64,000 nucleotides of DNA from an uncultured Gammaproteobacteria bacterium. Lineage in GTDB: Bacteria > Pseudomonadota > Gammaproteobacteria > Eutrophobiales > Eutrophobiaceae. Positions 1-64,000 of the stretch are shown here, piece by piece (position 1 is the stretch's first letter; each line of letters opens with the position of its first letter). The DNA is taken from contig OY282354.1 in the NCBI GenBank assembly GCA_958295485.1, forward strand, positions 3,372,042 to 3,436,041, given 5' to 3'. The notes beneath the pieces are model-generated. The model had not been told where the DNA came from, made no database searches, and worked only from the letters and a program-made list of their open reading frames with translations. The position numbers and the translations under genes were made by a program.

Positions 1-30
1 CTATTTCTTCGGAATACAGACAGTGGCTCA

Positions 31-366
31 TCATCTCCCCCTCAAATGAAGTCTAATAAATGTGACTATATTATTTTTACAATATTGAAGCTCCTTCTTC
101 AAAGCCAGACGTCTTTCAAGATTCCCACTTACCCCATAATTATCATTATAAATTCTATTAACAGCACCCAAATTAAATTCCTTATAAGGTAATCTCCCTT
201 TCGGAGAAGCAATGCCAACAATACCAAGCGCAGCACGTCTACTCACACCTTCATCTTTCATATCCAGGATTTCTATTACAACTTTTTCATGGGCTCTACA
301 AAAATCGTTGACCTCCTTTTCATAAGGCCCGGCTTGGCTTATCACCGGCATTAACAATAATGCCAA
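31..366 (-). CDS. Small exported protein of unknown function, signal peptide apparently frame-broken
   Basis: The open frame gives 111 residues from a TTG codon. It begins with a hydrophobic stretch ending in S-Q-A-G, which looks like the second half of a signal peptide with its cleavage site. An ATG at 378-380, preceded by a GGAG-like ribosome site, reads ATG AAA AAA and then meets TAA. If the A6 run (372-377) were A7, the frame would continue as Met-Lys-Lys-Ile-Ile-Leu into this ORF and make a complete signal peptide. The mature part is small and basic-charged with two cysteines, and I do not recognise a family. No operon partner is visible. The likeliest reading is a periplasmic or secreted small protein with either a homopolymer sequencing error or a genuine slip site. 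Confidence 0.5.
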   Translation of the reverse strand: MALLLMPVISQAGPYEKEVNDFCRAHEKVVIEILDMKDEGVSRRAALGIVGIASPKGRLPYKEFNLGAVNRIYNDNYGVSGNLERRLALKKELQYCKNNIVTFIRLHLRGR

Positions 367-380
367 TATTATTTTTTCAT

Positions 381-864
381 TTATCCATCTTCTCCGCTAG
401 AAACGCTCTAATCTGAGCGATGTTGATGCGTTCCTCCTGTTCGGTCTGTCCGAGTTTGGCACTCCGAGAGCGCAACTGTCAAGCCGAAACCTGTTATAAC
501 GTCCCCCCATTTTTTCTTAACCGGTCAACAAGGCATCAGGACTAGCAAACAGGTTTTGAAGTGATGACGGTTTGGGCTTAGGCGCGTACCACCAGTAGTA
601 AACCGGCCCATCACCCATAACAGGGTCGTCTTCAGATGGCTATGTACTTGGCCCATCACACTTGTAACAACTCGTGATTCTCGATATGATAGCTTGGGTG
701 GTGAGCACAGGGGTTAATAACGGGAAGCATTGCGCTGAGATACCCAAAAAATGGGGAGACGTCAGGATAGTGTAGTGTGTAGCCTGTCAAAGGACATGAG
801 GCCAAATTGAGCTAAATACTAAGAGACTTCTGTTAATTTAACGATAAGCAATAGGAATCAGGAA
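381..864. other. Non-coding stretch, nothing recognised
   Basis: No convincing ORF, RNA gene or strong hairpin was found between the small exported protein and the gene starting at 865. Stop codons are frequent in all frames. Confidence 0.4.
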
Positions 865-1557
865 ATGAGTAAAGACGATTCAGAGAAATTATATGGCAGT
901 AAATTCCACCTGCTCAGATTTCTGGGGCAGCATCAGCATTTACTCAATAAACACGTGAAGAATGTAACGGGCGCACAGTCTGTCTGTTGGTTAGACTGCC
1001 CCTCTAACCCGAGCAAGCAGGGGAAAAACAATGAACGGAAGGGACTTAACTTCCTTCCAGAAGACCATAAGGCGCAAAAGGCGTGGAAATCTTTCTGGCC
1101 ACAACTCGGCAATCCACCAAACTGGGACGCTGTTGGCCATGTCCTTATTAATGGCACTCGGGAGTGGCTACTAGTTGAAGCTAAGGCAAATCTCAAAGAG
1201 CTAAAGCAAAGTTGCCGAGCCGAGGGTGGTCGTCAAAAAATCATAGATGCCTTTGACAAAACCAAAAACGAACTTGGCATATCAACAAACACCGATTGGT
1301 TGAAGCCCTATTACCAGCACGCAAATCGAATTACTGTACTGAACTTCATGATGCAGCACGGTGAGCCTGCGAGGATGCTCTTTATTTATTTCTGCGGTGA
1401 TAGTTTCCCGAAAGGCAATACTACTTGTCCTGAGAATGAAGATGGGTGGTCGGCGGCGCTTGCCAAGCAAGACGAACATCTCGGTCTGTCAAACGGTCAT
1501 GCCCTCGATAACCGGGTACACAAGATTTTTGTCCCTGTCATCCCCCTGACGGAATAG
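865..1557 (+). CDS. Orphan protein with PD-(D/E)XK nuclease-like motif
   Basis: 230 residues, starting at an ATG preceded by AGGAATCAGGAA. The central part has an Asp at residue 88 (in N-W-D-A-V), a spacer, then W-L-L-V-E-A-K-A-N with Glu105 and Lys107. An Asp followed by Glu-x-Lys on a beta strand is the core of PD-(D/E)XK nuclease folds, so a nuclease or nuclease-derived protein is a reasonable inference. The N-terminal 80 residues contain His and Trp clusters and one Cys pair (Cys41, Cys45). There is no methylase or partner nearby. The gene sits 3 kb from the defence island but on the opposite strand. Function is not established from sequence; it could equally be a DNA-repair or restriction-like accessory protein. 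Confidence 0.7.
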   Translation: MSKDDSEKLYGSKFHLLRFLGQHQHLLNKHVKNVTGAQSVCWLDCPSNPSKQGKNNERKGLNFLPEDHKAQKAWKSFWPQLGNPPNWDAVGHVLINGTREWLLVEAKANLKELKQSCRAEGGRQKIIDAFDKTKNELGISTNTDWLKPYYQHANRITVLNFMMQHGEPARMLFIYFCGDSFPKGNTTCPENEDGWSAALAKQDEHLGLSNGHALDNRVHKIFVPVIPLTE

Positions 1558-1569
1558 TCTTGACAAACG

Positions 1570-1899
1570 TCATCCGTTTCGTAATCGAAGATATTCGTCG
1601 GAAAACTCGACTATGTGCTTGCCCTCTGGAAGCTGTGGGCCGGCGAGGCTGTCGAGCCAAGCAACACCTTCGTAATAAACATCGTCATACCGGGGGGTTT
1701 TTACCGGATTAATGAGTTTGCTGTCTTTCTTTTGTCTGTTTTTATGCCGTTCCCGCAATTCACGCATTCGCTCCTTGAACTTCTTCTTTTTCTTATTTGA
1801 CAAGCTATCCATCCTTAGTGGACCTGGTTCAGGTTCATTGACTGAATCATTACCGGCAACTGTGAAATCCAGGCGCTCATTGGGCGCGGCGTATAACAT
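1570..1899 (-). CDS. Highly charged hypothetical protein, possibly 5'-truncated
   Basis: 109 residues from the first ATG, with a Lys/Arg/Glu-rich central segment (K-K-K-K-K-F-K-E-R-M-R-E-L-R) likely to be helical, and an acidic C-terminus. The frame stays open for about 30 further codons upstream (to about 1990) with protein-like composition but without an ATG, GTG or TTG start. The visible ORF may therefore be the remnant of a longer gene. It converges on the gene ending at 1557 with a 12-base gap. I recognise no family, and the case for a functional gene is modest. Confidence 0.35.
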   Translation of the reverse strand: MLYAAPNERLDFTVAGNDSVNEPEPGPLRMDSLSNKKKKKFKERMRELRERHKNRQKKDSKLINPVKTPRYDDVYYEGVAWLDSLAGPQLPEGKHIVEFSDEYLRLRNG

Positions 1900-2175
1900 C
1901 GGTTTCGTACTATAAACGTAGTTAAGCAGGCCTTGTGTATCCTTCCCGAATTTAAGTATATCGTGTCTTAGATATAACGTTATGGCAGATGGAAGCTACT
2001 GTTCCTTATCCCGTAATAATTGTTCATCGCGTAGAGACCAACGAGAGCTCCCGCGCTGACCATTACAGCGCCACGTGCAAATGTCCGATGGGTCTGTCCC
2101 CCCATATATAGTACACCTGCGGCTGTGTTCTTATCAAAGAGAATTTTACAGGAGCCGCTGCCGATTTTATTTTTG

Positions 2176-2196
2176 ACGTTATAACGTTATAACGTT
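2176..2196. promoter_or_regulatory. Palindromic operator of the RHH/RelE module
   Basis: Three ACGTT half-sites repeat every 8 bases here. They include the perfect 14-base palindrome AACGTTATAACGTT at 2183-2196, ending just upstream of the antitoxin start. Ribbon-helix-helix antitoxins commonly bind such arrays of short palindromes to repress their own operon, so this is the expected autoregulatory site. The link to the adjacent gene is inferred from position. Confidence 0.6.
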
Positions 2197-2208
2197 AAAT
2201 TGTTTCTC

Positions 2209-2451
2209 ATGAGCACAGGGATTAAAAAATCCATGCGAACGACCGTCTATTTCGACCCGGAACTGCGCCGCGCCCTGCGCCTGAAGACCATTGAGACAAA
2301 TCGCTCATTATCGGATATGGTGAATGAAGCCGTGCGATTAAGCCTTGCAGAAGATGCCGAAGACCTGGAGGCTTTATCAAACCGCGCCAAGGAACCCGAC
2401 CTGCCTTTTGAAGACGTAGTAAAGGACTTGAAACGTCGTGGAAAAATATAA
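2209..2451 (+). CDS. Ribbon-helix-helix antitoxin (type II toxin-antitoxin)
   Basis: About 80 residues. The N-terminal strand R-T-T-V-Y-F-D-P-E-L followed by two helices (R-A-L-R-L-K-T-I-E-T, then S-L-S-D-M-V-N-E-A-V-R) is the classical RHH DNA-binding fold. The C-terminal part, rich in Asp/Glu and ending K-D-L-K-R-R-G-K-I, is the usual toxin-wrapping tail. Possible starts are ATG 2209, TTG 2200 or ATG 2233; the last still leaves the RHH intact. The stop overlaps the start of the RelE-like gene by 14 bases, so the two are translationally coupled. The protein should neutralise that toxin and repress the operon through the palindromes at 2176-2196. Confidence 0.85.
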   Translation: MSTGIKKSMRTTVYFDPELRRALRLKTIETNRSLSDMVNEAVRLSLAEDAEDLEALSNRAKEPDLPFEDVVKDLKRRGKI

Positions 2452-2704
2452 AATCTTTATAAAACCTTCCGCCGTAAAAGAAATTGAAACAATTCCCCAG
2501 AAGAAAATTCGCCGACAAATAATTCGCCGAATACAAAGTCTGGCAGAGAACCCCTACCCTCCAGGCGCCAGGAAACTCGCAGACAATAATCGATTCAGGC
2601 TACGCCAAGGCGTCCATCGAATTGTTTATACGGTATGGAAGCAACAACTTACTGTAAGCATTATCAAGGTTGGGCACAGAAAGGACATTTATAGAAATCA
2701 ATAA
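2438..2704 (+). CDS. RelE/ParE-superfamily toxin
   Basis: 88 residues of RelE type: an N-terminal Y-K-I-F-I-K-P-S-A strand, a helix pair around E-I-E-T-I-P-Q-K-K-I-R-R, then N-P-Y-P-P-G-A-R-K-L and F-R-L-R-Q-G-V-H-R-I-V-Y-T-V, ending I-K-V-G-H-R-K-D-I-Y. The conserved basic residues (R-x-R-Q-G-x-H-R-I and G-H-R) are those used by mRNA-cleaving RelE enzymes. A ParE-like gyrase inhibitor cannot be excluded without modelling. It is the second gene of the two-gene unit with the overlapping RHH antitoxin, and its length is normal for the family. Confidence 0.88.
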   Translation: MEKYKIFIKPSAVKEIETIPQKKIRRQIIRRIQSLAENPYPPGARKLADNNRFRLRQGVHRIVYTVWKQQLTVSIIKVGHRKDIYRNQ

Positions 2705-3035
2705 CCAGCCTGAGCTGCGAAATCCATCAAGTTGACGGAGCATTAGCAGGGTTAGTATGTTTGGGTGAAAAAATCGCAGTTGATATTACTGGCATGTCAC
2801 CTGCTAACCTTATAAACGATCAGACTAACTATTGCACAAATCCAAGCGCTTTCCAACAGGCGCTCCCGCTGTTTGTCGAGAGTGGGTTAGCGGGAACTGC
2901 TGGCTTTCCAACAGGAAACAGTCATAAAATATCAATCGTCGTCATTCCCGCGCGCGGGAACGGCGTTTCCCTGGTTTCACGGGGATGACGAGTAGCTTAT
3001 TCACCAATATAAAGTCGATGCAACATCAGGTAATC
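2705..3035. repeat. Intergenic stretch with a REP-like palindromic element at 2941-2990
   Basis: No gene is supported here. At 2941-2990 a GTCATTCCCG arm faces a CGGGGATGAC arm (one mismatch), with a perfect CCCGCGCGCGGG palindrome inside at 2947-2958. GTCATTCCCGCG-type dyads are common dispersed repeats in proteobacterial genomes. A short repeated phrase, GCTTTCCAACAGG, also occurs twice (near 2849 and 2902). The element lies immediately before the decarboxylase gene. Confidence 0.5.
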
Positions 3036-4709
3036 ATGACAGGGGCGACAGACAATACTTCCACGATAAGCGTTGCCGGATATCTGCTCAAACGACTGAA
3101 ATCACTGGGCGTTGATCATGTATTCGGTGTTCCGGGTGATTTTATTCTGCCGTTTTTTGAAATCATGGCAGACAGCGACATCATGCACGTAGCCAGCTGC
3201 AATGAACTCAATGCGGGTTATGCGGCTGATGGTTATGCGCGTATAAAAGGCCTGGCCGCTGCCGCGGTGACCTATGGCCCCGGTTCATTCAGTATCGTCA
3301 ACGCCGTTGCCGGCGCCTACGCAGAGGATGTTCCATTAGTGGTTATTTCCGGTGGGCCCGCGACAAGCGCCTATCAATCCCAGGCGATACTGCATCATTT
3401 GCTGCCGAATAAATACGCTGCCTCGCTCAGGATATTCGAGCAGGTTACGGCTTATACAACCCTGTTGGATAAAGCAGAACATGCAACGACAGAAATAGAC
3501 AAGGCATTGTCGACCTGTCTGGCAAAAAAGAAGCCGGTGTTCCTGGAAATCCCTACCGATATCCAGCTGTCCCTGGTGGAACCGCCACAACCGCTGGATA
3601 TGAATGACTATATCGACCATGATAAACATGCCGCCACGCAGGCAGCCCGCCGCATCGCCGACAGGATCAACCAAAGCAAGCGCACCGTTTTGTTGCCGGG
3701 GCATGAAATCCATCGCTGGGGTTTACAGGATAAAGTCATCGAATTCGTGCAAAAGACGAATATCACTTTTGGTTCCGTGCTTATCGGCAAAGCGGATTAC
3801 ATGGAGCGCCTGCCGCTATGCGTGGGGGCATACCAGGGAGCGGGCAGTCAGCCGGTGGTTCGCGAGTTTGTCGAGGACGCCGACACCGTTGTCTTTCTCG
3901 GCATGATCCCTTCAGACTTCAACCTGGGTGGGTTTACCGACGAACTGACAGACAGCCAGGTGATTCACGTATGGAATAACCAAGTAAAAATCGATGACGC
4001 CGTGTTTGATAACGTATCGATCGCGGATGTAATAGACGAACTGTTGACGTCCGTGGAAGAAAATCGGGCGACGGACAGTGACCCACCCGTACAGGGATTT
4101 CTACATAAGCCGGACCAGGCTTATGAACCCGAGCCCGAAGCCTTGATGACCAGCAAGCGGTTTTATGATCGTATCGCCAATTTCCTTCGGCCTGGTGATA
4201 TTGTTCTTGGCGATGCAGGCTGCGCCGTCAGTCTTGCCCACTTGCAATTGCCGGAAAACAGCACGTGCATTTCATCGTGTTATTGGGCATCAATCGGCAT
4301 GGGCTTCGGGGCTGCGTTAGGCGCTTGTTTTGCTGCTGATGAGGGCCAACGCATTATTGCGTTGGAAGGTGATGGTTCCTTCCAGATGACGGCGCAGGAA
4401 TTATCCAACATGCAGCGCTATGGCAAGTCACCCGTTATTTTTGTGGTCAATAACGCGGGTTATACAGCGGAGAGATTGATACATGACGGGCCTTTTAATG
4501 ACATTCCCGCCTGGAAATATCACAAACTTCCCGAGGCGTTCGGCGGCGGCTTGGGCATTGATGTGCACACGGAAGGAGACCTTGAAGCTGCAATAAAGCA
4601 GGTAGAAGAATATGCAGGCACAGGCCCCATCTTGATCGAAGTACACATGGACCCGTACGATGCCTCCGAGGCATTCAGGCTGATGAGCGAAGTCTTGCGT
4701 AGCCATTAA
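3036..4709 (+). CDS. Thiamine-diphosphate-dependent 2-keto acid decarboxylase (pyruvate/indolepyruvate decarboxylase family)
   Basis: About 557 residues, the usual length. The likely start is ATG 3036, preceded by ATCAGG; ATGs or an open frame further upstream (3018, 2985) lie in the repeat and are less likely. N-terminal PYR domain: G-V-P-G-D-F and the catalytic Glu in C-N-E-L-N-A-G-Y-A-A-D-G-Y-A-R. A His120-His121 pair (L-H-H-L-L), as in bacterial pyruvate decarboxylases, points to decarboxylase chemistry rather than acetolactate synthase. C-terminal PP domain: the ThDP/Mg motif G-D-G-S at 445-448, ending in Asn472-Asn473. The expected reaction converts pyruvate, phenylpyruvate or indolepyruvate to the aldehyde and CO2; substrate cannot be read from sequence. 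It stands alone, with no dehydrogenase beside it. Confidence 0.85.
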   Translation: MTGATDNTSTISVAGYLLKRLKSLGVDHVFGVPGDFILPFFEIMADSDIMHVASCNELNAGYAADGYARIKGLAAAAVTYGPGSFSIVNAVAGAYAEDVPLVVISGGPATSAYQSQAILHHLLPNKYAASLRIFEQVTAYTTLLDKAEHATTEIDKALSTCLAKKKPVFLEIPTDIQLSLVEPPQPLDMNDYIDHDKHAATQAARRIADRINQSKRTVLLPGHEIHRWGLQDKVIEFVQKTNITFGSVLIGKADYMERLPLCVGAYQGAGSQPVVREFVEDADTVVFLGMIPSDFNLGGFTDELTDSQVIHVWNNQVKIDDAVFDNVSIADVIDELLTSVEENRATDSDPPVQGFLHKPDQAYEPEPEALMTSKRFYDRIANFLRPGDIVLGDAGCAVSLAHLQLPENSTCISSCYWASIGMGFGAALGACFAADEGQRIIALEGDGSFQMTAQELSNMQRYGKSPVIFVVNNAGYTAERLIHDGPFNDIPAWKYHKLPEAFGGGLGIDVHTEGDLEAAIKQVEEYAGTGPILIEVHMDPYDASEAFRLMSEVLRSH

Positions 4710-4858
4710 TCCGAATAACGAACCACGATTTCCCAAAGTGCCATTATTGCGGAATTGCGCTTCTTTCGGGCATTGCGCTTATTATCTGAATTCGCTCGCG
4801 TTATTTACAGACAGTGACATGCCCCCTGCACCCTTTGTTGCTCTGGTCTGGGCCTTGC

Positions 4859-7800
4859 TTACGATATGCAAGTGCGACCTTTGAAGTACTCAACATCAAG
4901 CGTTCCGGTGATATGGGCGACAGCAACGGTACAGGTAAATTTACTATCTCCGGGATACGATTTTTTCTCAAAGCGTCTCAGCCTGATGAGTAGGAGTAAC
5001 TCCTTATTGCAGGCTTTCAATAGGTTCTTTAGCTGCGAGGTGGAGCAAAAAAGGCGTAGTCCTGAACGTGGTCCTTCCTCGCTGTATTTGTCCTCACGGC
5101 CCCACGCTTCAGCGCGAGTCGTAATTTTTCCATGCCCGTCTGTCCAGATACGGCAGAACGGATCAGCCGTTCGCTTTAAGGAAAGGACTGATGCAAACTC
5201 AGGTAGGATATATGATCTCATATTGGCGCAAGGAGCGCCAAAGGGATCATGTTCGTCAAGCCGTGCTTCACCAGAGGGACGGACAATCCAGGGTGTATAT
5301 CCTTGCTTTTCATTCATGGGATATGAGGAACCGTCCTCATTTTGGTAGACGGGAAGCCAAACCCGGACAGGTTCCTCACGTATTAACTTTCGTGCAAGTC
5401 GCCGTGCTTGTGCAGGAACAACAAGCGCCGAAGATATCTCGATTTCAACGTCATCGGCCGAGTACCAAGAGCCCTCGATAACCAGCTCTTTGCCGACGGG
5501 ATCTGTAATTCCTGCGAGTTGTAGCAATTTCTCCCGGTTACTGGTAATCACGAGTCCATCCTTTGCCCTTTCAAGAAGGATTACGACCGAGTCAAGCGGT
5601 GTTCTGTCCATCCCGTCGGACAGCCACAGACCGTCACCTCTGGTGAGAGCATAGCGACCAAGCCATTCCCCCCAAGGATCGTCGCGGTACCGCCAGTCGT
5701 CTGTAACTGGAAGATTCTTCAAGAGTTTTCCCGCAGCCAAAAAGAGCGCATGCCAGCCGAGTTGTTGGGCATACGTGTGATAACGTGCGCTGAAATCCGG
5801 ATCACGTCTGTATTGTAATTCACGTTTATCTGATTCGTACATGCTGGAAACATCGGGGTCGAGTTGATGGACGATTTCGGACAGCATGTCAGTGACATAC
5901 CAGAGTGGCTTACCAAAGACGGAACTCAGGTCATCGACATCGTACTTCTGAAAATCGTCGTCCAGACGGAACTCGAACTCCCGTTTAGGCGCGGACTCGG
6001 GGCGTTCACCATAGAATTCGTCTTCCCCCCTGATTTCCTTCTTCAGTCTCATATGGGGCGATTGATCGGCCGATTGGAGTTGATTTACGAGGCCTGCCGG
6101 AAGGTTTAATGTCCCGGCGCGGATGCAGGAAAGAAGTGCCCTGGATGCGAAATGACGCATGAGCACATGCGGCTTGTTTTCTTCTAAAGCAACGCTAAGA
6201 AGCTTATCTTGGTAGCGTACGATTTGATGTGGGTGATCCAGCGCTATTCTGGAAAGAGCAATTAGCAGCCAAAGCCGTGCATGCATAAAAAAGAAGGAGA
6301 GTTCCTTGGCTTGGAAAGGACCAGCGTCAATATTTTCAAACTTGTCGACGAGAGAAGCAATAATCTCCCATTTATCGAATTTGGCAAAACACCTGATGCA
6401 GTGAGCGGCACGCCACCTTTCTGCAGCATACGGGGACCCAAGCATTCGCCAGATCAACCCGACTGCGATTGCCTGAATGTCATCATCAGGGTAAAGGCTA
6501 TCCAACAAAGCCCCATCGACTACTTTATCCGCGAGTTTGGCAGTATCGCCACGAAGTAATCGCTCTAACGCGGCTTGTCCTTGACCCTTATCCTTATCCT
6601 TATCCTTATCCTTATCCTTATCCTTATCGGCGTCCGGACAGACAAGGGACGCAAAAGCAAGCCAGACGGCGCCTGACGCCTCGGTATCCGATCGCGCTAA
6701 TTCCTTGATAAGCTCCAACACAAGTTCGGGGATAGTGATATCCGACAAATCGGATATAGTCTTCAGATGGTACCCAGATAATGTACCGTCGCTAACAAAG
6801 TCATCACGGTGAAGTCGTAGAAGGGGAACAGCGTGGTTTTGATAGACACTATCAAGCGCGACTGAGGATTGCCCCCAGCATGTATTACATTTATTAAGTT
6901 CTTCGAGCTTAGGATATAAATCGAGATTTTCGAGTACACAAATATTCTTAACATATTTTACTCGATCTTCAAATGACACTTTGTCTCGAAGCACAATGAA
7001 AAAGTTTGACTTTAGGTCATGGGGAAGATGATGCAAGCCATTGAGCTTTTCGATGGAGGAAGCTAGAGAGGACTCGTCGGTAGGGTCTGTAGTTGTCAGA
7101 ATCTGTTCCAGGACCGCTTGAATATCACGCTCCTGCTTCTCCAATCGCTTTGTCGTCCGTGAATCCATCTTGTGAGGCTTACCCGTGTAGTTTTTACGCT
7201 CATTAAGAGTGTTACGCGCTGTTGCAAAACGTTTATGTGCGTCAAAAAGATAATCAGTCGTTTGGCACGATCGCCCAAACACTTCTTCCGCCAGGGAAGC
7301 AAGCATCTCGACAGCGTTCCCCCCGGGAATGCCGGGATTATTATCTTCAAATTGCTTTATAAGCTCAGAAATCAGTTCCGGCTTGTTTACTCCGATCTTT
7401 TGCCGGATGGATTCCGCAAATTCCTTGACGCCAAATTGAAAGTATTCGACCGGGTCTGCCAAGCGGTTAAGCGCCAGCGCTTCTTCTGGTTCAATCTTTC
7501 CGTCATCAACAAGTGCTGTAAGATACGGCAATAACGTGTAGTCCAGGGAAATCTTCGACCGGTCATCCCAGCGGCTAAGTTTTGCGAGACCCCTTGGTCC
7601 CGCTGTCTTGGATAATCCTCTTGCAAACGCTACCCACGGAAATTTTTCGGGATCATAGCCCATGTTGAGTTCACAAATATTGGTCAATGTATGAAAATCG
7701 CGTTTGTCAAGTTCGTCCCCTTTTATGGTTGAGGCGAATAAAAGGAGTTCGTTGGTAAACTGGTAGTCGCCCGAACCGATGGCACCCATCTGCTCAAGCC

Positions 7801-10800
7801 CCTTGCGAAAATACCCAGAGGCCTCATCAATGTTCGCCGGCAACATAGCCCTACCAAGATCCGCAAAAAGCGAGGCTCGAATAATGACATCATCTTCAGT
7901 TTCAATGCGAGAACGTGCTTTCACCGCGTATTCGCCTGCAAGCGTTTGTAATGTTTCTTCTCTCTTGGCCAATATGGAAACGATCTGGATAAGTATGCGT
8001 ACGCTGATATGCTCTATGTGTATACACTTGAGAAAGCGCTTTACCGAAGCTGGTTTGAGTTCGCTACGTGCCCAAAGCGCGAATAATGTAGCGTCTAGTC
8101 CAAACCCCCGAAGGGAGTCATCAAAATCATGGGCGCTGTAAGGGTTGCGGGGCTTTTGTATATCTTCCCAGACCGTTATTAGTTCGACAAACGTATTATC
8201 TGCGCTTCGCTCGGACGAGGCCAAAAAATCAGCGAATGCTGAGGTAAGCTTGAGCAGAGGCTCTAGCTGCCGGTCAATGAAATGCTTCGCCTCCTGCTCG
8301 TCTTCATAACTTATTAACGCCGCCGGATTCTTTTTCGGGTTATCTTTGTTTCGATTCTTTTTGGTGTGCTTATTGAGCCTCTCCTTCATCCTGTCTCTGA
8401 AATCCTTGCCAGTTACTTCTTTCTTCATACGAAGGCAGATTGACCGGAGTTCTTTGGGAAGAACATCTTTTTCGTGAAGCGTTGTCTTCTTCGCTGCTGA
8501 AATAAGGGCTGCCTGAAATAAGAAAGGAAACATATCGTGATGGGATAAACTGTTGCGGAAAGACCAAATGCCTGGCCGCTGATGTGGCGCTCGTCGGGAA
8601 ATTGTCAGCGCTTCGGATTCGAGACCGACTGAAATTGCAATAGCAGATGCTTTTCGAAAGCCATCTTGGAGCCGATACACCTGTTCTGAAGTGTAGGATT
8701 CACGCAGTTCCAGTTTTGTAGCTCTCTTGCAAGCGCGAAAAAGTTTGACAACAAGGTCTTTCTTTTCCGGTTGCCCGAACTCCTGAAAAGATAAAGCTGC
8801 CGCAAGGGGGCCAACGCCTGTCAGAGTATTAATAAATTTCGGCATCTCGTGTTGTCGCTGAGCCCCTAAGGCTTGCGCCAGTGTAGAATAGGAGAATATG
8901 TATTCGCAGGTCTCGTAGCCACACCAGTCTTTCCATCCTCTTAAGTATCTTGCTGCATCCTCGGCACGGTGTTGCGAAATCAGGAAGAACGGTATCGCCG
9001 CGATGTCCGCCTTTTCCGGAATTTTATCTTTCCTGGTATCTTCGTTGATCGTGCGTATGTAGTGGTCGATCCATTCATCTGCGGCGACAGCATGGCGGTG
9101 AGCCTCCCCTGAGTCACCAGAAAGGGTATTGGTGATCGTAAGCCTGGCATGACGAGTCCCTGGCCAAGCCGTGCGTGTCTCAAACAGTCGGCGAGTCGCA
9201 TCGACATCTCGCGCGGCAATGACGAGGTCGGGATTTTTGAGAATGTAATCACTCCCTCGCTGATCTACAACAGCGACCGTCGAAAGTTCAAGTAGGAGAT
9301 GAACGAGACGGTTGTAGTCCTGCGTTTTCGCAGCATGAAGGGTTGCAGCTTTAAGCCTTGCATAACGGATGTTCCTTTTTCCAACCGTACTTGTAATGGA
9401 CACCGGCATCTTGCTGTCGAAAGCCAAGTCGAAGAGTGACTGCCCATCGTTGAGCTTATATAGAAGGCCCGGAAGAACGCGTACAGCATAGACGGATGTA
9501 TCCTGTCGTGATGAGAGGTTTGCGGCGACACGCTGTAGCGAATCCTTGGAGGACGCATATTGGTCGCGGACGAGAGTTTCGGTAGGTTCATCCCGGAACA
9601 TCAGTCCTTGGTTAGTACGCTCAAGAAGCGGGCGCATATCCGATGCGAAGCTCTCAACGACACTTACCTTGATTCCATGGGAACCAGCATACTCCTCAAG
9701 CGGCACAGGTGGCGGCAAAACGGCAAGTCCAGCGAGAAAGGCATCAATTTCTTCCTGCTTGTGACCACGTTCGCTTGCTACCTCGACCGCCTTTATAATC
9801 CTTTCTTGAAGGAGTTCGCCCAGTTCGAGTTTCTTGCCGATTTCGGACTCATCAAGGAGACCACGACCGCTTTTAAAGAGATACTCTATTACACGTGGGT
9901 TCCCGCCTGAGCGTGCTTGAGCGACTTGAATCTCCGCGTTCGAAACGTTGCTTAGCCGTGCAAGCAGATAAGCCGTGCTTTCTTCAATTGTGAATGGCCG
10001 TAGTTCAAATTCCTGAAACGAGGCAGGGGTAGACGGCTTGCGCTCTGTCCGGCAGGAGACAACCAGCCTCACCCCAGGAACCGGTTTGTGGTGAAAACTC
10101 TCCATGAGAAGTATAGGAAACGAATCCTCGTCCCGCTGATGCGCGAACAATTCGGCATTGTCTATTGCATCAATAAATAACGTAAGTTCTCCGCATGAAG
10201 TTACCCTTGAAAGCGTCTCTACACATTGCGTGAGCCGTCGCCTGAATGTCCTTAGAAGAGTTTCGGTATCTGCACTTCCCGGCAAGATGGGGTCGCACAG
10301 GCCCCGAAAAGCGAGTGTGTTCGCAATGTGAATCAAGCCTTTCCTTGGGAGGTGTCTTGCGTCTTCCGGAGACCGATAGGCGCCTCCACCGAAACAGTCA
10401 AAGAAAACAACCGCGCTATGGGACTTAATCTCGCGGGCAAGGCTCTCCAGGAAAACCGTTTTTCCCACTCCACCGGTAGCATGGATGAGCAACGGGCGTG
10501 AGAGATCGGGGATCAGTGTCAAGGCATCTCTTAATTGTTCCCGCTTAACGACTTCTCCAACATCAACAAGCGCCGCCGGGCACGGAAGGAGATCATTTAT
10601 CTCGGAAACGCCCAAGGCCGCAAGAACGTCAGTATATTTGATAAGATTCTGATCTGTTCCTTTATCACCTGCTTTGTCGCGGACCATTCGCCGTAACTCA
10701 CCAAGGCGAGCGGTCGCAAGTGCATCAGTTGTCGCGGACCAATCGATTATCAGGTTTTCCAGAGCGTTTTTCGTGGTAGCAAGACTTTCCGAAAGACTGA

Positions 10801-11368
10801 TGATTTTGCACTTCGCGGCAAATGCTGCGAGTTCGTTCCCATTCATTTTTGATGCGGTCTCGAACTGTTCCGCCTGTTTGCGGACCTCACTTGTTCGCGG
10901 CAGGTTCTGTGCGGTGGCACAGATCGCTTCCTGAAAAGGCTTATAAATGGGTCGGTTCGTTATGAGTTCAAAATCAAGCTTATCCTGAACTGCTTTTGTC
11001 CCGTATCGATCTTTGTAGTTGCTATATGTTTTTGCGAATTTCTCAATTGTCTTTTTAGCATGACTCGCCCGAAAGTCGGTCGTGCTATCGGCCACGGAAT
11101 ACTTGAATTGAACAATGCTTGTTCTGGCGGCTTGTTCAAACGTGCTGTCTTGACCGTAGTACAGCGTGAGATCAGCAATGTTCACGGTTTCTGCTGACGC
11201 ACTCGTCTGGTCTGGTGGAGAAAGTCCCTCGACGGCGATACCGACAAGCTTGTTGTCTGGCAACAAGAGTTGCATAGCCTTACGCGCAGTCCACGCTTCG
11301 TGATACTCGTGTCCATCACGTGACGCTCTCGTCTTATCTACTCTTTGCCGCTCTCTTGCCATGTACAC
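4859..11368 (-). CDS. Giant nuclease-STAND ATPase, Avs-like antiviral protein
   Basis: 2169 residues from GTG 11368 (ATG two codons later is equally possible). N-terminal nuclease-like domain: G-H-E-Y-H-E-A-W, Glu47 in V-E-G-L-S, Asp66 in A-D-L-T-L-Y-Y-G, and V-Q-F-K with Gln87 and Lys89. This pattern matches the Cap4/PD-(D/E)XK endonucleases found at the front of antiviral STAND proteins. P-loop NTPase: Walker A A-T-G-G-V-G-K-T at 297-304, Walker B L-F-I-D-A-I-D at 397-403, then a G-G-N-P motif near 490. The remaining 1600 residues are helical repeats expected to sense a viral protein. By family knowledge, ligand binding would trigger tetramerisation and DNA cleavage. Last gene of the minus-strand defence island, 112 bases after the EVE gene. 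A (Lys-Asp)n tract lies near residue 1585. Family assignment is strong; the phage target is unknown. Confidence 0.82.
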   Translation of the reverse strand: MYMARERQRVDKTRASRDGHEYHEAWTARKAMQLLLPDNKLVGIAVEGLSPPDQTSASAETVNIADLTLYYGQDSTFEQAARTSIVQFKYSVADSTTDFRASHAKKTIEKFAKTYSNYKDRYGTKAVQDKLDFELITNRPIYKPFQEAICATAQNLPRTSEVRKQAEQFETASKMNGNELAAFAAKCKIISLSESLATTKNALENLIIDWSATTDALATARLGELRRMVRDKAGDKGTDQNLIKYTDVLAALGVSEINDLLPCPAALVDVGEVVKREQLRDALTLIPDLSRPLLIHATGGVGKTVFLESLAREIKSHSAVVFFDCFGGGAYRSPEDARHLPRKGLIHIANTLAFRGLCDPILPGSADTETLLRTFRRRLTQCVETLSRVTSCGELTLFIDAIDNAELFAHQRDEDSFPILLMESFHHKPVPGVRLVVSCRTERKPSTPASFQEFELRPFTIEESTAYLLARLSNVSNAEIQVAQARSGGNPRVIEYLFKSGRGLLDESEIGKKLELGELLQERIIKAVEVASERGHKQEEIDAFLAGLAVLPPPVPLEEYAGSHGIKVSVVESFASDMRPLLERTNQGLMFRDEPTETLVRDQYASSKDSLQRVAANLSSRQDTSVYAVRVLPGLLYKLNDGQSLFDLAFDSKMPVSITSTVGKRNIRYARLKAATLHAAKTQDYNRLVHLLLELSTVAVVDQRGSDYILKNPDLVIAARDVDATRRLFETRTAWPGTRHARLTITNTLSGDSGEAHRHAVAADEWIDHYIRTINEDTRKDKIPEKADIAAIPFFLISQHRAEDAARYLRGWKDWCGYETCEYIFSYSTLAQALGAQRQHEMPKFINTLTGVGPLAAALSFQEFGQPEKKDLVVKLFRACKRATKLELRESYTSEQVYRLQDGFRKASAIAISVGLESEALTISRRAPHQRPGIWSFRNSLSHHDMFPFLFQAALISAAKKTTLHEKDVLPKELRSICLRMKKEVTGKDFRDRMKERLNKHTKKNRNKDNPKKNPAALISYEDEQEAKHFIDRQLEPLLKLTSAFADFLASSERSADNTFVELITVWEDIQKPRNPYSAHDFDDSLRGFGLDATLFALWARSELKPASVKRFLKCIHIEHISVRILIQIVSILAKREETLQTLAGEYAVKARSRIETEDDVIIRASLFADLGRAMLPANIDEASGYFRKGLEQMGAIGSGDYQFTNELLLFASTIKGDELDKRDFHTLTNICELNMGYDPEKFPWVAFARGLSKTAGPRGLAKLSRWDDRSKISLDYTLLPYLTALVDDGKIEPEEALALNRLADPVEYFQFGVKEFAESIRQKIGVNKPELISELIKQFEDNNPGIPGGNAVEMLASLAEEVFGRSCQTTDYLFDAHKRFATARNTLNERKNYTGKPHKMDSRTTKRLEKQERDIQAVLEQILTTTDPTDESSLASSIEKLNGLHHLPHDLKSNFFIVLRDKVSFEDRVKYVKNICVLENLDLYPKLEELNKCNTCWGQSSVALDSVYQNHAVPLLRLHRDDFVSDGTLSGYHLKTISDLSDITIPELVLELIKELARSDTEASGAVWLAFASLVCPDADKDKDKDKDKDKDKGQGQAALERLLRGDTAKLADKVVDGALLDSLYPDDDIQAIAVGLIWRMLGSPYAAERWRAAHCIRCFAKFDKWEIIASLVDKFENIDAGPFQAKELSFFFMHARLWLLIALSRIALDHPHQIVRYQDKLLSVALEENKPHVLMRHFASRALLSCIRAGTLNLPAGLVNQLQSADQSPHMRLKKEIRGEDEFYGERPESAPKREFEFRLDDDFQKYDVDDLSSVFGKPLWYVTDMLSEIVHQLDPDVSSMYESDKRELQYRRDPDFSARYHTYAQQLGWHALFLAAGKLLKNLPVTDDWRYRDDPWGEWLGRYALTRGDGLWLSDGMDRTPLDSVVILLERAKDGLVITSNREKLLQLAGITDPVGKELVIEGSWYSADDVEIEISSALVVPAQARRLARKLIREEPVRVWLPVYQNEDGSSYPMNEKQGYTPWIVRPSGEARLDEHDPFGAPCANMRSYILPEFASVLSLKRTADPFCRIWTDGHGKITTRAEAWGREDKYSEEGPRSGLRLFCSTSQLKNLLKACNKELLLLIRLRRFEKKSYPGDSKFTCTVAVAHITGTLDVEYFKGRTCIS
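6586..6627. repeat. Hexanucleotide microsatellite (CCTTAT x7) inside the STAND gene
   Basis: Seven perfect CCTTAT units on the plus strand encode alternating Lys-Asp in the minus-strand STAND protein. Because the unit is 6 bases, slippage changes length by two residues without breaking the frame. Confidence 0.95.
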
Positions 11369-11480
11369 GCATTCACTAATGTTCGACTTCGGAAAGCCTT
11401 TGGCTGAGATTCATTGACAGGAGGTTCCTCTAGAATAATCAGCCAAGTAGCAGTTCGTATTTGCCTGGGGAACTTCACCG

Positions 11481-11906
11481 TCAATTACCCAAACGTTCCT
11501 GATCTTCTATCAAGACTTTGATCAATGTCCATTCTTTCTGCTTGACAGGCATCACGGATAATCGTGGTTGTCTCAGGAGACTGAAGTTTTTCAATCCCGG
11601 AACAGCCCGCAGACTCTTTAGTGTAATTGGTTCAGGGATACTTTTGACAGGTTGAAAGTCGCAGGTGACCCATTGCGGGTCATCGGAGGTCGGATCCGGG
11701 TAGGCGGCACGGGTGATTTCGAGAAAGCCCATGATTGCGGGATCTTTCTGGCTACGGTAAAACAGAACCGGGTCACCGACTGCCATCCCACGCAGGTGCT
11801 TTCGGGCTTCGCGACTCCTGACGCCACGCAGGGTGAACTGGCCCTGTTGGACGATCTCTTGCCAGGAAGTGCGGAAAGGGGCGAACTTTATCAGCCAATA
11901 GTTCAT
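11481..11906 (-). CDS. EVE-domain protein (modified-base reader fold)
   Basis: 141 residues covering one complete EVE domain: start M-N-Y-W-L-I-K-F, then G-V-R-S-R-E-A-R-K-H-L-R-G-M, G-D-P-V-L-F-Y-R-S, A-A-Y-P-D-P-T and an end P-V-K-Q-K-E-W. EVE folds are PUA-related, and several bind modified bases; they are often fused to or placed beside modification-dependent restriction enzymes. Here it lies between a methylase-helicase set and a nuclease-STAND protein, all on the same strand. The context suggests sensing of modified DNA or RNA in the defence island, but free-standing EVE proteins are also common outside defence loci. Confidence 0.88.
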   Translation of the reverse strand: MNYWLIKFAPFRTSWQEIVQQGQFTLRGVRSREARKHLRGMAVGDPVLFYRSQKDPAIMGFLEITRAAYPDPTSDDPQWVTCDFQPVKSIPEPITLKSLRAVPGLKNFSLLRQPRLSVMPVKQKEWTLIKVLIEDQERLGN

Positions 11907-12138
11907 TTCAAAGCTTATTCGGAAAGCTCGCAGCTAAAGATTCTACGCCTGAATTTTCCACGGATAAGGGACAGATTTCCCCCAATCGCCTCCACCATGC
12001 TGTAGAGAGCGCATAAGATCGCGCCCCATGGGGACGTATCCGTTTTTGCCGGAATCGATTTCCTGCAAAAAAAGTTTGCATAAACGGAATCTTTCGGCGA
12101 TACTATCAATAGCTCAGTTGCCATGTGTAACAGGAGAT

Positions 12139-12162
12139 CAAACCCCGTCACGGCGGGGTTTG
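12139..12162. terminator. Possible terminator hairpin after the methylase operon
   Basis: A perfect 9-bp stem, CAAACCCCG with CGGGGTTTG, around a 6-base loop, placed directly after the stop codon of the 174-residue gene at 12163. There is no strong U-tract on the minus strand, so termination strength is uncertain. The 230 bases between it and the EVE gene hold no convincing gene. Confidence 0.5.
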
Positions 12163-12687
12163 TCATTTTCGGCGTTCATACTTCAACTGCATGTTGGTTC
12201 GGGCGTTCCTGTAATCCAGAAAAAAGGCAGTCACCAACATCCAGACGGTACCGTAATCTCTGGTTTTCCGCGGGCGCAGGATCGCGACGTAGTCGTGCTT
12301 CCTAAGCCAGATATAAGTGCGAACCTGGCCGTTTTTTTCTTCGTATTCCCAAGTCAGGACAGACGCATCCCCGGAGTGATCAATCATCGGGCGGCACCAG
12401 GGGAGCCGTTCTGAGCGGGGAAGGTCAGGCACGCGCTCCTTGCGTTCCTTTCGAATTTGGGGATCATAAATCCATTCATCCTTGGTCGTCAGGTGCCAAA
12501 ACCCCTCCTCAAAGCCGAAGCCATCGGTTGAGTCTTTGCGTCTGTCGTGCCAAACCATTCTGCCCTTGTAGCTTGGCTTAGAGCGCTTAAAGTCAGTTTC
12601 AAAAATTGCGTAGAGGGTTCGGATAAAGCGCTTCCAATCACCTTTGAATGGAATGTAATCCGGCAACCAAACGGGTAGACTACTCAA
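12163..12687 (-). CDS. Third component of the helicase-methylase defence set, unknown function
   Basis: 174 residues, Trp- and Arg-rich, with no recognisable catalytic motif. Notable segments are P-D-Y-I-P-F-K-G-D-W-K-R-F near the start, G-F-G-F-E-E-G-F-W-H-L and a late hydrophobic strand V-W-M-L-V-T-A-F-F-L-D-Y. Its start overlaps the methylase stop by 4 bases (ATGA type), so it is translationally coupled to it and very likely works with it. It could be a DNA-target or regulatory subunit. I do not recognise a named family. Confidence 0.75.
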   Translation of the reverse strand: MSSLPVWLPDYIPFKGDWKRFIRTLYAIFETDFKRSKPSYKGRMVWHDRRKDSTDGFGFEEGFWHLTTKDEWIYDPQIRKERKERVPDLPRSERLPWCRPMIDHSGDASVLTWEYEEKNGQVRTYIWLRKHDYVAILRPRKTRDYGTVWMLVTAFFLDYRNARTNMQLKYERRK

Positions 12688-15600
12688 AGGGCTACTTCCC
12701 CATGGTCGTGGATGGTGCGGATTTGTATTTTCTCGTTGCCAGAGAGCGTGTCCTTTTCAAAGCGGAGGTTGAAATCGGCACGTTCCTCGAAATGTCGGAC
12801 GAGCGCGCGCTTGGCCTCGGAGTCGCTGTCCTCTGGTTCGCGACGGCCATAGCCGACGATGCCGAGAAGAATGTCCGTGATCTGTAGCAGGCCCACTTCG
12901 TGGGAACGGACATGCTGGAGACCGGCGATTCGATCACCGCTGGCATCGTCGGCATCACGGCGAAGGAGTTTCTTGAGTTCTGCGCTTTTTTCGCGGCCTC
13001 GGGTGTCTTTGATGTCAAGGTAGACTTTGTAGCGGTTTTCCGGTTCGGTGGCGCCACGAAGCAGTTGGAAGTAGAGACTGTAATAAAGATCGTCTCGGGT
13101 GTCTTTGGGAAGCCGTTGGTAAACCTCTGCCTTGTCGGGAAGAATGACGCAACGGAAGCGGAGTTCCGGCTGCTCAAAGAACCAATCCAACACTTCTTGA
13201 TAAAAGTCAAGTTTGGCCGGGCTGACCTTCGTCCATTTGATTTCCATGTGCGGTTCCAACCTGTGCCACAGCCGGACCTCCCTGAGCGCTTGGTGCGCGG
13301 CGGTGACAAAGACCTGCGGACAGGCCAGTGTACCCAGGAGCATGACGTTCTCTCTGTCATATGGGAGATGGCGGCTTTCGTCGCAGTAGAGGTTGATTAG
13401 CGGGCGTTCAATCAACTCTTTTTCGGCCCTGCCTTGCTTGGCGGCGAGAGCGCGGCGTTGCGCCGTGGCTAATTTTGGGTAGCGGCGCGCATACCAGTCT
13501 TCGACCTCCTTGATATCGGCTTCATTCAGCCCGTAGGCTTTGTAAACCAAGCGGTCGATTTCTAGCTGCTCGTTGCTGGCGTAATCGTAGTGGGGATACT
13601 GCTTTTGTTGTTCGACTATCTCTGAGACTAATCCCGCTAACAATGCCTCGTCCCTCGCCGTCAACCGCACCAGTGGAGCCGAGTTTACGTCTTCGACCTG
13701 CAGGTTTATCGAATGGTTTAGAAAGGCTCGAAATATAAACTTTAAGAACTTGGAAGCAAGAACTGCCAAGAGCGTCCTCTTGTTTTTGTAAAAGATTGAA
13801 TTAACAGGCGAACCGCCAACATCAAAAACACCGCCATTTCCAAGTCGAAAGGTCGGAGAATAAACACCCAGGAAGGAATACGTCAGAGCGTCAGTGAAGT
13901 AATGCTGGGCACCCTGCACCCGTGAATTAGGGTTTGACTGAATGCGGTGAACCGCAGACGGCGACCAGTCCACATAAAATTGTATTGGAGCATAGTAATT
14001 GGGAAGAACTAAGGTGTCATCAGATTTAATCACATTCGCGCCTTTGTCATAGGGAACAAAAACGCGTTTTCCATAACTATCAACCCCGGTTTTTTGCTCA
14101 GAAATTGAGAGGCTCAGACTCTCTTGAGATGTGAGTGTTAAGGAAAGGTCAACGGGTTCATATACAATTCCCCCCCCGCTATGCCCAAGTGGATTTCGCT
14201 TTATCAAATCTCGGTTTGAACTGCCAATACTTAATCCGTTATTTGTGTGCCCGGAGTCTCCCAGTGAACTTATACCGACTTGTGTTCCATTGAAAATTAA
14301 CGAGCGGACAGGCACATTCTTCCCTCTTATATGTTCATGGTTTACGGGTGCTGTGGTATCGTTCATCAACGCAAACAGTTTCGGTGACGCGACAAAGAAC
14401 GGAATGTTTGAATTTGTTTGAATCAGACTTTGCGGATAGTGATAAATCCCATAGGTCTGGTTGGAAACGCTCTGGCGACGGCTGAAACCCTCGGTCTGGA
14501 AAAGGAGGTGGAGAAAACGCTCGTATTGTTCGTGGATGGAGACATTGGTCAGATCGCCCATCTGGCAGGAATGGTCTTTCGGCGCCTTGCCCCGCTGGCA
14601 GAGAATAACAGCGCAATTAACCGTGGCTTTGAAAGTGTTGCCGGCAACCCGGACCATGCGGTGAATGCGGTGCCGGAGCATCTGTTCACGCAGGGGGCGA
14701 TGTGTTTTGATCGTCATGAAAGTATCGCTGACGATGTAAGCAAGTACGCCATCTTCGGCCAGGGGACTAAGTCGTTTGGGGTCGCCCATGAACCGGGCGA
14801 TGAAGGCGCCGTAAGGGTCCCATGAACCAAGGGTGAGAGCTTCCTTCGTTTCGTTGGAGATTTTCTTTCCCCCGTAAGGCGGATTACCGATGATGATGTG
14901 GAAGATGCCGTCACCGTCGGTATCCGTAACGAGTTCAGGGAAGAAAGCGGCGGTGTTGAAAAACGGGGCTGGGACAGTGGCATGACGGAACCATTCGGCA
15001 ATCCAGAGGGCATCCTGCTCTTGTCTTTGTTCAGGACTTTTGGGACGAATTCCTTTTACCTTTTCGGCGAAACAGGGAAATAGCGTGGCCATCTCTCGAC
15101 CGATGTTGACTGACAATTCTTCCCGTCGCTGAGGAGAAGTGCCCGGTTGGTAATACTCATCTCTGGCCGCACGAAGGTTTTTAAACGTGGCTTCCGTAAA
15201 AATATCTATTGGTAAATCCTCGAGAGTATTGGCGCAAAGAACATTGGTCTCCAGGTTCGGCAGCGGAGTGATACCGTAGTTGTGAGACGGGTCGCCGAGG
15301 TCGATGTGTTCCTGCTCGACGAGGAGAGCGATGAAGAAGCGCAACTTGGTGATGAGGGATGCCAACGGGAGGATATCAAGGCCGAAGAGGTTGTGCTGGA
15401 TGAGACCAAGCTTGCGTGAAAAATCGCTCGGCTGGGAGTCGATAATTTTTCGGACCTGCTCAACATCGCGGGCTTTGGCCAGTTGCAGGTCGCGCCAGCG
15501 TTGATTATCCGGATCAACGGTTTGCAGAATCTCCGTCATGCGATGGAGCATCCCCATGGGAAAGGCGCCAGAACCACAGGCGGGGTCAAGCACGCGCATC

Positions 15601-17291
15601 TCGTCAAGGACTTTAACAACCCGGTCAGCAATTATATCGAAGGACGCACCTTCATCGTAGGTGCGATAAAACAGCGTTTGTAGAAGTTGAAGGTCTTCCC
15701 GCGAAAAGGTTTCCTTTTGAAAACGGGTCAGAACGTGAAGGTAAAGCGATTCATTGACCATGTAATCCACGATACGACGGGGGGTATAATAAGACCCGGA
15801 AGCCTTGCGGGCGCTCTTGGCGGCGGCCTCGTCGGTGGGATTGACCTCGGCGAGCAAGTTCTCGAACACGAGGCCGAGCAGTTCCGGGTCAAGGGCAACA
15901 TCTTCGTCCAGCGGCGTATTTTCCGAGATTGTAAAGTGGTAGCGGTCGAAGATTCGGTTTATACCTTCGATGGCACGCCGGTTACCCGTGCCTGCCGCTA
16001 CCGTGAAACCATCATCGCGGGTGGCGTAGAAGAGTTTGTTCGGGACGCGGATGACACTATCGGCAATAGTGTCGGAAGCGTTGTCTTCCTGCAGGGCATC
16101 GAACAAGCCACCGTTGAGATAGGGGATGCGGTCGAAGAGTTGATAATCGAAATCGTCCGGCAGGTAATTTTTTCCCAGGTAAACGAATTTCTTTAGCTTG
16201 GGATCGGTCACGGTGGGATCATACCGGGCCTCGCTCGCTGGACGGCGGCGCTGATCCATAGGCAAGTTAAGCGCCTTGAAGAAAATGTTTTGCAAGATGC
16301 CCCGGTAGTAGTGGTTGCCTTCAAGAAAGTTCCCTGTCTCCAAGTCTTTGGTCAGCGGGAGCCTCTGGTCAATAAGGTCGTAGAGAACGAGAAGACGTTC
16401 GCTGATCAGTTTCTTTTCCTTGAGGAACCAGATAAACAACAGGCGGCAGATAAGACGAACAAGAAATTCCTGGGAAGTAATTTCGCGATTTTGCGGGGTA
16501 TCCGACGTGTACGTCGGTAAGTTCGGGAGTTGAATTTCAGTTTTAGCCCAGTTGAACCAGTCCGCCAGTTCTCGATAGAAGCGCTGATTGAGTTCTTGTA
16601 CTGAAAGGACTTTTTGCCATGCGTCGTCGAGATTGGCAAAAGTGCGGATGCTTCCGGTATTTTCGTGTAAATGTGGAAGGGAGAAGTGCAGCAGTAGTTC
16701 GAGATGCGCCCGGTGCGGCGCCCGGATGGAGATGTCCCGAATGAGTGAGACGCGGGTGAGCACGTCGCGGGAACCGTCACGCATGTTTTTGCGGCGATTC
16801 ACAATCGCAATTGAAAGATGGTCGCCATGCTTGAATAACACGAGCGCTGGCATTGGAAATAAACGGTTCAGGGAACGGGTGATCATCGCCAGCTTCGTGC
16901 GTCCCGGCGATGGCCCGGCTATTTCCAACGCGAGAAATACGTAAGATTCGACGATCTTGCGTTCAAAAGGCTCAGCTTCGGCGAGAAGCAATCCCTGTTT
17001 TGGACCATGGTCGAGTTCATTACGCGTTAGCTGGAACAAGAAGTGGATGTTTTGCCAAATAGAAAGACAGGCGTTCCCCTCATTGAGAAAATTATGTTTG
17101 TCCAGGTTTTCGCGAAAGGCAGCCACCGAATGGATGTCAAGCGTGCGGTCACTGGCATAACCCAATGCGGAAAACAGGTTATCAGCAGCATTCAGAAACG
17201 ACCCTGTCGCGAAGTCTTCAAGTTTGTCGGAAATTTCGGAAAGCGTGGTCATTTGTTGAATCCGTTCTATGGCCTTAAAATCACCAGCCAT
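12684..17291 (-). CDS. N6-adenine DNA methyltransferase fused to a C-terminal DUF3800-like domain
   Basis: 1535 residues. The large N-terminal part (1 to about 520) has the layout of type IIG/DISARM-type methylases. The SAM-binding motif I, D-P-A-C-G-S-G-A-F, is near residue 569 and the catalytic motif IV, N-P-P-Y, near 802, defining an N6-adenine methyltransferase. A target-recognition-like segment follows to about 1210. The last 240 residues start with I-N-L-Y-C-D-E-S (about 1296) and contain a late L-Q-I-T-D-I-L-L-G, matching DUF3800, whose conserved acidic residues suggest a metal-dependent nuclease-like fold. I see no helicase or PD-(D/E)XK motif in this protein. The start overlaps the upstream helicase by 25 bases and the stop overlaps the next gene by 4, giving a tightly coupled three-gene operon. 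Probable role: mark host DNA while the partners attack unmarked DNA. Confidence 0.85.
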   Translation of the reverse strand: MAGDFKAIERIQQMTTLSEISDKLEDFATGSFLNAADNLFSALGYASDRTLDIHSVAAFRENLDKHNFLNEGNACLSIWQNIHFLFQLTRNELDHGPKQGLLLAEAEPFERKIVESYVFLALEIAGPSPGRTKLAMITRSLNRLFPMPALVLFKHGDHLSIAIVNRRKNMRDGSRDVLTRVSLIRDISIRAPHRAHLELLLHFSLPHLHENTGSIRTFANLDDAWQKVLSVQELNQRFYRELADWFNWAKTEIQLPNLPTYTSDTPQNREITSQEFLVRLICRLLFIWFLKEKKLISERLLVLYDLIDQRLPLTKDLETGNFLEGNHYYRGILQNIFFKALNLPMDQRRRPASEARYDPTVTDPKLKKFVYLGKNYLPDDFDYQLFDRIPYLNGGLFDALQEDNASDTIADSVIRVPNKLFYATRDDGFTVAAGTGNRRAIEGINRIFDRYHFTISENTPLDEDVALDPELLGLVFENLLAEVNPTDEAAAKSARKASGSYYTPRRIVDYMVNESLYLHVLTRFQKETFSREDLQLLQTLFYRTYDEGASFDIIADRVVKVLDEMRVLDPACGSGAFPMGMLHRMTEILQTVDPDNQRWRDLQLAKARDVEQVRKIIDSQPSDFSRKLGLIQHNLFGLDILPLASLITKLRFFIALLVEQEHIDLGDPSHNYGITPLPNLETNVLCANTLEDLPIDIFTEATFKNLRAARDEYYQPGTSPQRREELSVNIGREMATLFPCFAEKVKGIRPKSPEQRQEQDALWIAEWFRHATVPAPFFNTAAFFPELVTDTDGDGIFHIIIGNPPYGGKKISNETKEALTLGSWDPYGAFIARFMGDPKRLSPLAEDGVLAYIVSDTFMTIKTHRPLREQMLRHRIHRMVRVAGNTFKATVNCAVILCQRGKAPKDHSCQMGDLTNVSIHEQYERFLHLLFQTEGFSRRQSVSNQTYGIYHYPQSLIQTNSNIPFFVASPKLFALMNDTTAPVNHEHIRGKNVPVRSLIFNGTQVGISSLGDSGHTNNGLSIGSSNRDLIKRNPLGHSGGGIVYEPVDLSLTLTSQESLSLSISEQKTGVDSYGKRVFVPYDKGANVIKSDDTLVLPNYYAPIQFYVDWSPSAVHRIQSNPNSRVQGAQHYFTDALTYSFLGVYSPTFRLGNGGVFDVGGSPVNSIFYKNKRTLLAVLASKFLKFIFRAFLNHSINLQVEDVNSAPLVRLTARDEALLAGLVSEIVEQQKQYPHYDYASNEQLEIDRLVYKAYGLNEADIKEVEDWYARRYPKLATAQRRALAAKQGRAEKELIERPLINLYCDESRHLPYDRENVMLLGTLACPQVFVTAAHQALREVRLWHRLEPHMEIKWTKVSPAKLDFYQEVLDWFFEQPELRFRCVILPDKAEVYQRLPKDTRDDLYYSLYFQLLRGATEPENRYKVYLDIKDTRGREKSAELKKLLRRDADDASGDRIAGLQHVRSHEVGLLQITDILLGIVGYGRREPEDSDSEAKRALVRHFEERADFNLRFEKDTLSGNEKIQIRTIHDHGEVAL

Positions 17292-20200
17292 GTTATCAGT
17301 TCATACTCATCTTCCAGGTCCGATGGGGCTTCACCGGCATTCGGAAGTTTACCATCGCGCCCTGAGAGCAGGCCCCCAAGGGCGCGTTTGCTGAAGGTGC
17401 GCTTGATGGATTCAAGCGCCTTTTTAACAAGGTCGTCGTAGTGTTTCATGTCGGCGCCGTTCCGGGTCCTGGTATCAAACAGGTCGCATAAGTCCTCAAA
17501 GGCCGAAATGTGTCCCGCTGCAAGGTCCCGCAACAGATTCAATGCCTGCTTTGGTTGTGCGAAAGTTAGCCGGACAGTCCCATCGTCCAAGACATAAATC
17601 AGATAGTAACGCCCCAGCGGGTTGATGTCTTCCGCACTGCCTTTCTCCGGTGAGGAGACGCGAACGGGACGCTGGGTATCCCGGGAAGTCGCCGATTCAT
17701 CCCGACCCTGGTGTCGCAGGCAGAAAATGACACCCGGCTGCGCTATTGGATTGTCGGCCTTCGGCGGTACGACGGCATAAAGTCCGGGATTCGCTTCTTC
17801 TAGTTCGGCGCGTCGCGATTCAAGAAACCGCAACAACTCAAGCCGAAACTCGTCCAACGAGAAGTCGGACAGTGTAACGCTATCATCGAAATCTTCGAGA
17901 TCGAGTATCTCGTTCTTCAGTCGCTCCAATTGCTGATTGCGAAACAGGAGGTCTTTGGAAATGAGTTCCTCAATCTGCTCATTTTCCAGCAAGTTATCAG
18001 TCTGGGTAGCCGACAGGTCAACGAGCGCCATGCGCGCCTCCACTCGATGCCTGACGTTGAGGTAACGATCCAGGTCCGCTACCGGCCAGAAGTTGATCAA
18101 GTGGACGGCTTCGTTGCGGGAACCGATGCGGTCTATGCGTCCAAAACGCTGGATGATGCGGACGGGATTCCAGTGGATATCGTAGTTGATCAGCAGGTCG
18201 CAGTCTTGCAGGTTCTGACCCTCCGAGATACAGTCCGTTGCAATGAGAACGTCGATCTCCTCGTCCTGCGGGAACCGAGACTGAGCCGCTCGATTTTTCG
18301 AGATCGGGCTAAAATTCGTGAGGATGTCGTCGTAATCCGCGCTGTCCAAGGTCGTCTGGTTGCCGCCGTCACCGCAGATCAGGGCGACATGAGCGCCCTG
18401 GTTCTGAATGCTTTCAAGCAGATTCTTGTAGAGGTAGCGAGCTGTATCGACAAACGCTGTAAAGATCAGCGCCTTGCGGTTCTTCCGCCCGTCTTTAGTC
18501 GTGGTCGGTTCCGCAAGTTTTGTCGCAATTTCATTATTGAGTTCTGCCAGCTTTGCATCCCGCGTCCTGGTAATCACCTCCGTCTTGTCCAGAAGATACT
18601 GAAGCTGTGTCCGGTCATGGCTTACGGCTTGACGCCACCTTGGAATATCAATGTGCCCCAAGTGGAACTTCCGTTTCCCACCCACGGCAAAGTCGTTATC
18701 TTCCAGTTCAGGATCATCCAACTCTCCTGGCATCATGGCATCGTAATCAATTTCCGGATTGGCTTCCCTGTGCGCTTCAAATGCCGAGAATTTGACTTCA
18801 AGCGCATCAATCTTTTCGATTGTTCTCGAAAGCGTAAGGCGAAATGAATCAACTGAACTTTCCAGCCGCTTGAGAAAGTTGACCTTCATCATGCTGACAA
18901 GGATTCTCTCGCGACCTTCCTGGGTGAAGCCGCCAAAGATCTCATCCTGGTAGCTGCGCCTGATTTTCTCAGGCAGGTCGGAGCGAAGATGCCTGGTCGG
19001 GTTGTAGAGCGCGAGCGTCAGCTTGCTGATTTCCTCGTCCAGTTCCTCAAACGACAGGTAACTATCCTTCAGGTCAATGGCAGAGTGAATCGAGCGTGGG
19101 GCGGGACGGTGCGGAAACTCACCGAGCTTGACCATCTCATCCTTGTAGTATCGTTGAACCTGTTTGCGGGAACGAGCGATACTCAACCCGTCCAACAGCT
19201 TGAAGAAGTCACCGCCGATTGCCCGTATCAGATCGCGGTTATTCCTTTTTCCCGGCAGTTGTTTCGACCAGTTCGTAAACTGTGCCTGCGCCTTGCGGGT
19301 CGTCTCCTTGACGGACTGGATTTCGAGACTCTCGTGGAAAGCTCTGTCCGCAGATGGAGCCTGAGCCACGTCGCCACCGGCAATGAACGAGATTTGATTT
19401 CGAAGATCGGAAAGCTCGTTATTGACCGGTGTGGCCGAGAGAAGCAGGACCTTTGTCTTTATACCCTCGGAGACGATCTCGTTGATAAGTTTCTCGTAGC
19501 GAGTCTGCTTGTTTTTCCCTCCCGGTGTTTGCTTCGCCTTGGCGTTGTTTCTGAAATTGTGAGACTCGTCGATAACCAGGAGATCATAGTTCCCCCAATT
19601 CAGGGTTGCGAGATCAATGCCGTCCACTTCCCCTGTTTCCCGCGAGAGATCGGTATGCGAGAGCACGTCGTATCTGAACCGGTCGTCATCAAACGGATTC
19701 AAGGCGCTGTTACTCCGGTAAATAGTCCAGTTCCGGCGCAGCTTCTTGGGACAAAGCACCAACACACGCTCGTTCTTCAGTTCAAAATACTTGATGACCG
19801 CCAAGGCGGTGAACGTCTTTCCCAGCCCAACGCTATCGGCGAGAACGCAACCGTTCAGTGATTGAATCTTGTTGATCGCCGCTTTCGCGCCGTCCTTCTG
19901 GAAAGCATAAAGCGTTTGCCAGATGTGGGTATCGGGCAGCGCGATCCTGTTCAGGTCGGCGTCGGCGCCTCTTTCACCATCAACGAAGTCCCTGAATATA
20001 TGGAAAAGCGTCAGGTAGTAGATAAACTCCGGGGCCTGGTTTGAGTAAAGGCGCTCCAATTCACTGAGAACGACCTCTTTCACGTCTTCAGTCAGGTCGT
20101 CCTTCGACCACCAATCGTTGAACCACTCAAGCAGGTCTTCACGGTCTCGATTGCTGTCAACTACAAGGTTGAGCTCGACGTTATTTCCGTTCTCACGAAG

Positions 20201-20641
20201 GCCCAGGCCCGGGACGGTAAAATTGGAGCTGCCAAGCAGGGCGTGAGCAACCTCGTCATTCTGGATGTGATACATTTTTCCATGCAGGAAGCTCGTTCGT
20301 TTTACTGAACGAATCTCGACCTTTCGTTTGATCCAGTCAGCGCAGTCTTTGGCCAGTTTTCGTTGAGAGAGTTGGTTCCCAAGATCAAGTCCATGCTCGG
20401 TTAATCTGAACTCTCTTGACGCCTTCAGGTCCCTGTCCAGGCTGCTGAGAAACTTCGGTTCTCCAAAAAGAAACCGGAGACGCTCAATCTGCTCCAACTT
20501 GTTCTTCAGGGCATCATATGCCTGAATGGTGAAGTAGGCCGATACAATTGAAAACTCGGTATTCGAGGTCAATAGATCGGCGACATACTCTCCAGCTTTA
20601 CCCCTGGAGTGGTTGTCTCGAATACCTGACTGGAGGCGCAT
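17267..20641 (-). CDS. PLD-nuclease/SNF2-type helicase, anti-phage component
   Basis: 1124 residues from ATG 20641, whose A is also the last base of the amidohydrolase stop codon (TGATG). N-terminal phospholipase-D-type nuclease motif H-G-K-M-Y-H near residue 119 with G-S-S-N about 18 residues later. Superfamily 2 helicase core: L-A-D-S-V-G-L-G-K-T (about 265), D-E-S-H-N-F (about 355), L-S-A-T-P-V-N-N, and motif VI Q-R-F-G-R-I-D-R-I-G-S. Only one PLD half-site is visible, so dimerisation would be needed for catalysis. Helicase plus adenine methylase plus small partner resembles the DISARM/helicase-methylase class of defence systems, but the DISARM proteins with DUF1998 are absent, so I do not assign that name. 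It is the first defence gene of the operon. Confidence 0.87.
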   Translation of the reverse strand: MRLQSGIRDNHSRGKAGEYVADLLTSNTEFSIVSAYFTIQAYDALKNKLEQIERLRFLFGEPKFLSSLDRDLKASREFRLTEHGLDLGNQLSQRKLAKDCADWIKRKVEIRSVKRTSFLHGKMYHIQNDEVAHALLGSSNFTVPGLGLRENGNNVELNLVVDSNRDREDLLEWFNDWWSKDDLTEDVKEVVLSELERLYSNQAPEFIYYLTLFHIFRDFVDGERGADADLNRIALPDTHIWQTLYAFQKDGAKAAINKIQSLNGCVLADSVGLGKTFTALAVIKYFELKNERVLVLCPKKLRRNWTIYRSNSALNPFDDDRFRYDVLSHTDLSRETGEVDGIDLATLNWGNYDLLVIDESHNFRNNAKAKQTPGGKNKQTRYEKLINEIVSEGIKTKVLLLSATPVNNELSDLRNQISFIAGGDVAQAPSADRAFHESLEIQSVKETTRKAQAQFTNWSKQLPGKRNNRDLIRAIGGDFFKLLDGLSIARSRKQVQRYYKDEMVKLGEFPHRPAPRSIHSAIDLKDSYLSFEELDEEISKLTLALYNPTRHLRSDLPEKIRRSYQDEIFGGFTQEGRERILVSMMKVNFLKRLESSVDSFRLTLSRTIEKIDALEVKFSAFEAHREANPEIDYDAMMPGELDDPELEDNDFAVGGKRKFHLGHIDIPRWRQAVSHDRTQLQYLLDKTEVITRTRDAKLAELNNEIATKLAEPTTTKDGRKNRKALIFTAFVDTARYLYKNLLESIQNQGAHVALICGDGGNQTTLDSADYDDILTNFSPISKNRAAQSRFPQDEEIDVLIATDCISEGQNLQDCDLLINYDIHWNPVRIIQRFGRIDRIGSRNEAVHLINFWPVADLDRYLNVRHRVEARMALVDLSATQTDNLLENEQIEELISKDLLFRNQQLERLKNEILDLEDFDDSVTLSDFSLDEFRLELLRFLESRRAELEEANPGLYAVVPPKADNPIAQPGVIFCLRHQGRDESATSRDTQRPVRVSSPEKGSAEDINPLGRYYLIYVLDDGTVRLTFAQPKQALNLLRDLAAGHISAFEDLCDLFDTRTRNGADMKHYDDLVKKALESIKRTFSKRALGGLLSGRDGKLPNAGEAPSDLEDEYELITWLVILRP

Positions 20642-22005
20642 CAATAGTTGACGGGCAGGGCTAATTTCTTTCTGTCAATGAGGCTGCCATTTTTAATGAC
20701 TGCGTGGATTTTTTTGGTGTTATTAATGTCTTCCAACGGGTCGGCATTCAATAAAACCATATCAGCGAACTTTCCTTCCTCGATGGAACCCAGTTCATCT
20801 TCTTTTCCTAAAAATTTTGCGCCGTTTAATGTCGCTATTCGAATGACATCCAGCGCCGGTATGCCGGCGGCAGCCAGGAGCTCCATCTCGCGATGTACCG
20901 CCGGGCCATTGGTCTGGTCCGTCCCCAATGCCAATACGCCGCCCATGGCGTTTATTTTACGGAGGTTTTCCTGCGCAACCGGGGTCATCAGTTTCATCCA
21001 CCAAGTCCAGGGTCTGTCTTGATATTCCGCCCGCGTTTTATTTTTTAAATCCGCGATTTCTGCTTTTGTAAGCACGGCCTGATAGAGCGCCTGGTCCAGG
21101 TATTCAGGATGCTCGGCCAATCGGCTGTAGTTCTCACCGATCGTCAACGTGGTTGCCATGGGAATTTTCTTCGCTCCCATGAGACTTGCAAAGCTGTCAG
21201 TAATGGGGCCGACGATGACCGGATGGGACAAGGCATCTATTCCGGCGAATATGGCCTGCCTCGCCCGAATTTCACTGGCGGTATGGGCGGTAGTGCGGAT
21301 GCCGCGATCGTTGTAATACTCGATAATTCGTTCCATCAAGGGCAAAGGCAGCTTCGGGATCAGCGGACGCATTCCCCAACCCCTTTCTTCAAGAGTCAGC
21401 TTCAATATATCAGGCTGGCGTTTGATATGTTCGTCTAACTGAGGAATCGCTTCAGGCCAGTCATCTACGGTAGTCGCGCCGGGACCACTGCCATGACTCC
21501 CCGGATAGGTCACAATGCCGCCTGTAGCAAAGATACGCGGACTGGTAACAGCGCCGGCGCGTTCCTGTTCTCTCAGGGCAAAAATGTGATCGGGTATATT
21601 GCCCGAGTCATATATTGAAGTAACGCCACTGTAAAGATAACCATGTAGCGCCCTGAGGCCTTTTTGTCGGTCCAACTCTACCTCGCGCAAGCCATCCTTG
21701 GTCACTTTGATACTACCTGCCAAGTGAACATGGACGTCCATCAGGCCGGGGAGCAGGTATTTGCGCCGACCATCGATGACCTGCGCGTTGTTACGCTGGG
21801 AACCACTGAATTTTCCTCTTTTTATCTCGACAATGCGCTCTCCCTGAACCAGCACGCTGGTTCCATTCACCGGTTGGCGGCCAGTCCCATTGATTAAGAC
21901 CACGTCTTCGATAATCAGGCTTTCTCCGGCGGCATTTAACAAGCAGGGAAAGATGATGAGGGCAACAGTGATGATTCCATACAAGTTGTTTTTCAGGTTA
22001 AACAT
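20641..22005 (-). CDS. Exported amidohydrolase (metal-dependent hydrolase)
   Basis: 454 residues with an N-terminal signal peptide (hydrophobic V-A-L-I-I-F-P-C-L-L-N-A-A-G), where the Cys could make it a lipoprotein. Amidohydrolase-superfamily motifs: D-V-H-V-H-L for the first metal, a Lys in D-I-L-K-L-T likely to be carboxylated as a bridging ligand, His in T-A-H-T-A-S and L-S-H-P-V, and Asp in L-G-T-D-Q-T. The C-terminal strand P-L-E-D-I-N-N-T-K-K-I closes the composite beta domain. The family includes prolidases and imidazolonepropionase-like enzymes; substrate is unknown. It follows its paralogue after 2 bases, forming an operon pair, and its stop codon is shared with the helicase start. 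Confidence 0.85.
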   Translation of the reverse strand: MFNLKNNLYGIITVALIIFPCLLNAAGESLIIEDVVLINGTGRQPVNGTSVLVQGERIVEIKRGKFSGSQRNNAQVIDGRRKYLLPGLMDVHVHLAGSIKVTKDGLREVELDRQKGLRALHGYLYSGVTSIYDSGNIPDHIFALREQERAGAVTSPRIFATGGIVTYPGSHGSGPGATTVDDWPEAIPQLDEHIKRQPDILKLTLEERGWGMRPLIPKLPLPLMERIIEYYNDRGIRTTAHTASEIRARQAIFAGIDALSHPVIVGPITDSFASLMGAKKIPMATTLTIGENYSRLAEHPEYLDQALYQAVLTKAEIADLKNKTRAEYQDRPWTWWMKLMTPVAQENLRKINAMGGVLALGTDQTNGPAVHREMELLAAAGIPALDVIRIATLNGAKFLGKEDELGSIEEGKFADMVLLNADPLEDINNTKKIHAVIKNGSLIDRKKLALPVNY

Positions 22006-22007
22006 GA

Positions 22008-23372
22008 TTATTGATCCTTGAAGACAACGCCATCCCGCATCACGAATGCAACGTCCAGAACAGCGTTAATATCGTTGAGGGGATTACCCGGCATAGCGAC
22101 AATATCGGCTGCCTTGCCCGGCTCCAGGGAACCGACGGTTGCATCTATGCCCGTCGCCTTTGCGGCATTGATTGTGCCGGCTACCAGCGCTTCCATCTCC
22201 GACATGCCGATATTGACATATTCAACGAATTCATTCGCATTTTCCCCGTGGGGGGAAACCGCAGAATCCGTCCCCAAAGCGATGTTTACACCCATCTTGT
22301 AGGCCAGGGCCGTCATATCCTTGGGCTGCCGGCCCAGCGCCAATAACTTTTCCATGATCGGCGGCGGCATATCCTTGAACGGCCCCTGTTTCATTTTTTC
22401 CGGGGTGTCGCCGACCGCGGTAATGGGATACACCGTGGGAACCAACCAAGCGCCGGTCTCGTTGAACAGTTTCATGGTGCCCTCGTCCGCCCACATGGCA
22501 TGTTCAATGGAATCAAAACCGGCCCGCAAGGCGGCTTCAATCCCTCCCTTGGAGTGAGCATGGGCAGTGACCTTGCGACCCAGGCTATGGGCTGTTTCGG
22601 CGATGGCCCTTAACTCTTCATCGGTTAATTGTTGGCCTGTCCCGGCCGCGGTTTCACTTAATACCCCACCGGTTGCAGTGACCTTGATTACGTCAGCGCC
22701 GCGCTTCACCTGCCGTCTTACCGCGGCCCGGCAGGAAGCGGGGCCATCACAGATTCCACTGCTGGGCAACGCGTCCAACACTTCCTGTCGGAAGCCGTGG
22801 TTGTCGCCATGGCCTCCTGTCGCGGCAATGGTTTCGCCGGAAACCAGTATTTTCGGCCCCGGTACCTTTCCCGCTTTAACGGCGTCGCGCAGGGCAAACA
22901 TCGCATTGCCGCGGGAGCCCACGTCGCGCACGGTAGTAAACCCCGCCAGCAGGGTCCTGCGGGCATACATCGCCGCATTGAGGGCATAGTCCGCATCGCT
23001 ATAAGCCACCCTCTGCAATTTAGACCTGGAACCGGCTTGCGAAGACAGGTGAACGTGCAAGTCGATAAAGCCCGGCATGACAAATTTATCGGACAAGTCA
23101 ATGATACGGGTAGCATCACCTGTCCCGATACTGTCCGCCGTGGCGTAGCCGGGACGAACTTCAATCACTTTGCCGGCCCTGACGACGATGCTCTGCTCAG
23201 CCATTGCAGCCGTGCCGGGCACAGCCAATAAAACACCGGCATGGATGATGGTCGTTCCCCGGGGAGTGGAAAATTCCGGCGGTTTGTTAAAATCGGCGGC
23301 GACCGCAGTGAAGCCGACCAGGGCGGCAAGGGTCGCAAGGGAAAGAACTGATCGAAGTTTATAATGATGCAT
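22008..23372 (-). CDS. Exported amidohydrolase, Xaa-Pro dipeptidase-like
   Basis: 454 residues from ATG 23372 (M-H-H-Y-K-L), preceded by an AAGG ribosome site; the open frame continues upstream but without a signal-peptide-like start. Signal peptide: L-S-L-A-T-L-A-A-L-V-G-F-T-A-V-A-A. Metal motifs: F-I-D-L-H-V-H-L, the carboxylated-Lys candidate in V-I-K-V-T-A-T-G-G, T-A-H-A-H-S, S-I-E-H and L-G-T-D-S-A. This motif set is typical of the binuclear-zinc enzymes that cleave Xaa-Pro or acylated amino-acid dipeptides. It probably hydrolyses peptides in the periplasm together with the paralogue that follows; exact substrates are inferred only from the family. Confidence 0.85.
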   Translation of the reverse strand: MHHYKLRSVLSLATLAALVGFTAVAADFNKPPEFSTPRGTTIIHAGVLLAVPGTAAMAEQSIVVRAGKVIEVRPGYATADSIGTGDATRIIDLSDKFVMPGFIDLHVHLSSQAGSRSKLQRVAYSDADYALNAAMYARRTLLAGFTTVRDVGSRGNAMFALRDAVKAGKVPGPKILVSGETIAATGGHGDNHGFRQEVLDALPSSGICDGPASCRAAVRRQVKRGADVIKVTATGGVLSETAAGTGQQLTDEELRAIAETAHSLGRKVTAHAHSKGGIEAALRAGFDSIEHAMWADEGTMKLFNETGAWLVPTVYPITAVGDTPEKMKQGPFKDMPPPIMEKLLALGRQPKDMTALAYKMGVNIALGTDSAVSPHGENANEFVEYVNIGMSEMEALVAGTINAAKATGIDATVGSLEPGKAADIVAMPGNPLNDINAVLDVAFVMRDGVVFKDQ

Positions 23373-23536
23373 GATTACGCCTTGTTCATGGTTCGTGTAG
23401 TCTTGCAGCCAATCCGCATATCTCATGGGGAGATTTAGCGGGTTGGCCTGAATACCATATCTTTTTTCGCGCGGATTCCCCCTTCACCGCTAAATGTATC
23501 AGGAATTATTGAAGGTTCTGCTGAATATTTAGATGA

Positions 23537-23974
23537 TTATGTCAATTCCGGTTTATTTTCTCTCAACCAGCGATTGAAATCGTCTAATAAATTTTCTGCG
23601 TGCATGATGCATTCCTCGACTGTACTTACAGGTACAATATCTCCCGAATAATCAGCAACATTCCGCTGCTTCCTGAATGCATCCAGCACGATTACCATCT
23701 TATTATCAAGGCCGATCGTCTGACCGAGTGTTTGTATCATCGTCATATGATGGCCTGGTTTATTGGTTAATGTCCGATATCCATTTGCTTGCAATGCAGC
23801 GATGGCTAACTGCATAATGGCTTTATAAGCAGCATCAAACCGGTTTTCAACACTGATCTCCCTGACATGTGCATCAGCTATGTTACGTTCTGCTGATGAA
23901 ATTAATCGCTTTATTACAAACTTATCAGGTACGATTCTATCTAATGTTATCCCTACCAAATTATCCAGGCTCAT
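23537..23974 (-). CDS. HEPN-domain toxin of a HEPN/MNT module
   Basis: 145 residues, all-helical in appearance. The HEPN signature is R104-N105-x-x-D108-Y109-S-G, in which the usual His of R-x4-6-H is replaced, a variation seen in HepT-like proteins where a nearby Tyr is the residue modified by the partner nucleotidyltransferase. An H-H-M pair precedes it (75-77). The start overlaps the MNT gene by 14 bases, so the pair is cotranslated. By analogy with HepT/MntA it would be an RNase held inactive by AMPylation. The missing His leaves open whether it still cleaves RNA. Confidence 0.8.
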   Translation of the reverse strand: MSLDNLVGITLDRIVPDKFVIKRLISSAERNIADAHVREISVENRFDAAYKAIMQLAIAALQANGYRTLTNKPGHHMTMIQTLGQTIGLDNKMVIVLDAFRKQRNVADYSGDIVPVSTVEECIMHAENLLDDFNRWLRENKPELT

Positions 23975-24542
23975 GATTGCCGCCTATCACATCCATTCTC
24001 GGTTTTGCCAACAATTCTTTTATAAATGCATTATTTCTTTTTTGCATTAGAATCCATTCCTTCCTGCTATATATCTTTGGATTGATTTCCCGGCCCAGAT
24101 TTTTCTGAACAGGATAAAGCAAACCTGCTACTTCGGAAAAACGAGGAGCGCCGACAATCATCAAATCAATATCGCTATCCGTAGTTTCTTTGCCACTGGC
24201 CACTGAACCGTAAATAAACGCCCAGTCTACCTGCCCGGACACAATAGATAGCGCTGATCTGATTATATCTGTAATACCAAATGTTTTTTTTACAATCCCT
24301 GATAATTCGTGGTAAACAGGACATTCAGGATTCGCTTGGTAGTGATGCTGGTTTCCGATTTTTGTCATTCGCAGAATCCCGGCGCCAAGCATTCGGTCCA
24401 GCTCGCGCTTGATGGTGGCAACCCCCATCCCCGTCAGCCGCAGGATTTCTTTAACATAAAAGCTTTTTTCCGGTTGTGCATATAACAGACTCAACACCTT
24501 CTGTTGGGTAGTTGTAAATAGCGCATCGCTTAACTGGCTCAC
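23961..24542 (-). CDS. Winged-helix/MNT nucleotidyltransferase antitoxin
   Basis: 193 residues from GTG 24542. Residues 8-75 form a winged helix-turn-helix (V-K-E-I-L-R-L-T-G-M-G-V-A-T-I-K-R-E-L). Residues 105-190 form a minimal nucleotidyltransferase with Gly112-Ser113, Asp124 and Asp126 (T-D-S-D-I-D-L), all catalytic residues present. It should transfer AMP to the HEPN partner and, through the winged helix, repress the operon at the two palindromes just upstream (24561-24596). Fusion of DNA binding and nucleotidyl transfer in one protein makes the antitoxin self-sufficient for control. Confidence 0.87.
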   Translation of the reverse strand: MSQLSDALFTTTQQKVLSLLYAQPEKSFYVKEILRLTGMGVATIKRELDRMLGAGILRMTKIGNQHHYQANPECPVYHELSGIVKKTFGITDIIRSALSIVSGQVDWAFIYGSVASGKETTDSDIDLMIVGAPRFSEVAGLLYPVQKNLGREINPKIYSRKEWILMQKRNNAFIKELLAKPRMDVIGGNHEPG

Positions 24543-24560
24543 GGTTATTCATACTCAACA

Positions 24561-24596
24561 TTCATATTTTGTGAATTTTAGTTCATAAAATATGAA
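24561..24596. promoter_or_regulatory. Double palindromic operator before the HEPN/MNT module
   Basis: TTCATATTTTGTGAA (24561-24575) and the perfect palindrome TTCATAAAATATGAA (24582-24596) lie 19-54 bases upstream of the MNT start and are inverted copies of each other with one mismatch. Position and symmetry suit binding by the winged-helix domain. The rest of the 180-base divergent region is AT-rich and could hold both promoters. Confidence 0.65.
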
Positions 24597-24752
24597 CTTT
24601 CAACCATATATTTCTGATCAAAGAGTTTGTGGTAGCTGCCGTCCATTCAGTCATAGCATAAGCGCATGGGAATTGCGTTCGATTTATAAGGAACAACATT
24701 ATCTGGTTTCTTATTTTGTAACGTGCGCCCATCATACTGTAAAGTGATAATT

Positions 24753-25394
24753 ATGAGCAGCAGACCCGATCAGACGGTATACGACAACCAGGGCTTTGGT
24801 AAAAGCCTGGAATTGCTGCCACCGGCCGGTTTACTGATAGTGGATTTCATTAACGGCTTTGCCGACCCGGCGGTATTCGGAGGGGGCAATATCCCGCCGG
24901 CTATCGAGAAGACAAAAATATTGTTGGCATTGGCTCGTGACCGGGGCTGGCTTGTCAGTTATTCCCGCGTCGTCTACGCGGATGATGGCGGCGATGCGAA
25001 TGTGTTTACCGAAAAAGTGCCAGGCATCCTGCCGTTTACTGAAAAGTCGAAGGAAAGCCAGGTGGTCGAGGAACTGGCCCCTGTCGCCGGTGAACTGATC
25101 ATACGCAAACAATTCCCCTCTGCTTTTTTTGGCACGCATTTGGCCTCGTCGTTGACACAGAACGCCATCAAAACCCTGTTTATCACCGGCGCCACCACCA
25201 GTGGTTGCGTCCGCGCCTCGGTTGTTGACGCCATGTGCCATGGTTTTAAGCCCGTCGTCGTCGAAGATTGCGTGGGAGACCGTTCCATCGAGCAACACGA
25301 ATCCAACCTGTTCGACATGAAGATGAAATATGCGGATGTCATGCGCGTGCAGGAAATTGAAACGTTAACCTCCCTGATCGCCAACAAACCATGA
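24753..25394 (+). CDS. Isochorismatase-family hydrolase, N-carbamoylsarcosine amidase-like
   Basis: 213 residues from ATG 24753 (M-S-S-R-P-D). The cysteine-hydrolase triad is visible: Asp in L-L-I-V-D-F, Lys in I-I-R-K-Q-F-P-S-A-F, and the nucleophile Cys in T-T-S-G-C-V-R-A-S-V-V-D-A. Because the Cys is present, an amidase or carbamoylase is more likely than a true isochorismatase. Such enzymes act in the cytoplasm on carbamoyl or nicotinamide-like amides. The next gene on the same strand is a truncated alpha/beta hydrolase, so an aromatic or N-heterocycle degradation operon may once have existed here. Confidence 0.85.
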   Translation: MSSRPDQTVYDNQGFGKSLELLPPAGLLIVDFINGFADPAVFGGGNIPPAIEKTKILLALARDRGWLVSYSRVVYADDGGDANVFTEKVPGILPFTEKSKESQVVEELAPVAGELIIRKQFPSAFFGTHLASSLTQNAIKTLFITGATTSGCVRASVVDAMCHGFKPVVVEDCVGDRSIEQHESNLFDMKMKYADVMRVQEIETLTSLIANKP

Positions 25395-25491
25395 CTATAT
25401 CGCCGCCACTGGCGCCGACCCGCAGAGGCAATCCCCGCCGTAAAGCAAATCGTGGCAAAATAACCCCTGTTTCTCGCCGGAGCGTACAGCA

Positions 25492-25902
25492 ATGACGAAC
25501 GACGCAGGTATGACAGAAGCCTCCACCAGCCGATTTATCACCGTGGAAGGGCTGAAAATCCATTATAACGACGCGGGCGCAGGGGCGCCGGTGCTTTGCA
25601 TTCACGGCGGCGGCCCCGGCGCCACGGCCTGGAGCAACTTCAAGCAAAACATACCGGCAATCACCGGCGCCAATCGCCGGATGCTCATGTTGGACATGCC
25701 GGGTTACGGCAAATCGGAATTTCCCGACGGTTCCAGGGAAGATTTTTTCGATTTCATGGGGAAGATTATCGACGGTTTTCTAAGCGCGCTGAATATCGGC
25801 GACCCCGTGGACATCATCGGCAATTCCCTGGGGGGTCAGGCTGCCCTGGGGCTGGAACTGCGCTACCCGGAAAGGATTATTCGTCCGAGCCATCGACGAT
25901 AG
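25492..25902 (+). pseudogene. 3'-truncated alpha/beta hydrolase (C-C bond hydrolase-like)
   Basis: 136 residues matching only the first half of a meta-cleavage-product-type alpha/beta hydrolase: oxyanion region H-G-G-G-P-G-A, strand L-M-L-D-M-P-G-Y-G-K-S, and nucleophile elbow G-N-S-L-G-G. The catalytic Asp and His that should follow about 100 and 130 residues later are missing. The frame is lost in R-P-S-H-R-R-stop exactly where the repeat element at 25900-26100 begins, so the 3' half was replaced or deleted at that element. A functional enzyme is very unlikely. Confidence 0.8.
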
Positions 25903-26100
25903 CCTCCATTTCTCCAAATTTCCCGCTTCCCGGAAAAGTATGCGTTTGCCCCGAAGCTCTCCCCAGGCAAGATCATACTTGCAAACCCGACCAAGCCAAG
26001 AGAGGCTTTGCGGGCTGTTTTGGAGTGACTTCGCGCGGAACGGAAAAACAGCCCGCAAACCCTCTCGATTGACAGCACGACAGCCTCCATTTCTCCCAGT
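25900..26100. repeat. Interspersed element, copy A, with 22-bp inverted repeats and a 23-base loop
   Basis: Arms at 26000-26021 and 26045-26066 (one mismatch in 22) enclose 26022-26044. Flanking phrases (CATACTTG to the left; GATTGA...GCACGA...CTCCATTTCTCCC to the right) recur in the same order around copy B at 29233-29400, yet the loop is reversed between copies. The phrase TTTCTCC...CCGGAAAAG, which is right of the stem in copy B, is left of it here, as if units were once in tandem. Confidence 0.85.
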
Positions 26101-26150
26101 ATGATATTTTCTCGGTATTTCCAACCTGCCGGGTTAAACCTTGCAGTGTA

Positions 26151-27230
26151 TCAATCACTGTATCCGGCCTTCGCGAGGCGATGGGGCCACGCGCTAATGA
26201 ACGCCGCGTAGGGCGCCACCAGGCTGGCTTCTTCGGGGAAGCGATGGGCCTCGACCCCATACCCGGCCGCTTCGAGCACGGTACGCATTTCGGTAACGCT
26301 AAGCGGGAAGTCCCGCGCCCAGGAATGGGAAGCAGTGACCTCGGCACCAGCCTCATCACCGCCCGCGCTCAAGTAGCCCTCCAGCAAGCGGTCGATGAGA
26401 TCGGCTCGCCAGGCAGGCCGCGACTCGGTCGCCTCCTCGAAGTGGAAGGAGGGAGGAGCGGCCTCGGCGAGGACTTGGGGGTTGACCATGTGGAGAGACG
26501 CCCGTTTGCCGTCCTCCAACGTCGTGGCCGGACGACGAACATAGGCGACGCCCTCCGGGCGGTAGCAGTCGTGGTTCGTCAGGCAACCATCGGGGGCCAA
26601 CAGCGATCGTAGCTGGGTGGCCAACAGCCAAATCTCCTCAGGCGTTCCGTGGTGCAAGTTCATGCCTACGAAGACGAAGTCATAAGTGGTGGGAAGCGCC
26701 CCGTGACTGGCGCGCTTGAGTTGCGCGTGGCGCTCGGCGGGCTCGGATTGTCGCGTGCGGCGCATAGATTGTGTGCGGCGCGCGGGATTTGCGAGGTGGG
26801 TGAGATCCCACGCGCTCCCATTGATGATCCTGGAGTCGACGACGTTGCCGGGCATCGGCAGTTCCCGGGCCTTTCGCACCTGGTCGGGATGGATATCGAC
26901 GCCGGTGTAACCAAAGCGCCGGTCGGGAAGGTTTTCCACGGCATCGACGATAGTCAACGGGACGCCACAGGCCAAGTCGAGGATCTCGATGACGTGGTCG
27001 TCCGGGCGCCGGCGGCTCAGCGCCTCAAGCCGCCGGGTGACGAGCGTGGCGGCTTCGTCATGGAGCAACAGGTTTACGCGCAGCATGACGTCATAGGGAC
27101 TATCACCCGAGAAAAACGCTTCACGGCGCATGGCGCGGTCGTTCATATCATCAAGAATCGCTTCATGTTCGGGTCGTCGGGATGTAACTGAAAGCGTGGT
27201 GAAAATCAGCGCATGGTTCAAGGCAACCAC
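26151..27230 (-). CDS. Class I SAM-dependent methyltransferase
   Basis: Up to 359 residues. The Rossmann motifs are clear: I-L-D-L-A-C-G (motif I), G-V-D-I-H-P-D-Q (acidic end of strand 2), and V-F-V-G-M-N-L-H-H-G late in the fold. The listed GTG start places the first 20 residues inside a short inverted-repeat element, so ATG 27146 (M-N-D-R-A-M-R-R-E-A-F-F), which keeps the whole methyltransferase fold, may be the real start. GC content is visibly higher than in neighbours. The gene is bounded by repeats on both sides, both signs of recent insertion. Substrate is unknown; the fold is of the small-molecule type. Confidence 0.75.
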   Translation of the reverse strand: MVALNHALIFTTLSVTSRRPEHEAILDDMNDRAMRREAFFSGDSPYDVMLRVNLLLHDEAATLVTRRLEALSRRRPDDHVIEILDLACGVPLTIVDAVENLPDRRFGYTGVDIHPDQVRKARELPMPGNVVDSRIINGSAWDLTHLANPARRTQSMRRTRQSEPAERHAQLKRASHGALPTTYDFVFVGMNLHHGTPEEIWLLATQLRSLLAPDGCLTNHDCYRPEGVAYVRRPATTLEDGKRASLHMVNPQVLAEAAPPSFHFEEATESRPAWRADLIDRLLEGYLSAGGDEAGAEVTASHSWARDFPLSVTEMRTVLEAAGYGVEAHRFPEEASLVAPYAAFISAWPHRLAKAGYSD

Positions 27231-27306
27231 CTGCTTTAATCAAACTCCCCCTGATAAGGGGGGAGAACAATGTCTCGACAACAGGCGGATTGACCACGCT
27301 TTCAGT
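27187..27306. repeat. MITE-like inverted-repeat element
   Basis: Terminal inverted repeats ACTGAAAGCGTGGT (27187-27200) and ACCACGCTTTCAGT (27293-27306), perfect over 14 bases and extending to 16 of 17, flank about 90 bases. The interior includes a second hairpin, CTCCCCC/GGGGGAG, at 27245-27265. No coding capacity. It overlaps the 5' end of the methyltransferase ORF. Confidence 0.6.
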
Positions 27307-27385
27307 CACACCCCGACCGTCGGCATTAATGGACTTATTCAGGGCATTCTACAATAATAGACACTTTGAGACCAGGACTGCCGCC

Positions 27386-27745
27386 ATGAAATATGTTGAA
27401 CCCACCAACTTGGCGGAAGCCGTTAAAATTCTTGCCGGCGACGATGAAGCCCGTTGCCTTGCCGGCGGCGCGACGCTCGTCGCCATGATGAATGCGGACC
27501 TGGTTGAACCTTCGACATTGGTGGGACTGCGCCGAATAGAAGAACTGTCCGGTATTACTGAAGCCGGGGATCATATACGAATCGGCGCCATGACCACTCA
27601 CTCGCAAATCGCCGATGATGACCGGCTGACCGGAAATGCGGCGAAGGTTATCGCTTACATCGGCCCTGCGGTTTTAATAATGTGGGCGCTCACGCGTGAA
27701 GCCCAGGCCGCGATGCTGAGACTCGGAGGCAGGCCCAGGGGTTGA
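27386..27745 (+). pseudogene. Fragment of a molybdenum-hydroxylase FAD-binding subunit (CoxM/XdhB-like)
   Basis: From ATG 27386 (M-K-Y-V-E-P) the first 90 or so codons match the PCMH-type FAD domain of CO/xanthine dehydrogenase medium subunits: L-A-G-G-A-T-L-V-A-M-M-N, L-V-G-L-R-R-I, I-R-I-G-A-M-T-T-H-S-Q-I. Family proteins are near 290 residues. Here the sequence departs after A-K-V-I-A-Y-I-G-P and runs antisense into the 3' end of the GMC oxidoreductase gene. The large and iron-sulfur subunits are absent. It is a deletion remnant. Confidence 0.8.
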
Positions 27746-29163
27746 GGAAAAACAGAGGCATCAGCCACATAAAGACCCGGGTTGTCATGTACTTCCCCAA
27801 AGCCATTGATTACTCCCTGTTGCGGATCATCACATATTCGCGCGCCGCCCATCGGATGGGCGGTCAACACGGCGCGCTCATCAAACTTCAGCTTCCAGCC
27901 GGATTGTCGCTCGAGTGATCGATAAGCGTCAAAGACCGCCTGATAGACCGGATCAGAAGCAAACTCATAGTCGATATTAAGGCGACCACCATCGTAGCTT
28001 ACAAACCCCTGGGCGTTATCCCGGGCCATCGCCACCACCTGATAGGTGGTTCCCGTCTTTTTACGAACGGTTTCAGCCATAAACCCCGGCACGGGCGGTG
28101 GTTCACCCCCAACCAGCAACAGGTACATACCCTCCTCGTGCCCCTTGATCATGATACGGCCATGCGCGGGGGTGCCGGGGCAACTGTCTCGCGCCGGGGT
28201 ATCGTCAACCCGCCAGTCTCCGATACAGTCGCCATTGACACCGAAGCCCCGACCCAGGGCCGGCATAGTCCTGAGTTGACCCTTGTCCTGGCTTGCCATG
28301 AGCAGACGCAATGTATTCATCGTGCCGGCGGCCAGGATAACAATATCGGCTTCAAAACTGACATTGCGCCCACTTTTCAGATCCCTGGCATTGACCCGGT
28401 ATGCGCCGTTTTGCATACGCAGGAAGTCGCTGACCTGATGCCTGTCTTTTATGATTAAACCCTGTTTGATTGCGGGCAGAAGATATAGCGCATCGACCGT
28501 CGACTTGGCGCCGCTGGGGCTGCCAAACATGCCGTTGGGTTGTTGGTAGTCGATTTCAGCGCGCACGATGCCATTCTTATCCCTGTGGGTCCCATCACCC
28601 CCGCCACTTGGGAACAAAAAACCCATCTGAGGTTTTTCCTCGGCCTCGATACCAGTAAAAAAGGATTTGCCCTGCCAGGCATGATCGACGGCATTAGGTA
28701 TAGAGGCGGAATCTTCCGGGTAACTGGCCACAAGTTCCGCACGCGTCAGGCGGTAATGCTCGCGCATCTCAGCGTCTGAGAGCCCCTGGGCGCGATGGTC
28801 CCAGAAACCGGCGGGCGAATCTTCTATCACTGCTGCCCAGATGTGACTGCCGCCACCTACGTTCGACGTACATACCACTTTCACTCCAGGCGTGACAAAA
28901 AGCTCCAGGAACCCATTTTTATTCAGCGTCAACCCTTTTTTAGGCCCGAATGGCAAGTTGAGCGAACGCAACACTGACAGCATACCGCCATTTCGCGGCA
29001 GGGGCCTGCGCTCTTTGATGCCAGCCTCCCTGACCGGCACGGTGTCGCGCCAAGGGCCACGCTCCAGCAGGGTCACGGCAAACCCTGCCTCGGTCAACCG
29101 CGAAGCAGATACCGAGCCACCAAACCCACTTCCGATAACAATGACGCTAAGTGGTTTGCCCAT
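27655..29163 (-). CDS. GMC-type FAD oxidoreductase, cholesterol-oxidase-like
   Basis: 502 residues from ATG 29163, preceded by GGTAGAC. N-terminal FAD-binding V-I-V-I-G-S-G-F-G-G, ending at an E-R-G acidic position, then N-V-G-G-G-S-H-I-W (typical of cholesterol/GMC oxidases), I-L-A-A-G-T-M-N-T-L-R, and the C-terminal catalytic region A-H-P-M-G-G-A-R followed by V-A-D-A-S-V-F-P and P-S-L-S-I-A-A. It should oxidise a sterol-like or other alcohol with FAD. No signal peptide is evident. The gene appears complete; its 3' end overlaps the CoxM-like fragment. Confidence 0.82.
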   Translation of the reverse strand: MGKPLSVIVIGSGFGGSVSASRLTEAGFAVTLLERGPWRDTVPVREAGIKERRPLPRNGGMLSVLRSLNLPFGPKKGLTLNKNGFLELFVTPGVKVVCTSNVGGGSHIWAAVIEDSPAGFWDHRAQGLSDAEMREHYRLTRAELVASYPEDSASIPNAVDHAWQGKSFFTGIEAEEKPQMGFLFPSGGGDGTHRDKNGIVRAEIDYQQPNGMFGSPSGAKSTVDALYLLPAIKQGLIIKDRHQVSDFLRMQNGAYRVNARDLKSGRNVSFEADIVILAAGTMNTLRLLMASQDKGQLRTMPALGRGFGVNGDCIGDWRVDDTPARDSCPGTPAHGRIMIKGHEEGMYLLLVGGEPPPVPGFMAETVRKKTGTTYQVVAMARDNAQGFVSYDGGRLNIDYEFASDPVYQAVFDAYRSLERQSGWKLKFDERAVLTAHPMGGARICDDPQQGVINGFGEVHDNPGLYVADASVFPQPLGLPPSLSIAAWASRVSAHIIKTAGPM

Positions 29164-29232
29164 GTCTACCGAAGAATTGAAACCACTAATAAAACTCCAC
29201 AAAAAACTTCAAGTTTCCCACAGAATAATCAG

Positions 29233-29400
29233 GGCAAGAGCATACTTGTAAAGCTGGCCGGGCCGAGAGAGGGTTTGCGGGCTGTTTTTCCGTTCCGCGC
29301 GAAGTCACTCCAAAACAGCCCGCAAACCCTCTCGATTGATGGCACGATATTCTCCATTTCTCCCGGACCGCCCGCTTTCCGGAAAAGCAGCGTTTGCCTT
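29233..29400. repeat. Interspersed element, copy B, with perfect 22-bp inverted repeats
   Basis: Perfect arms at 29267-29288 and 29312-29333 enclose 29289-29311. That 23-base loop is the exact reverse complement of the loop in copy A (26022-26044), while the outer flanks of the two copies run in the same orientation. Confidence 0.88.
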
Positions 29401-29445
29401 GGCAGAATTAATGAAGAATGAAGCGACCTGTATCGCAACAGTTTT

Positions 29446-29766
29446 TCACTGCTTGTTCATGACAACGTCACCGACCCGGTTGTCCACCAGCACCAGGATA
29501 TCAAGATAGGTAATCGTTGGTTCCACGCCAAAGACTTCGTGGAAGTGTTCGAAGAAAGCCGGGGAAAAGAACGCTTCCGCCTTTTCCTGAGTTTCCCATA
29601 AATATACGGAATGGCCGTTGCCTGTGTTTTCGTCGTAACAAAATTGCTTGCTCAGTAAACCGGGCATGTCCTTAAACATGCTATTGGCGGCCCCGACAAA
29701 TCCTTCCATGATCGCAGAGCGAGGAGGGGTATCAGGTAAGTGGTAGTCCACTAAAACAGTTTTCAT
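29446..29766 (-). CDS. Small ferredoxin-like-fold protein, monooxygenase/YdhR-like
   Basis: 106 residues with an alternating strand-helix pattern: M-K-T-V-L-V-D-Y-H-L, a helix ending M-P-G-L-L-S-K-Q-F, then S-V-Y-L-W-E-T-Q-E-K-A-E-A-F-F, and a last strand I-T-Y-L-D-I-L-V. The phrase W-E-T-Q-E-K-A-E-A-F is characteristic of dimeric alpha-beta barrel proteins of the antibiotic-biosynthesis-monooxygenase/YdhR type. No cofactor residues are obvious. It lies 126 bases downstream of the RidA gene on the same strand, and could act with the oxidoreductases nearby, although that is only context. Confidence 0.65.
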   Translation of the reverse strand: MKTVLVDYHLPDTPPRSAIMEGFVGAANSMFKDMPGLLSKQFCYDENTGNGHSVYLWETQEKAEAFFSPAFFEHFHEVFGVEPTITYLDILVLVDNRVGDVVMNKQ

Positions 29767-29892
29767 GAATCATCTCCTTTCGTATTTTCAGACCCCTGTG
29801 TCTTGCCCGCAAGTGACACAGGTGAACGCAGATACAGACAGCAAATAAAATCTTTCACCTGCGGATTAAAACATGACAACACACATATTTTG

Positions 29893-30354
29893 TTATTGAT
29901 TTCGAGTGGCGATACATTCGATTTCTACTTGCGCGCCAATAGCGAGTCCGTTAGCGCCGAACGCGCTCCTGGCCGGATAGCGCTCATCAAAATAAGTCTT
30001 GTAGACGTCATTGAACTTTGCCCATTGCGATATATCCGCCAGCATGACCAGGCACTTGACGAGATCATTCATGGAATAGCCGTGCGCCTGCAAACTTGTT
30101 TTAATATTCTCCATTGTTTGTCGGGTCTCCCCTTCCAGTCCACCAGGCGCGAGTTTCATTGTGCCGGGGACAATGCCAACTTGCCCGGATAAGTAAAGCG
30201 TGTCGCCAACGCGAACAGCTTCTGAGAGAGGGAGATTGGCAGGGAATACTTTTCCTGAATTGAGAAACTCCGGAGAATCCGCTTCACCGGCAAACAATGG
30301 CGCGGCCATGCTGCTGATAATAACCGCGAATATAATCGATATTGGGATTTGCAT
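29893..30354 (-). CDS. RidA-family protein with signal peptide
   Basis: 153 residues: a signal peptide of about 22 residues (I-I-F-A-V-I-I-S-S-M-A-A-P-L-F-A-G) followed by a full RidA/YjgF domain. Active-site features: Y-L-S-G-Q-V-G, Arg in Y-P-A-R-S-A-F and Glu in V-E-I-E-C-I-A, the residues used by reactive enamine/imine deaminases. Export of a RidA paralogue suggests a periplasmic role different from the cytoplasmic housekeeping enzyme. Several secreted RidA-like proteins of oxidative degradation clusters are known, but the substrate here is unknown. Confidence 0.85.
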   Translation of the reverse strand: MQIPISIIFAVIISSMAAPLFAGEADSPEFLNSGKVFPANLPLSEAVRVGDTLYLSGQVGIVPGTMKLAPGGLEGETRQTMENIKTSLQAHGYSMNDLVKCLVMLADISQWAKFNDVYKTYFDERYPARSAFGANGLAIGAQVEIECIATRNQ

Positions 30355-30395
30355 AACTTAATCCATGGATATTTGGACAGCTTGCTACAATGAAA

Positions 30396-31012
30396 AGCCT
30401 TTCCTGTTTTTCGTGACCCGCTGTCGGGATACAACAGGAATATACACCTGCGACGCCACAAAATAACATATGAAATTGCTGAATTAAAGGCATTACCCTG
30501 AATCCGGCAATCCTGATCTTTATCTAATCGCTCTTACGTTATCTGAATTTAAAGGGGATAGCCGCGTTGTCAACAAAAAGATTGTGTATTCATATTGCTC
30601 TGTCTATACTTGCTCTACCATCAACAAGGATTTAATGCCAACCAACTCGATAAACCATGACCCAAATACAGGGAGGTTAATAAAAATGAACGGTATATCC
30701 GACCAAACCCCGCCGAAACCCGACTGGCAAGTTGCCCTCGAGCATCATGAAGCCTTGTGCGCCGAGCGCACTGAGCGAATTTACCGGGAAATACAATTAA
30801 CGCGCGAAAACATGAAGGAAATGAGGGAAGACATGAAGGAGATGAGGGAAGACACGCGTGACGACTTCAAGACTATCAGGGAAGAGATCCGCGAGTTGCG
30901 CACAGGGCAGCGTTGGATTATCGGCATAGTGGCGGGCGCGATGTTGGCCTGGCCGCCCCTTTTGCTGGCCGCCATCCAGCTGCTCGTATAAATCAAAGAC
31001 CTGACCCCTTTA
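30396..31012. repeat. Left copy of a ~600-bp direct repeat flanking the TonB-receptor gene
   Basis: Contains a shared leader (CTGTCGGGATACAACAGGAA and following), the coiled-coil gene at 30686 and a trailing AAATCAAAGACCTGACCCC. The same order occurs in the same orientation at 33515-34107. The two copies differ by scattered substitutions and by about 100 extra leader bases here. Confidence 0.8.
30686..30991 (+). CDS. Short coiled-coil protein with C-terminal membrane helix, copy 1
   Basis: 101 residues from ATG 30686, chosen because GGGAGG lies 9 bases upstream; ATG 30635 is an alternative. The middle is a charged helix with repeated M-K-E-M-R-E-D phrases, then E-E-I-R-E-L-R-T-G-Q-R-W, and a C-terminal transmembrane segment I-I-G-I-V-A-G-A-M-L-A-W-P-P-L-L-L-A-A-I. 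This is a tail-anchored coiled coil, a layout seen in many small proteins of unknown role. It has a near-identical paralogue at 33727 on the other side of the TonB receptor. Confidence 0.7.
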   Translation: MNGISDQTPPKPDWQVALEHHEALCAERTERIYREIQLTRENMKEMREDMKEMREDTRDDFKTIREEIRELRTGQRWIIGIVAGAMLAWPPLLLAAIQLLV

Positions 31013-31071
31013 TATCGGCGTTCGAGCGCGCCCTCCTTGGCGCGCGGGCAATGCTCTCGCGTCAGTTAAGA

Positions 31072-33495
31072 TCAGAACCGATATTCGCCGGTAAGGTACC
31101 AGGCAAAATCACGGGCCAGGACATCATTCTGCGTGCCTGATGATCCCGAAAGCTCCGTGTAGAGTATGCGACGCTTATCAAAGATATTATTCGCATGGAA
31201 GATGAGCGAATATTTGTCATCGGCGCTGTCCCAACCCACGCTGGCATTCATCACGCCATGGGATTGCATGACACTCAGCGGGTCGTTTGCCGGATCAAAA
31301 AACACCTTGGTCCGGTAATTATAATCCAGCCGTGCGATGATGGCGCCCATATCACCGAGACCGAACTCCTTGATGAGCGAGGTGGCCAGTGACCAGCGTG
31401 GCACCTGTGGCAACCTGTCACCGGCAGAAGGACCGCCAGAGTTAACTACGTTGGGGTCGGATTCCGTGATCACCGCATCGAGATGGCCGAGGGCCACTTC
31501 AAAAAACCAGGTGTCAATCGGTGACCAACGCGTTTCCAGTTCAAAACCCTTGATCTCACCCTCACCGGCATTGTCAAGCTGTGGCGCAATACCGTCGGGC
31601 GCCAGGGTTTCCAGCTGAATGCCCGTATAATCGGCGTAGAAGGCTGCCACGTTCATGACAAAGTTTCCACCCGGGTGGTTATATTTGAAACCAATCTCGA
31701 AAGATTCCACGAACTCCGGGTCGTAGGTGGGCGCAAAATCGCCAAATACACCGGCATTGCGTTGCTGCACGCCACCACTCTTGAAACCTTCCGAGTAGGT
31801 GAAATAGGTCATAAGATCATCATTCCAGTCGTAGGAAATATTCGCCATGGGGGTCCAATCGTCGGCCTTCAGGGTCGTGACGCCGTCGTTTATCAGCTTC
31901 ACCACCAACCCGGTTGGCGCCAAAACCGGGATGGCGGACTGAATATTCACTCCGTCACTGGTTACGATGAAATCCTTGGTATCCTTGGTGTAACGAATGC
32001 CGGCCGTAACATGCAACTTCTCCGTCACATCAAAAGTACCCTGGGCAAAGCCCGCGATACTTTCATGGTCAAACTCGGCGCCGCTTTCAATGTCAACTCC
32101 GGCAAAATCCACAGGGTTGTAGTTGTTGCCATCTTCCGTGAAATAGAAGCCCCCCAGGATCCATTGCAGGCGGTCGCCAAAACCCGTGCCCAGCAAGTGT
32201 ATTTCCTGGGAAAACTGCTCCTGCACATAAATTTCATCCCTTACCCAGGACAAATAGAAAGGGGTGTTATCGCCATCATGGGCAAAGGCGCTGTCAACTC
32301 CGCGAAAGGCGCTGATGGACTTGACTTGCAGGGATTCGTTGATAGCCCAGTCAATGGTGGCCGAAGCGCCATAGACATCGACATCAGAGTAAGTCGGCAT
32401 GGTACCCGTATTTTCCCCAAGGACTATGTTGTTGGCATTGGCGCAACCCGAGGCGGTTCCCTCAACGAGTCCGGGCACCGGGGCTACGGCGTCACAGTTG
32501 TTAAATCCCCTGGCGAAAGGCACGCCGGGATTGCCGAAACCAGCCGGGCCACCCAAACCAGGGCCGCCGTTCGCAGGGTTAAAAGGCGAATTCGCGCCAA
32601 GGAAAAAATTGTGCTGGGTCGGGCCATTCCCGGTTGACGTGGGGTTGTTCGGATCAGGCGGAATAAAGTTTACGACGCGGTCGGGATTGCGTGAAGTCAC
32701 CCGTGCCTGACCATTTTCCCGGTCACGGGAGTAGTCGCCGCTGACATTAATTTCGACGTCATTGTTCACCAGCCAACGCACGGCGCCGCGAAAGGCCAGG
32801 GTATCATCGTCACCAGTATCCATGCCATCGATAAGATTGACCACGAAACCATCCTGGTTAAAGCTGGCGAGCGTCGCATTCATATAAAGATTGTCGGCAA
32901 TCGGCAGATTGACCTTGCCGACCACGTCGAGCCGGTCATCGGTGCCCACTCTTACGCGCACTTTGCCGTCAAATTCTTCATGGGGTTTCATAGTATGGAT
33001 AGCTATGGCGCCACCCGTGGTATTACGACCAAACAACGTGCCCTGGGGACCACGCAGAACTTCAATGCGGTCAATGTCGACCAAGTCCAGCACCGAACCG
33101 ATGCTGCGGGCGAAATAGACGCCGTCCACGTAGATGCCCACACCCGGGTCGGCAGAAGGCAGAAAGTCCCGTTGTCCAACGCCGCGAAGAAACACGGCGG
33201 CGCTACTGCCACCACCACCGTTGGTATTGATATTGTCAAAAGACATATTAGGCGTTAGCTCGGCAATATCATCGATCCTCTGAATCCCCCGCGCTTCCAG
33301 GCTCTCGCCACTGAAAACGGACACGGCAATAGGGGTGTCCTGCAAACCTTCTTCACGCTTTCTGGCGGTAACGGTTATTTCTTCCAGTAGCGCATTAATG
33401 CCAGTTCCGCTGTCTTGAGCATTAACGGGTATAACAAATACACTGCCAAGACAAATACATAAACCTCGAACAAGCGCTTTATCCAATACATTCAT
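31072..33495 (-). CDS. TonB-dependent outer-membrane receptor
   Basis: 807 residues from ATG 33495, preceded by a GGGGGG ribosome site. Signal peptide ending V-N-A-Q-D; TonB-box/plug start E-I-T-V-T-A-R-K-R-E-E; plug region R-G-V-G-Q-R-D-F and V-L-R-G-P-Q-G-T-L-F-G-R-N-T-T-G-G-A-I; 22-strand barrel with many aromatic girdles; C-terminal Phe as required for BAM insertion (L-T-G-E-Y-R-F). The R-K-R-E-E-x-L-Q-D-T-P plug entry is that of sphingomonad/marine gammaproteobacterial receptors, often for lipophilic or aromatic substrates. Ligand is unknown. The gene is enclosed by a direct repeat, and no exbB or regulator is beside it. Confidence 0.93.
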   Translation of the reverse strand: MNVLDKALVRGLCICLGSVFVIPVNAQDSGTGINALLEEITVTARKREEGLQDTPIAVSVFSGESLEARGIQRIDDIAELTPNMSFDNINTNGGGGSSAAVFLRGVGQRDFLPSADPGVGIYVDGVYFARSIGSVLDLVDIDRIEVLRGPQGTLFGRNTTGGAIAIHTMKPHEEFDGKVRVRVGTDDRLDVVGKVNLPIADNLYMNATLASFNQDGFVVNLIDGMDTGDDDTLAFRGAVRWLVNNDVEINVSGDYSRDRENGQARVTSRNPDRVVNFIPPDPNNPTSTGNGPTQHNFFLGANSPFNPANGGPGLGGPAGFGNPGVPFARGFNNCDAVAPVPGLVEGTASGCANANNIVLGENTGTMPTYSDVDVYGASATIDWAINESLQVKSISAFRGVDSAFAHDGDNTPFYLSWVRDEIYVQEQFSQEIHLLGTGFGDRLQWILGGFYFTEDGNNYNPVDFAGVDIESGAEFDHESIAGFAQGTFDVTEKLHVTAGIRYTKDTKDFIVTSDGVNIQSAIPVLAPTGLVVKLINDGVTTLKADDWTPMANISYDWNDDLMTYFTYSEGFKSGGVQQRNAGVFGDFAPTYDPEFVESFEIGFKYNHPGGNFVMNVAAFYADYTGIQLETLAPDGIAPQLDNAGEGEIKGFELETRWSPIDTWFFEVALGHLDAVITESDPNVVNSGGPSAGDRLPQVPRWSLATSLIKEFGLGDMGAIIARLDYNYRTKVFFDPANDPLSVMQSHGVMNASVGWDSADDKYSLIFHANNIFDKRRILYTELSGSSGTQNDVLARDFAWYLTGEYRF

Positions 33496-33514
33496 TTAAT
33501 TCGCCCCCCTGATA

Positions 33515-34107
33515 ATCTTGAAATGAAAAGCTGTTTTTCGTGACCTGCTGTCGGGACACAACAGGAACATACACCTGCAACGTCGCAGAATGACATATGA
33601 AGCTGTGTTGTCAACAAAAAGATTGTATATTCATATTATTCTGTCTATACTTGCCCCATCATCAACAAGGATTTAATGCCAACCAACTCAACAAACCATG
33701 ACCCAAATACAGGGAGGTTAATAAAAATGAACAGTATATCCGACCAAACCCCGCCGAAACCCGACTGGCAAGTTGCCTTCGAGCATCATGAAGCCTTGTG
33801 CGCCGAGCGCACTGAGCGAATTTACCGGGAAATACAATTAACGCGCGAAAACATGAAGGAAATGAGGGAAGATATGAAGGAAATAAGGCAAGACATGCGT
33901 AGCAACCTCCAGGAAATGCGGGAAGACAGGAAGGAAATGAGGGAAGAGATGCGTGACGACTTCAAGACTATCAGGGAAGAGATCCGCGAGTTGCGCACAG
34001 GGCAGCGTTGGATTATCGGCATAGTGGCGGGCGCGATGTTAGCCTGGCCGCCCCTTTTGCTGGCCGCCATCCAGCTGCTCGCATAAATCAAAGACCTGAC
34101 CCTTTTG
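33515..34107. repeat. Right copy of the ~600-bp direct repeat flanking the TonB-receptor gene
   Basis: Carries the same leader, coiled-coil gene and CAAAGACCTGACCC tail as the copy at 30396-31012. Its coiled-coil gene has additional M-R-E-D-type helical residues compared with the left copy. Confidence 0.8.
33727..34086 (+). CDS. Short coiled-coil protein with C-terminal membrane helix, copy 2
   Basis: 119 residues from ATG 33727 (M-N-S-I-S-D), with the same GGGAGG site as its paralogue. It differs from copy 1 by one substitution near the start, a few in the helix and an 18-residue enlargement of the coiled coil (an R-Q-D-M-R-S-N-L-Q-E-M-R-E-D segment). The membrane anchor is identical except for the final residue. 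The internal heptad/undecad repetition of M-K-E-M-R-E-D makes unequal recombination the likely cause of the length change. Confidence 0.7.
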   Translation: MNSISDQTPPKPDWQVAFEHHEALCAERTERIYREIQLTRENMKEMREDMKEIRQDMRSNLQEMREDRKEMREEMRDDFKTIREEIRELRTGQRWIIGIVAGAMLAWPPLLLAAIQLLA

Positions 34108-34122
34108 TTGGTTGTTCGCACT

Positions 34123-34653
34123 TCATATTGCTTCGACAATATCCAGCAACCCCTGTATCGCCATCAGTATGGACTGTTCCCGTACCTGTTGCCGGTTTCC
34201 CTGAAACAAGACCCGGGTGGTTCTGGTATCGCCGTCACGTCTGCTCCAGCCGAAACAAACGGTACCTGTCGGCTTTTCTGTCGTTCCTCCACCCGGCCCG
34301 GCGATGCCGGTGACCGAAACACTTAGGTCGGCATAACTGTGATTTAACGCGCCGATGGACATGGCCGCGGCGACTTCTTCACTGACAGCCCCAAACCGGG
34401 TGATGATCTCGTCGGCTACGGACAACTGTTCGATCTTGGCGCGGTTGGAATAGGTGACAAAACCCCGCTCGAACCACCTGGAACTGCCGGACAGACTTGT
34501 CATGGCATAAGCGATGCCACCGCCGGTGCAGGACTCCGCCGTCGCCACCATTTTATTTTGGCGTATTAATCGCTCGCTCAATCGCAGGAGTAAACCACCG
34601 GGGTCAAAACCATCACCAGCGGGGTCAGGTCTTTGATTTATGCTCGAATTCAT
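34123..34653 (-). CDS. pncC: Nicotinamide-nucleotide amidohydrolase (CinA C-terminal domain)
   Basis: 176 residues with the CinA-C/PncC fold: A-E-S-C-T-G-G holding the catalytic Ser, a Y-S-N-R-A-K stretch with the conserved Tyr and Lys, V-S-V-T-G-I-A-G-P-G-G-G and P-T-G-T-V. It deamidates NMN to nicotinate mononucleotide for NAD recycling in the cytoplasm. Family proteins are about 160-165 residues. The extra N-terminal 12 or so residues (N-S-S-I-N-Q-R-P-D-P-A-G) are encoded by the palindromic repeat at 34617-34662, so the start codon lies in repeat DNA. A shorter product starting near G-G-L-L-L-R-L would still be complete. Confidence 0.9.
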   Translation of the reverse strand: MNSSINQRPDPAGDGFDPGGLLLRLSERLIRQNKMVATAESCTGGGIAYAMTSLSGSSRWFERGFVTYSNRAKIEQLSVADEIITRFGAVSEEVAAAMSIGALNHSYADLSVSVTGIAGPGGGTTEKPTGTVCFGWSRRDGDTRTTRVLFQGNRQQVREQSILMAIQGLLDIVEAI

Positions 34654-34662
34654 ACCTGACCC
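34617..34662. repeat. REP-like palindrome (GGGGTCAGGT / ACCTGACCCC)
   Basis: Perfect 10-base arms separated by about 25 bases that include CTTTGATTTATG. Single arms with the AAATCAAAGACCTGACCC phrase also end the two coiled-coil genes (near 30989 and 34085). The sequence type resembles repeats mobilised by REP-associated tyrosine transposases; no such transposase is in the window. Confidence 0.75.
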
Positions 34663-34671
34663 CTTTTGTCT

Positions 34672-37096
<2,425 letters not shown>

Positions 37097-37149
37097 GGCG
37101 TCTCCCCGATATCAGGGTTGCATTGCTGTTTTTTGCGGGAATTTGGAAC

Positions 37150-37962
37150 TCATGAGCCTTGCGGTGTTTGCACTCCTTCCGTCTCATCCATATAGACGGG
37201 GCTTTCGGGCAAGGTCGAACCGCCATCTACGACGATGGTTTGGCCGGTCACGTATTTGGCCTCGGCGCTGGCCAGGTACAACATGGCGTAAGCTATATCA
37301 TTCGGTTCACCCAGGTGGCCCTTGGGAATGTATTTTGCCATTGCCGCCTTGCCCTCAGCGTCCGCCAGTAAATCCATGGCCGGCGTCAGGATAAAACCAG
37401 GCTCGACGCCGTTTACGGTGATATTGTCCCTTGCCAGTTCCAGGGCGGCGGTTCGAATAAACCCGCTCACGCCCGACTTGGAAGCAGCGTAATAGGCCGT
37501 GCCCGGCATGCCTACCCTCGGCCCGGTTACCGACGAGGTGATGAGAATTCGACCCCCACCCTGTTTTTTCATGTGGGGAATACAGGCATGGGTAAAGCGG
37601 AAACAGGCCTTCAGGTTCACCGCCAACACGGTATCCAGGTCTTCGTCCTTGTACTCCTCGATCATCCCCCCCAAAAACGAGGCGGCATTATGCACCATGA
37701 CGTCGATCCGCCCGTATGCCGCCAGGGTCTTGTCTACCACGTTGTTGACCGCCTCGACCGAGCCGACGTCCGCGGTCACAAGGGTCGCCTCGCCACTGGC
37801 CGCCTTGATTTGATCAACCGTATCCCGCCCGCTTTTTTCCGTGCGCGTCGCCACGACAACCTTTGCGCCTTCACCGGCAAAAACCTTCGCGATCGCCTCG
37901 CCGATACCCTGGCCGGCGCCCGTCACAATAGCGACTTTACCGGCTAACTTGTCTTTGCTCAC
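37150..37962 (-). CDS. Short-chain dehydrogenase/reductase
   Basis: 270 residues, classical SDR. NAD(P)-binding T-G-A-G-Q-G-I-G at 14-21, N-A-A-S, catalytic Ser in I-T-S-S-V-T-G, and Tyr/Lys in Y-Y-A-A-S-K. The A-T-R-T sequence at the end of strand 2 carries an Arg that favours NADP over NAD. C-terminal G-Q-T-I-V-V-D-G-G matches FabG-like enzymes. Substrate unknown; the context (47-codon gene just upstream, Tat oxidoreductase downstream) suggests catabolism of an alcohol or amine. Confidence 0.9.
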   Translation of the reverse strand: MSKDKLAGKVAIVTGAGQGIGEAIAKVFAGEGAKVVVATRTEKSGRDTVDQIKAASGEATLVTADVGSVEAVNNVVDKTLAAYGRIDVMVHNAASFLGGMIEEYKDEDLDTVLAVNLKACFRFTHACIPHMKKQGGGRILITSSVTGPRVGMPGTAYYAASKSGVSGFIRTAALELARDNITVNGVEPGFILTPAMDLLADAEGKAAMAKYIPKGHLGEPNDIAYAMLYLASAEAKYVTGQTIVVDGGSTLPESPVYMDETEGVQTPQGS

Positions 37963-37973
37963 AAGTCAGCTCC

Positions 37974-38117
37974 TCAGGCGCTAAAGCGCGGTTGTCCGGC
38001 GCAAGTTGACGGTGAAACGGCATAGGGCCTCGTAACGGACTCTTGCAGTCCCTGCGGCATCCGCGTTTGCGGACTTTCTCCGGGGCGCGGGGCGATGACG
38101 GTTGTTTCCTGGTTCAT
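37974..38117 (-). CDS. 47-residue peptide gene directly before the SDR gene
   Basis: ATG 38117 has an excellent ribosome site (GGAGACAGAAA). The stop is 11 bases before the SDR start, so the peptide is in the SDR/FAD operon. It begins M-N-Q-E-T-T-V-I-A-P-R-P-G-E and ends C-A-G-Q-P-R-F-S-A, is Pro/Arg/Gln-rich, has one Cys and no membrane helix. I recognise no family. Precursor peptide, small regulator or leader are all possible; no modification enzyme of a known peptide pathway is adjacent. Confidence 0.5.
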   Translation of the reverse strand: MNQETTVIAPRPGESPQTRMPQGLQESVTRPYAVSPSTCAGQPRFSA

Positions 38118-38205
38118 TTTCTGTCTCCATGCTGTATATTCATCCTGTTGACTGCTTGGAAAGGGTAGGACTTTCACCTCCCATAGTCAAGCGCGCCGAA
38201 ACGAT

Positions 38206-39396
38206 ATGGGGTACATGATGCTTAGGTTTTCAGGTGGCAGGAATACGACTATCGACATCAACAGCAAGATGTCATTGTTCGCCGCGTTCTACATGGGGGT
38301 CGTCGGCCCTGAAGTGTTTATCATCCAGCCCGGCATTGTCCAGGGCTTCGTTGAATACCTGAAATTCACCGAGCGGGAAGCGGGCTATATCGCTTCCGCA
38401 GAAATGTGGGGCATCGCGCTTACCACCGTCGTAATGACGTTCTTGTCCGGCCGGCTCAACTGGCGGCACGTGTTTACCGCCTCGCTCGCCATTGTCATCG
38501 CCGGCAACCTTGCCTCGTTGACGACAACGGATTTTTACTCGTTCAGCGCCTGGCGGTTCCTGGCCGGCGTGGGGTGCGGCGGCCTCGTGTCCTTGAGCTT
38601 CGCGGTAATAGGGCTGACGGACAATCCTGATCGCAACTTCGGCTTCTACATCATGTGGGTATTAACCTACGGCGCAATCGGATTGCTGGTCCTGCCGACG
38701 GCGTATTCCCTGGTGGGCATGGAAGGAGTGATCATCTTCTTCGCCGTATTTCCGGCCTGTGGCCTGTTGCTGGTTAAATACCTGCCCGCTTCCGGCGAGG
38801 AGCACGTGCAGGTGGAAGCGGATGCGGTCAATCTTCCCGGAAACTTCAAGGCCATGGCGCTGGCCGCCATGTTTTGCTACTTCCTGGCCCAGGGCATCGT
38901 CTGGGCCTACCTGTTTTTAATCGGGCTTAACGGCGGCGGCAGTGAACAACAAGTCGCAAACGGCCTGACGCTTTCCCAATTTCTGGGGGTGGCCGGCGCA
39001 TTGACGGCGGCTACCATTGGGGTACGCTTTGGCAGGGCCAAACCCTTGACCCTGGCAATCCTGGGCGGCATTGTCCCGCTCGCTTTTTTATTCGGCCAGA
39101 TGGGGATATTGGTTTATACCATCGCCGTTTGTGTATATAACTACGCCTGGAACGTAACCCATCCCTACCTGCTGGCTTCGATGGCAAGTTTTGACCGAAC
39201 CGGCAAAGTTGTTGTTTACGCCGTGGCATTCCAGATGACGGGCCTGGCCATCGGCCCGGCCGTGGCGGCAACGGTTATATCGGCAGGCGACTACTCCAAC
39301 GCGCTGTACCTGGGCATGTTGCTGTTTGCCTTATCCCTGGCATTGATATTACCGCCCGTATCGAAACAGAAACACCTTTTACATATTGCCCACTAA
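38206..39396 (+). CDS. MFS transporter
   Basis: 396 residues with about 12 hydrophobic helices; the cytoplasmic loop after helix 6 carries the charged stretch E-E-H-V-Q-V-E-A-D. The loop between helices 2 and 3 has L-S-G-R-L-N-W-R, a weak form of the MFS A-motif. The start could be ATG 38206 or one of the ATGs within the next 22 codons. It is divergent from the SDR/FAD operon with an 88-base gap, a common arrangement for an uptake system and the enzymes for its substrate. Substrate cannot be inferred. Confidence 0.82.
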   Translation: MGYMMLRFSGGRNTTIDINSKMSLFAAFYMGVVGPEVFIIQPGIVQGFVEYLKFTEREAGYIASAEMWGIALTTVVMTFLSGRLNWRHVFTASLAIVIAGNLASLTTTDFYSFSAWRFLAGVGCGGLVSLSFAVIGLTDNPDRNFGFYIMWVLTYGAIGLLVLPTAYSLVGMEGVIIFFAVFPACGLLLVKYLPASGEEHVQVEADAVNLPGNFKAMALAAMFCYFLAQGIVWAYLFLIGLNGGGSEQQVANGLTLSQFLGVAGALTAATIGVRFGRAKPLTLAILGGIVPLAFLFGQMGILVYTIAVCVYNYAWNVTHPYLLASMASFDRTGKVVVYAVAFQMTGLAIGPAVAATVISAGDYSNALYLGMLLFALSLALILPPVSKQKHLLHIAH

Positions 39397-39578
39397 GCAT
39401 TGATGTCCACCCCCGAATCCAGGCGCGAGTCTTGACGATCTATCCGGTATGACATCCGGTAAAACGGCGCCAAAATAGATCACTCATGCAATATCCGGGC
39501 TAATCATGTCTCAAACGTTGGGACAGTAGTGATATAGTATCAGCAGTATTCTCGTAAAGCTGCGCATGGGGGACTGAA

Positions 39579-39794
39579 ATGACCAGACAACTGACAGCAA
39601 TCATCGAACGTGAAGATAACGGTTATGTTGCGCTCTGTCCCGAGGTGGACGTTGCGAGCCAGGGGACAACGGTGGATGAAGCTCGCAGCAATCTCAAGGA
39701 AGCTCTGGAGCTCTTCTTCGAATATGCGTCAACAGAGGAAATTCGGGAGCGATTACACGATGACGCCATTGAACCGCTTGCCATGACCGGCTGA
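39579..39794 (+). CDS. HicB-like antitoxin domain protein without visible HicA
   Basis: 71 residues starting after GGGGGACTGAA. The fold-defining phrases are A-I-I-E-R-E-D-N-G-Y-V-A-L-C-P-E, V-A-S-Q-G-T-T-V-D-E-A-R-S-N-L-K-E-A-L-E-L-F-F-E, as in HicB partial RNase-H-like domains. A HicA toxin (about 60-70 codons, with a G-S-H motif) should be adjacent, but none is found within 300 bases on either side. It lacks the C-terminal DNA-binding extension present in longer HicB proteins. Confidence 0.82.
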   Translation: MTRQLTAIIEREDNGYVALCPEVDVASQGTTVDEARSNLKEALELFFEYASTEEIRERLHDDAIEPLAMTG

Positions 39795-39901
39795 GACGCC
39801 CACCTGCTCCCGAAATACCCCGCGGGGAACAAGGCGTTGCAGGTCTCTGACAAGCGCTATCCAAACCAAAGTACCCAGGCGTTGACACCCCAAGCCCCGA
39901 T

Positions 39902-39988
39902 TTAGAAAACGCAGAAGTAAATTGGATTGTGTTCATCCAAAGGTTCGAGCAGGTAGCGTAGCAGTATGTTGGTATCGACCGCGATCAT
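39902..39988 (-). pseudogene. 5' remnant of a PIN-domain (VapC) toxin
   Basis: 28 codons: M-I-A-V-D-T-N-I-L-L-R-Y-L-L-E matches the first strand and helix of VapC toxins, including the first catalytic Asp. It then runs into unrelated sequence and a TAA. The other three acidic residues are missing, so there is no activity. It lies right after the VapB-like gene, as a real VapC would. Confidence 0.75.
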
Positions 39989-40034
39989 TCTTACCCTTTG
40001 AACTTTCGCTTTGCACTGGCTTTAATTGCTTTTT

Positions 40035-40232
40035 TCATATCTTTTCCCGTTGGCATTTTTTCCCTTCAATGAGGTCTGTAAACCTGCCTGCCAGTGATTC
40101 ATCACTCATCCTGACCAAGTGGGCAACACCGTCGCGGGCAAATATCTCCACCATGTCTCCCGGTTCCAATCCCAGTTCATTACAGATAGCTTTGGGCATG
40201 GTAACCTGCCGCTTGCTGGTTATTTTTTGCAC
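40035..40232 (-). CDS. AbrB/VapB-type antitoxin, C-terminus frame-shifted
   Basis: 65 residues from GTG 40232: M-Q-K-I-T-S-K-R-Q-V-T-M-P-K-A-I-C-N-E-L-G-L-E-P-G-D is a standard SpoVT/AbrB DNA-binding domain. After E-G-K-K the frame ends quickly. Adding one A to the A6 run near 40056-40061 would give M-P-T-G-K-D-M-K-K-A-I-K..., a typical basic VapB tail, stopping 2 bases before the VapC start at 39988. Its start overlaps the end of the 57-residue gene upstream. Confidence 0.75.
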   Translation of the reverse strand: MQKITSKRQVTMPKAICNELGLEPGDMVEIFARDGVAHLVRMSDESLAGRFTDLIEGKKCQREKI

Positions 40233-40393
40233 GTCTCACCCGGTGAGCGGAGCGGCGACCGTATCAACCGTTCCTTGTATTGCATTTGCGAATCTCGCAA
40301 ATGTTCGAAGAAAACATGCAGGTCGCTTCCTGCTTCTTCAGCAAGAACTTGGCCCGCCTGGCGAATCTCCGCGACAATAGGATCTTTATACAT
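40220..40393 (-). CDS. 57-residue helical protein of an antitoxin-like cluster
   Basis: ATG 40391-40393 with GGAGG upstream. Sequence starts M-Y-K-D-P-I-V-A-E-I-R-Q-A-G and continues D-L-H-V-F-F-E-H-L-R-D-S-Q, a pattern recurrent in small conserved proteins that neighbour AbrB/MazE-type genes. All-helical, no catalytic residues. It overlaps the small ORF before it and the VapB-like gene after it, so it belongs to one compact minus-strand unit (40812 to 39902). Confidence 0.6.
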   Translation of the reverse strand: MYKDPIVAEIRQAGQVLAEEAGSDLHVFFEHLRDSQMQYKERLIRSPLRSPGETCKK

Positions 40394-40589
40394 ACTCAAT
40401 GTCCTCCATACCCATGAGTTCCTCTAGGGGCGCTGATTTCCTCTTTCTATCGTTTGCTTCTGAAAAGTAATACCCAGTGTAATATGATGGCAGGGGGGAA
40501 ACAACGATTGTGTCACCCCAAAATAGAGAGACATGTACTTGTTGTCCACTAATCTCCCAACTCCACGGCGGTAACTGTCGCCAGTTCAT
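40386..40589 (-). CDS. Possible 67-residue ORF between MazE-like and 57-residue genes
   Basis: Reads from an ATG inside the MazE-like gene in another frame, then V-S-L-F-W-G-D-T-I-V-V-S-P-L-P-S-Y-Y and E-E-L-M-G-M-E-D-I, ending 8 bases inside the 57-residue gene. The part after the MazE stop looks protein-like and fills an otherwise empty 160 bases. No family recognised, and no good ribosome site. It may be a real small partner or chance. Confidence 0.35.
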   Translation of the reverse strand: MNWRQLPPWSWEISGQQVHVSLFWGDTIVVSPLPSYYTGYYFSEANDRKRKSAPLEELMGMEDIEYV

Positions 40590-40812
40590 CAGCGTGAGCG
40601 GTTTCCGGGGTGAGACCAGCAAGAAGCATTGTCTCGCTAAACGGTAGATCAAGACGCTTTTCAAGCTGCCTGGAGACGGGTTCGATAATAATCTTTTTGC
40701 CCTTGACCTTCAAAGAAACGGGGCTGTTGACCTCAAGGGAGGCCGCGGCAAGTATTTTGCCCGGCAGTCGAACGGCGGCGCTATTGCCCCAACGTTTAAT
40801 TTCGGCTTGCAT
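40549..40812 (-). CDS. MazE/AbrB-type antitoxin
   Basis: 87 residues from ATG 40812, which has a strong GGAGGAGGGTGAAG ribosome site. M-Q-A-E-I-K-R-W-G-N-S-A-A-V-R-L-P matches the MazE/ChpS N-terminus that swaps strands to bind DNA, followed by V-S-L-K-V-K-G-K-K-I-I-I-E-P-V and an acidic tail with P-F-S-E-T-M-L-L-A-G-L-T. No MazF toxin follows. The next genes are the small ORFs and the VapB-like gene, so this cluster holds several antitoxin-like genes with toxins missing or decayed. Confidence 0.82.
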   Translation of the reverse strand: MQAEIKRWGNSAAVRLPGKILAAASLEVNSPVSLKVKGKKIIIEPVSRQLEKRLDLPFSETMLLAGLTPETAHADELATVTAVELGD

Positions 40813-40943
40813 GTGCTTCACCCTCCTCCTGTATATATCAAGAAACAAAGTAACAGAATGGCTATTTGTATCAACAAAAGTATCTGCGTTGTTGTCTCAT
40901 GGGCATTGTCCGATGGGCAGATAAACCATAAAGAAGTAACGAT

Positions 40944-43900
40944 TCAGGGGGTGAGCGTCTGCGCCACACGGAACCCGATGACGTAGCTACGGCTATTGGA
41001 AGTGCCCCTGAGGCGGAGTGCGGCGCGAAGGTACCACGGATCGCTGTTCCAGGAACCGCCGCGCAAAACGCGACTGCCGCAGTCCCCGCTTGTCCAGGCA
41101 CTCCCATCACTCGGCGCGCCCGCATAACTCTCGTTCCAGCAGTCCTGTACCCACTCCCATACGTTGCCGTGCATGTCATGCAAACCAAAACTGTTCGGCT
41201 GATAGCTCCCCACCTCGGCAGTACGCTCGCCAATGCCATCCAAACACGACACATTACGCCAAGGAAGGCCAGTACTCCCGTCCTCATGATTCGCATACTG
41301 GCAAAGTTGGGATTCGTCATCTCCGAAGTGATACTTTGTCGTGCTGCCCGACCGCGCCGCATACTCCCATTCCGCCTCGCTCGGCAATCGGTAACGCATG
41401 CCCGTCCCGGACGATAACCATTCCACGTACGCCACTGCGTCATCCCAACTCACACACACCACAGGATGCGTATCCGACTGATTAAACCCCGGATTATTCC
41501 ACCTCACAAACGAATTCACTGTCCATTCACTACCATCCCACACATAACAACCTCCGCCACGCTCCGCCGTCGTGCGGTAACCCGCCTGCGTCACAAAACG
41601 GCCAAATTCACCACGCGTCACCTCGTATTTCGATAGCGCAAACGGCTGGGCTATCGTCACTTCATGTACTGGTGTCTCGCCATCCCCACAATCTCTCCCG
41701 GACACGCAACCCATGCGAAACCGGCCGGCCGGAATTACTACCATCTCCGGGACCTGACCACCCGAACCCAACTCATCCCTGAACGACTGTCCCGGCGTTA
41801 ACTCCGCCAACTTGATTTCCGTCTGCAAACGCCGCGCCTCCGCCGCATGACGTCCCGCAGGGTAGGACCGCAAGTATTCCCCATATGCCGCCACTGTCCC
41901 CGCCGACCGCGCCCGGGCATACGCCCCATCATCCGCTGCAATCAACGCCTGCCGGCGGCCGCGCGCCTCGTCAGCATAAATCCCGCTCGGATACTGCGTC
42001 AGATAGCCTTCGAAATCCATTGAACTCTTACTGCCCTTGACCGACTCCCACAGCTCGAACTCGGACCCCAAAGCTAACAGCGTCTTCGCCGATTCCGCAT
42101 CCAGGTAGCCTGTTGCCGCTTCACCTTGAGACGCCTGCCAATCCCTCAGCGCACTACGCGTGCCCTCACCAAACAAACCGTCCGCCAACCCCGGATTAAA
42201 ACCCGCCGCCGTCAATCCCTGCTGAACCTGTCGTCGCTCCGCCCGGGTCAACCCCAAACCTGCCTCCACCGCAGCACCGTCGGACGCCACTGGTTCTGGC
42301 GTGACCGTTTCCACTGCCAGCGTCCGCGCCACACGAAACCCGTTGAGGTTGAGGCGGCTATCGGTGGAGTTACTGGCGCGGTACGCGGTACGGAGGAACC
42401 ACGGTCTGCTGCCCCAGGAGCCGCCGCGCAAAACGCGATTGCCACAGTCCCCCCGCTTCCAAGCGCTCCCATCACTAGGGGCACCCACATAACTATCGTT
42501 CCAGCAGTCCGCCACCCACTCCCACACGTTGCCGTGCATGTCATGCAGACCAAAACTGTTCGGCTGATAGCTCCCCACCCCAGCAGTACTCAAGCCAACG
42601 CCATCCGAACACGACTCATTACTCCCGGAAAAGTTAGTACTCCTGTCCAAATGATTCGCATACCGGCAAAGTTGGGATTCATCATTGCCAAAGTGATACT
42701 TTGTCGTGCTGCCCGACCGCGCCGCATATTCCCATTCCGCCTCGCCCGGCAATCGGTAGGGCTTGCCCGTCTCGGACGATAACCATTCCACGTACGCCAC
42801 TGCGTCATCCCAACTCACACACACCACAGGATGCGTATCCGACTGATTAAACCCCGGATTATTCCACCTCGCAGACGACTTCTCTGTCACGTTACCATCC
42901 CACACGTAACAACCTCCGCCACGCTCCGCCGTCGTGCGGTAACCGGCCTGCGCCACAAAACGTTCAAATTCGCCACGCGTCACCTCGTATTTCGATAGCG
43001 CAAACGGCTGGGCTATTCTCACTTCGTGCACCGGTTTCTCCCAATCATGACAATCTCTCCCGGACACGCAACCCATGCGAAACCGGCCGGCTGGGAGCGC
43101 CACTATCTCCGGTCCCTGACCACCCGAAGCCAACTCATCTCTGAACGATTGTCCGGGCGTTAACTCGGCCAACTTGACTTCCGTCTGCAAATGTCGCGCC
43201 TCCGCCGCATGACGCCCCGCAGGATAGGACTGCAAGTATTCCCCATACGCCGCCACCGTCCCCGCCGACCGCGCCCGGGCATACGCCCCATCATCTGCCG
43301 CAATCAACGCCTGACGTGTTTGTACAAACCAATACACACCGCCCCCTACCAACGCCAATGTCACCACCCCCGCCAACATAACAGCAAACCTGGGCGACCT
43401 CCCCGCTTTGCTGCCCTGAGGAATGGCGGCACCGGTTCTACGGCGCTTTTCTCCCTGCACGGCTGCCAACCCGTCCGCTTCGCCCGATAACGCCGCCTGC
43501 CATTGGGCGATGCTCTGCGGGCGGTTTTCCTCGTCCACCGCAATCGCCCAATCAATCGCCCGCAACAAACCCTCATCGTAACGACCTCTCCCTGCTGCCA
43601 CCGCCGACGCCCAATCCCCGCCGCCCTTGCGTTGCCCCCGCGCCCGCGTCACCGCATCCAGCAAATCACCGTCACTCACGCCACTGATACAACGGTACGC
43701 CACCATCCCCAACGCATATATATCACTCCACACCCCCACGTCGTCCGCCTTGCTATCGTATTGCTCTATCGGCGCATACCCCGGCGTCAGTATCGATGTC
43801 ACCGAGCGGGACCGCTGACCCACCGCCTGCCGGGCCGCCCCGAAGTCCAACAACACCACACTGCCGTCTTCATCCCGCAACATCAGGTTGCCCGGCTTGA

Positions 43901-44378
43901 CGTCACGATGCACATAGCCCGCCTCGTGCACTACCGCCAAACCCCCCAACACTTCCGTCAACAGCCGGCGTAACTCAACCTCCGGCAATGTCCCCCGCCG
44001 GTCCAGCAAGTCGCCCAAGGTCTCCCCCTCAATGTACTCCAGCACCAAGTAGGCCGTGCCGTTGGCCTCGAAGAAACGATAGACCTTGTTCAAGTGCGGA
44101 TGGTCGAACCGCGCCAGGGCGCGCGCCTCGTCCAGGAACCGGGTCAAGCCCCAATGGTAGTCCTGCGCCTGCGTCCCCGAATGGGGTACCACCGTGCGCG
44201 TCTCGGTGCGGGTGGCAAACTCACTCGGCAGATATTCCTTGATGGCCACCACCTTATTCAAGTGCGTGTCCTCCGCCCGGTAGGTGATGCCGAAGCCCCC
44301 GGCGCCCAGCACCGAGTGCAGCCGGTATTCCTCAAGCAGCGTACCTGACGGCAAGGCGTGTATGTGATCCATACTCAT
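40944..44378 (-). CDS. Diversified receptor Ser/Thr kinase 6 (two FGE/CLec domains)
   Basis: 1144 residues, last kinase of the array. Kinase 18-297: G-loop G-A-G-G-F-G 25-30, Lys47, H-R-D 157-159, D-F-G 178-180, Y-A-P-I-E-Q-Y. Membrane helix 331-351; one stalk repeat; FGE/CLec domain 1 (about 408-690) whose variable window is at 656-679; peptidoglycan-binding-like domain (about 710-775); two stalk repeats; FGE/CLec domain 2 with variable window 1111-1134. Both FGE domains keep the N-V-W-E-W-V-x-D-C-W and G-G-S-W landmarks. The kinase should act in the cytoplasm, the FGE domains outside. The 3' IMH-like sequence has one change from the other copies and no hairpin or avd follows; the array ends here. 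Confidence 0.92.
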   Translation of the reverse strand: MSMDHIHALPSGTLLEEYRLHSVLGAGGFGITYRAEDTHLNKVVAIKEYLPSEFATRTETRTVVPHSGTQAQDYHWGLTRFLDEARALARFDHPHLNKVYRFFEANGTAYLVLEYIEGETLGDLLDRRGTLPEVELRRLLTEVLGGLAVVHEAGYVHRDVKPGNLMLRDEDGSVVLLDFGAARQAVGQRSRSVTSILTPGYAPIEQYDSKADDVGVWSDIYALGMVAYRCISGVSDGDLLDAVTRARGQRKGGGDWASAVAAGRGRYDEGLLRAIDWAIAVDEENRPQSIAQWQAALSGEADGLAAVQGEKRRRTGAAIPQGSKAGRSPRFAVMLAGVVTLALVGGGVYWFVQTRQALIAADDGAYARARSAGTVAAYGEYLQSYPAGRHAAEARHLQTEVKLAELTPGQSFRDELASGGQGPEIVALPAGRFRMGCVSGRDCHDWEKPVHEVRIAQPFALSKYEVTRGEFERFVAQAGYRTTAERGGGCYVWDGNVTEKSSARWNNPGFNQSDTHPVVCVSWDDAVAYVEWLSSETGKPYRLPGEAEWEYAARSGSTTKYHFGNDESQLCRYANHLDRSTNFSGSNESCSDGVGLSTAGVGSYQPNSFGLHDMHGNVWEWVADCWNDSYVGAPSDGSAWKRGDCGNRVLRGGSWGSRPWFLRTAYRASNSTDSRLNLNGFRVARTLAVETVTPEPVASDGAAVEAGLGLTRAERRQVQQGLTAAGFNPGLADGLFGEGTRSALRDWQASQGEAATGYLDAESAKTLLALGSEFELWESVKGSKSSMDFEGYLTQYPSGIYADEARGRRQALIAADDGAYARARSAGTVAAYGEYLRSYPAGRHAAEARRLQTEIKLAELTPGQSFRDELGSGGQVPEMVVIPAGRFRMGCVSGRDCGDGETPVHEVTIAQPFALSKYEVTRGEFGRFVTQAGYRTTAERGGGCYVWDGSEWTVNSFVRWNNPGFNQSDTHPVVCVSWDDAVAYVEWLSSGTGMRYRLPSEAEWEYAARSGSTTKYHFGDDESQLCQYANHEDGSTGLPWRNVSCLDGIGERTAEVGSYQPNSFGLHDMHGNVWEWVQDCWNESYAGAPSDGSAWTSGDCGSRVLRGGSWNSDPWYLRAALRLRGTSNSRSYVIGFRVAQTLTP
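40977..41048 (-). other. Variable region (VR) of kinase 6, terminal
   Basis: 24 codons between G-G-S-W and G-F-R-V-A: N-S-D-P-W-Y-L-R, then A-A-L-R-L-R-G-T and S-N-S-R-S-Y-V-I. Codons at the variable sites include AAC, AGC, TAC, CTC, GGC, GTC; P, LR, A and R positions are shared with the other copies. Confidence 0.8.
42342..42413 (-). other. Internal VR-like region of kinase 6
   Basis: Same framework as the terminal VRs with a different fill: G-S-R-P-W-F-L-R, T-A-Y-R-A-S-N-S, T-D-S-R-L-N-L-N. Here the LR-x-A position is ACC (Thr), while other copies have TCC or GCC. Downstream identity with the IMH-like sequence stops after GCGCGGACGCT. Confidence 0.7.
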
Positions 44379-44438
44379 TAGAAAAGGGCAACTTGTTCAA
44401 TATCAACTTTACTTATTGCCATTGCGCTTCGTATCAGC

Positions 44439-44487
44439 CTAAAGAGGTAACGATTCACGGGGTGAGCGTCCGCGCCACACGGAACCC
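44439..44487 (-). other. IMH-like conserved segment 3' of the kinase 5 VR (type example)
   Basis: From the GGG codon of G-F-R-V-A through the stop codon and 15 bases beyond, the coding strand is nearly identical in all six kinases. The post-coding part TGAATCGTTACCTCTTTA is invariant in kinases 1-5 and has one change in kinase 6, although the DNA that follows differs between copies. In DGRs such a segment is the initiation-of-mutagenic-homing site where cDNA priming occurs. Confidence 0.65.
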
Positions 44488-47052
44488 GAAGCTGAAGAAG
44501 CGGGCAGAGGTGTTATTGATACGGCGGTTCGCGGAACGGAGGCTCCACGGAACGACACTGAACCAGGAACCGCCGCGCAAAATGCGACTGCCGCAGTCCC
44601 CGCTTATCCAGGCGCTCCCATCACTCGGCGCGCCTGCATAACTGACGTTCCAGCAGTCCGCCACCCACTCCCACACGTTGCCGTGCATGTCATACAGACC
44701 AAAATCATTTGGCCGGTAGCTCCCAACCTCGGCAGTACCTATGCCAACGCCATCCGAACACGACTCATTACGCCAGGAAAAGTCAGTACTCCTGTCCGCA
44801 TGATTCGCATACCGGCAAAGTTGGGATTCGTCGTCCCCGAAGTGATACTTTGTCGTGCTGCCCGACCGCGACGCATATTCCCATTCCGCCTCGCTCGGCA
44901 ATCGGTAACGCGCGCCCGTCTTCCTCGACAGCCACTGCACGTATCCCATCGCATCTTTCCACGAAACTTCAATCACCGGCCGGTTGCCCCGGCCCCAGCC
45001 CCAGTCATCCGGCTCGTAACCGCCACAGCCCCCATCAGCTACGCAGGCATCCCACTGGGCGAACGTCACTTCGTATTTCGACATGGCAAACGGCTGGGCT
45101 ATCCTCACTTCATGCACCAGTGTCTCGTCATCATCACAATCTCTCCCGGACACGCAGCCCATGCGAAACCGGCCGGCCGGAAGCACTACCATCTCCGGGC
45201 CCTGACCACCCGAACCCAACTCATCCCTGAACGACTGCCCGGGCCTTAACTCGGTCAACCTGACTTCCGCCTGCAAACGCTGCGCCTCCGCCGCATGACG
45301 TCCCGCAGGGTAGGACTGCAAGTATTCCCTATACGCCGCCACTGTCGCCGCCGACTGTGCCCGGGCATACGCCCCATCATCCGCCGTAATCAACGCCTGC
45401 TGCCGGCTGCGCGCCTCGGCAGCGTGAGTACCGTCCGGATACTGCATCAGGTAGCCTTCGAAATCCGTCGGGTTCTGACTATCCTTGACCGACTCCCACA
45501 ACTCGCGCGCCGCCGCTAAACGCTCCGCTTTGGCCTCCGCCGCCGCAATCAACGCCTGCCGCCGGCTGCGCGCCTCGGCAGCGTGAGTCCCGTCCGGATA
45601 CTGCGTCAGGTAGCCTTCAAAGTCCGCCGGGTTCTGACTATCCTTGACCGACTCCCACAACTCGCGCGCCGCCGCCAAACGTTCCGCTTTGGCCTCCGCC
45701 ACCGCAATTAACGCCTGCCGCCGGTTGCGCGCCTCAGCAGCGTAAGTCCCGTCCGGATACTGCGTCAGGTAGCCTTCAAAGTCCGCCGGGTTCTGACTAT
45801 CCTTGACTGACTCCCACAACTCGCGCGCCGCCGCCAAACGCTCCGCTTTGGCCTCCGCTGCCGCAATTAACGCCTGCCGCCAGTTGCGCGCCTCGTCCGC
45901 ATGACGCCCCGCAGGATACCCCTGCAAATACTCCTCCCACGACTCCACCGTCCCCGCCGACCGCGCCCGGGCATACGCCTCATCATCCGCACGTGTTTGT
46001 ACAAACCAATACGCGCCGAACGCCAATGTCAACGCTACCACCCCCGCCAACGCCCACCTAACAGCGAACCGGGGCGATCTCTCCGCTTTGCTGTCCCGAG
46101 GAATAGCAGCCGACACCGCGCCTTCCCTCTGGACGGCTGCCGACCCGTCCACCTCGCCCGATAACGCCGCCTGCCATTGGGCCACGCCCTGCGGCCGGTC
46201 TTCCTCGTTTACCGCCACCGCCCAATCAATCGCCCGCAATAAGCTCTCAGCGTAACGACCGCGCCCTACCGCCACCGCCGACGCCCAATCTCCGCCCCCC
46301 TTGCGTTGGTCCCCCGAACGCGTCACCGCATCCGGCAACTGCCCGTCCCGCAACCCACTCACGCAACGATACGCCACCATCCCCAACGCATAGATGTCAC
46401 TCCACGGCCCCACGTCCTCCACCCGCATACCATACTGCTCCACCGGCGCATACCCCGGCGTCAGTATTGATGTCACCGAGCGGGACCGCTGACCCACCGC
46501 CTGCCGGGCCGCCCCGAAGTCCAACAACACCACACTGCCGTCTTCATCGCGCAACATCAGGTTGCCCGGCTTGACGTCACGATGCACATAGCCCGCCTCG
46601 TGCACTACCGCCAAGCCCCCCAACACTTCCGCCAACAGCCGGTGCAACTCAACCTCCGGCAGCGTCCCCCGCCGGTCAAGCAAATCGCCCAAGGTCTCCC
46701 CCTCAATATACTCCAGCACCAGGTAGGCCGTGCCGTTGGCCTCGAAGAACCGATAGACCTTGTTCAAGTGCGGGTGATCGAAGCGCGCCAAGGTGCGCGC
46801 CTCGTCCAGGAACCGGGTCAAGCCCCAATGGTAGTCCTGCGCCTGCGTCCCCGAATGGGGTACCACCGTGCGCGTCCCGGTGCGGGTGGCAAACTCACTC
46901 GGCAGGTATTCCTTGATGGCCACCACCTTATTCAAGTGCGTGTCCTCAGCCCGGTAGGTGATGCCGAAGCCCCCGGCGCCCAGCACCGAGTGCAGCCGGT
47001 ATTCCTCAAGCAGCGTGCCTGACGGCAAGGCGTGAATGTGATCCATACTCAT
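44455..47052 (-). CDS. Diversified receptor Ser/Thr kinase 5 (atypical FGE N-half)
   Basis: 865 residues, the shortest of the six. Kinase domain as in kinase 6; membrane helix W-A-L-A-G-V-V-A-L-T-L-A-F-G-A-Y-W-F-V at about 330-350; no peptidoglycan-binding-like domain; five stalk repeats, three of them near-identical 53-residue units; one FGE/CLec domain. The first half of that domain differs from all other copies: M-S-K-Y-E-V-T-F-A-Q-W-D-A-C-V-A-D-G-G-C replaces the T-R-G-E-F-G-R-F-V-A-Q version, so the ectodomain is a recombinant. Variable window at 831-855, with one extra codon before the Pro. It follows avd copy 2 by 30 bases. Confidence 0.92.
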   Translation of the reverse strand: MSMDHIHALPSGTLLEEYRLHSVLGAGGFGITYRAEDTHLNKVVAIKEYLPSEFATRTGTRTVVPHSGTQAQDYHWGLTRFLDEARTLARFDHPHLNKVYRFFEANGTAYLVLEYIEGETLGDLLDRRGTLPEVELHRLLAEVLGGLAVVHEAGYVHRDVKPGNLMLRDEDGSVVLLDFGAARQAVGQRSRSVTSILTPGYAPVEQYGMRVEDVGPWSDIYALGMVAYRCVSGLRDGQLPDAVTRSGDQRKGGGDWASAVAVGRGRYAESLLRAIDWAVAVNEEDRPQGVAQWQAALSGEVDGSAAVQREGAVSAAIPRDSKAERSPRFAVRWALAGVVALTLAFGAYWFVQTRADDEAYARARSAGTVESWEEYLQGYPAGRHADEARNWRQALIAAAEAKAERLAAARELWESVKDSQNPADFEGYLTQYPDGTYAAEARNRRQALIAVAEAKAERLAAARELWESVKDSQNPADFEGYLTQYPDGTHAAEARSRRQALIAAAEAKAERLAAARELWESVKDSQNPTDFEGYLMQYPDGTHAAEARSRQQALITADDGAYARAQSAATVAAYREYLQSYPAGRHAAEAQRLQAEVRLTELRPGQSFRDELGSGGQGPEMVVLPAGRFRMGCVSGRDCDDDETLVHEVRIAQPFAMSKYEVTFAQWDACVADGGCGGYEPDDWGWGRGNRPVIEVSWKDAMGYVQWLSRKTGARYRLPSEAEWEYASRSGSTTKYHFGDDESQLCRYANHADRSTDFSWRNESCSDGVGIGTAEVGSYRPNDFGLYDMHGNVWEWVADCWNVSYAGAPSDGSAWISGDCGSRILRGGSWFSVVPWSLRSANRRINNTSARFFSFGFRVARTLTP
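44488..44562 (-). other. Variable region (VR) of kinase 5
   Basis: 25 codons: F-S-V-V-P-W-S-L-R, S-A-N-R-R-I-N-N, T-S-A-R-F-F-S-F. One codon longer than most copies before the Pro. The Asn in A-N-R and the N-N pair are AAC/AAT, close to what an unmutated template would give. Confidence 0.8.
45410..45890 (-). repeat. Tandem 159-bp repeats in the kinase 5 stalk
   Basis: Three near-identical in-frame units encode E-L-W-E-S-V-K-D-S-Q-N-P, then D-F-E-G-Y-L-x-Q-Y-P-D-G-T, followed by a helix rich in A-E-A-K-A-E-R-L-A-A-A-R. The near identity points to recent unequal crossing-over. Confidence 0.85.
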
Positions 47053-47082
47053 TAGAAAAAGGCAGCTTGTTCAATATCAATT

Positions 47083-47403
47083 TCACTTATTGCTATGGTC
47101 GAGACACTGCAAGTCCCGCGCCAGTCGGCAGAGAAACCGGAGCTTTTCCAGGCCCAGGTTGGCGCGGGTGAGATAATCACCGCGGCGCTTGGTGCAGGTG
47201 GCTTCAATCAAGCGTTCCAAAACGTCTAATGCGGTTGCCTGAATGCGGTCGCCAAGGAGGAATTTCCGGCTACGGGGAAAGCGTTCGACGACGGGCGCCA
47301 GCCAGACGATGAAACGATAGTGCGCCTCCAGCGCCGCCCCGGTGGCGCGGGCGTGGTCCACAGGGACAACCGGGCGCCTGTCGGACTGCTTATCCGTCTT
47401 CAT
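47083..47403 (-). CDS. avd: DGR accessory variability protein Avd, copy 2
   Basis: 106 residues of the four-helix-bundle Avd family: R-F-I-V-W-L-A-P-V-V-E-R-F-P-R-S-R-K-F-L-L-G-D-R-I, A-L-D-V-L-E-R-L-I-E-A, and R-A-N-L-G-L-E-K-L-R-F-L-C-R-L-A-R-D-L. In studied DGRs this basic pentameric protein binds the reverse transcriptase and template RNA and is required for mutagenic retrohoming. It lies 99 bases downstream of kinase 4 and just before kinase 5, replacing the intergenic spacer. It differs from copy 1 at about seven residues and carries a Cys where copy 1 has Tyr at position 69. No reverse transcriptase gene follows it. Confidence 0.9.
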   Translation of the reverse strand: MKTDKQSDRRPVVPVDHARATGAALEAHYRFIVWLAPVVERFPRSRKFLLGDRIQATALDVLERLIEATCTKRRGDYLTRANLGLEKLRFLCRLARDLQCLDHSNK

Positions 47404-47447
47404 TTAACTCTCGATACCAAATTTATGCCCGAATACCAAATTTTAAA

Positions 47448-47470
47448 CCAAGGGGGCGTAGCCCTCTTGA
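47448..47470 (-). other. Degenerate hairpin 3' of kinase 4 VR
   Basis: Same CCAAGGGGGC arm as the two perfect hairpins at 50759 and 57543, but the opposite arm has GCCCTCTTGA, leaving a G-T pair and one terminal mismatch. Lies 32 bases after the kinase 4 stop and 45 bases before the avd start. Confidence 0.7.
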
Positions 47471-47501
47471 ACTCCCCAAAAAAACGTAAAGAGGTAACGA
47501 T

Positions 47502-50483
47502 TCATGGGGTAAACGTCCGCGCCACGCGAAACCCGATGCCGCTGCTGCGGTACACGGTGGTGAGCCTGCCGCGGAGCGCGGCCCGGAGGCCCCTCGGTTC
47601 GCTGCCCCAGGAGCCGTCGCGCAAAACGCGACTGCCGCAGTCCCCTCGCTTCCAAGCGCTCCCATCACTAGGGGCACCCACATAACTATCGTTCCAGCAG
47701 TCCTGTACCCACTCAAACACGTTGCCGTGCATGTCATATAGACCAAAACTGTTCGGCTGATAGCTCCCAACCCCGGCAGTAAGCTCAACGCCATCCGAAC
47801 ACAACTCATTACGCCTACGCCAGCGAACATAATAAGCACTCTCGTCCGCATGATTCGCATACCGGCAAAGTTGGGATTCGTCGTCCCCGAAGTGATACTT
47901 TGTCGTGCTGCCCGACCGCGCCGCATATTCCCATTCCGCCTCGCTCGGCAACCGGTAACGCACGCCCGTCTCGGATGATAACCATTCCACGTACGCTACT
48001 GCGTCATCCCAACTCACACACACCACAGGATGCGTGTCCGGCTGATTAAACCCCGGATTATTCCACCTCGCAGACGACTTCAATGTCAATCTACTACCCC
48101 ACTCCATACCCAACACGAAACAGCCTCCGCCACGCTCCGCCGCCGTGCGGTAACCGGCCTGCGCCACAAAACGGCCAAATTCGCCCCGCGTCACCTCGTA
48201 TTTCGACAGCGCAAACGGTCGAGATAACCACACGTTATGTACCGGCGTCTCGTCATCATCACAATCTCTCCCGGACACGCAACCCATGCGAAACCGGCCG
48301 GCCGGAATTTTCACCATCTCCGGGCCCTGACCACCCGAAGCCAACTCATCCTTGAACGATTGTCCGGGCCTTAATTCGGCCAACCTGACTTCCGTCTGCA
48401 AACGCCGCGCCTCCGCCGCATGACGCCCCGCAGGGTAGGACTGCAAGTATTCCCCATACGCCGCCACCGTCCCCGCCGACCGTGCCCGGGCATACGCCTC
48501 ATCATCCAACGCCTGCTGCTGCCGGCTGCGCGCCTCGTCAGCGTGAGTCCCGTCCGGATACTGCGTCAGATAACCTTCGAAATCCGCCGGGTTCTGACTA
48601 TCCTTGACTGACTCCCACAATTCGCGCGCCGCCGCCAAACGCTTTGCTTTGGCCTCCGCCGCCGCAATCAACGCCTGACGCCGGCTACGCGCCTTATCCG
48701 CATGACGCCCCGCAGGATGACCCTGCAAATACTCCTCCAACGACGCCACCGACCGCGCCCGGGCATACGCCTCATCATCCAACGCCTCCTGCTGCCGGCT
48801 GCGCGCCTCGTCCACATGACCGCCCGCAGGATAGGACTGCAAGTATTCCCTATACGCCACCACCGTCCCCGTCGACTGCGCCCGGGCATACGCCGCATCA
48901 TCCGCCGCAATCAACGCCTGACGCCGGCTGTGTGCCTCGTCAGCGTGAGTCCCGTCCGAATACTGGGACAGGTAGCCTTCAAAGTCCGCCGGGTTCTGAC
49001 TATCCTTGACCAACTCCCACTCCGCTTTGGCCTCCGCCGCCGCCATCAACGCCTGTCGCCGGCTGCGCGCCTCGTCAGCGTAAATCCCGCTCGGATACTG
49101 CCTCAGATAGCCTTCGAAATCCTCTGGACTCTCACTGCCCTTGACCGACTCCCACAGCTCGAACTCGGACCCCAAAGCCAACAGCGTCCTCGCCGATTCC
49201 GCATCCAGGTAGCCTGTCTCCACCTCATCTTGAGACGCCTGCCATTCCCTCAGCGCACTACGCGTACCCTCGCCAAACAAACCATCCACCGACCCCGGAT
49301 GAAAACCCGCCGCCGTCAACCCTTGCTGAACCCGCTGCCGCTCCGCTCGGGCCAACTCCAACGCCGCCTCCACTGCCAAGCCTGCCTCGGCAGTATCCGG
49401 ACGTGACTGGTTTTGTACAAACCAATACGCGCCGAACGCCAATGTCAACGCCACCACCCCTGCCAACATAACAGCGAACCTGGGCGACTTCCCCGCTTTT
49501 CTGTCTTGAGGAATAGCAGTTGGCACCGATGACGGCGCCGGTTCTACGACGCCTTTCCCCTGCACGGCTGCTAACCCGTCCGCTTCGCCCGATAACGCCG
49601 CCTGCCATTGGGCTACACCCTGCGGGCGGTCTTCCTCGTTTACCGCCACCGCCCAATCAATCGCCCGCAACAAGGCTTCATCGTAACGACCTCTCCCTAC
49701 CGCCACCGCCGACGCCCAATCCACAACCCCCTTACGTTGGTCCCCTGAGCGCGTCACCGCATCCGGCAACTGCCCGTCCCGCAACCCACTTACGCAACGA
49801 TACGCCACCATCCCCAACGCATATATATCACTCCACACCCCCACGTCGTCCGTCTTGCTACCGTATTGCTCTATCGGCGCATACCCCGGTGTCAGTATCG
49901 ACGTCACCGAGCGGGACCGCTGGCCCACCGCCTGCCGGGCCGCCCCAAAGTCCAACAACACCGCACTGCCGTCTTCATCCCGCAACATCAGGTTGCCCGG
50001 CTTGACGTCACGATGCACGTAGCCCGCCTCGTGCACTACCGCCAAACCCCCCAACACTTCCGCCAACAGCCGGCGCAACTCAACCTCCGGCAATGTCCCG
50101 CGCCGGTCCAGCAAGTCGCCCAAGGTCTCCCCCTCAATGTACTCCAGCACCAGGTAGGCCGTGCCGTTGGCCTCGAAGAAACGATAGACCTTGTTCAAGT
50201 GCGGATGGTCAAACCGCGCCAGGGCGCGCGCCTCGTCCAGGAACCGGGTTAAGCCCCAGTGGTAGTCCTGCGCTTGCGTCCCCGAATGGGGTACCACCGT
50301 GCGCGTCTCGGTGCGGGTGGCAAACTCACTCGGCAGGTATTCCTTGATGGCCACCACCTTATTCAGGTGCGTGTCCTCAGCCCGGTAGGTGATGCCGAAG
50401 CCCCCGGCGCCCAGCACCGAGTGCAGCCGGTATTCCTCAAGCAGCGTACCCGACGGCAGGGCGTGAATGTGATCCATACTCAT
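47502..50483 (-). CDS. Diversified receptor Ser/Thr kinase 4
   Basis: 993 residues. Kinase and membrane helix as in the paralogues (helix A-V-M-L-A-G-V-V-A-L-T-L-A-F-G-A-Y-W-F at about 339-357), then a peptidoglycan-binding-like domain (V-Q-Q-G-L-T-A-A-G-F-H-P-G-S, about 390-450), six stalk repeats and one FGE/CLec domain. Its variable window is residues 960-983. The framework has R-D-G-S-W instead of R-G-G-S-W, and the end reads A-R-T-F-T-P instead of A-R-T-L-T-P. The FGE loop before the variable region carries V-R-W-R-R-R-N-E, longer than in other copies. The start overlaps a 14-codon ORF by TAATG. Followed by a degenerate hairpin and avd copy 2. Confidence 0.92.
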   Translation of the reverse strand: MSMDHIHALPSGTLLEEYRLHSVLGAGGFGITYRAEDTHLNKVVAIKEYLPSEFATRTETRTVVPHSGTQAQDYHWGLTRFLDEARALARFDHPHLNKVYRFFEANGTAYLVLEYIEGETLGDLLDRRGTLPEVELRRLLAEVLGGLAVVHEAGYVHRDVKPGNLMLRDEDGSAVLLDFGAARQAVGQRSRSVTSILTPGYAPIEQYGSKTDDVGVWSDIYALGMVAYRCVSGLRDGQLPDAVTRSGDQRKGVVDWASAVAVGRGRYDEALLRAIDWAVAVNEEDRPQGVAQWQAALSGEADGLAAVQGKGVVEPAPSSVPTAIPQDRKAGKSPRFAVMLAGVVALTLAFGAYWFVQNQSRPDTAEAGLAVEAALELARAERQRVQQGLTAAGFHPGSVDGLFGEGTRSALREWQASQDEVETGYLDAESARTLLALGSEFELWESVKGSESPEDFEGYLRQYPSGIYADEARSRRQALMAAAEAKAEWELVKDSQNPADFEGYLSQYSDGTHADEAHSRRQALIAADDAAYARAQSTGTVVAYREYLQSYPAGGHVDEARSRQQEALDDEAYARARSVASLEEYLQGHPAGRHADKARSRRQALIAAAEAKAKRLAAARELWESVKDSQNPADFEGYLTQYPDGTHADEARSRQQQALDDEAYARARSAGTVAAYGEYLQSYPAGRHAAEARRLQTEVRLAELRPGQSFKDELASGGQGPEMVKIPAGRFRMGCVSGRDCDDDETPVHNVWLSRPFALSKYEVTRGEFGRFVAQAGYRTAAERGGGCFVLGMEWGSRLTLKSSARWNNPGFNQPDTHPVVCVSWDDAVAYVEWLSSETGVRYRLPSEAEWEYAARSGSTTKYHFGDDESQLCRYANHADESAYYVRWRRRNELCSDGVELTAGVGSYQPNSFGLYDMHGNVFEWVQDCWNDSYVGAPSDGSAWKRGDCGSRVLRDGSWGSEPRGLRAALRGRLTTVYRSSGIGFRVARTFTP
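47535..47606 (-). other. Variable region (VR) of kinase 4
   Basis: 24 codons: G-S-E-P-R-G-L-R, A-A-L-R-G-R-L-T, T-V-Y-R-S-S-G-I. Variable codons GGC, AGC, GGC, CTC, GGC, CTC, TAC, AGC, AGC, GGC and ATC all end in C. Confidence 0.8.
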
Positions 50484-50626
50484 TAGAAAAGGGCAACTTG
50501 TTCAATATCAATTTTACTTATTGCCATTGCGTTTCGCATCAGCCCATCGTTTAACCCCGGTTGTCGCCTCAACGCCGATAAGAGGCGGCGGTATCGGGTC
50601 TTAGGGCAATACGAGACGGGCTGACA

Positions 50627-50713
50627 TTAGTGCGCCTCCAGCGCCGCCCCGGTGGCGCGGGCGTGGTCCACAGGGACAACCGGGCGCCTGTCGGGCTGCT
50701 CATCCGTTTTCAT
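50627..50713 (-). pseudogene. avd remnant (first 28 codons)
   Basis: ATG 50713 starts a frame identical in type to Avd residues 1-28: M-K-T-D-E-Q-P-D-R-R-P-V-V-P, then V-D-H-A-R-A-T-G-A-A-L-E-A-H, and then TAA where the intact copies continue R-F-I-V-W. The remaining 78 codons, including the whole helical bundle, are gone. This is a deletion product of a third kinase-hairpin-avd unit. Confidence 0.9.
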
Positions 50714-50758
50714 TTAACCCACCGTGCCTGAATTCATGCCAAGACAATAAATTTCTAA

Positions 50759-50781
50759 CCAAGGGGGCATAGCCCCCTTGG
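50759..50781 (-). other. Perfect 10-bp hairpin 3' of kinase 3 VR
   Basis: CCAAGGGGGC and GCCCCCTTGG around a 3-base loop, 34 bases after the kinase 3 stop, followed toward the gene by a C7A5 run. DGR targets often have a GC-rich hairpin or cruciform just 3' of the variable region that enhances homing. A terminator is the alternative, but no T-tract follows on the transcribed side. Confidence 0.75.
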
Positions 50782-50814
50782 AACCCCCCCAAAAAGACGT
50801 AAAGAGGTAACGAT

Positions 50815-53800
50815 TCACGGGGTGAGCGTCCGCGCCACGCGAAACCCGAAGTAGCTGCTGTGGGGGTCGAAGGTGAGCCAGACGCGGTACGCGGAACGGA
50901 GGAACGGCGGTGAGTGGTACCAGGAGCCGCCGCGCAAAATGCGTTTGCCACAGTCCCCTCGCTCCCAAGCGCTCCCATCACTCGGCGCGCCTGCATAACC
51001 CCCGTTCCAGTTCCAGCAGTCCTGTACCCACTCCCCTACGTTGCCGTGCATGTCATACAGACCAAAACTGTTCGGCTGATAGCTCCCCACCCCGGCAGTA
51101 CTCAAGCCAACGCCATCCGAACACGACTCACTACTGTTAATACTCCTGTCTCTATAATTCGCATACCGACAAAGTTGAGATTCGTCATCTCCGAAGTGAT
51201 ACTTTGTCGTCGTCCCAGCCCGCGCCGCATACTCCCATTCCGCCTCGCTCGGCAAGCGGTAACGTACGCCCGTCTCGGACGATAACCATTTCACGTATGC
51301 CACTGCGTCATCCCAACTCACACACACCACAGGATGCGCATCCGACTGATTAAACCCCGGATTATTCCACCTCGCAGACGACTTCTCTGTCACGTCACTA
51401 CCATCCCATATTGCACAACCTCTGCCACGCTCCACCGTCGTGCGGTAATCGGCCTGCGCCACAAAACGTCCAAATTCGCCACGCGTTACCTCGTATTTCG
51501 ATAGCGCAAACGGTTCCGCGATGCTCACTTCATGCACCGGTTTCTCCCAATCATAACAATCTCTTCCGGACACGCAGCCCATGCGAAACCGACCGGCCGG
51601 AATTACCACCATCTCCGGCCCCTGGCCGCCTGAACCCAGGTCATCCTTGAACAACCGTCCGGGATCCAACTCGGAACCTAAAGCCAGCAGTGTTTTCGCC
51701 GATTCCGCATCCAGGTAGCCCGTCGCCGCTTCACCTCGAGACGCCTGCCATCCCCTCAGCGCACTACGCGTACCCTCACCAAACAAACCGTCCGCCAACC
51801 CCGGATTAAAACCCGCCGCCGTCAATCCCTGCTGAACCCGCCGACGCTCCGCCCGGTCCAACCCCAACGCCGCCTCCACCACCGCCGCGTCGGATGCCGG
51901 CGCTTCCGGCGTGACCGTTTCCACTTCCAGCGTCCGCGCTACACGGAACCCGATGGCAGAGGCGAGGGTGTCGGAGGCGAACACGCCGCTGCGCCTCGCG
52001 GCGCGGAGGTCCCTCGGAACGAAGACCCAAGCGCCGCCGCGCAAACCGCGTTTGCCACAGTCCCCTCGCTCCCAAGCGCTCCCATCACTTGGCGCGCCTA
52101 CATAACTGTCGTTCCAGCAGTCCGCCACCCACTCAGCCACGTTGCCGTGCATGTCATACATACCAAAACCATTTGGCCGGTAGCTCCCCACCCCAGCAGT
52201 ACTCAAGCCAACGCCATCCGAACACGACTCACTACTGTTAATACTCCTGTCTCCATAATTCGCATACCGGCAAAGTTGGGATTCGTCGTCTCCGAAGTGA
52301 TACTTTGTCGTCGTCCCAGCCCGCGCCGCATACTCCCATTCCGCCTCGCTCGGCAAGCGGTAACGCACGCCCGTCTCGGACGATAACCATGCCACGTACG
52401 CCACTGCGTCATCCCAACTCACACACACCACAGGATGCGTATCCGACTGATTAAACTCCAGATTATTCCACCTCGCAGACGACTTCTTTGTGAATTCACT
52501 ACCCTCCAACACGACACAGCCTCCGCTACGCTCCGCCGGTGTGCGGTAACCGGCCTGCGCCACAAAACGTCTAAATTCGCCACGCGTCACCTCGTATTTC
52601 GATATGGCAAACGGCTGGGCTAGCCTCACTTTATGTACCGGCACCTCGTCATCATCACAATCTCTCCCGGACACGCAGCCCATGCGAAACCGGCCGGCCG
52701 GGAGCACCACCATCTCCGGGCCCTGACCACCCGAACCCAACTCATCCCTAAACGACTGCCCGGGCCTTAACTTGGTCAACTGCAAACGGATGCGCGCATC
52801 GTCCGCATGACGCCCCGCAGGATACCCCTGCAGATACGCCTCCCATGACGCCACCGTCCCCGCCGACCGCGCCCGGGCATACGCCTCATCATCCGCACGT
52901 GTTTGTGCAAACCAATACACGCCGCCGCCCACCAACGCCATTGTCAACGCCACCACCCCCGCCAACATAACAGCGAACCTGGGCGACTTCCCCGCTTTTC
53001 TGTCTTGAGGAATAGCAGCCGGCGCCGATGCCAGTTCTACCGCATCTTTACCCTGGACGGCTGCCAACCCGTCCGCCTCGCCCGATAACGCCGCCCGCCA
53101 TTGGGCGATGCTTTGCGGGCGGTCTTCCTCGTTCACCGCAATCGCCCAATCAATCGCCTGCAACAAACCCTCAGCGTAACGACCCCTCCCTACCGCCACC
53201 GCCGTCGCCCAATCCCTGCCGCCCTTGCGTTGCCCCCGCGCCCGCGTCACCGCATCCGGCAAATCACCGTCACCCACGCCACTGATACAACGGTACGCCA
53301 CCATCCCCAGCGCATATATATCACTCCACACCCCCACGTCGTCCGCCTTGCTATCGTATTGCTCTATCGGCGCATAACCCGGCGTCAGTATCGACGTCAC
53401 CGAGCGGGACCGCTGGCCCACCGCCTGCCGGGCCGCCCCGAAGTCCAACAACACCGCACTGCCGTCTTCATCCCGCAACATCAGGTTGCCCGGCTTGACG
53501 TCACGATGCACGTAGCCCGCCTCGTGCACTACCGCCAAGCCCCCCAGCACTTCCGTCAACAACCGGCGCAACTCAACCTCCGGCAATGCCCCCCGCCGGT
53601 CCAGCAAGTCGCCCAAGGTCTCCCCCTCAATGTACTCCAGCACCAGGTAGGCCGTGCCGTTGGCCTCGAAATAGCGGTGAACCTTGTTCAAGTGCGGATG
53701 GTCAAACCGCGCCAGGGCGCGCGCCTCGTCCAGAAACCGGGTCAAGCCCCAATGGTAGTCCTGCGCCTGCGTCCCCGAATGGGGTACCACCGTGCGCGTC

Positions 53801-53976
53801 CCGGTGCGGGTGGCAAACTCACTCGGCAGGTATTCCTTGATGGCCACCACCTTATTCAGGTGCGTGTCCTCAGCCCGGTAGGTGATGCCGAAGCCCCCGG
53901 CGCCCAGCACCGAGTGCAGCCGGTATTCCTCAAGCAGTGTGCCTGACGGCAAGGCGTGTATGTGATCCATACTCAT
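50815..53976 (-). CDS. Diversified receptor Ser/Thr kinase 3 (two FGE/CLec domains)
   Basis: 1053 residues. Kinase; membrane helix A-V-M-L-A-G-V-V-A-L-T-M-A-L-V-G-G-G-V-Y (about 332-352); a single stalk repeat; FGE/CLec domain 1 (about 400-685, variable window 651-675); peptidoglycan-binding-like domain (about 700-765); FGE/CLec domain 2 with variable window 1020-1043. The junction A-R-T-L-E-V-E-T-V-T-P-E after domain 1 matches that in kinases 1 and 6, so the three two-domain proteins descend from one fusion. The late N-W-N-G-G-Y insertion in W-V-Q-D-C-W is unique to this copy. Followed by a perfect hairpin and the avd remnant. Confidence 0.92.
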   Translation of the reverse strand: MSMDHIHALPSGTLLEEYRLHSVLGAGGFGITYRAEDTHLNKVVAIKEYLPSEFATRTGTRTVVPHSGTQAQDYHWGLTRFLDEARALARFDHPHLNKVHRYFEANGTAYLVLEYIEGETLGDLLDRRGALPEVELRRLLTEVLGGLAVVHEAGYVHRDVKPGNLMLRDEDGSAVLLDFGAARQAVGQRSRSVTSILTPGYAPIEQYDSKADDVGVWSDIYALGMVAYRCISGVGDGDLPDAVTRARGQRKGGRDWATAVAVGRGRYAEGLLQAIDWAIAVNEEDRPQSIAQWRAALSGEADGLAAVQGKDAVELASAPAAIPQDRKAGKSPRFAVMLAGVVALTMALVGGGVYWFAQTRADDEAYARARSAGTVASWEAYLQGYPAGRHADDARIRLQLTKLRPGQSFRDELGSGGQGPEMVVLPAGRFRMGCVSGRDCDDDEVPVHKVRLAQPFAISKYEVTRGEFRRFVAQAGYRTPAERSGGCVVLEGSEFTKKSSARWNNLEFNQSDTHPVVCVSWDDAVAYVAWLSSETGVRYRLPSEAEWEYAARAGTTTKYHFGDDESQLCRYANYGDRSINSSESCSDGVGLSTAGVGSYRPNGFGMYDMHGNVAEWVADCWNDSYVGAPSDGSAWERGDCGKRGLRGGAWVFVPRDLRAARRSGVFASDTLASAIGFRVARTLEVETVTPEAPASDAAVVEAALGLDRAERRRVQQGLTAAGFNPGLADGLFGEGTRSALRGWQASRGEAATGYLDAESAKTLLALGSELDPGRLFKDDLGSGGQGPEMVVIPAGRFRMGCVSGRDCYDWEKPVHEVSIAEPFALSKYEVTRGEFGRFVAQADYRTTVERGRGCAIWDGSDVTEKSSARWNNPGFNQSDAHPVVCVSWDDAVAYVKWLSSETGVRYRLPSEAEWEYAARAGTTTKYHFGDDESQLCRYANYRDRSINSSESCSDGVGLSTAGVGSYQPNSFGLYDMHGNVGEWVQDCWNWNGGYAGAPSDGSAWERGDCGKRILRGGSWYHSPPFLRSAYRVWLTFDPHSSYFGFRVARTLTP
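50848..50919 (-). other. Variable region (VR) of kinase 3, terminal
   Basis: 24 codons: Y-H-S-P-P-F-L-R, S-A-Y-R-V-W-L-T, F-D-P-H-S-S-Y-F. Shows the most aromatic fill of the set; variable codons TAC, CAC, TTC, TAC, GTC, CTC, TTC, TAC. Confidence 0.8.
51952..52026 (-). other. Internal VR-like region of kinase 3
   Basis: 25 codons: V-F-V-P-R-D-L-R, A-A-R-R-S-G-V-F, A-S-D-T-L-A-S-A-I, preceded by G-G-A-W. It departs most from the framework (an Arg replaces the usual NNC codon in A-x-R), as expected if it no longer receives template sequence. Confidence 0.65.
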
Positions 53977-54052
53977 TAGAAAAGGGCAGCTTGTTTAATA
54001 TCAATTTTACTTATTGCCATTGCGTTTCGTATCAGCCTAAAGAGGTAACGAT

Positions 54053-57000
54053 TCACGGGGTGAGCGTCCGCGCCACACGGAACCCGAAGCTGTAGCCACG
54101 GGGGTTATCGGTGACGCCCTGGCCGCGGAACGCGGCGCGGAGGATCTCCGGAGCATAGAGCCAGGAGCCGCCACGCAAAACGTGTCTGCCGCAGTCCCCG
54201 CTTGTCCACGCGCTCCCATTACTGGGGGCACCCGCATAACTGTCATTCCAGCAGTCCTGTACCCACTCGAACACGTTGCCGTGCATGTCATGCAGGCCAA
54301 AACTGTTCGGCTGATAGCTCCCCACCTCGGCAGTGCGCGCGCCAATACCATCCGAACACGACTCATTACTCCCAGAAAAGTTAATACTCCTGTCCGCATG
54401 ATTCGCATACCAGCAAAGTTGGGATTCGTCATCTCCGAAGTGATACTTTGTCGTGCTCCCCGACCGCGCCGCATACTCCCATTCCGCTTCGCTCGGCAAC
54501 CGGTAACGCTTGCCTGTCTCGGACGATAACCATTCCACGTACGCCACTGCGTCATCCCAACTCACGCACACCACAGGATGCGTATCCAACTGATCAAACC
54601 CCGGATTATCCCACCTCGCAGACGACTTCTCTGTGAATTCACTACCATCCCACACGTAACAGCCTCTGCCACGTTCCGCCGTTGTGCGGTAACCGGCTCG
54701 CGCCACAAAACGTCCAAATTCGCCCCGCGTCACCTCGTATTTCGATAGCGCAAACGGCTGGGCTATCCTCACTTCATGCACTGGCATCTCGTTATCCTCG
54801 CAATCTCTCCCGGACACGCAGCCCATGCGAAACCCACCCGCCGGAAGCACCACCATCTCCGGCCCTTGGCCGCCCGAACCCAGCTCATCACTGAATAACT
54901 GCCCGGGCCTTAACTCGGCCAACTTAACTTCCGTCTGCAAACGCCGTGCCTCGTCCGCATGACGTCCCGCAGGATAGGACTGCAAGTATTCTCCATATGT
55001 CGTCACTGTCCCTGCCGACCGCGCCCGGGCATACGCCTCATCATCCGCCGCAATCAACGCCTCCCGTCGCCAGCTGCGCGCCTCGTCAGCGTAAACCCCG
55101 TTCGGATACCTTCGCAGATACGCCCCTAATGACGCCATCGTCCCTACCGACCGCGCCTGGGCATACGCCGTATCATCCGCCGTAATCAACGCCTGACGCC
55201 GGCTGCGCGCCTCGTCAGCGTAAGTCCCGTCCGGATACTGGGACAGGTAACCTTCGAAGTCTGCCAGGTTCTGACTATCCTTGACCGACTCCCACAACTC
55301 GCGCTCCGCCGCCGCAATCAACGCCTGACGCCGGCTACGCGCCTTATCCGCATGACGCCCCGCAGGATGACCCTGCAAATACTCCTCCAACGACTCCATC
55401 GTCCCCACCGACCGCGCCCGGGCATACGCCTCATCATCCAACGCCTCCTGCTGCCGGCTGCGCGCCTTGTCCACATGACCACCCGCAGGATAGGACTGCA
55501 AGTATTCCCCATAAGCCACCACCGTCCCCGTCGACTGCGCCCGGGCATACGCCGCATCATCCGCCGCAATCAACGCCTGACGCCGGCTGTGTGCCTCGTC
55601 AGCGTGAGTCCCGTCCGAATACTGGGACAGGTAGCCTTCAAAGTCCGCCGGGTTCTGACTATCCTTGACCAACTCCCACTCCGCTTTGGCCTCCGCCGCC
55701 GCCATCAACGCCTGTCGCCGGCTGCGCGCCGCGTCAGCGTAAATCCCGCTCGGATACTGCCTCAGATAGCCTTCGAAATCCTCTGGACTGTCACTGCCCT
55801 TGACCGACTCCCACAGCTCGAACTCGGACCCCAAAGCCAACAGCGTCCTCGCCGATTCCGCATCCAGGTAGCCTGTCTCCACCTCATCTTGAGACGCCTG
55901 CCATTCCCTCAGCGCACTACGCGTACCCTCGCCAAACAAACCATCCACCGACCCCGGATGAAAGCCCGCCGCCGTCAACCCTTGCTGAACCCGCTGCCGC
56001 TCCGCTCGGGCCAACTCCAACGCCGCCTCCACTGCCAAGCCTGCCTCGGCAGTATCCGGACGTGGCTGGTTTTGTACAAACCAATACACGCCACCCCCCA
56101 CCAACGCCAATGTCAACGCCACCACCCCCGCCAACATAACAGCGAACCTGGGCGACCTCCCGGCTTTGCTGTCCTGAGGAATAGCAACCGGCGCCGATGT
56201 CGGCTCTGCCGCGCCTTCCCCCTGGACGTATGCCGACCCGTCCACTTCGCCCGATAACGCCGCCTGCCATTGGGCCACGCCCTGCGGGCGGTCTTCCTCG
56301 TTTACCGCCACCGCCCAATCAATCGCCCGCAACAAGCCCTCAGCGTAACGACCTGCCCCTACCGCCACCGTCGATGCCCAATCCCCACCCCCCTTGCGTT
56401 GGTCCCCCGAACGCGTCACCGCATCCGGCAACTGCCCGTCCCGCAACCCACTTACGCAACGATACGCCACCATCCCCAACGCATAAATGTCACTCCATGG
56501 CCCCACGTCCTCCACCCGCATACCATACTGCTCCACCGGCGCATACCCCGGCGTCAGTATCGACGTCACCGAGCGGGACCGCTGGCCCACCGCCTGCCGG
56601 GCCGCGCCGAAGTCCAACAACACCGCACTGCCGTCTTCATCCCGCAACATCAGGTTGCCCGGCTTGACGTCACGATGCACGTAGCCCGCCTCGTGCACTA
56701 CCGCCAAGCCCCCCAACACTTCCGCCAACAGCCGGCGCAACTCAACCTCCGGCAATGTCCCCCGCCGGTCAAGCAAATCGCCCAAGGTCTCCCCCTCAAT
56801 GTACTCCAGCACCAAGTAGGCCGTGCCGTTGGCCTCGAAATAACGGTGAACCTTGTTCAAGTGCGGGTGATCGAAGCGCGCCAAGGTGCGCGCCTCGTCC
56901 AGGAACCGGGTCAAGCCCCAGTGGTAGTCCTGCGCCTGCGTCCCCGAATGGGGTACTACCGTGCGCGTCCCGGTGCGGGTGGCAAACTCACTCGGCAGGT

Positions 57001-57145
57001 ATTCCTTGATGGCCACCACCTTATTCAGATGCGTGTCCTCCGCCCGGTAGGTGATGCCGAAGCCCCCGGCGCCCAGCACCGAGTGCAGCCGGTATTCCTC
57101 AAGCAGCGTGCCCGACGGCAAGGCGTGAATGTGATCCATACTCAT
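54053..57145 (-). CDS. Diversified receptor Ser/Thr kinase 2 (longest stalk)
   Basis: 1030 residues. Kinase domain with Y-A-P-V-E-Q-Y-G-M-R-V-E-D; membrane helix at about 337-357; peptidoglycan-binding-like domain (about 385-450); seven stalk repeats, the largest number in the array; one FGE/CLec domain, variable window 996-1020. Residues before the FGE domain are almost the same as in kinase 4, so the two share a recent common stalk. The ATG overlaps the stop of an upstream short frame (TAATG), which here is continuous with the 3' end of avd copy 1. No hairpin or avd follows; kinase 3 starts 76 bases on. Confidence 0.92.
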   Translation of the reverse strand: MSMDHIHALPSGTLLEEYRLHSVLGAGGFGITYRAEDTHLNKVVAIKEYLPSEFATRTGTRTVVPHSGTQAQDYHWGLTRFLDEARTLARFDHPHLNKVHRYFEANGTAYLVLEYIEGETLGDLLDRRGTLPEVELRRLLAEVLGGLAVVHEAGYVHRDVKPGNLMLRDEDGSAVLLDFGAARQAVGQRSRSVTSILTPGYAPVEQYGMRVEDVGPWSDIYALGMVAYRCVSGLRDGQLPDAVTRSGDQRKGGGDWASTVAVGAGRYAEGLLRAIDWAVAVNEEDRPQGVAQWQAALSGEVDGSAYVQGEGAAEPTSAPVAIPQDSKAGRSPRFAVMLAGVVALTLALVGGGVYWFVQNQPRPDTAEAGLAVEAALELARAERQRVQQGLTAAGFHPGSVDGLFGEGTRSALREWQASQDEVETGYLDAESARTLLALGSEFELWESVKGSDSPEDFEGYLRQYPSGIYADAARSRRQALMAAAEAKAEWELVKDSQNPADFEGYLSQYSDGTHADEAHSRRQALIAADDAAYARAQSTGTVVAYGEYLQSYPAGGHVDKARSRQQEALDDEAYARARSVGTMESLEEYLQGHPAGRHADKARSRRQALIAAAERELWESVKDSQNLADFEGYLSQYPDGTYADEARSRRQALITADDTAYAQARSVGTMASLGAYLRRYPNGVYADEARSWRREALIAADDEAYARARSAGTVTTYGEYLQSYPAGRHADEARRLQTEVKLAELRPGQLFSDELGSGGQGPEMVVLPAGGFRMGCVSGRDCEDNEMPVHEVRIAQPFALSKYEVTRGEFGRFVARAGYRTTAERGRGCYVWDGSEFTEKSSARWDNPGFDQLDTHPVVCVSWDDAVAYVEWLSSETGKRYRLPSEAEWEYAARSGSTTKYHFGDDESQLCWYANHADRSINFSGSNESCSDGIGARTAEVGSYQPNSFGLHDMHGNVFEWVQDCWNDSYAGAPSNGSAWTSGDCGRHVLRGGSWLYAPEILRAAFRGQGVTDNPRGYSFGFRVARTLTP
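54086..54160 (-). other. Variable region (VR) of kinase 2
   Basis: 25 codons: L-Y-A-P-E-I-L-R, A-A-F-R-G-Q-G-V, T-D-N-P-R-G-Y-S-F, one codon longer than most after the Pro. Variable codons CTC, TAT, ATC, TTC, GGC, GGC, AAC, GGC, TAC, AGC, TTC. Confidence 0.8.
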
Positions 57146-57175
57146 TAGAAAAGGGCAGCTCGTTCAATATCAATT

Positions 57176-57496
57176 TCACTTATTGCTATGGTCGAGACAC
57201 CGCAAGTCCCGCGCCAGCCGGCAGAGAAACCGGAGCTTTTCGAGGCCCAGGTTGGCGCGGGTGAGATAATCGCCGCGGCGCTTGGTGTAGGTGGCTTCAA
57301 TCAAGCGTTCCAAAACGTCTAATGCGGTTGCCTGGATACGGTCGCCAAGGAGGAATTTCCGGCTACGGGGAAAGCGTTCGACGACGGGCGCCAGCCAGAC
57401 GATGAAACGAGAGTGCGCTTCCAGCGCCGCCCCGGTGGCGCGGGCGTGGTCCACAGGGACAACCGGGTGCCTGTCGGACTGCTCATTTGTCTTCAT
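57176..57496 (-). CDS. avd: DGR accessory variability protein Avd, copy 1
   Basis: 106 residues, full length, with the same helical motifs as copy 2 (E-R-F-P-R-S-R-K-F-L-L-G-D-R-I; L-G-L-E-K-L-R-F-L-C-R-L-A-R-D-L). It lies 117 bases downstream of kinase 1 after the hairpin and just 30 bases before kinase 2, in the same direction. Strong conservation of both copies, with differences mainly in the N-terminal ten residues, suggests selection for function. The missing partner is the reverse transcriptase. Confidence 0.9.
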   Translation of the reverse strand: MKTNEQSDRHPVVPVDHARATGAALEAHSRFIVWLAPVVERFPRSRKFLLGDRIQATALDVLERLIEATYTKRRGDYLTRANLGLEKLRFLCRLARDLRCLDHSNK

Positions 57497-57542
57497 TATA
57501 ACCCACCGTGCCTGAATTCATGCCAAGACAATAAATTTCTAA

Positions 57543-57565
57543 CCAAGGGGGCGTAGCCCCCTTGG
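57543..57565 (-). other. Perfect 10-bp hairpin 3' of kinase 1 VR
   Basis: CCAAGGGGGC and GCCCCCTTGG with a 3-base loop, 49 bases after the kinase 1 stop. The spacer to the stop contains the C19A8 run. Same sequence and place as the hairpins after kinases 3 and 4. Confidence 0.78.
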
Positions 57566-57567
57566 AA

Positions 57568-57594
57568 CCCCCCCCCCCCCCCCCCCAAAAAAAA
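57568..57594. repeat. C19A8 homopolymer pair
   Basis: 19 C followed by 8 A on the plus strand, between the kinase 1 stop and the hairpin. The equivalent place after kinase 3 is C7A5 and after kinase 4 C4A7, so the run has expanded here. It is intergenic, so no reading frame depends on it. Confidence 0.9.
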
Positions 57595-57613
57595 GACGTA
57601 AAGAGGTAACGAT

Positions 57614-60600
57614 TCACGGGGTGAGCGTCCGCGCCACACGAAAGCCGAAGCTGCCGCTGCGGAGATCGGAGGTGAGCCCGTAGCGGTACGCGGCACGGAG
57701 GAACCTTGGATTGAGGCTCCAGGTGCCGCCGCGCAAAACGCGATCGGCGCAGTTCCCGCTTGTCCAGGTGCTCCCATCACTGGGAGCACCCACATAACTG
57801 TCGTTCCAGCAATCCTGTACCCACTCCCGCACGTTGCCGTGCATGTCATACAAACCAAAATCATTTGGCCGGTAACTCCCAACCTCGGCAGTACGCTCGC
57901 CAACGCCATCCGAACATGACTCATTACGCCAGGAAAAATTAGTACTTCTGTCCGCATGATTCGCATACCGGCAAAGTTGGGATTCGTCATCCCCGAAGTG
58001 ATACTTTGTTGCGCTGCCCGACCGCGCCGCATACTCCCATTCCGCCTCGCCCGGCAATCGGTAACGCACACCCGTCTCGGACGATAACCATTCCACGTAT
58101 GCCACTGCGTCATCCCAACTCACACACACCACAGGATGCGTATCCGACTGATTAAATCCCGGATTATTCCACCTCGCAGACGACTTCTCTGTCCACTTAC
58201 TACCATCCCACACGTGACAGCCTCCGCTACGCTCCGCCGTCGTGCGGTAACCGGCCTGCGTCACAAAACGGCCAAATTCACCACGCGTCACCTCGTATTT
58301 CGATAACGCAAACGGCTGGGCTATCCTCACTTCATGCACCGGTTTCTCCCAATCAAAACAATCTCTCCCGGATAAGCAACCCATGCGAAACCGACCTGCA
58401 GGGAGCACCACCATCTCCGGGCCCTTGCCGCCCGAAGCCAACTCATCTTTGAACAACCGTCCAGGCCCCAACTCGGACCCCAAAGCCAGCAGCGTCTTCG
58501 CCGATTCTGCATTCAGGTAGCCCGTCGCCGCCTCATCTCGAGATGCCTGCCAGTCCCTCAGCGCACTACGCGTGCCTTCACCAAACAAACCGTCCGACAA
58601 CCCCGGATTAAAACCCGCCGCCGTCAATCCCTGCTGAACCCGCCGACGCTCCGCCCGGTCCAACCCCAACGCCGCCTCCACCGCCGCCGCGTCGGATGCC
58701 GGCGCTTCCGGCGTGACCGTTTCCACTGCCAGCGTCCGCGCCACACGAAACCCGTAGATGCTGTCGCGGCTATCGGTGGAGAACCAGCCGCGGAACGCGG
58801 AACGGAGGAGCCTCGGAGCGTTGCTCCAGGAACCGCCGCGCAAAACGCGCTTGCCACAGTCCCCTCGCTTCCAAGCACTCCCATCACTAGGGGCACCCAC
58901 ATAACTATCGTTCCAGCAGTCCTGTACCCACTCCCACACGTTGCCATGCATGTCATGCAGACCAAAACTGTTCGGCTGATAGCTCCCAACCTCGGCAGTA
59001 CGCTCGCTAACGCCATCCGAGCACGACTCATTACGCCAGGAAAAGTTAGTACTCCTGTCCGCATGATTCGCATACCGGCAAAGTTGGGATTCGGCGTCCC
59101 CGAAGTGATACTTTGTCCTGCTGCCCGACCGCGCCGCATATTCCCATTCCGCCTCGCCCGGCAATCGGTAGGGCTTGCCCGTCTCGGACGATAACCATTC
59201 CGCGTACGCCACTGCGTCATCCCAACTCACACATACCACAGGATGCGTATCCGACTGATTAAACCCCGGATTATTCCACCTCGCAGACGACTTCTCTGTC
59301 ACTGTACTACCATCCCACACGTAACAACCTCTGCCACGCTCCGCCGTCGTGCGGTAACCGGCCTGCGCCACAAAACGGCCAAATTCGCCCCGCGTCACCT
59401 CGTATTTCGACATGGCAAACGGCTCTGCGATACTCACTTCATGCACTGGCATCTCGTTATCCTCGCAATCCCTCCCGGATACGCAACCCATGCGAAACCG
59501 GCCGGCCGGAAGCACCACCATCTCCGGGCCTTGGCCACCCGAACCCAACTCATCACTGAATGACTGTCCAGGCCTTAAATCGGCCGCTCTGGCTTCCTGC
59601 AAACGCCGCGCCTCGTCCGCATGACGCCCCGCAGGATAGGACTGCAAGTATTCCCCATACGCCGCCACCGTCCCCGCCGACTGTGCCCGGGCATACGCCG
59701 CATCATCAGCCGTAATCAACGCCTGCCGCCGGCTGCGCGCCTCGGCAGCATGAGTCCCGTCCGGATACCGGGACAGGTAGCCTTCAAAGTCCGCCGGGCT
59801 CTCACTGCCCTTGACCGACTCCCACAACTCGAACTCGGACCCCAAATCCAGCAGCGTCTTCGCCGACGCCGCATCCAGGTGGCCCGTCACCGTCTCACCT
59901 CTAGACGCCTGCCAGTCCCTTAGGGCGCTACGCGTGCCCTCGCCAAACAAACCGTCCGCCGACCCCGGCTGAAAGCCTGCCGCGGTCAACCCCTGCTGTA
60001 TCCGCCGCCGCTCCGCCCGGGTCAACCCCAACCCCGTCTCCACCGCAGCGCCGTCGGACGCCGCCGGTTCCGGCGTGGCCGTATCCACTACCGATATCTG
60101 TACTGGCGAATCCGGCTCGGTGGGTTGCCCTTCTCCGGCTGGCTGGTCTGCCGATTGGTCAGTAACCGCAGGGGCAGGTTCCACTGCCAAGTCTGCCTCG
60201 GCAGTATCCGGACGTGGCTGGTTTTGCATAAACCAATACACGCCGCCCCCCACCAACGCCAATAGCGCGACCCCCGCCAGCAACACTGTCAACATGGACG
60301 ATAGCCCTGCCCTGCTATCTTGAGATGTTGGCGCCAGTGACGGGGACGCTGCCGGCTTTGCTGTACTTCTCCCCTTTCCCTGTATATATGCCGTCCCGTC
60401 CGCCTCGCCTGATAATGCCGCCCGCCATTGGGCCACGCCCTGCGGGCGGTCTTCCTCGTTTACCGCCACCGCCCAATCAATCGCCCGCAACAAGCCATCA
60501 GCGTAACGTCCGCTCCCTACCGCCACCGCCGACGCCCAATCCCCGCCCCCCTTGCGTTGATCCCCCGAACGCGTCACCGCATCCGGCAACTGCCCGTCAC

Positions 60601-61297
60601 GCAACCCACTTATGCAACGGTACGCCACCATCCCCAACGCATAAATGTCACTCCACGGCCCCACATCCTCCGCCCGCATGCCATACTGCTCTATCGGCGC
60701 ATACCCCGGCGTCAGTATCGACGTCACCGAGCGGGACCGCTGGCCCACCGCCTGCCGGGCCGCGCCAAAGTCCAACAACACCACGCTACTGTCCGCCGAA
60801 CGCAACATCAGGTTGCCCGGCTTGACGTCACGATGCACGTAGCCCGCCTCGTGCACTACCGCCAAGCCCCCCAGCACTTCCGCCAACAGCCGGCGTAACT
60901 CAACCTCCGGTAATGTCCCCCGCCGGTCAAGCAAGTCGCCCAAGGTCTCCCCCTCAATGTACTCCAGCACCAAGTAGGCCGTGCCGTTGGTCTCGAAATA
61001 ACGGTGAACCTTGTTCAAGTGCGGGTGGTCAAAGCGCGCCAAGGCGCGGGCCTCGTCCAGAAACCGGGTCAAACCCCAGTGGTAGTCCTGCGCCTGCGTC
61101 CCCGAATGGGGTACCACCGTGCGCGTCTCAGTGCGGGTGGCAAACTCACTCGGCAGGTATTCCTTGATGGCCACCACCTTATTCAGGTGCGTGTCCTCCG
61201 CCCGGTAGGTGATGCCGAAGCCCCCGGCGCCCAGCACCGAGTGCAGCCGGTATTCTTCAAGCAGCGTGCCCGACGGCAGGGCGTGAATGTGATCCAT
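57614..61297 (-). CDS. Diversified receptor Ser/Thr kinase 1 (largest; two FGE/CLec domains)
   Basis: 1227 residues, first kinase of the array. It starts at M-D-H-I-H without the M-S of the others, with GAGG 8 bases upstream, 5 bases after the stop of the coiled-coil gene. Kinase 16-295 (Lys45, H-R-D 155-157, D-F-G 176-178); membrane helix L-L-A-G-V-A-L-L-A-L-V-G-G-G-V-Y-W-F near 334-352; a unique Pro/Asp-rich linker; peptidoglycan-binding-like domain; two stalk repeats; FGE/CLec 1 (variable window 825-848); second peptidoglycan-binding-like domain; FGE/CLec 2 (variable window 1194-1217). As the promoter-proximal copy it links the array to the FHA/protease genes. Confidence 0.92.
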   Translation of the reverse strand: MDHIHALPSGTLLEEYRLHSVLGAGGFGITYRAEDTHLNKVVAIKEYLPSEFATRTETRTVVPHSGTQAQDYHWGLTRFLDEARALARFDHPHLNKVHRYFETNGTAYLVLEYIEGETLGDLLDRRGTLPEVELRRLLAEVLGGLAVVHEAGYVHRDVKPGNLMLRSADSSVVLLDFGAARQAVGQRSRSVTSILTPGYAPIEQYGMRAEDVGPWSDIYALGMVAYRCISGLRDGQLPDAVTRSGDQRKGGGDWASAVAVGSGRYADGLLRAIDWAVAVNEEDRPQGVAQWRAALSGEADGTAYIQGKGRSTAKPAASPSLAPTSQDSRAGLSSMLTVLLAGVALLALVGGGVYWFMQNQPRPDTAEADLAVEPAPAVTDQSADQPAGEGQPTEPDSPVQISVVDTATPEPAASDGAAVETGLGLTRAERRRIQQGLTAAGFQPGSADGLFGEGTRSALRDWQASRGETVTGHLDAASAKTLLDLGSEFELWESVKGSESPADFEGYLSRYPDGTHAAEARSRRQALITADDAAYARAQSAGTVAAYGEYLQSYPAGRHADEARRLQEARAADLRPGQSFSDELGSGGQGPEMVVLPAGRFRMGCVSGRDCEDNEMPVHEVSIAEPFAMSKYEVTRGEFGRFVAQAGYRTTAERGRGCYVWDGSTVTEKSSARWNNPGFNQSDTHPVVCVSWDDAVAYAEWLSSETGKPYRLPGEAEWEYAARSGSRTKYHFGDAESQLCRYANHADRSTNFSWRNESCSDGVSERTAEVGSYQPNSFGLHDMHGNVWEWVQDCWNDSYVGAPSDGSAWKRGDCGKRVLRGGSWSNAPRLLRSAFRGWFSTDSRDSIYGFRVARTLAVETVTPEAPASDAAAVEAALGLDRAERRRVQQGLTAAGFNPGLSDGLFGEGTRSALRDWQASRDEAATGYLNAESAKTLLALGSELGPGRLFKDELASGGKGPEMVVLPAGRFRMGCLSGRDCFDWEKPVHEVRIAQPFALSKYEVTRGEFGRFVTQAGYRTTAERSGGCHVWDGSKWTEKSSARWNNPGFNQSDTHPVVCVSWDDAVAYVEWLSSETGVRYRLPGEAEWEYAARSGSATKYHFGDDESQLCRYANHADRSTNFSWRNESCSDGVGERTAEVGSYRPNDFGLYDMHGNVREWVQDCWNDSYVGAPSDGSTWTSGNCADRVLRGGTWSLNPRFLRAAYRYGLTSDLRSGSFGFRVARTLTP
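57647..57718 (-). other. Variable region (VR) of kinase 1, terminal
   Basis: 24 codons: S-L-N-P-R-F-L-R, A-A-Y-R-Y-G-L-T, S-D-L-R-S-G-S-F, preceded by G-G-T-W (ACC) where others have G-G-S-W. Variable codons AGC, CTC, AAT, TTC, TAC, TAC, CTC, CTC, AGC, GGC, AGC, TTC. Confidence 0.8.
58754..58825 (-). other. Internal VR-like region of kinase 1
   Basis: 24 codons: S-N-A-P-R-L-L-R, S-A-F-R-G-W-F-S, T-D-S-R-D-S-I-Y, close to the framework; codons AGC, AAC, CTC, TTC, GGC, TTC, GAC, AGC, ATC, TAC. Confidence 0.7.
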
Positions 61298-61302
61298 AGT
61301 CG

Positions 61303-62106
61303 TTACCTCGTTGAAATGTTGGCGTTGCCTTCCGAATCGACTGTAATAGTCGCAACCAGGGGCTTGTCACCTTGTCTTCTCAAAGCTCTTGTCGGTAGTT
61401 CAGTTCTTCCCCTCGGCGTCAGCACGGCACCCCGAACTTGCACTCCGCGAGCCGAACGGCGGCTGAAATAATTATAGTAGACCCTGTACTCTCCAGACTC
61501 GGCAGCCGGATGAAGCCAGATCTCGTTGCCGGGACCACGGATGTTATCCTCTTCCAGCTTTGCCCGGGAACCGGAGTGAAACTTCCGCCCGAAAAAGAAC
61601 TCCCGGCCGGCCGGATCGATCACGTGAAGGTCGATATCATCTACCGTACCCCAACTGATGACGATCAACACAAACTTCTTTCGCAGTTGTTGTTCGCAGG
61701 ATTGAAGCTCCTCTTGTACCTGTCGATTCCGGCTTTGGCAGGCCCCAAGGGCCGAATCTGTTGATTCGGCTGCTCGTTTTTGTTCTTCACAAGAATCGAG
61801 GGCGGCCTGTATCTGCCGACGTTGGGTCTGACAAGCACCGAGTTGTCCTCTCACGGCTCGCAGTTCTCCTTGAACATGTTCCAACTGCTCGCTGGTTTGC
61901 TCCAGCTGCGCGCCAGCCTGCTCCAGCTGCGCGCTGGTTTGTTCCAGCTGCGCCTTGACCTCGTCCACTCGCTCTTGAGAATCGCCGGTATTGGGAAAGT
62001 AGGGGAACAGCACTACAGAAATCAGGATAAACGCGCCCAGCGCAGAGGCGAACAGGTCCAGCGCGGACATGCTGAAGATATTGACTTCTTTGCTGCGTGA
62101 CTTCAC
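61303..62106 (-). CDS. Membrane-anchored coiled-coil protein with DUF2135-like beta domain
   Basis: 267 residues. N-terminal F-S-M-S-A-L-D-L-F-A-S-A-L-G-A-F-I-L-I leads into one membrane helix (16-37). Residues 43-140 are coiled coil with repeated L-E-Q-T-S-x-Q-L-E-Q-A-G phrases and four Cys. Residues 145-255 form a beta-rich domain with D-D-I-D-L-H-V-I-D-P-A-G-R-E, W-L-H-P-A-A-E-S-G-E-Y-R-V-Y-Y-N-Y, the pattern of DUF2135/YfaP-like domains. Topology suggests a periplasmic stalk and sandwich. It is 15 bases after the protease gene and 5 before kinase 1, so all are one operon. Possible role: ligand or partner scaffold for the receptors; inferred only from position. Confidence 0.78.
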   Translation of the reverse strand: MKSRSKEVNIFSMSALDLFASALGAFILISVVLFPYFPNTGDSQERVDEVKAQLEQTSAQLEQAGAQLEQTSEQLEHVQGELRAVRGQLGACQTQRRQIQAALDSCEEQKRAAESTDSALGACQSRNRQVQEELQSCEQQLRKKFVLIVISWGTVDDIDLHVIDPAGREFFFGRKFHSGSRAKLEEDNIRGPGNEIWLHPAAESGEYRVYYNYFSRRSARGVQVRGAVLTPRGRTELPTRALRRQGDKPLVATITVDSEGNANISTR

Positions 62107-62121
62107 GAGACGCTCCTCGAA

Positions 62122-63486
62122 TCAACCGGATACCCTTAACTCGATATCCCCGATGTCAACCATGTCGCCGGGACTTATTTTGACCGGCTTGAAGGGAAAA
62201 CATTGCGTTCCGTTCAGGGTGGTTCCATTGCTCGAATTGAGGTCTTCGATAAAAACATCGCGCCCAGTACATGAAAATCTGACATGCCGCTTTGATACAC
62301 GTTTATCATCAAGCGTCTTATCCACCAACAGATGATGGCGACCCAACGTAAAACCTCCCCGTTCTCGGTCCAACTCCTTGTGACGCAACAGAATTTTGAC
62401 GGGCCGGCCCTGTTTATCGAATCCCGCGAGCGCAATACGGGTTGCGCCGGTTCGATCACCGCTGGCCACCAATCCGTGCCCCAATTGTCTGGACAGCCGA
62501 CTTAGCGGTTCAAGCATGTCGCCGGCAACTCGAACGAGCGCTTGCCTGGGTTTCCTCAGCGCCAGCCCCAGGGCCAACAGGGTTAATACAGAAAGCAAGA
62601 TCACAAACGTATTTTGCAAGCCCATGCGTTTATGTACTTCCTCGACTTGCCGACTGGCTGCCGCCGCGTCTTGTTCAGCTTTCTCGGCTTTCTCTCGTGC
62701 CTGTTGCGCTTCCTCTTTTGCCGCCCCTGCCTGGCTCTCAGCGGCGGGGTCTCTTTCCCTCACCTCTTCTGCAGCCCCGGCCGTCGAAGGGTCGGCTGCG
62801 CCACCAGTAGCAACACAAGGCGAGTCGTCCGGCAGGAATTCGACATTGCGGGCGCGCAACAGACCGATCGATTCGGCAATATGAGAGCTCCAGTTAACTC
62901 CCGGCGTAGTTTGCCTTGGCCCCGCTGTATTGATGCCTATCACCCGCCCGCAGCCGTCAAAAAGCGGGCCACCACTGTTGCCCAAACTGATTTCAGCATC
63001 ATGCTGCAAGGCGATCACCTCCCAACCTACCGGATGACCAGAGAAAATACGACCTAACACACCCGACGTTACCGTGACATCCAATGCCAGGGACGCTAAA
63101 TCTGCCGCGCCCGGATACCCCAGGGAAAACACCGGGGAACCCTTTTCGGGTTCGCCGGAGAGTAGTCTGGCGGGTGGGAGTGTCAGGCCCGGCGCGCGAA
63201 TAACAGCCAAGTCCTTTGTAGATGATTCCCACACGATTTCCGCGGCTTTTTCACCGCCTGAGAATTCGGAAATAACGTAGAGAGCGCGGCTGCCACCGGT
63301 CACGTGCTGGTTGGTCAGGACATCGCCATTGGCGTTAATGATCGTGCCTGACCCCATACTATTGTCGTCTGCATTGAAGATGCGCACGACACTGCGCTCA
63401 ACCTGGCTGAGATCAAACCCATGGAGCGGCGCGCCCAGACTATACAGGCCGATAATCATCCACCAGTGACATAACCTGTAGCGCAT
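62122..63486 (-). CDS. Exported trypsin-like serine protease with transmembrane helix and FHA domain
   Basis: 454 residues. Signal peptide (about 1-23); trypsin-like protease with His61 (L-T-N-Q-H-V-T-G-G), Asp92 (T-K-D-L-A-V-I) and Ser171 (L-G-N-S-G-G-P-L), a complete triad; Ala/Glu-rich coiled coil 236-288; membrane helix 293-310; FHA domain about 372-454 with Arg383 (L-G-R-H-H), Ser398/His401 (V-S-K-R-H) and N-S-S-N-G-T, the phosphothreonine-binding residues. The protease therefore faces the periplasm and the FHA the cytoplasm. By family logic the FHA reads Thr phosphorylation, plausibly by the kinases downstream, and could position or activate the protease across the membrane. Its start is adjacent to the stop of the upstream FHA gene. 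Confidence 0.9.
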   Translation of the reverse strand: MRYRLCHWWMIIGLYSLGAPLHGFDLSQVERSVVRIFNADDNSMGSGTIINANGDVLTNQHVTGGSRALYVISEFSGGEKAAEIVWESSTKDLAVIRAPGLTLPPARLLSGEPEKGSPVFSLGYPGAADLASLALDVTVTSGVLGRIFSGHPVGWEVIALQHDAEISLGNSGGPLFDGCGRVIGINTAGPRQTTPGVNWSSHIAESIGLLRARNVEFLPDDSPCVATGGAADPSTAGAAEEVRERDPAAESQAGAAKEEAQQAREKAEKAEQDAAAASRQVEEVHKRMGLQNTFVILLSVLTLLALGLALRKPRQALVRVAGDMLEPLSRLSRQLGHGLVASGDRTGATRIALAGFDKQGRPVKILLRHKELDRERGGFTLGRHHLLVDKTLDDKRVSKRHVRFSCTGRDVFIEDLNSSNGTTLNGTQCFPFKPVKISPGDMVDIGDIELRVSG

Positions 63487-64000
63487 TCAGGCAATACGCA
63501 CCGTGAATTCCAGGTTGCCTAATTGAAGACGGCTGCCATTACCCAGCGGCTGCCGAGCGCCTTGCGCGACCTGTAGGCCGTTCACAATCGTGCCGTTGGT
63601 AGAGCCCATATCCTCAATCATGACCTGTTGCGAAACCAGGAAGAGCCGAAAATGCCGGCGGGATATTTGCTCGTGATTGATGATAAACGTCGCGGTTGAA
63701 GGACTCCGGCCCACTACGGCGCCGCCCGGGTCCACCAGGGACGCGCCCGGGATTTTCAGCGCAATCCGCTCTTTTTGCGGCGTGACGCCTTCGATAAAAA
63801 CATCGGGGGCATCGGCGCGCAGTTGGTCCCGGTCGGAGGCGTCGGACAACTCGGATTGCGCCTGGTCCAAGGCATTGGAGATTTCTTTCTTTTCCTGCTC
63901 CACGCTATGTAGTCGTTTACGTTTGGCGCGCATCACAAAAATGAGTCCAAGCAGTAAAACTCCACCGGCAATCGACGAATAGAGAAGGATTTGTTGCCTG
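63487..64000 (-). CDS. FHA-domain membrane protein, 5' end beyond the window
   Basis: The frame stays open to the window edge, so the gene is partial; the internal ATG at 63936 is not the real start. Visible order: membrane helix (L-L-Y-S-S-I-A-G-G-V-L-L-L-G-L-I-F-V), basic stop-transfer R-A-K-R-K-R-L, a coiled coil, then an FHA domain with V-V-G-R-S, I-S-R-R-H and M-G-S-T-N-G-T-I-V-N-G. The layout repeats the C-terminal half of the protease-FHA protein that follows, so the missing N-terminus may also be an extracytoplasmic domain. It ends with G-N-L-E-F-T-V-R-I-A, one base before the next start. Confidence 0.85.
   Translation of the reverse strand, partial: RQQILLYSSIAGGVLLLGLIFVMRAKRKRLHSVEQEKKEISNALDQAQSELSDASDRDQLRADAPDVFIEGVTPQKERIALKIPGASLVDPGGAVVGRSPSTATFIINHEQISRRHFRLFLVSQQVMIEDMGSTNGTIVNGLQVAQGARQPLGNGSRLQLGNLEFTVRIA

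Follow-up and report, generated by a model that had tools for sequence, protein, structure and literature searches.

Proteins that combine an N-terminal Hanks-type kinase with a C-terminal C-type-lectin (CLec) domain made variable by a diversity-generating retroelement (DGR) are known from cyanobacteria, for which Ser/Thr kinases fused to such domains and remote, dispersed copies of them have been published (PMC7517822). Many paralogues are scattered over each of these genomes, and some retain remnant homology between template repeat (TR) and variable region (VR) with no reverse transcriptase (RT) nearby (PMC7517822). In Thiohalocapsa PB-PSB1, a genome likewise holds many targets, with Pkinase among the target domains, RT-less or pseudogenised loci and targets far from any RT, and the service of such degenerate loci in trans has been described (PMC10907252). 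Trans service apart, the locus reported here shares these traits, but it differs in others. Cyanobacterial genomes keep at least one RT and their variable proteins are mostly predicted to be cytosolic (PMC7517822), whereas here RT and TR were undetectable, a transmembrane (TM) helix is found in 6/6 kinases, five kinases have peptidoglycan-binding domains and three carry two VRs each. Thiohalocapsa keeps one complete locus per class, and away from adenines its trans-served VRs equal the template throughout (PMC10907252). In the present genome, by contrast, a complete locus was not found, and the VR frameworks have drifted apart. We consider it probable (about 0.68) that these receptor kinases are a DGR-made repertoire, frozen since the DGR decayed. 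Novelty lies in the scale and in the RT being apparently absent throughout the genus; DGR-targeted kinases, remote targets and degenerate loci are known, and the term "potentially undescribed", used in a preliminary description, is not supported (PMC7517822; PMC10907252).

The window, i.e., the whole stretch of 64,000 nucleotides that was analysed, corresponds to C1:3372042-3436041 in an assembly of 3.74 Mb (6 contigs, 97.9% complete). Six tandem open reading frames of 865-1227 aa, named k1-k6 in transcription order, occupy positions 40944-61297 of its minus strand, and their description as kinase-TM-FGE paralogues holds throughout: Pkinase (Pfam, E 4e-32 to 7e-34), FGE-sulfatase, the VAIK, HRD and DFG motifs and a single TM peak at residues ~330-358 were each found in 6/6, and a linker with peptidoglycan-binding domains in 5/6. 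The FGE domains total nine, one each in k2, k4 and k5 and two each in k1, k3 and k6. The kinases (assigned by Pfam, motifs and TM) and the two genes before them are:

57614..61297, minus strand: k1, Ser/Thr kinase-TM-PG_binding-FGE-PG_binding-FGE, 1227 aa (Pfam Pkinase, PG_binding_1 x2, FGE-sulfatase x2)
54053..57145, minus strand: k2, kinase-TM-PG_binding-repeats-FGE, 1030 aa
50815..53976, minus strand: k3, kinase-TM-FGE-PG_binding-FGE, 1053 aa
47502..50483, minus strand: k4, kinase-TM-PG_binding-repeats-FGE, 993 aa
44455..47052, minus strand: k5, kinase-TM-repeats-FGE, 865 aa
40944..44378, minus strand: k6, kinase-TM-FGE-PG_binding-FGE, 1144 aa
61303..62106, minus strand: 267-aa protein with no match in a Pfam search, 5 bases before k1
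62122..63486, minus strand: protein with trypsin-like protease and FHA domain (Pfam Trypsin_2, FHA), upstream of the array in the same direction

Judged by their catalytic motifs and TM helix, k1-k6 are Hanks-type transmembrane Ser/Thr kinases with predicted activity, and purifying selection acts on their kinase domains (mean dN/dS 0.18). Upstream of k1, and in the same direction, are encoded a MotA/ExbB protein, a 236-aa protein without Pfam match, a PP2C phosphatase, two trypsin-FHA proteins and the 267-aa protein. The FGE-domain profile matches Treponema denticola TvpA (PDB 2Y3C) at 3e-16 and the chain of an FGE-domain Ser/Thr kinase structure (5NXL) at 1e-33. TvpA is a surface lipoprotein and the target of an intact DGR, unlike the array, and ordinary FGE kinases are not known to have a VR.

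Nine VRs, located by their match to an inferred template and by codon alignment, lie on the six kinases:

58731..58849, minus strand: VR k1.1, internal FGE
57614..57742, minus strand: VR k1.2 and gene end
54053..54182, minus strand: VR k2.1 and gene end (one extra codon)
51929..52050, minus strand: VR k3.1, internal FGE
50815..50943, minus strand: VR k3.2 and gene end
47502..47630, minus strand: VR k4.1 and gene end
44455..44586, minus strand: VR k5.1 and gene end
42319..42437, minus strand: VR k6.1, internal FGE, nearest to the inferred template (86%)
40944..41072, minus strand: VR k6.2 and gene end

All nine reading frames are open, and indels in the VRs preserve the frame. According to sequence profiles, the VRs would sit at the C-terminal end of a C-type-lectin/FGE fold; an AlphaFold model of the FGE domain built on 13 of its own sequences was discarded (pLDDT 35). 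Genome-wide, the VR copies number 16, since lipoprotein-like genes carry seven other FGE modules of the same family: a pair shortly before the window, a tandem of three at C1:2767700-2770936 and another pair at C1:1281654-1283808. An FGE gene at C1:2391088 was rejected as a 17th target, as its variable codons lack the final C. Transposase genes were observed near two dispersed FGE loci (L039, L041), and k5.1 and VR x1.1 have the 5' half in common but not the 3' half.

The hypervariable stretch before GFRVA is genuine and far beyond chance. Across its 11 most variable NNC codon columns in the 16 VRs, pairwise difference is 0.72 at position 1, 0.66 at position 2 and 0.145 at position 3, and the third base is C in 162/176 codons (92%), whereas the codon usage of the same genes a little further upstream predicts 48 (z 20) and that of other window genes 76. 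The template inferred from the 16 VRs alone had been in use as a query before the real templates of Avd-RT relatives turned up, which, in the genomes with the closest Avd, match it almost codon for codon (L081: TGG AAC AAC AAA CCG AGG AAC CTC CGG TCG GCG AAT CGC AAC AGG AAC TCC ACC GGG AAC CGG AAC AAC AAC AAC). At the adenines of the L081 template, VR pairs differ in 65% of cases vs 17% elsewhere (p 2e-13, an indicative value, since sites are not fully independent). The differences are thus not spread evenly over codon positions, but fall at template adenines, as expected of a DGR variable protein. Among close duplicates, k1.1 and k1.2 differ at 20/31 A-sites and at 1/44 non-A sites, while k1.1 and k6.1 differ at 58% of A-sites, 3% of non-A sites and 9% of the flank. 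Because A-sites of close duplicates differ far more than their flanks, rewriting came after duplication. The three tests (NNC codons, A-sites of an independent template and close-duplicate pairs) strongly support the proposed DGR origin of the VRs, and the target side fits the DGR variable-protein family.

At non-A sites, the 16 VRs have 16 different frameworks (median 7/44 differences), so that no single template has refreshed them recently. Seven of them are nearly identical in framework (1-4 of 44 differences), and the last rewriting therefore need not be very old.

The preliminary description had suggested that an RT elsewhere serves the targets in trans, and proposed a genome-wide search for a DGR RT and a TR; neither was found. 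Trans service by such an RT is thus not supported, and the idea of an active, undescribed trans system is borne out only in part. The RVT_1 profile gave 0 matches in the whole 97.9%-complete genome, i.e., no RT of any kind. A DGR-RT profile built from seven DGR RTs, five of them from beside the Avds closest to ours, gave 0 matches at E<=10 in this genome with stops read through; it scored >600 bits in three genomes used to build it and reached 205-530 bits in nine others that are Avd-positive and had not contributed to it. A search of the genome with VRs and inferred TR matched nothing but the VRs themselves and a single VR 3' remnant at C1:1593448, which was rejected as a TR because it consists of a VR 3' end, a hairpin and an avd start flanked by unrelated DNA; template matches at C4:17189 and 17531 are 16 nt long and at chance level (E 0.4). 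Since RT and template are no longer found in the genome, the receptors resemble a frozen repertoire rather than an active diversification system.

Remnants of the accessory gene avd do occur between the kinases:

57176..57496, minus strand: truncated avd, 106 aa, without the last helix (bAvd E 2e-10, model positions 8-83 of 107), junction with the k2 leader
47083..47403, minus strand: truncated avd, 106 aa, same junction (bAvd E 2e-10, model positions 8-81 of 107)
50627..50713, minus strand: avd 5' stub, 28 codons and then a stop (sequence comparison)

An earlier count of two intact avd genes and one remnant thus stands as regards family and stub, but the "intact" copies are truncated: both are ~25 residues shorter than all close relatives, the missing part being the last helix according to alignment with relatives and BPP-1 Avd (4DWL), and both terminate at a fused junction, the same in each, with the following kinase's leader. 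The model that detected them was PF22296 (bAvd); PF05635 gave no match anywhere and is uninformative. The two copies are identical in 100/106 residues (dN 0.026, dS 0.094) and keep open frames, and therefore may not be plain pseudogenes; from the missing helix and the stub, we infer that Avd activity was lost. The copy at 47083..47403 has 53% identity to an annotated Avd of Prosthecochloris and up to 73% to Avds encoded next to an RT. Its closest relatives (62-73% identity) belong to the DGR cassettes of L078, L081, L082 (Accumulibacter), L083, L084 (Methylocapsa), which have near-identical template codons, FGE targets and, in L078, L081 and L084, similar hairpins, but unlike the present locus unite full-length Avd, RT and TR in one cassette; a kinase array was not seen among their targets. 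As RT, TR and full-length Avd were not found, the element as a whole should not be classed as a DGR; it is the leftover of one.

Hairpins downstream of the VRs are likewise partly preserved:

57543..57565, minus strand: hairpin CCAAGGGGGC-TAC-GCCCCCTTGG 3' of VR k1.2, in the same place as in the RT-bearing L078, L081 and L084
50759..50781, minus strand: hairpin CCAAGGGGGC-TAT-GCCCCCTTGG 3' of VR k3.2, from sequence
47449..47469, minus strand: imperfect hairpin 3' of VR k4.1, from sequence

A hairpin stands at the expected place after 6/11 terminal VRs and is missing after 5/11; internal VRs have none. In BPP-1, homing depends on both stem structure and loop sequence (PMC3240598). Loops here are TAC, TAT or longer, vs GAA, GGA or GCA (GNA type) in RT-bearing relatives. 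Distance from the consensus framework is 5.8 of 44 in terminal VRs without a hairpin vs 3.2 in those with one, a weak difference (p 0.014, n 11).

Traces of a DGR extend to the genus. A bAvd survey of 369 genomes from the class and 53 from the family gave 11 with a match above cut-off; 9/9 outside the genus have a DGR RT, vs 0/2 inside. Weak Avd-like matches in G015, G016, G018 and G036 lie beside ordinary genes, fall below the family cut-off and were rejected. One contig of the congener G003 carries two FGE targets whose VRs are of DGR type and a full-length Avd, followed by unrelated sequence that contains a TR-like rump; no RT is found there. A truncated TR-like piece in G006 adjoins the same permease gene as in G003, and further NNC-type VRs were found in G004 and on another G003 contig. 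Given these targets, Avd, rumps and VRs, a DGR was once present in the genus. No DGR RT was detected in the seven genus genomes sampled, although congener assemblies are fragmented and each single absence is weak; in the six congeners, no credible candidate was found by profile (best 13 bits over 35 residues), and an RVT_1 match in G001 was rejected since the DGR-RT profile does not match it.

The assembly is not closed, and a missing replicon could therefore hold RT and TR. A DGR might accordingly still act in trans, with RT, full-length Avd and at least one template on a plasmid, on a phage or in an assembly gap, and continue to rewrite some VRs. Trans service of RT-less loci has precedent in Thiohalocapsa (PMC10907252), plasmid-borne DGRs are known, hairpins persist after 6/11 terminal VRs, and some VR pairs differ at 1-3 of 44 non-A but ~20/31 A-sites. 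We nevertheless regard continued rewriting as unlikely: no RT is present in 97.9% of the genome and no DGR RT in six congeners, Avd is truncated, hairpins are partly lost, and 16 distinct non-A frameworks contrast with the exact non-adenine match in Thiohalocapsa (PMC10907252). Far less probable is that the VR modules were diversified in another organism and imported on mobile DNA, so that a DGR never worked in this lineage. The transposase genes near dispersed FGE loci and the published link between transposons and DGR duplication and transfer (PMC10907252) would agree with import, but the k1.1/k6.1 comparison points to rewriting after duplication in this genome, and congeners possess related VRs, an Avd and TR-like rumps. 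That no DGR was involved, and that positive selection together with gene conversion between paralogues drove the tips apart, is already refuted as a sole cause and scarcely credible otherwise: the half-shared VR of k5.1 and x1.1 could reflect recombination, but third-position C is kept in hypervariable codons of genes that otherwise use C far less, variation is specific to A-sites of an independent template, avd fragments adjoin the targets, and ordinary selection or gene conversion does not yield A-site scrambling with near-alike flanks and non-A sites.

For the decayed DGR, a sequence of events can be proposed. A VR-ended FGE/C-type-lectin module was duplicated and joined to kinase-TM receptors and lipoprotein-like genes, giving rise to the 16 copies; as the footprint shows, the adenines of an AAC-rich template were randomised and written into the VRs after these duplications. 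RT and TR, absent from the assembly, were then presumably lost for good and avd was truncated, after which the VRs would have drifted at non-adenine sites and changed solely via ordinary mutation and recombination. From domains and gene order, the likeliest present role would be that of envelope sensor kinases, each with a differing, copy-specific lectin-fold tip in the periplasm and a cytoplasmic Ser/Thr kinase that may signal together with the upstream-encoded PP2C and FHA proteins; predictions of topology, partners and co-transcription have this same basis. Selection would maintain the frozen repertoire. More tentatively, the genus may have built a receptor family with distinct tips by means of a DGR, discarded RT, template and working Avd, and kept a fixed, selected repertoire of sensor kinases, i.e., domesticated the output of a DGR without the DGR.

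Since DGRs are mostly discovered through the RT and examined as live mutation machines, target repertoires whose RT is gone escape surveys; a scan for the adenine footprint can find such orphan targets. In this genome, 16 different lectin tips written by a DGR are available, and nine belong to membrane kinases that evolve under purifying selection; no sampled genome of the genus has a DGR RT. According to a published suggestion, the selection of a good variant is followed by removal of the diversification components (PMC7517822), which a DGR-written repertoire in such a genus makes testable. As for the original arrangement, the start of avd is also found behind the hairpin at C1:2767700 and behind that of the C1:1593448 remnant, and the ancestral unit was therefore probably composed of target, hairpin, avd and RT, as in L081 and L084.

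The variable repeats k5.1, from the array of six tandem kinase-TM-FGE genes in the window, and x1.1, from outside the window, lie more than 2 Mb apart in the same genome.

window 44455-44586: VR k5.1
L042, gene 4655-5692, at its end: VR x1.1

The 5' half of the repeat is common to both, variable codons (FSVVPW) included, while their 3' halves are unlike each other, which points either to recombination or to homing that began at the 3' end and was only partial. Downstream of a further repeat, k1.2, lies a stretch that is possibly length-variable:

window 57566-57600: between VR k1.2 and its hairpin, long runs of T and of G

The runs at the corresponding place are far shorter in k3.2 and k4.1.

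The dispersed FGE genes at two loci (L039 and L041) have transposase genes nearby, and these transposases might be movers of FGE modules. At a third locus, a VR tail is separated from any FGE gene, and this piece is the remnant of an 18th module:

L038, C1:1593448-1593496: VR tail of 49 bases, with a hairpin and an avd start

Leftovers of DGRs also occur in two congeners:

L075 (G003 C70), about 7230-8250: congener DGR leftovers
L074 (G006 C390), 3511-3579: congener DGR leftovers

Between them, these loci retain a target, an Avd and TR-like pieces that are truncated, with an adjoining permease gene; an RT is absent beside these pieces.

The Accumulibacter genome that contains the DGR cassette L082 (G074) has two close, full-length DGR RTs, each accompanied by its own template, and several more distant or partial ones. 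A genome of the same class (G378; 1.5 Mb, single contig) carries 12 bAvd genes, the majority nearly identical, and 10 DGR-RT matches placed after bAvd genes. Of the 10, two reach the full length of 389 aa, while a TAA truncates the majority of the remaining eight at about 100 aa; this array is a mass-amplified, decaying DGR in a very small genome.
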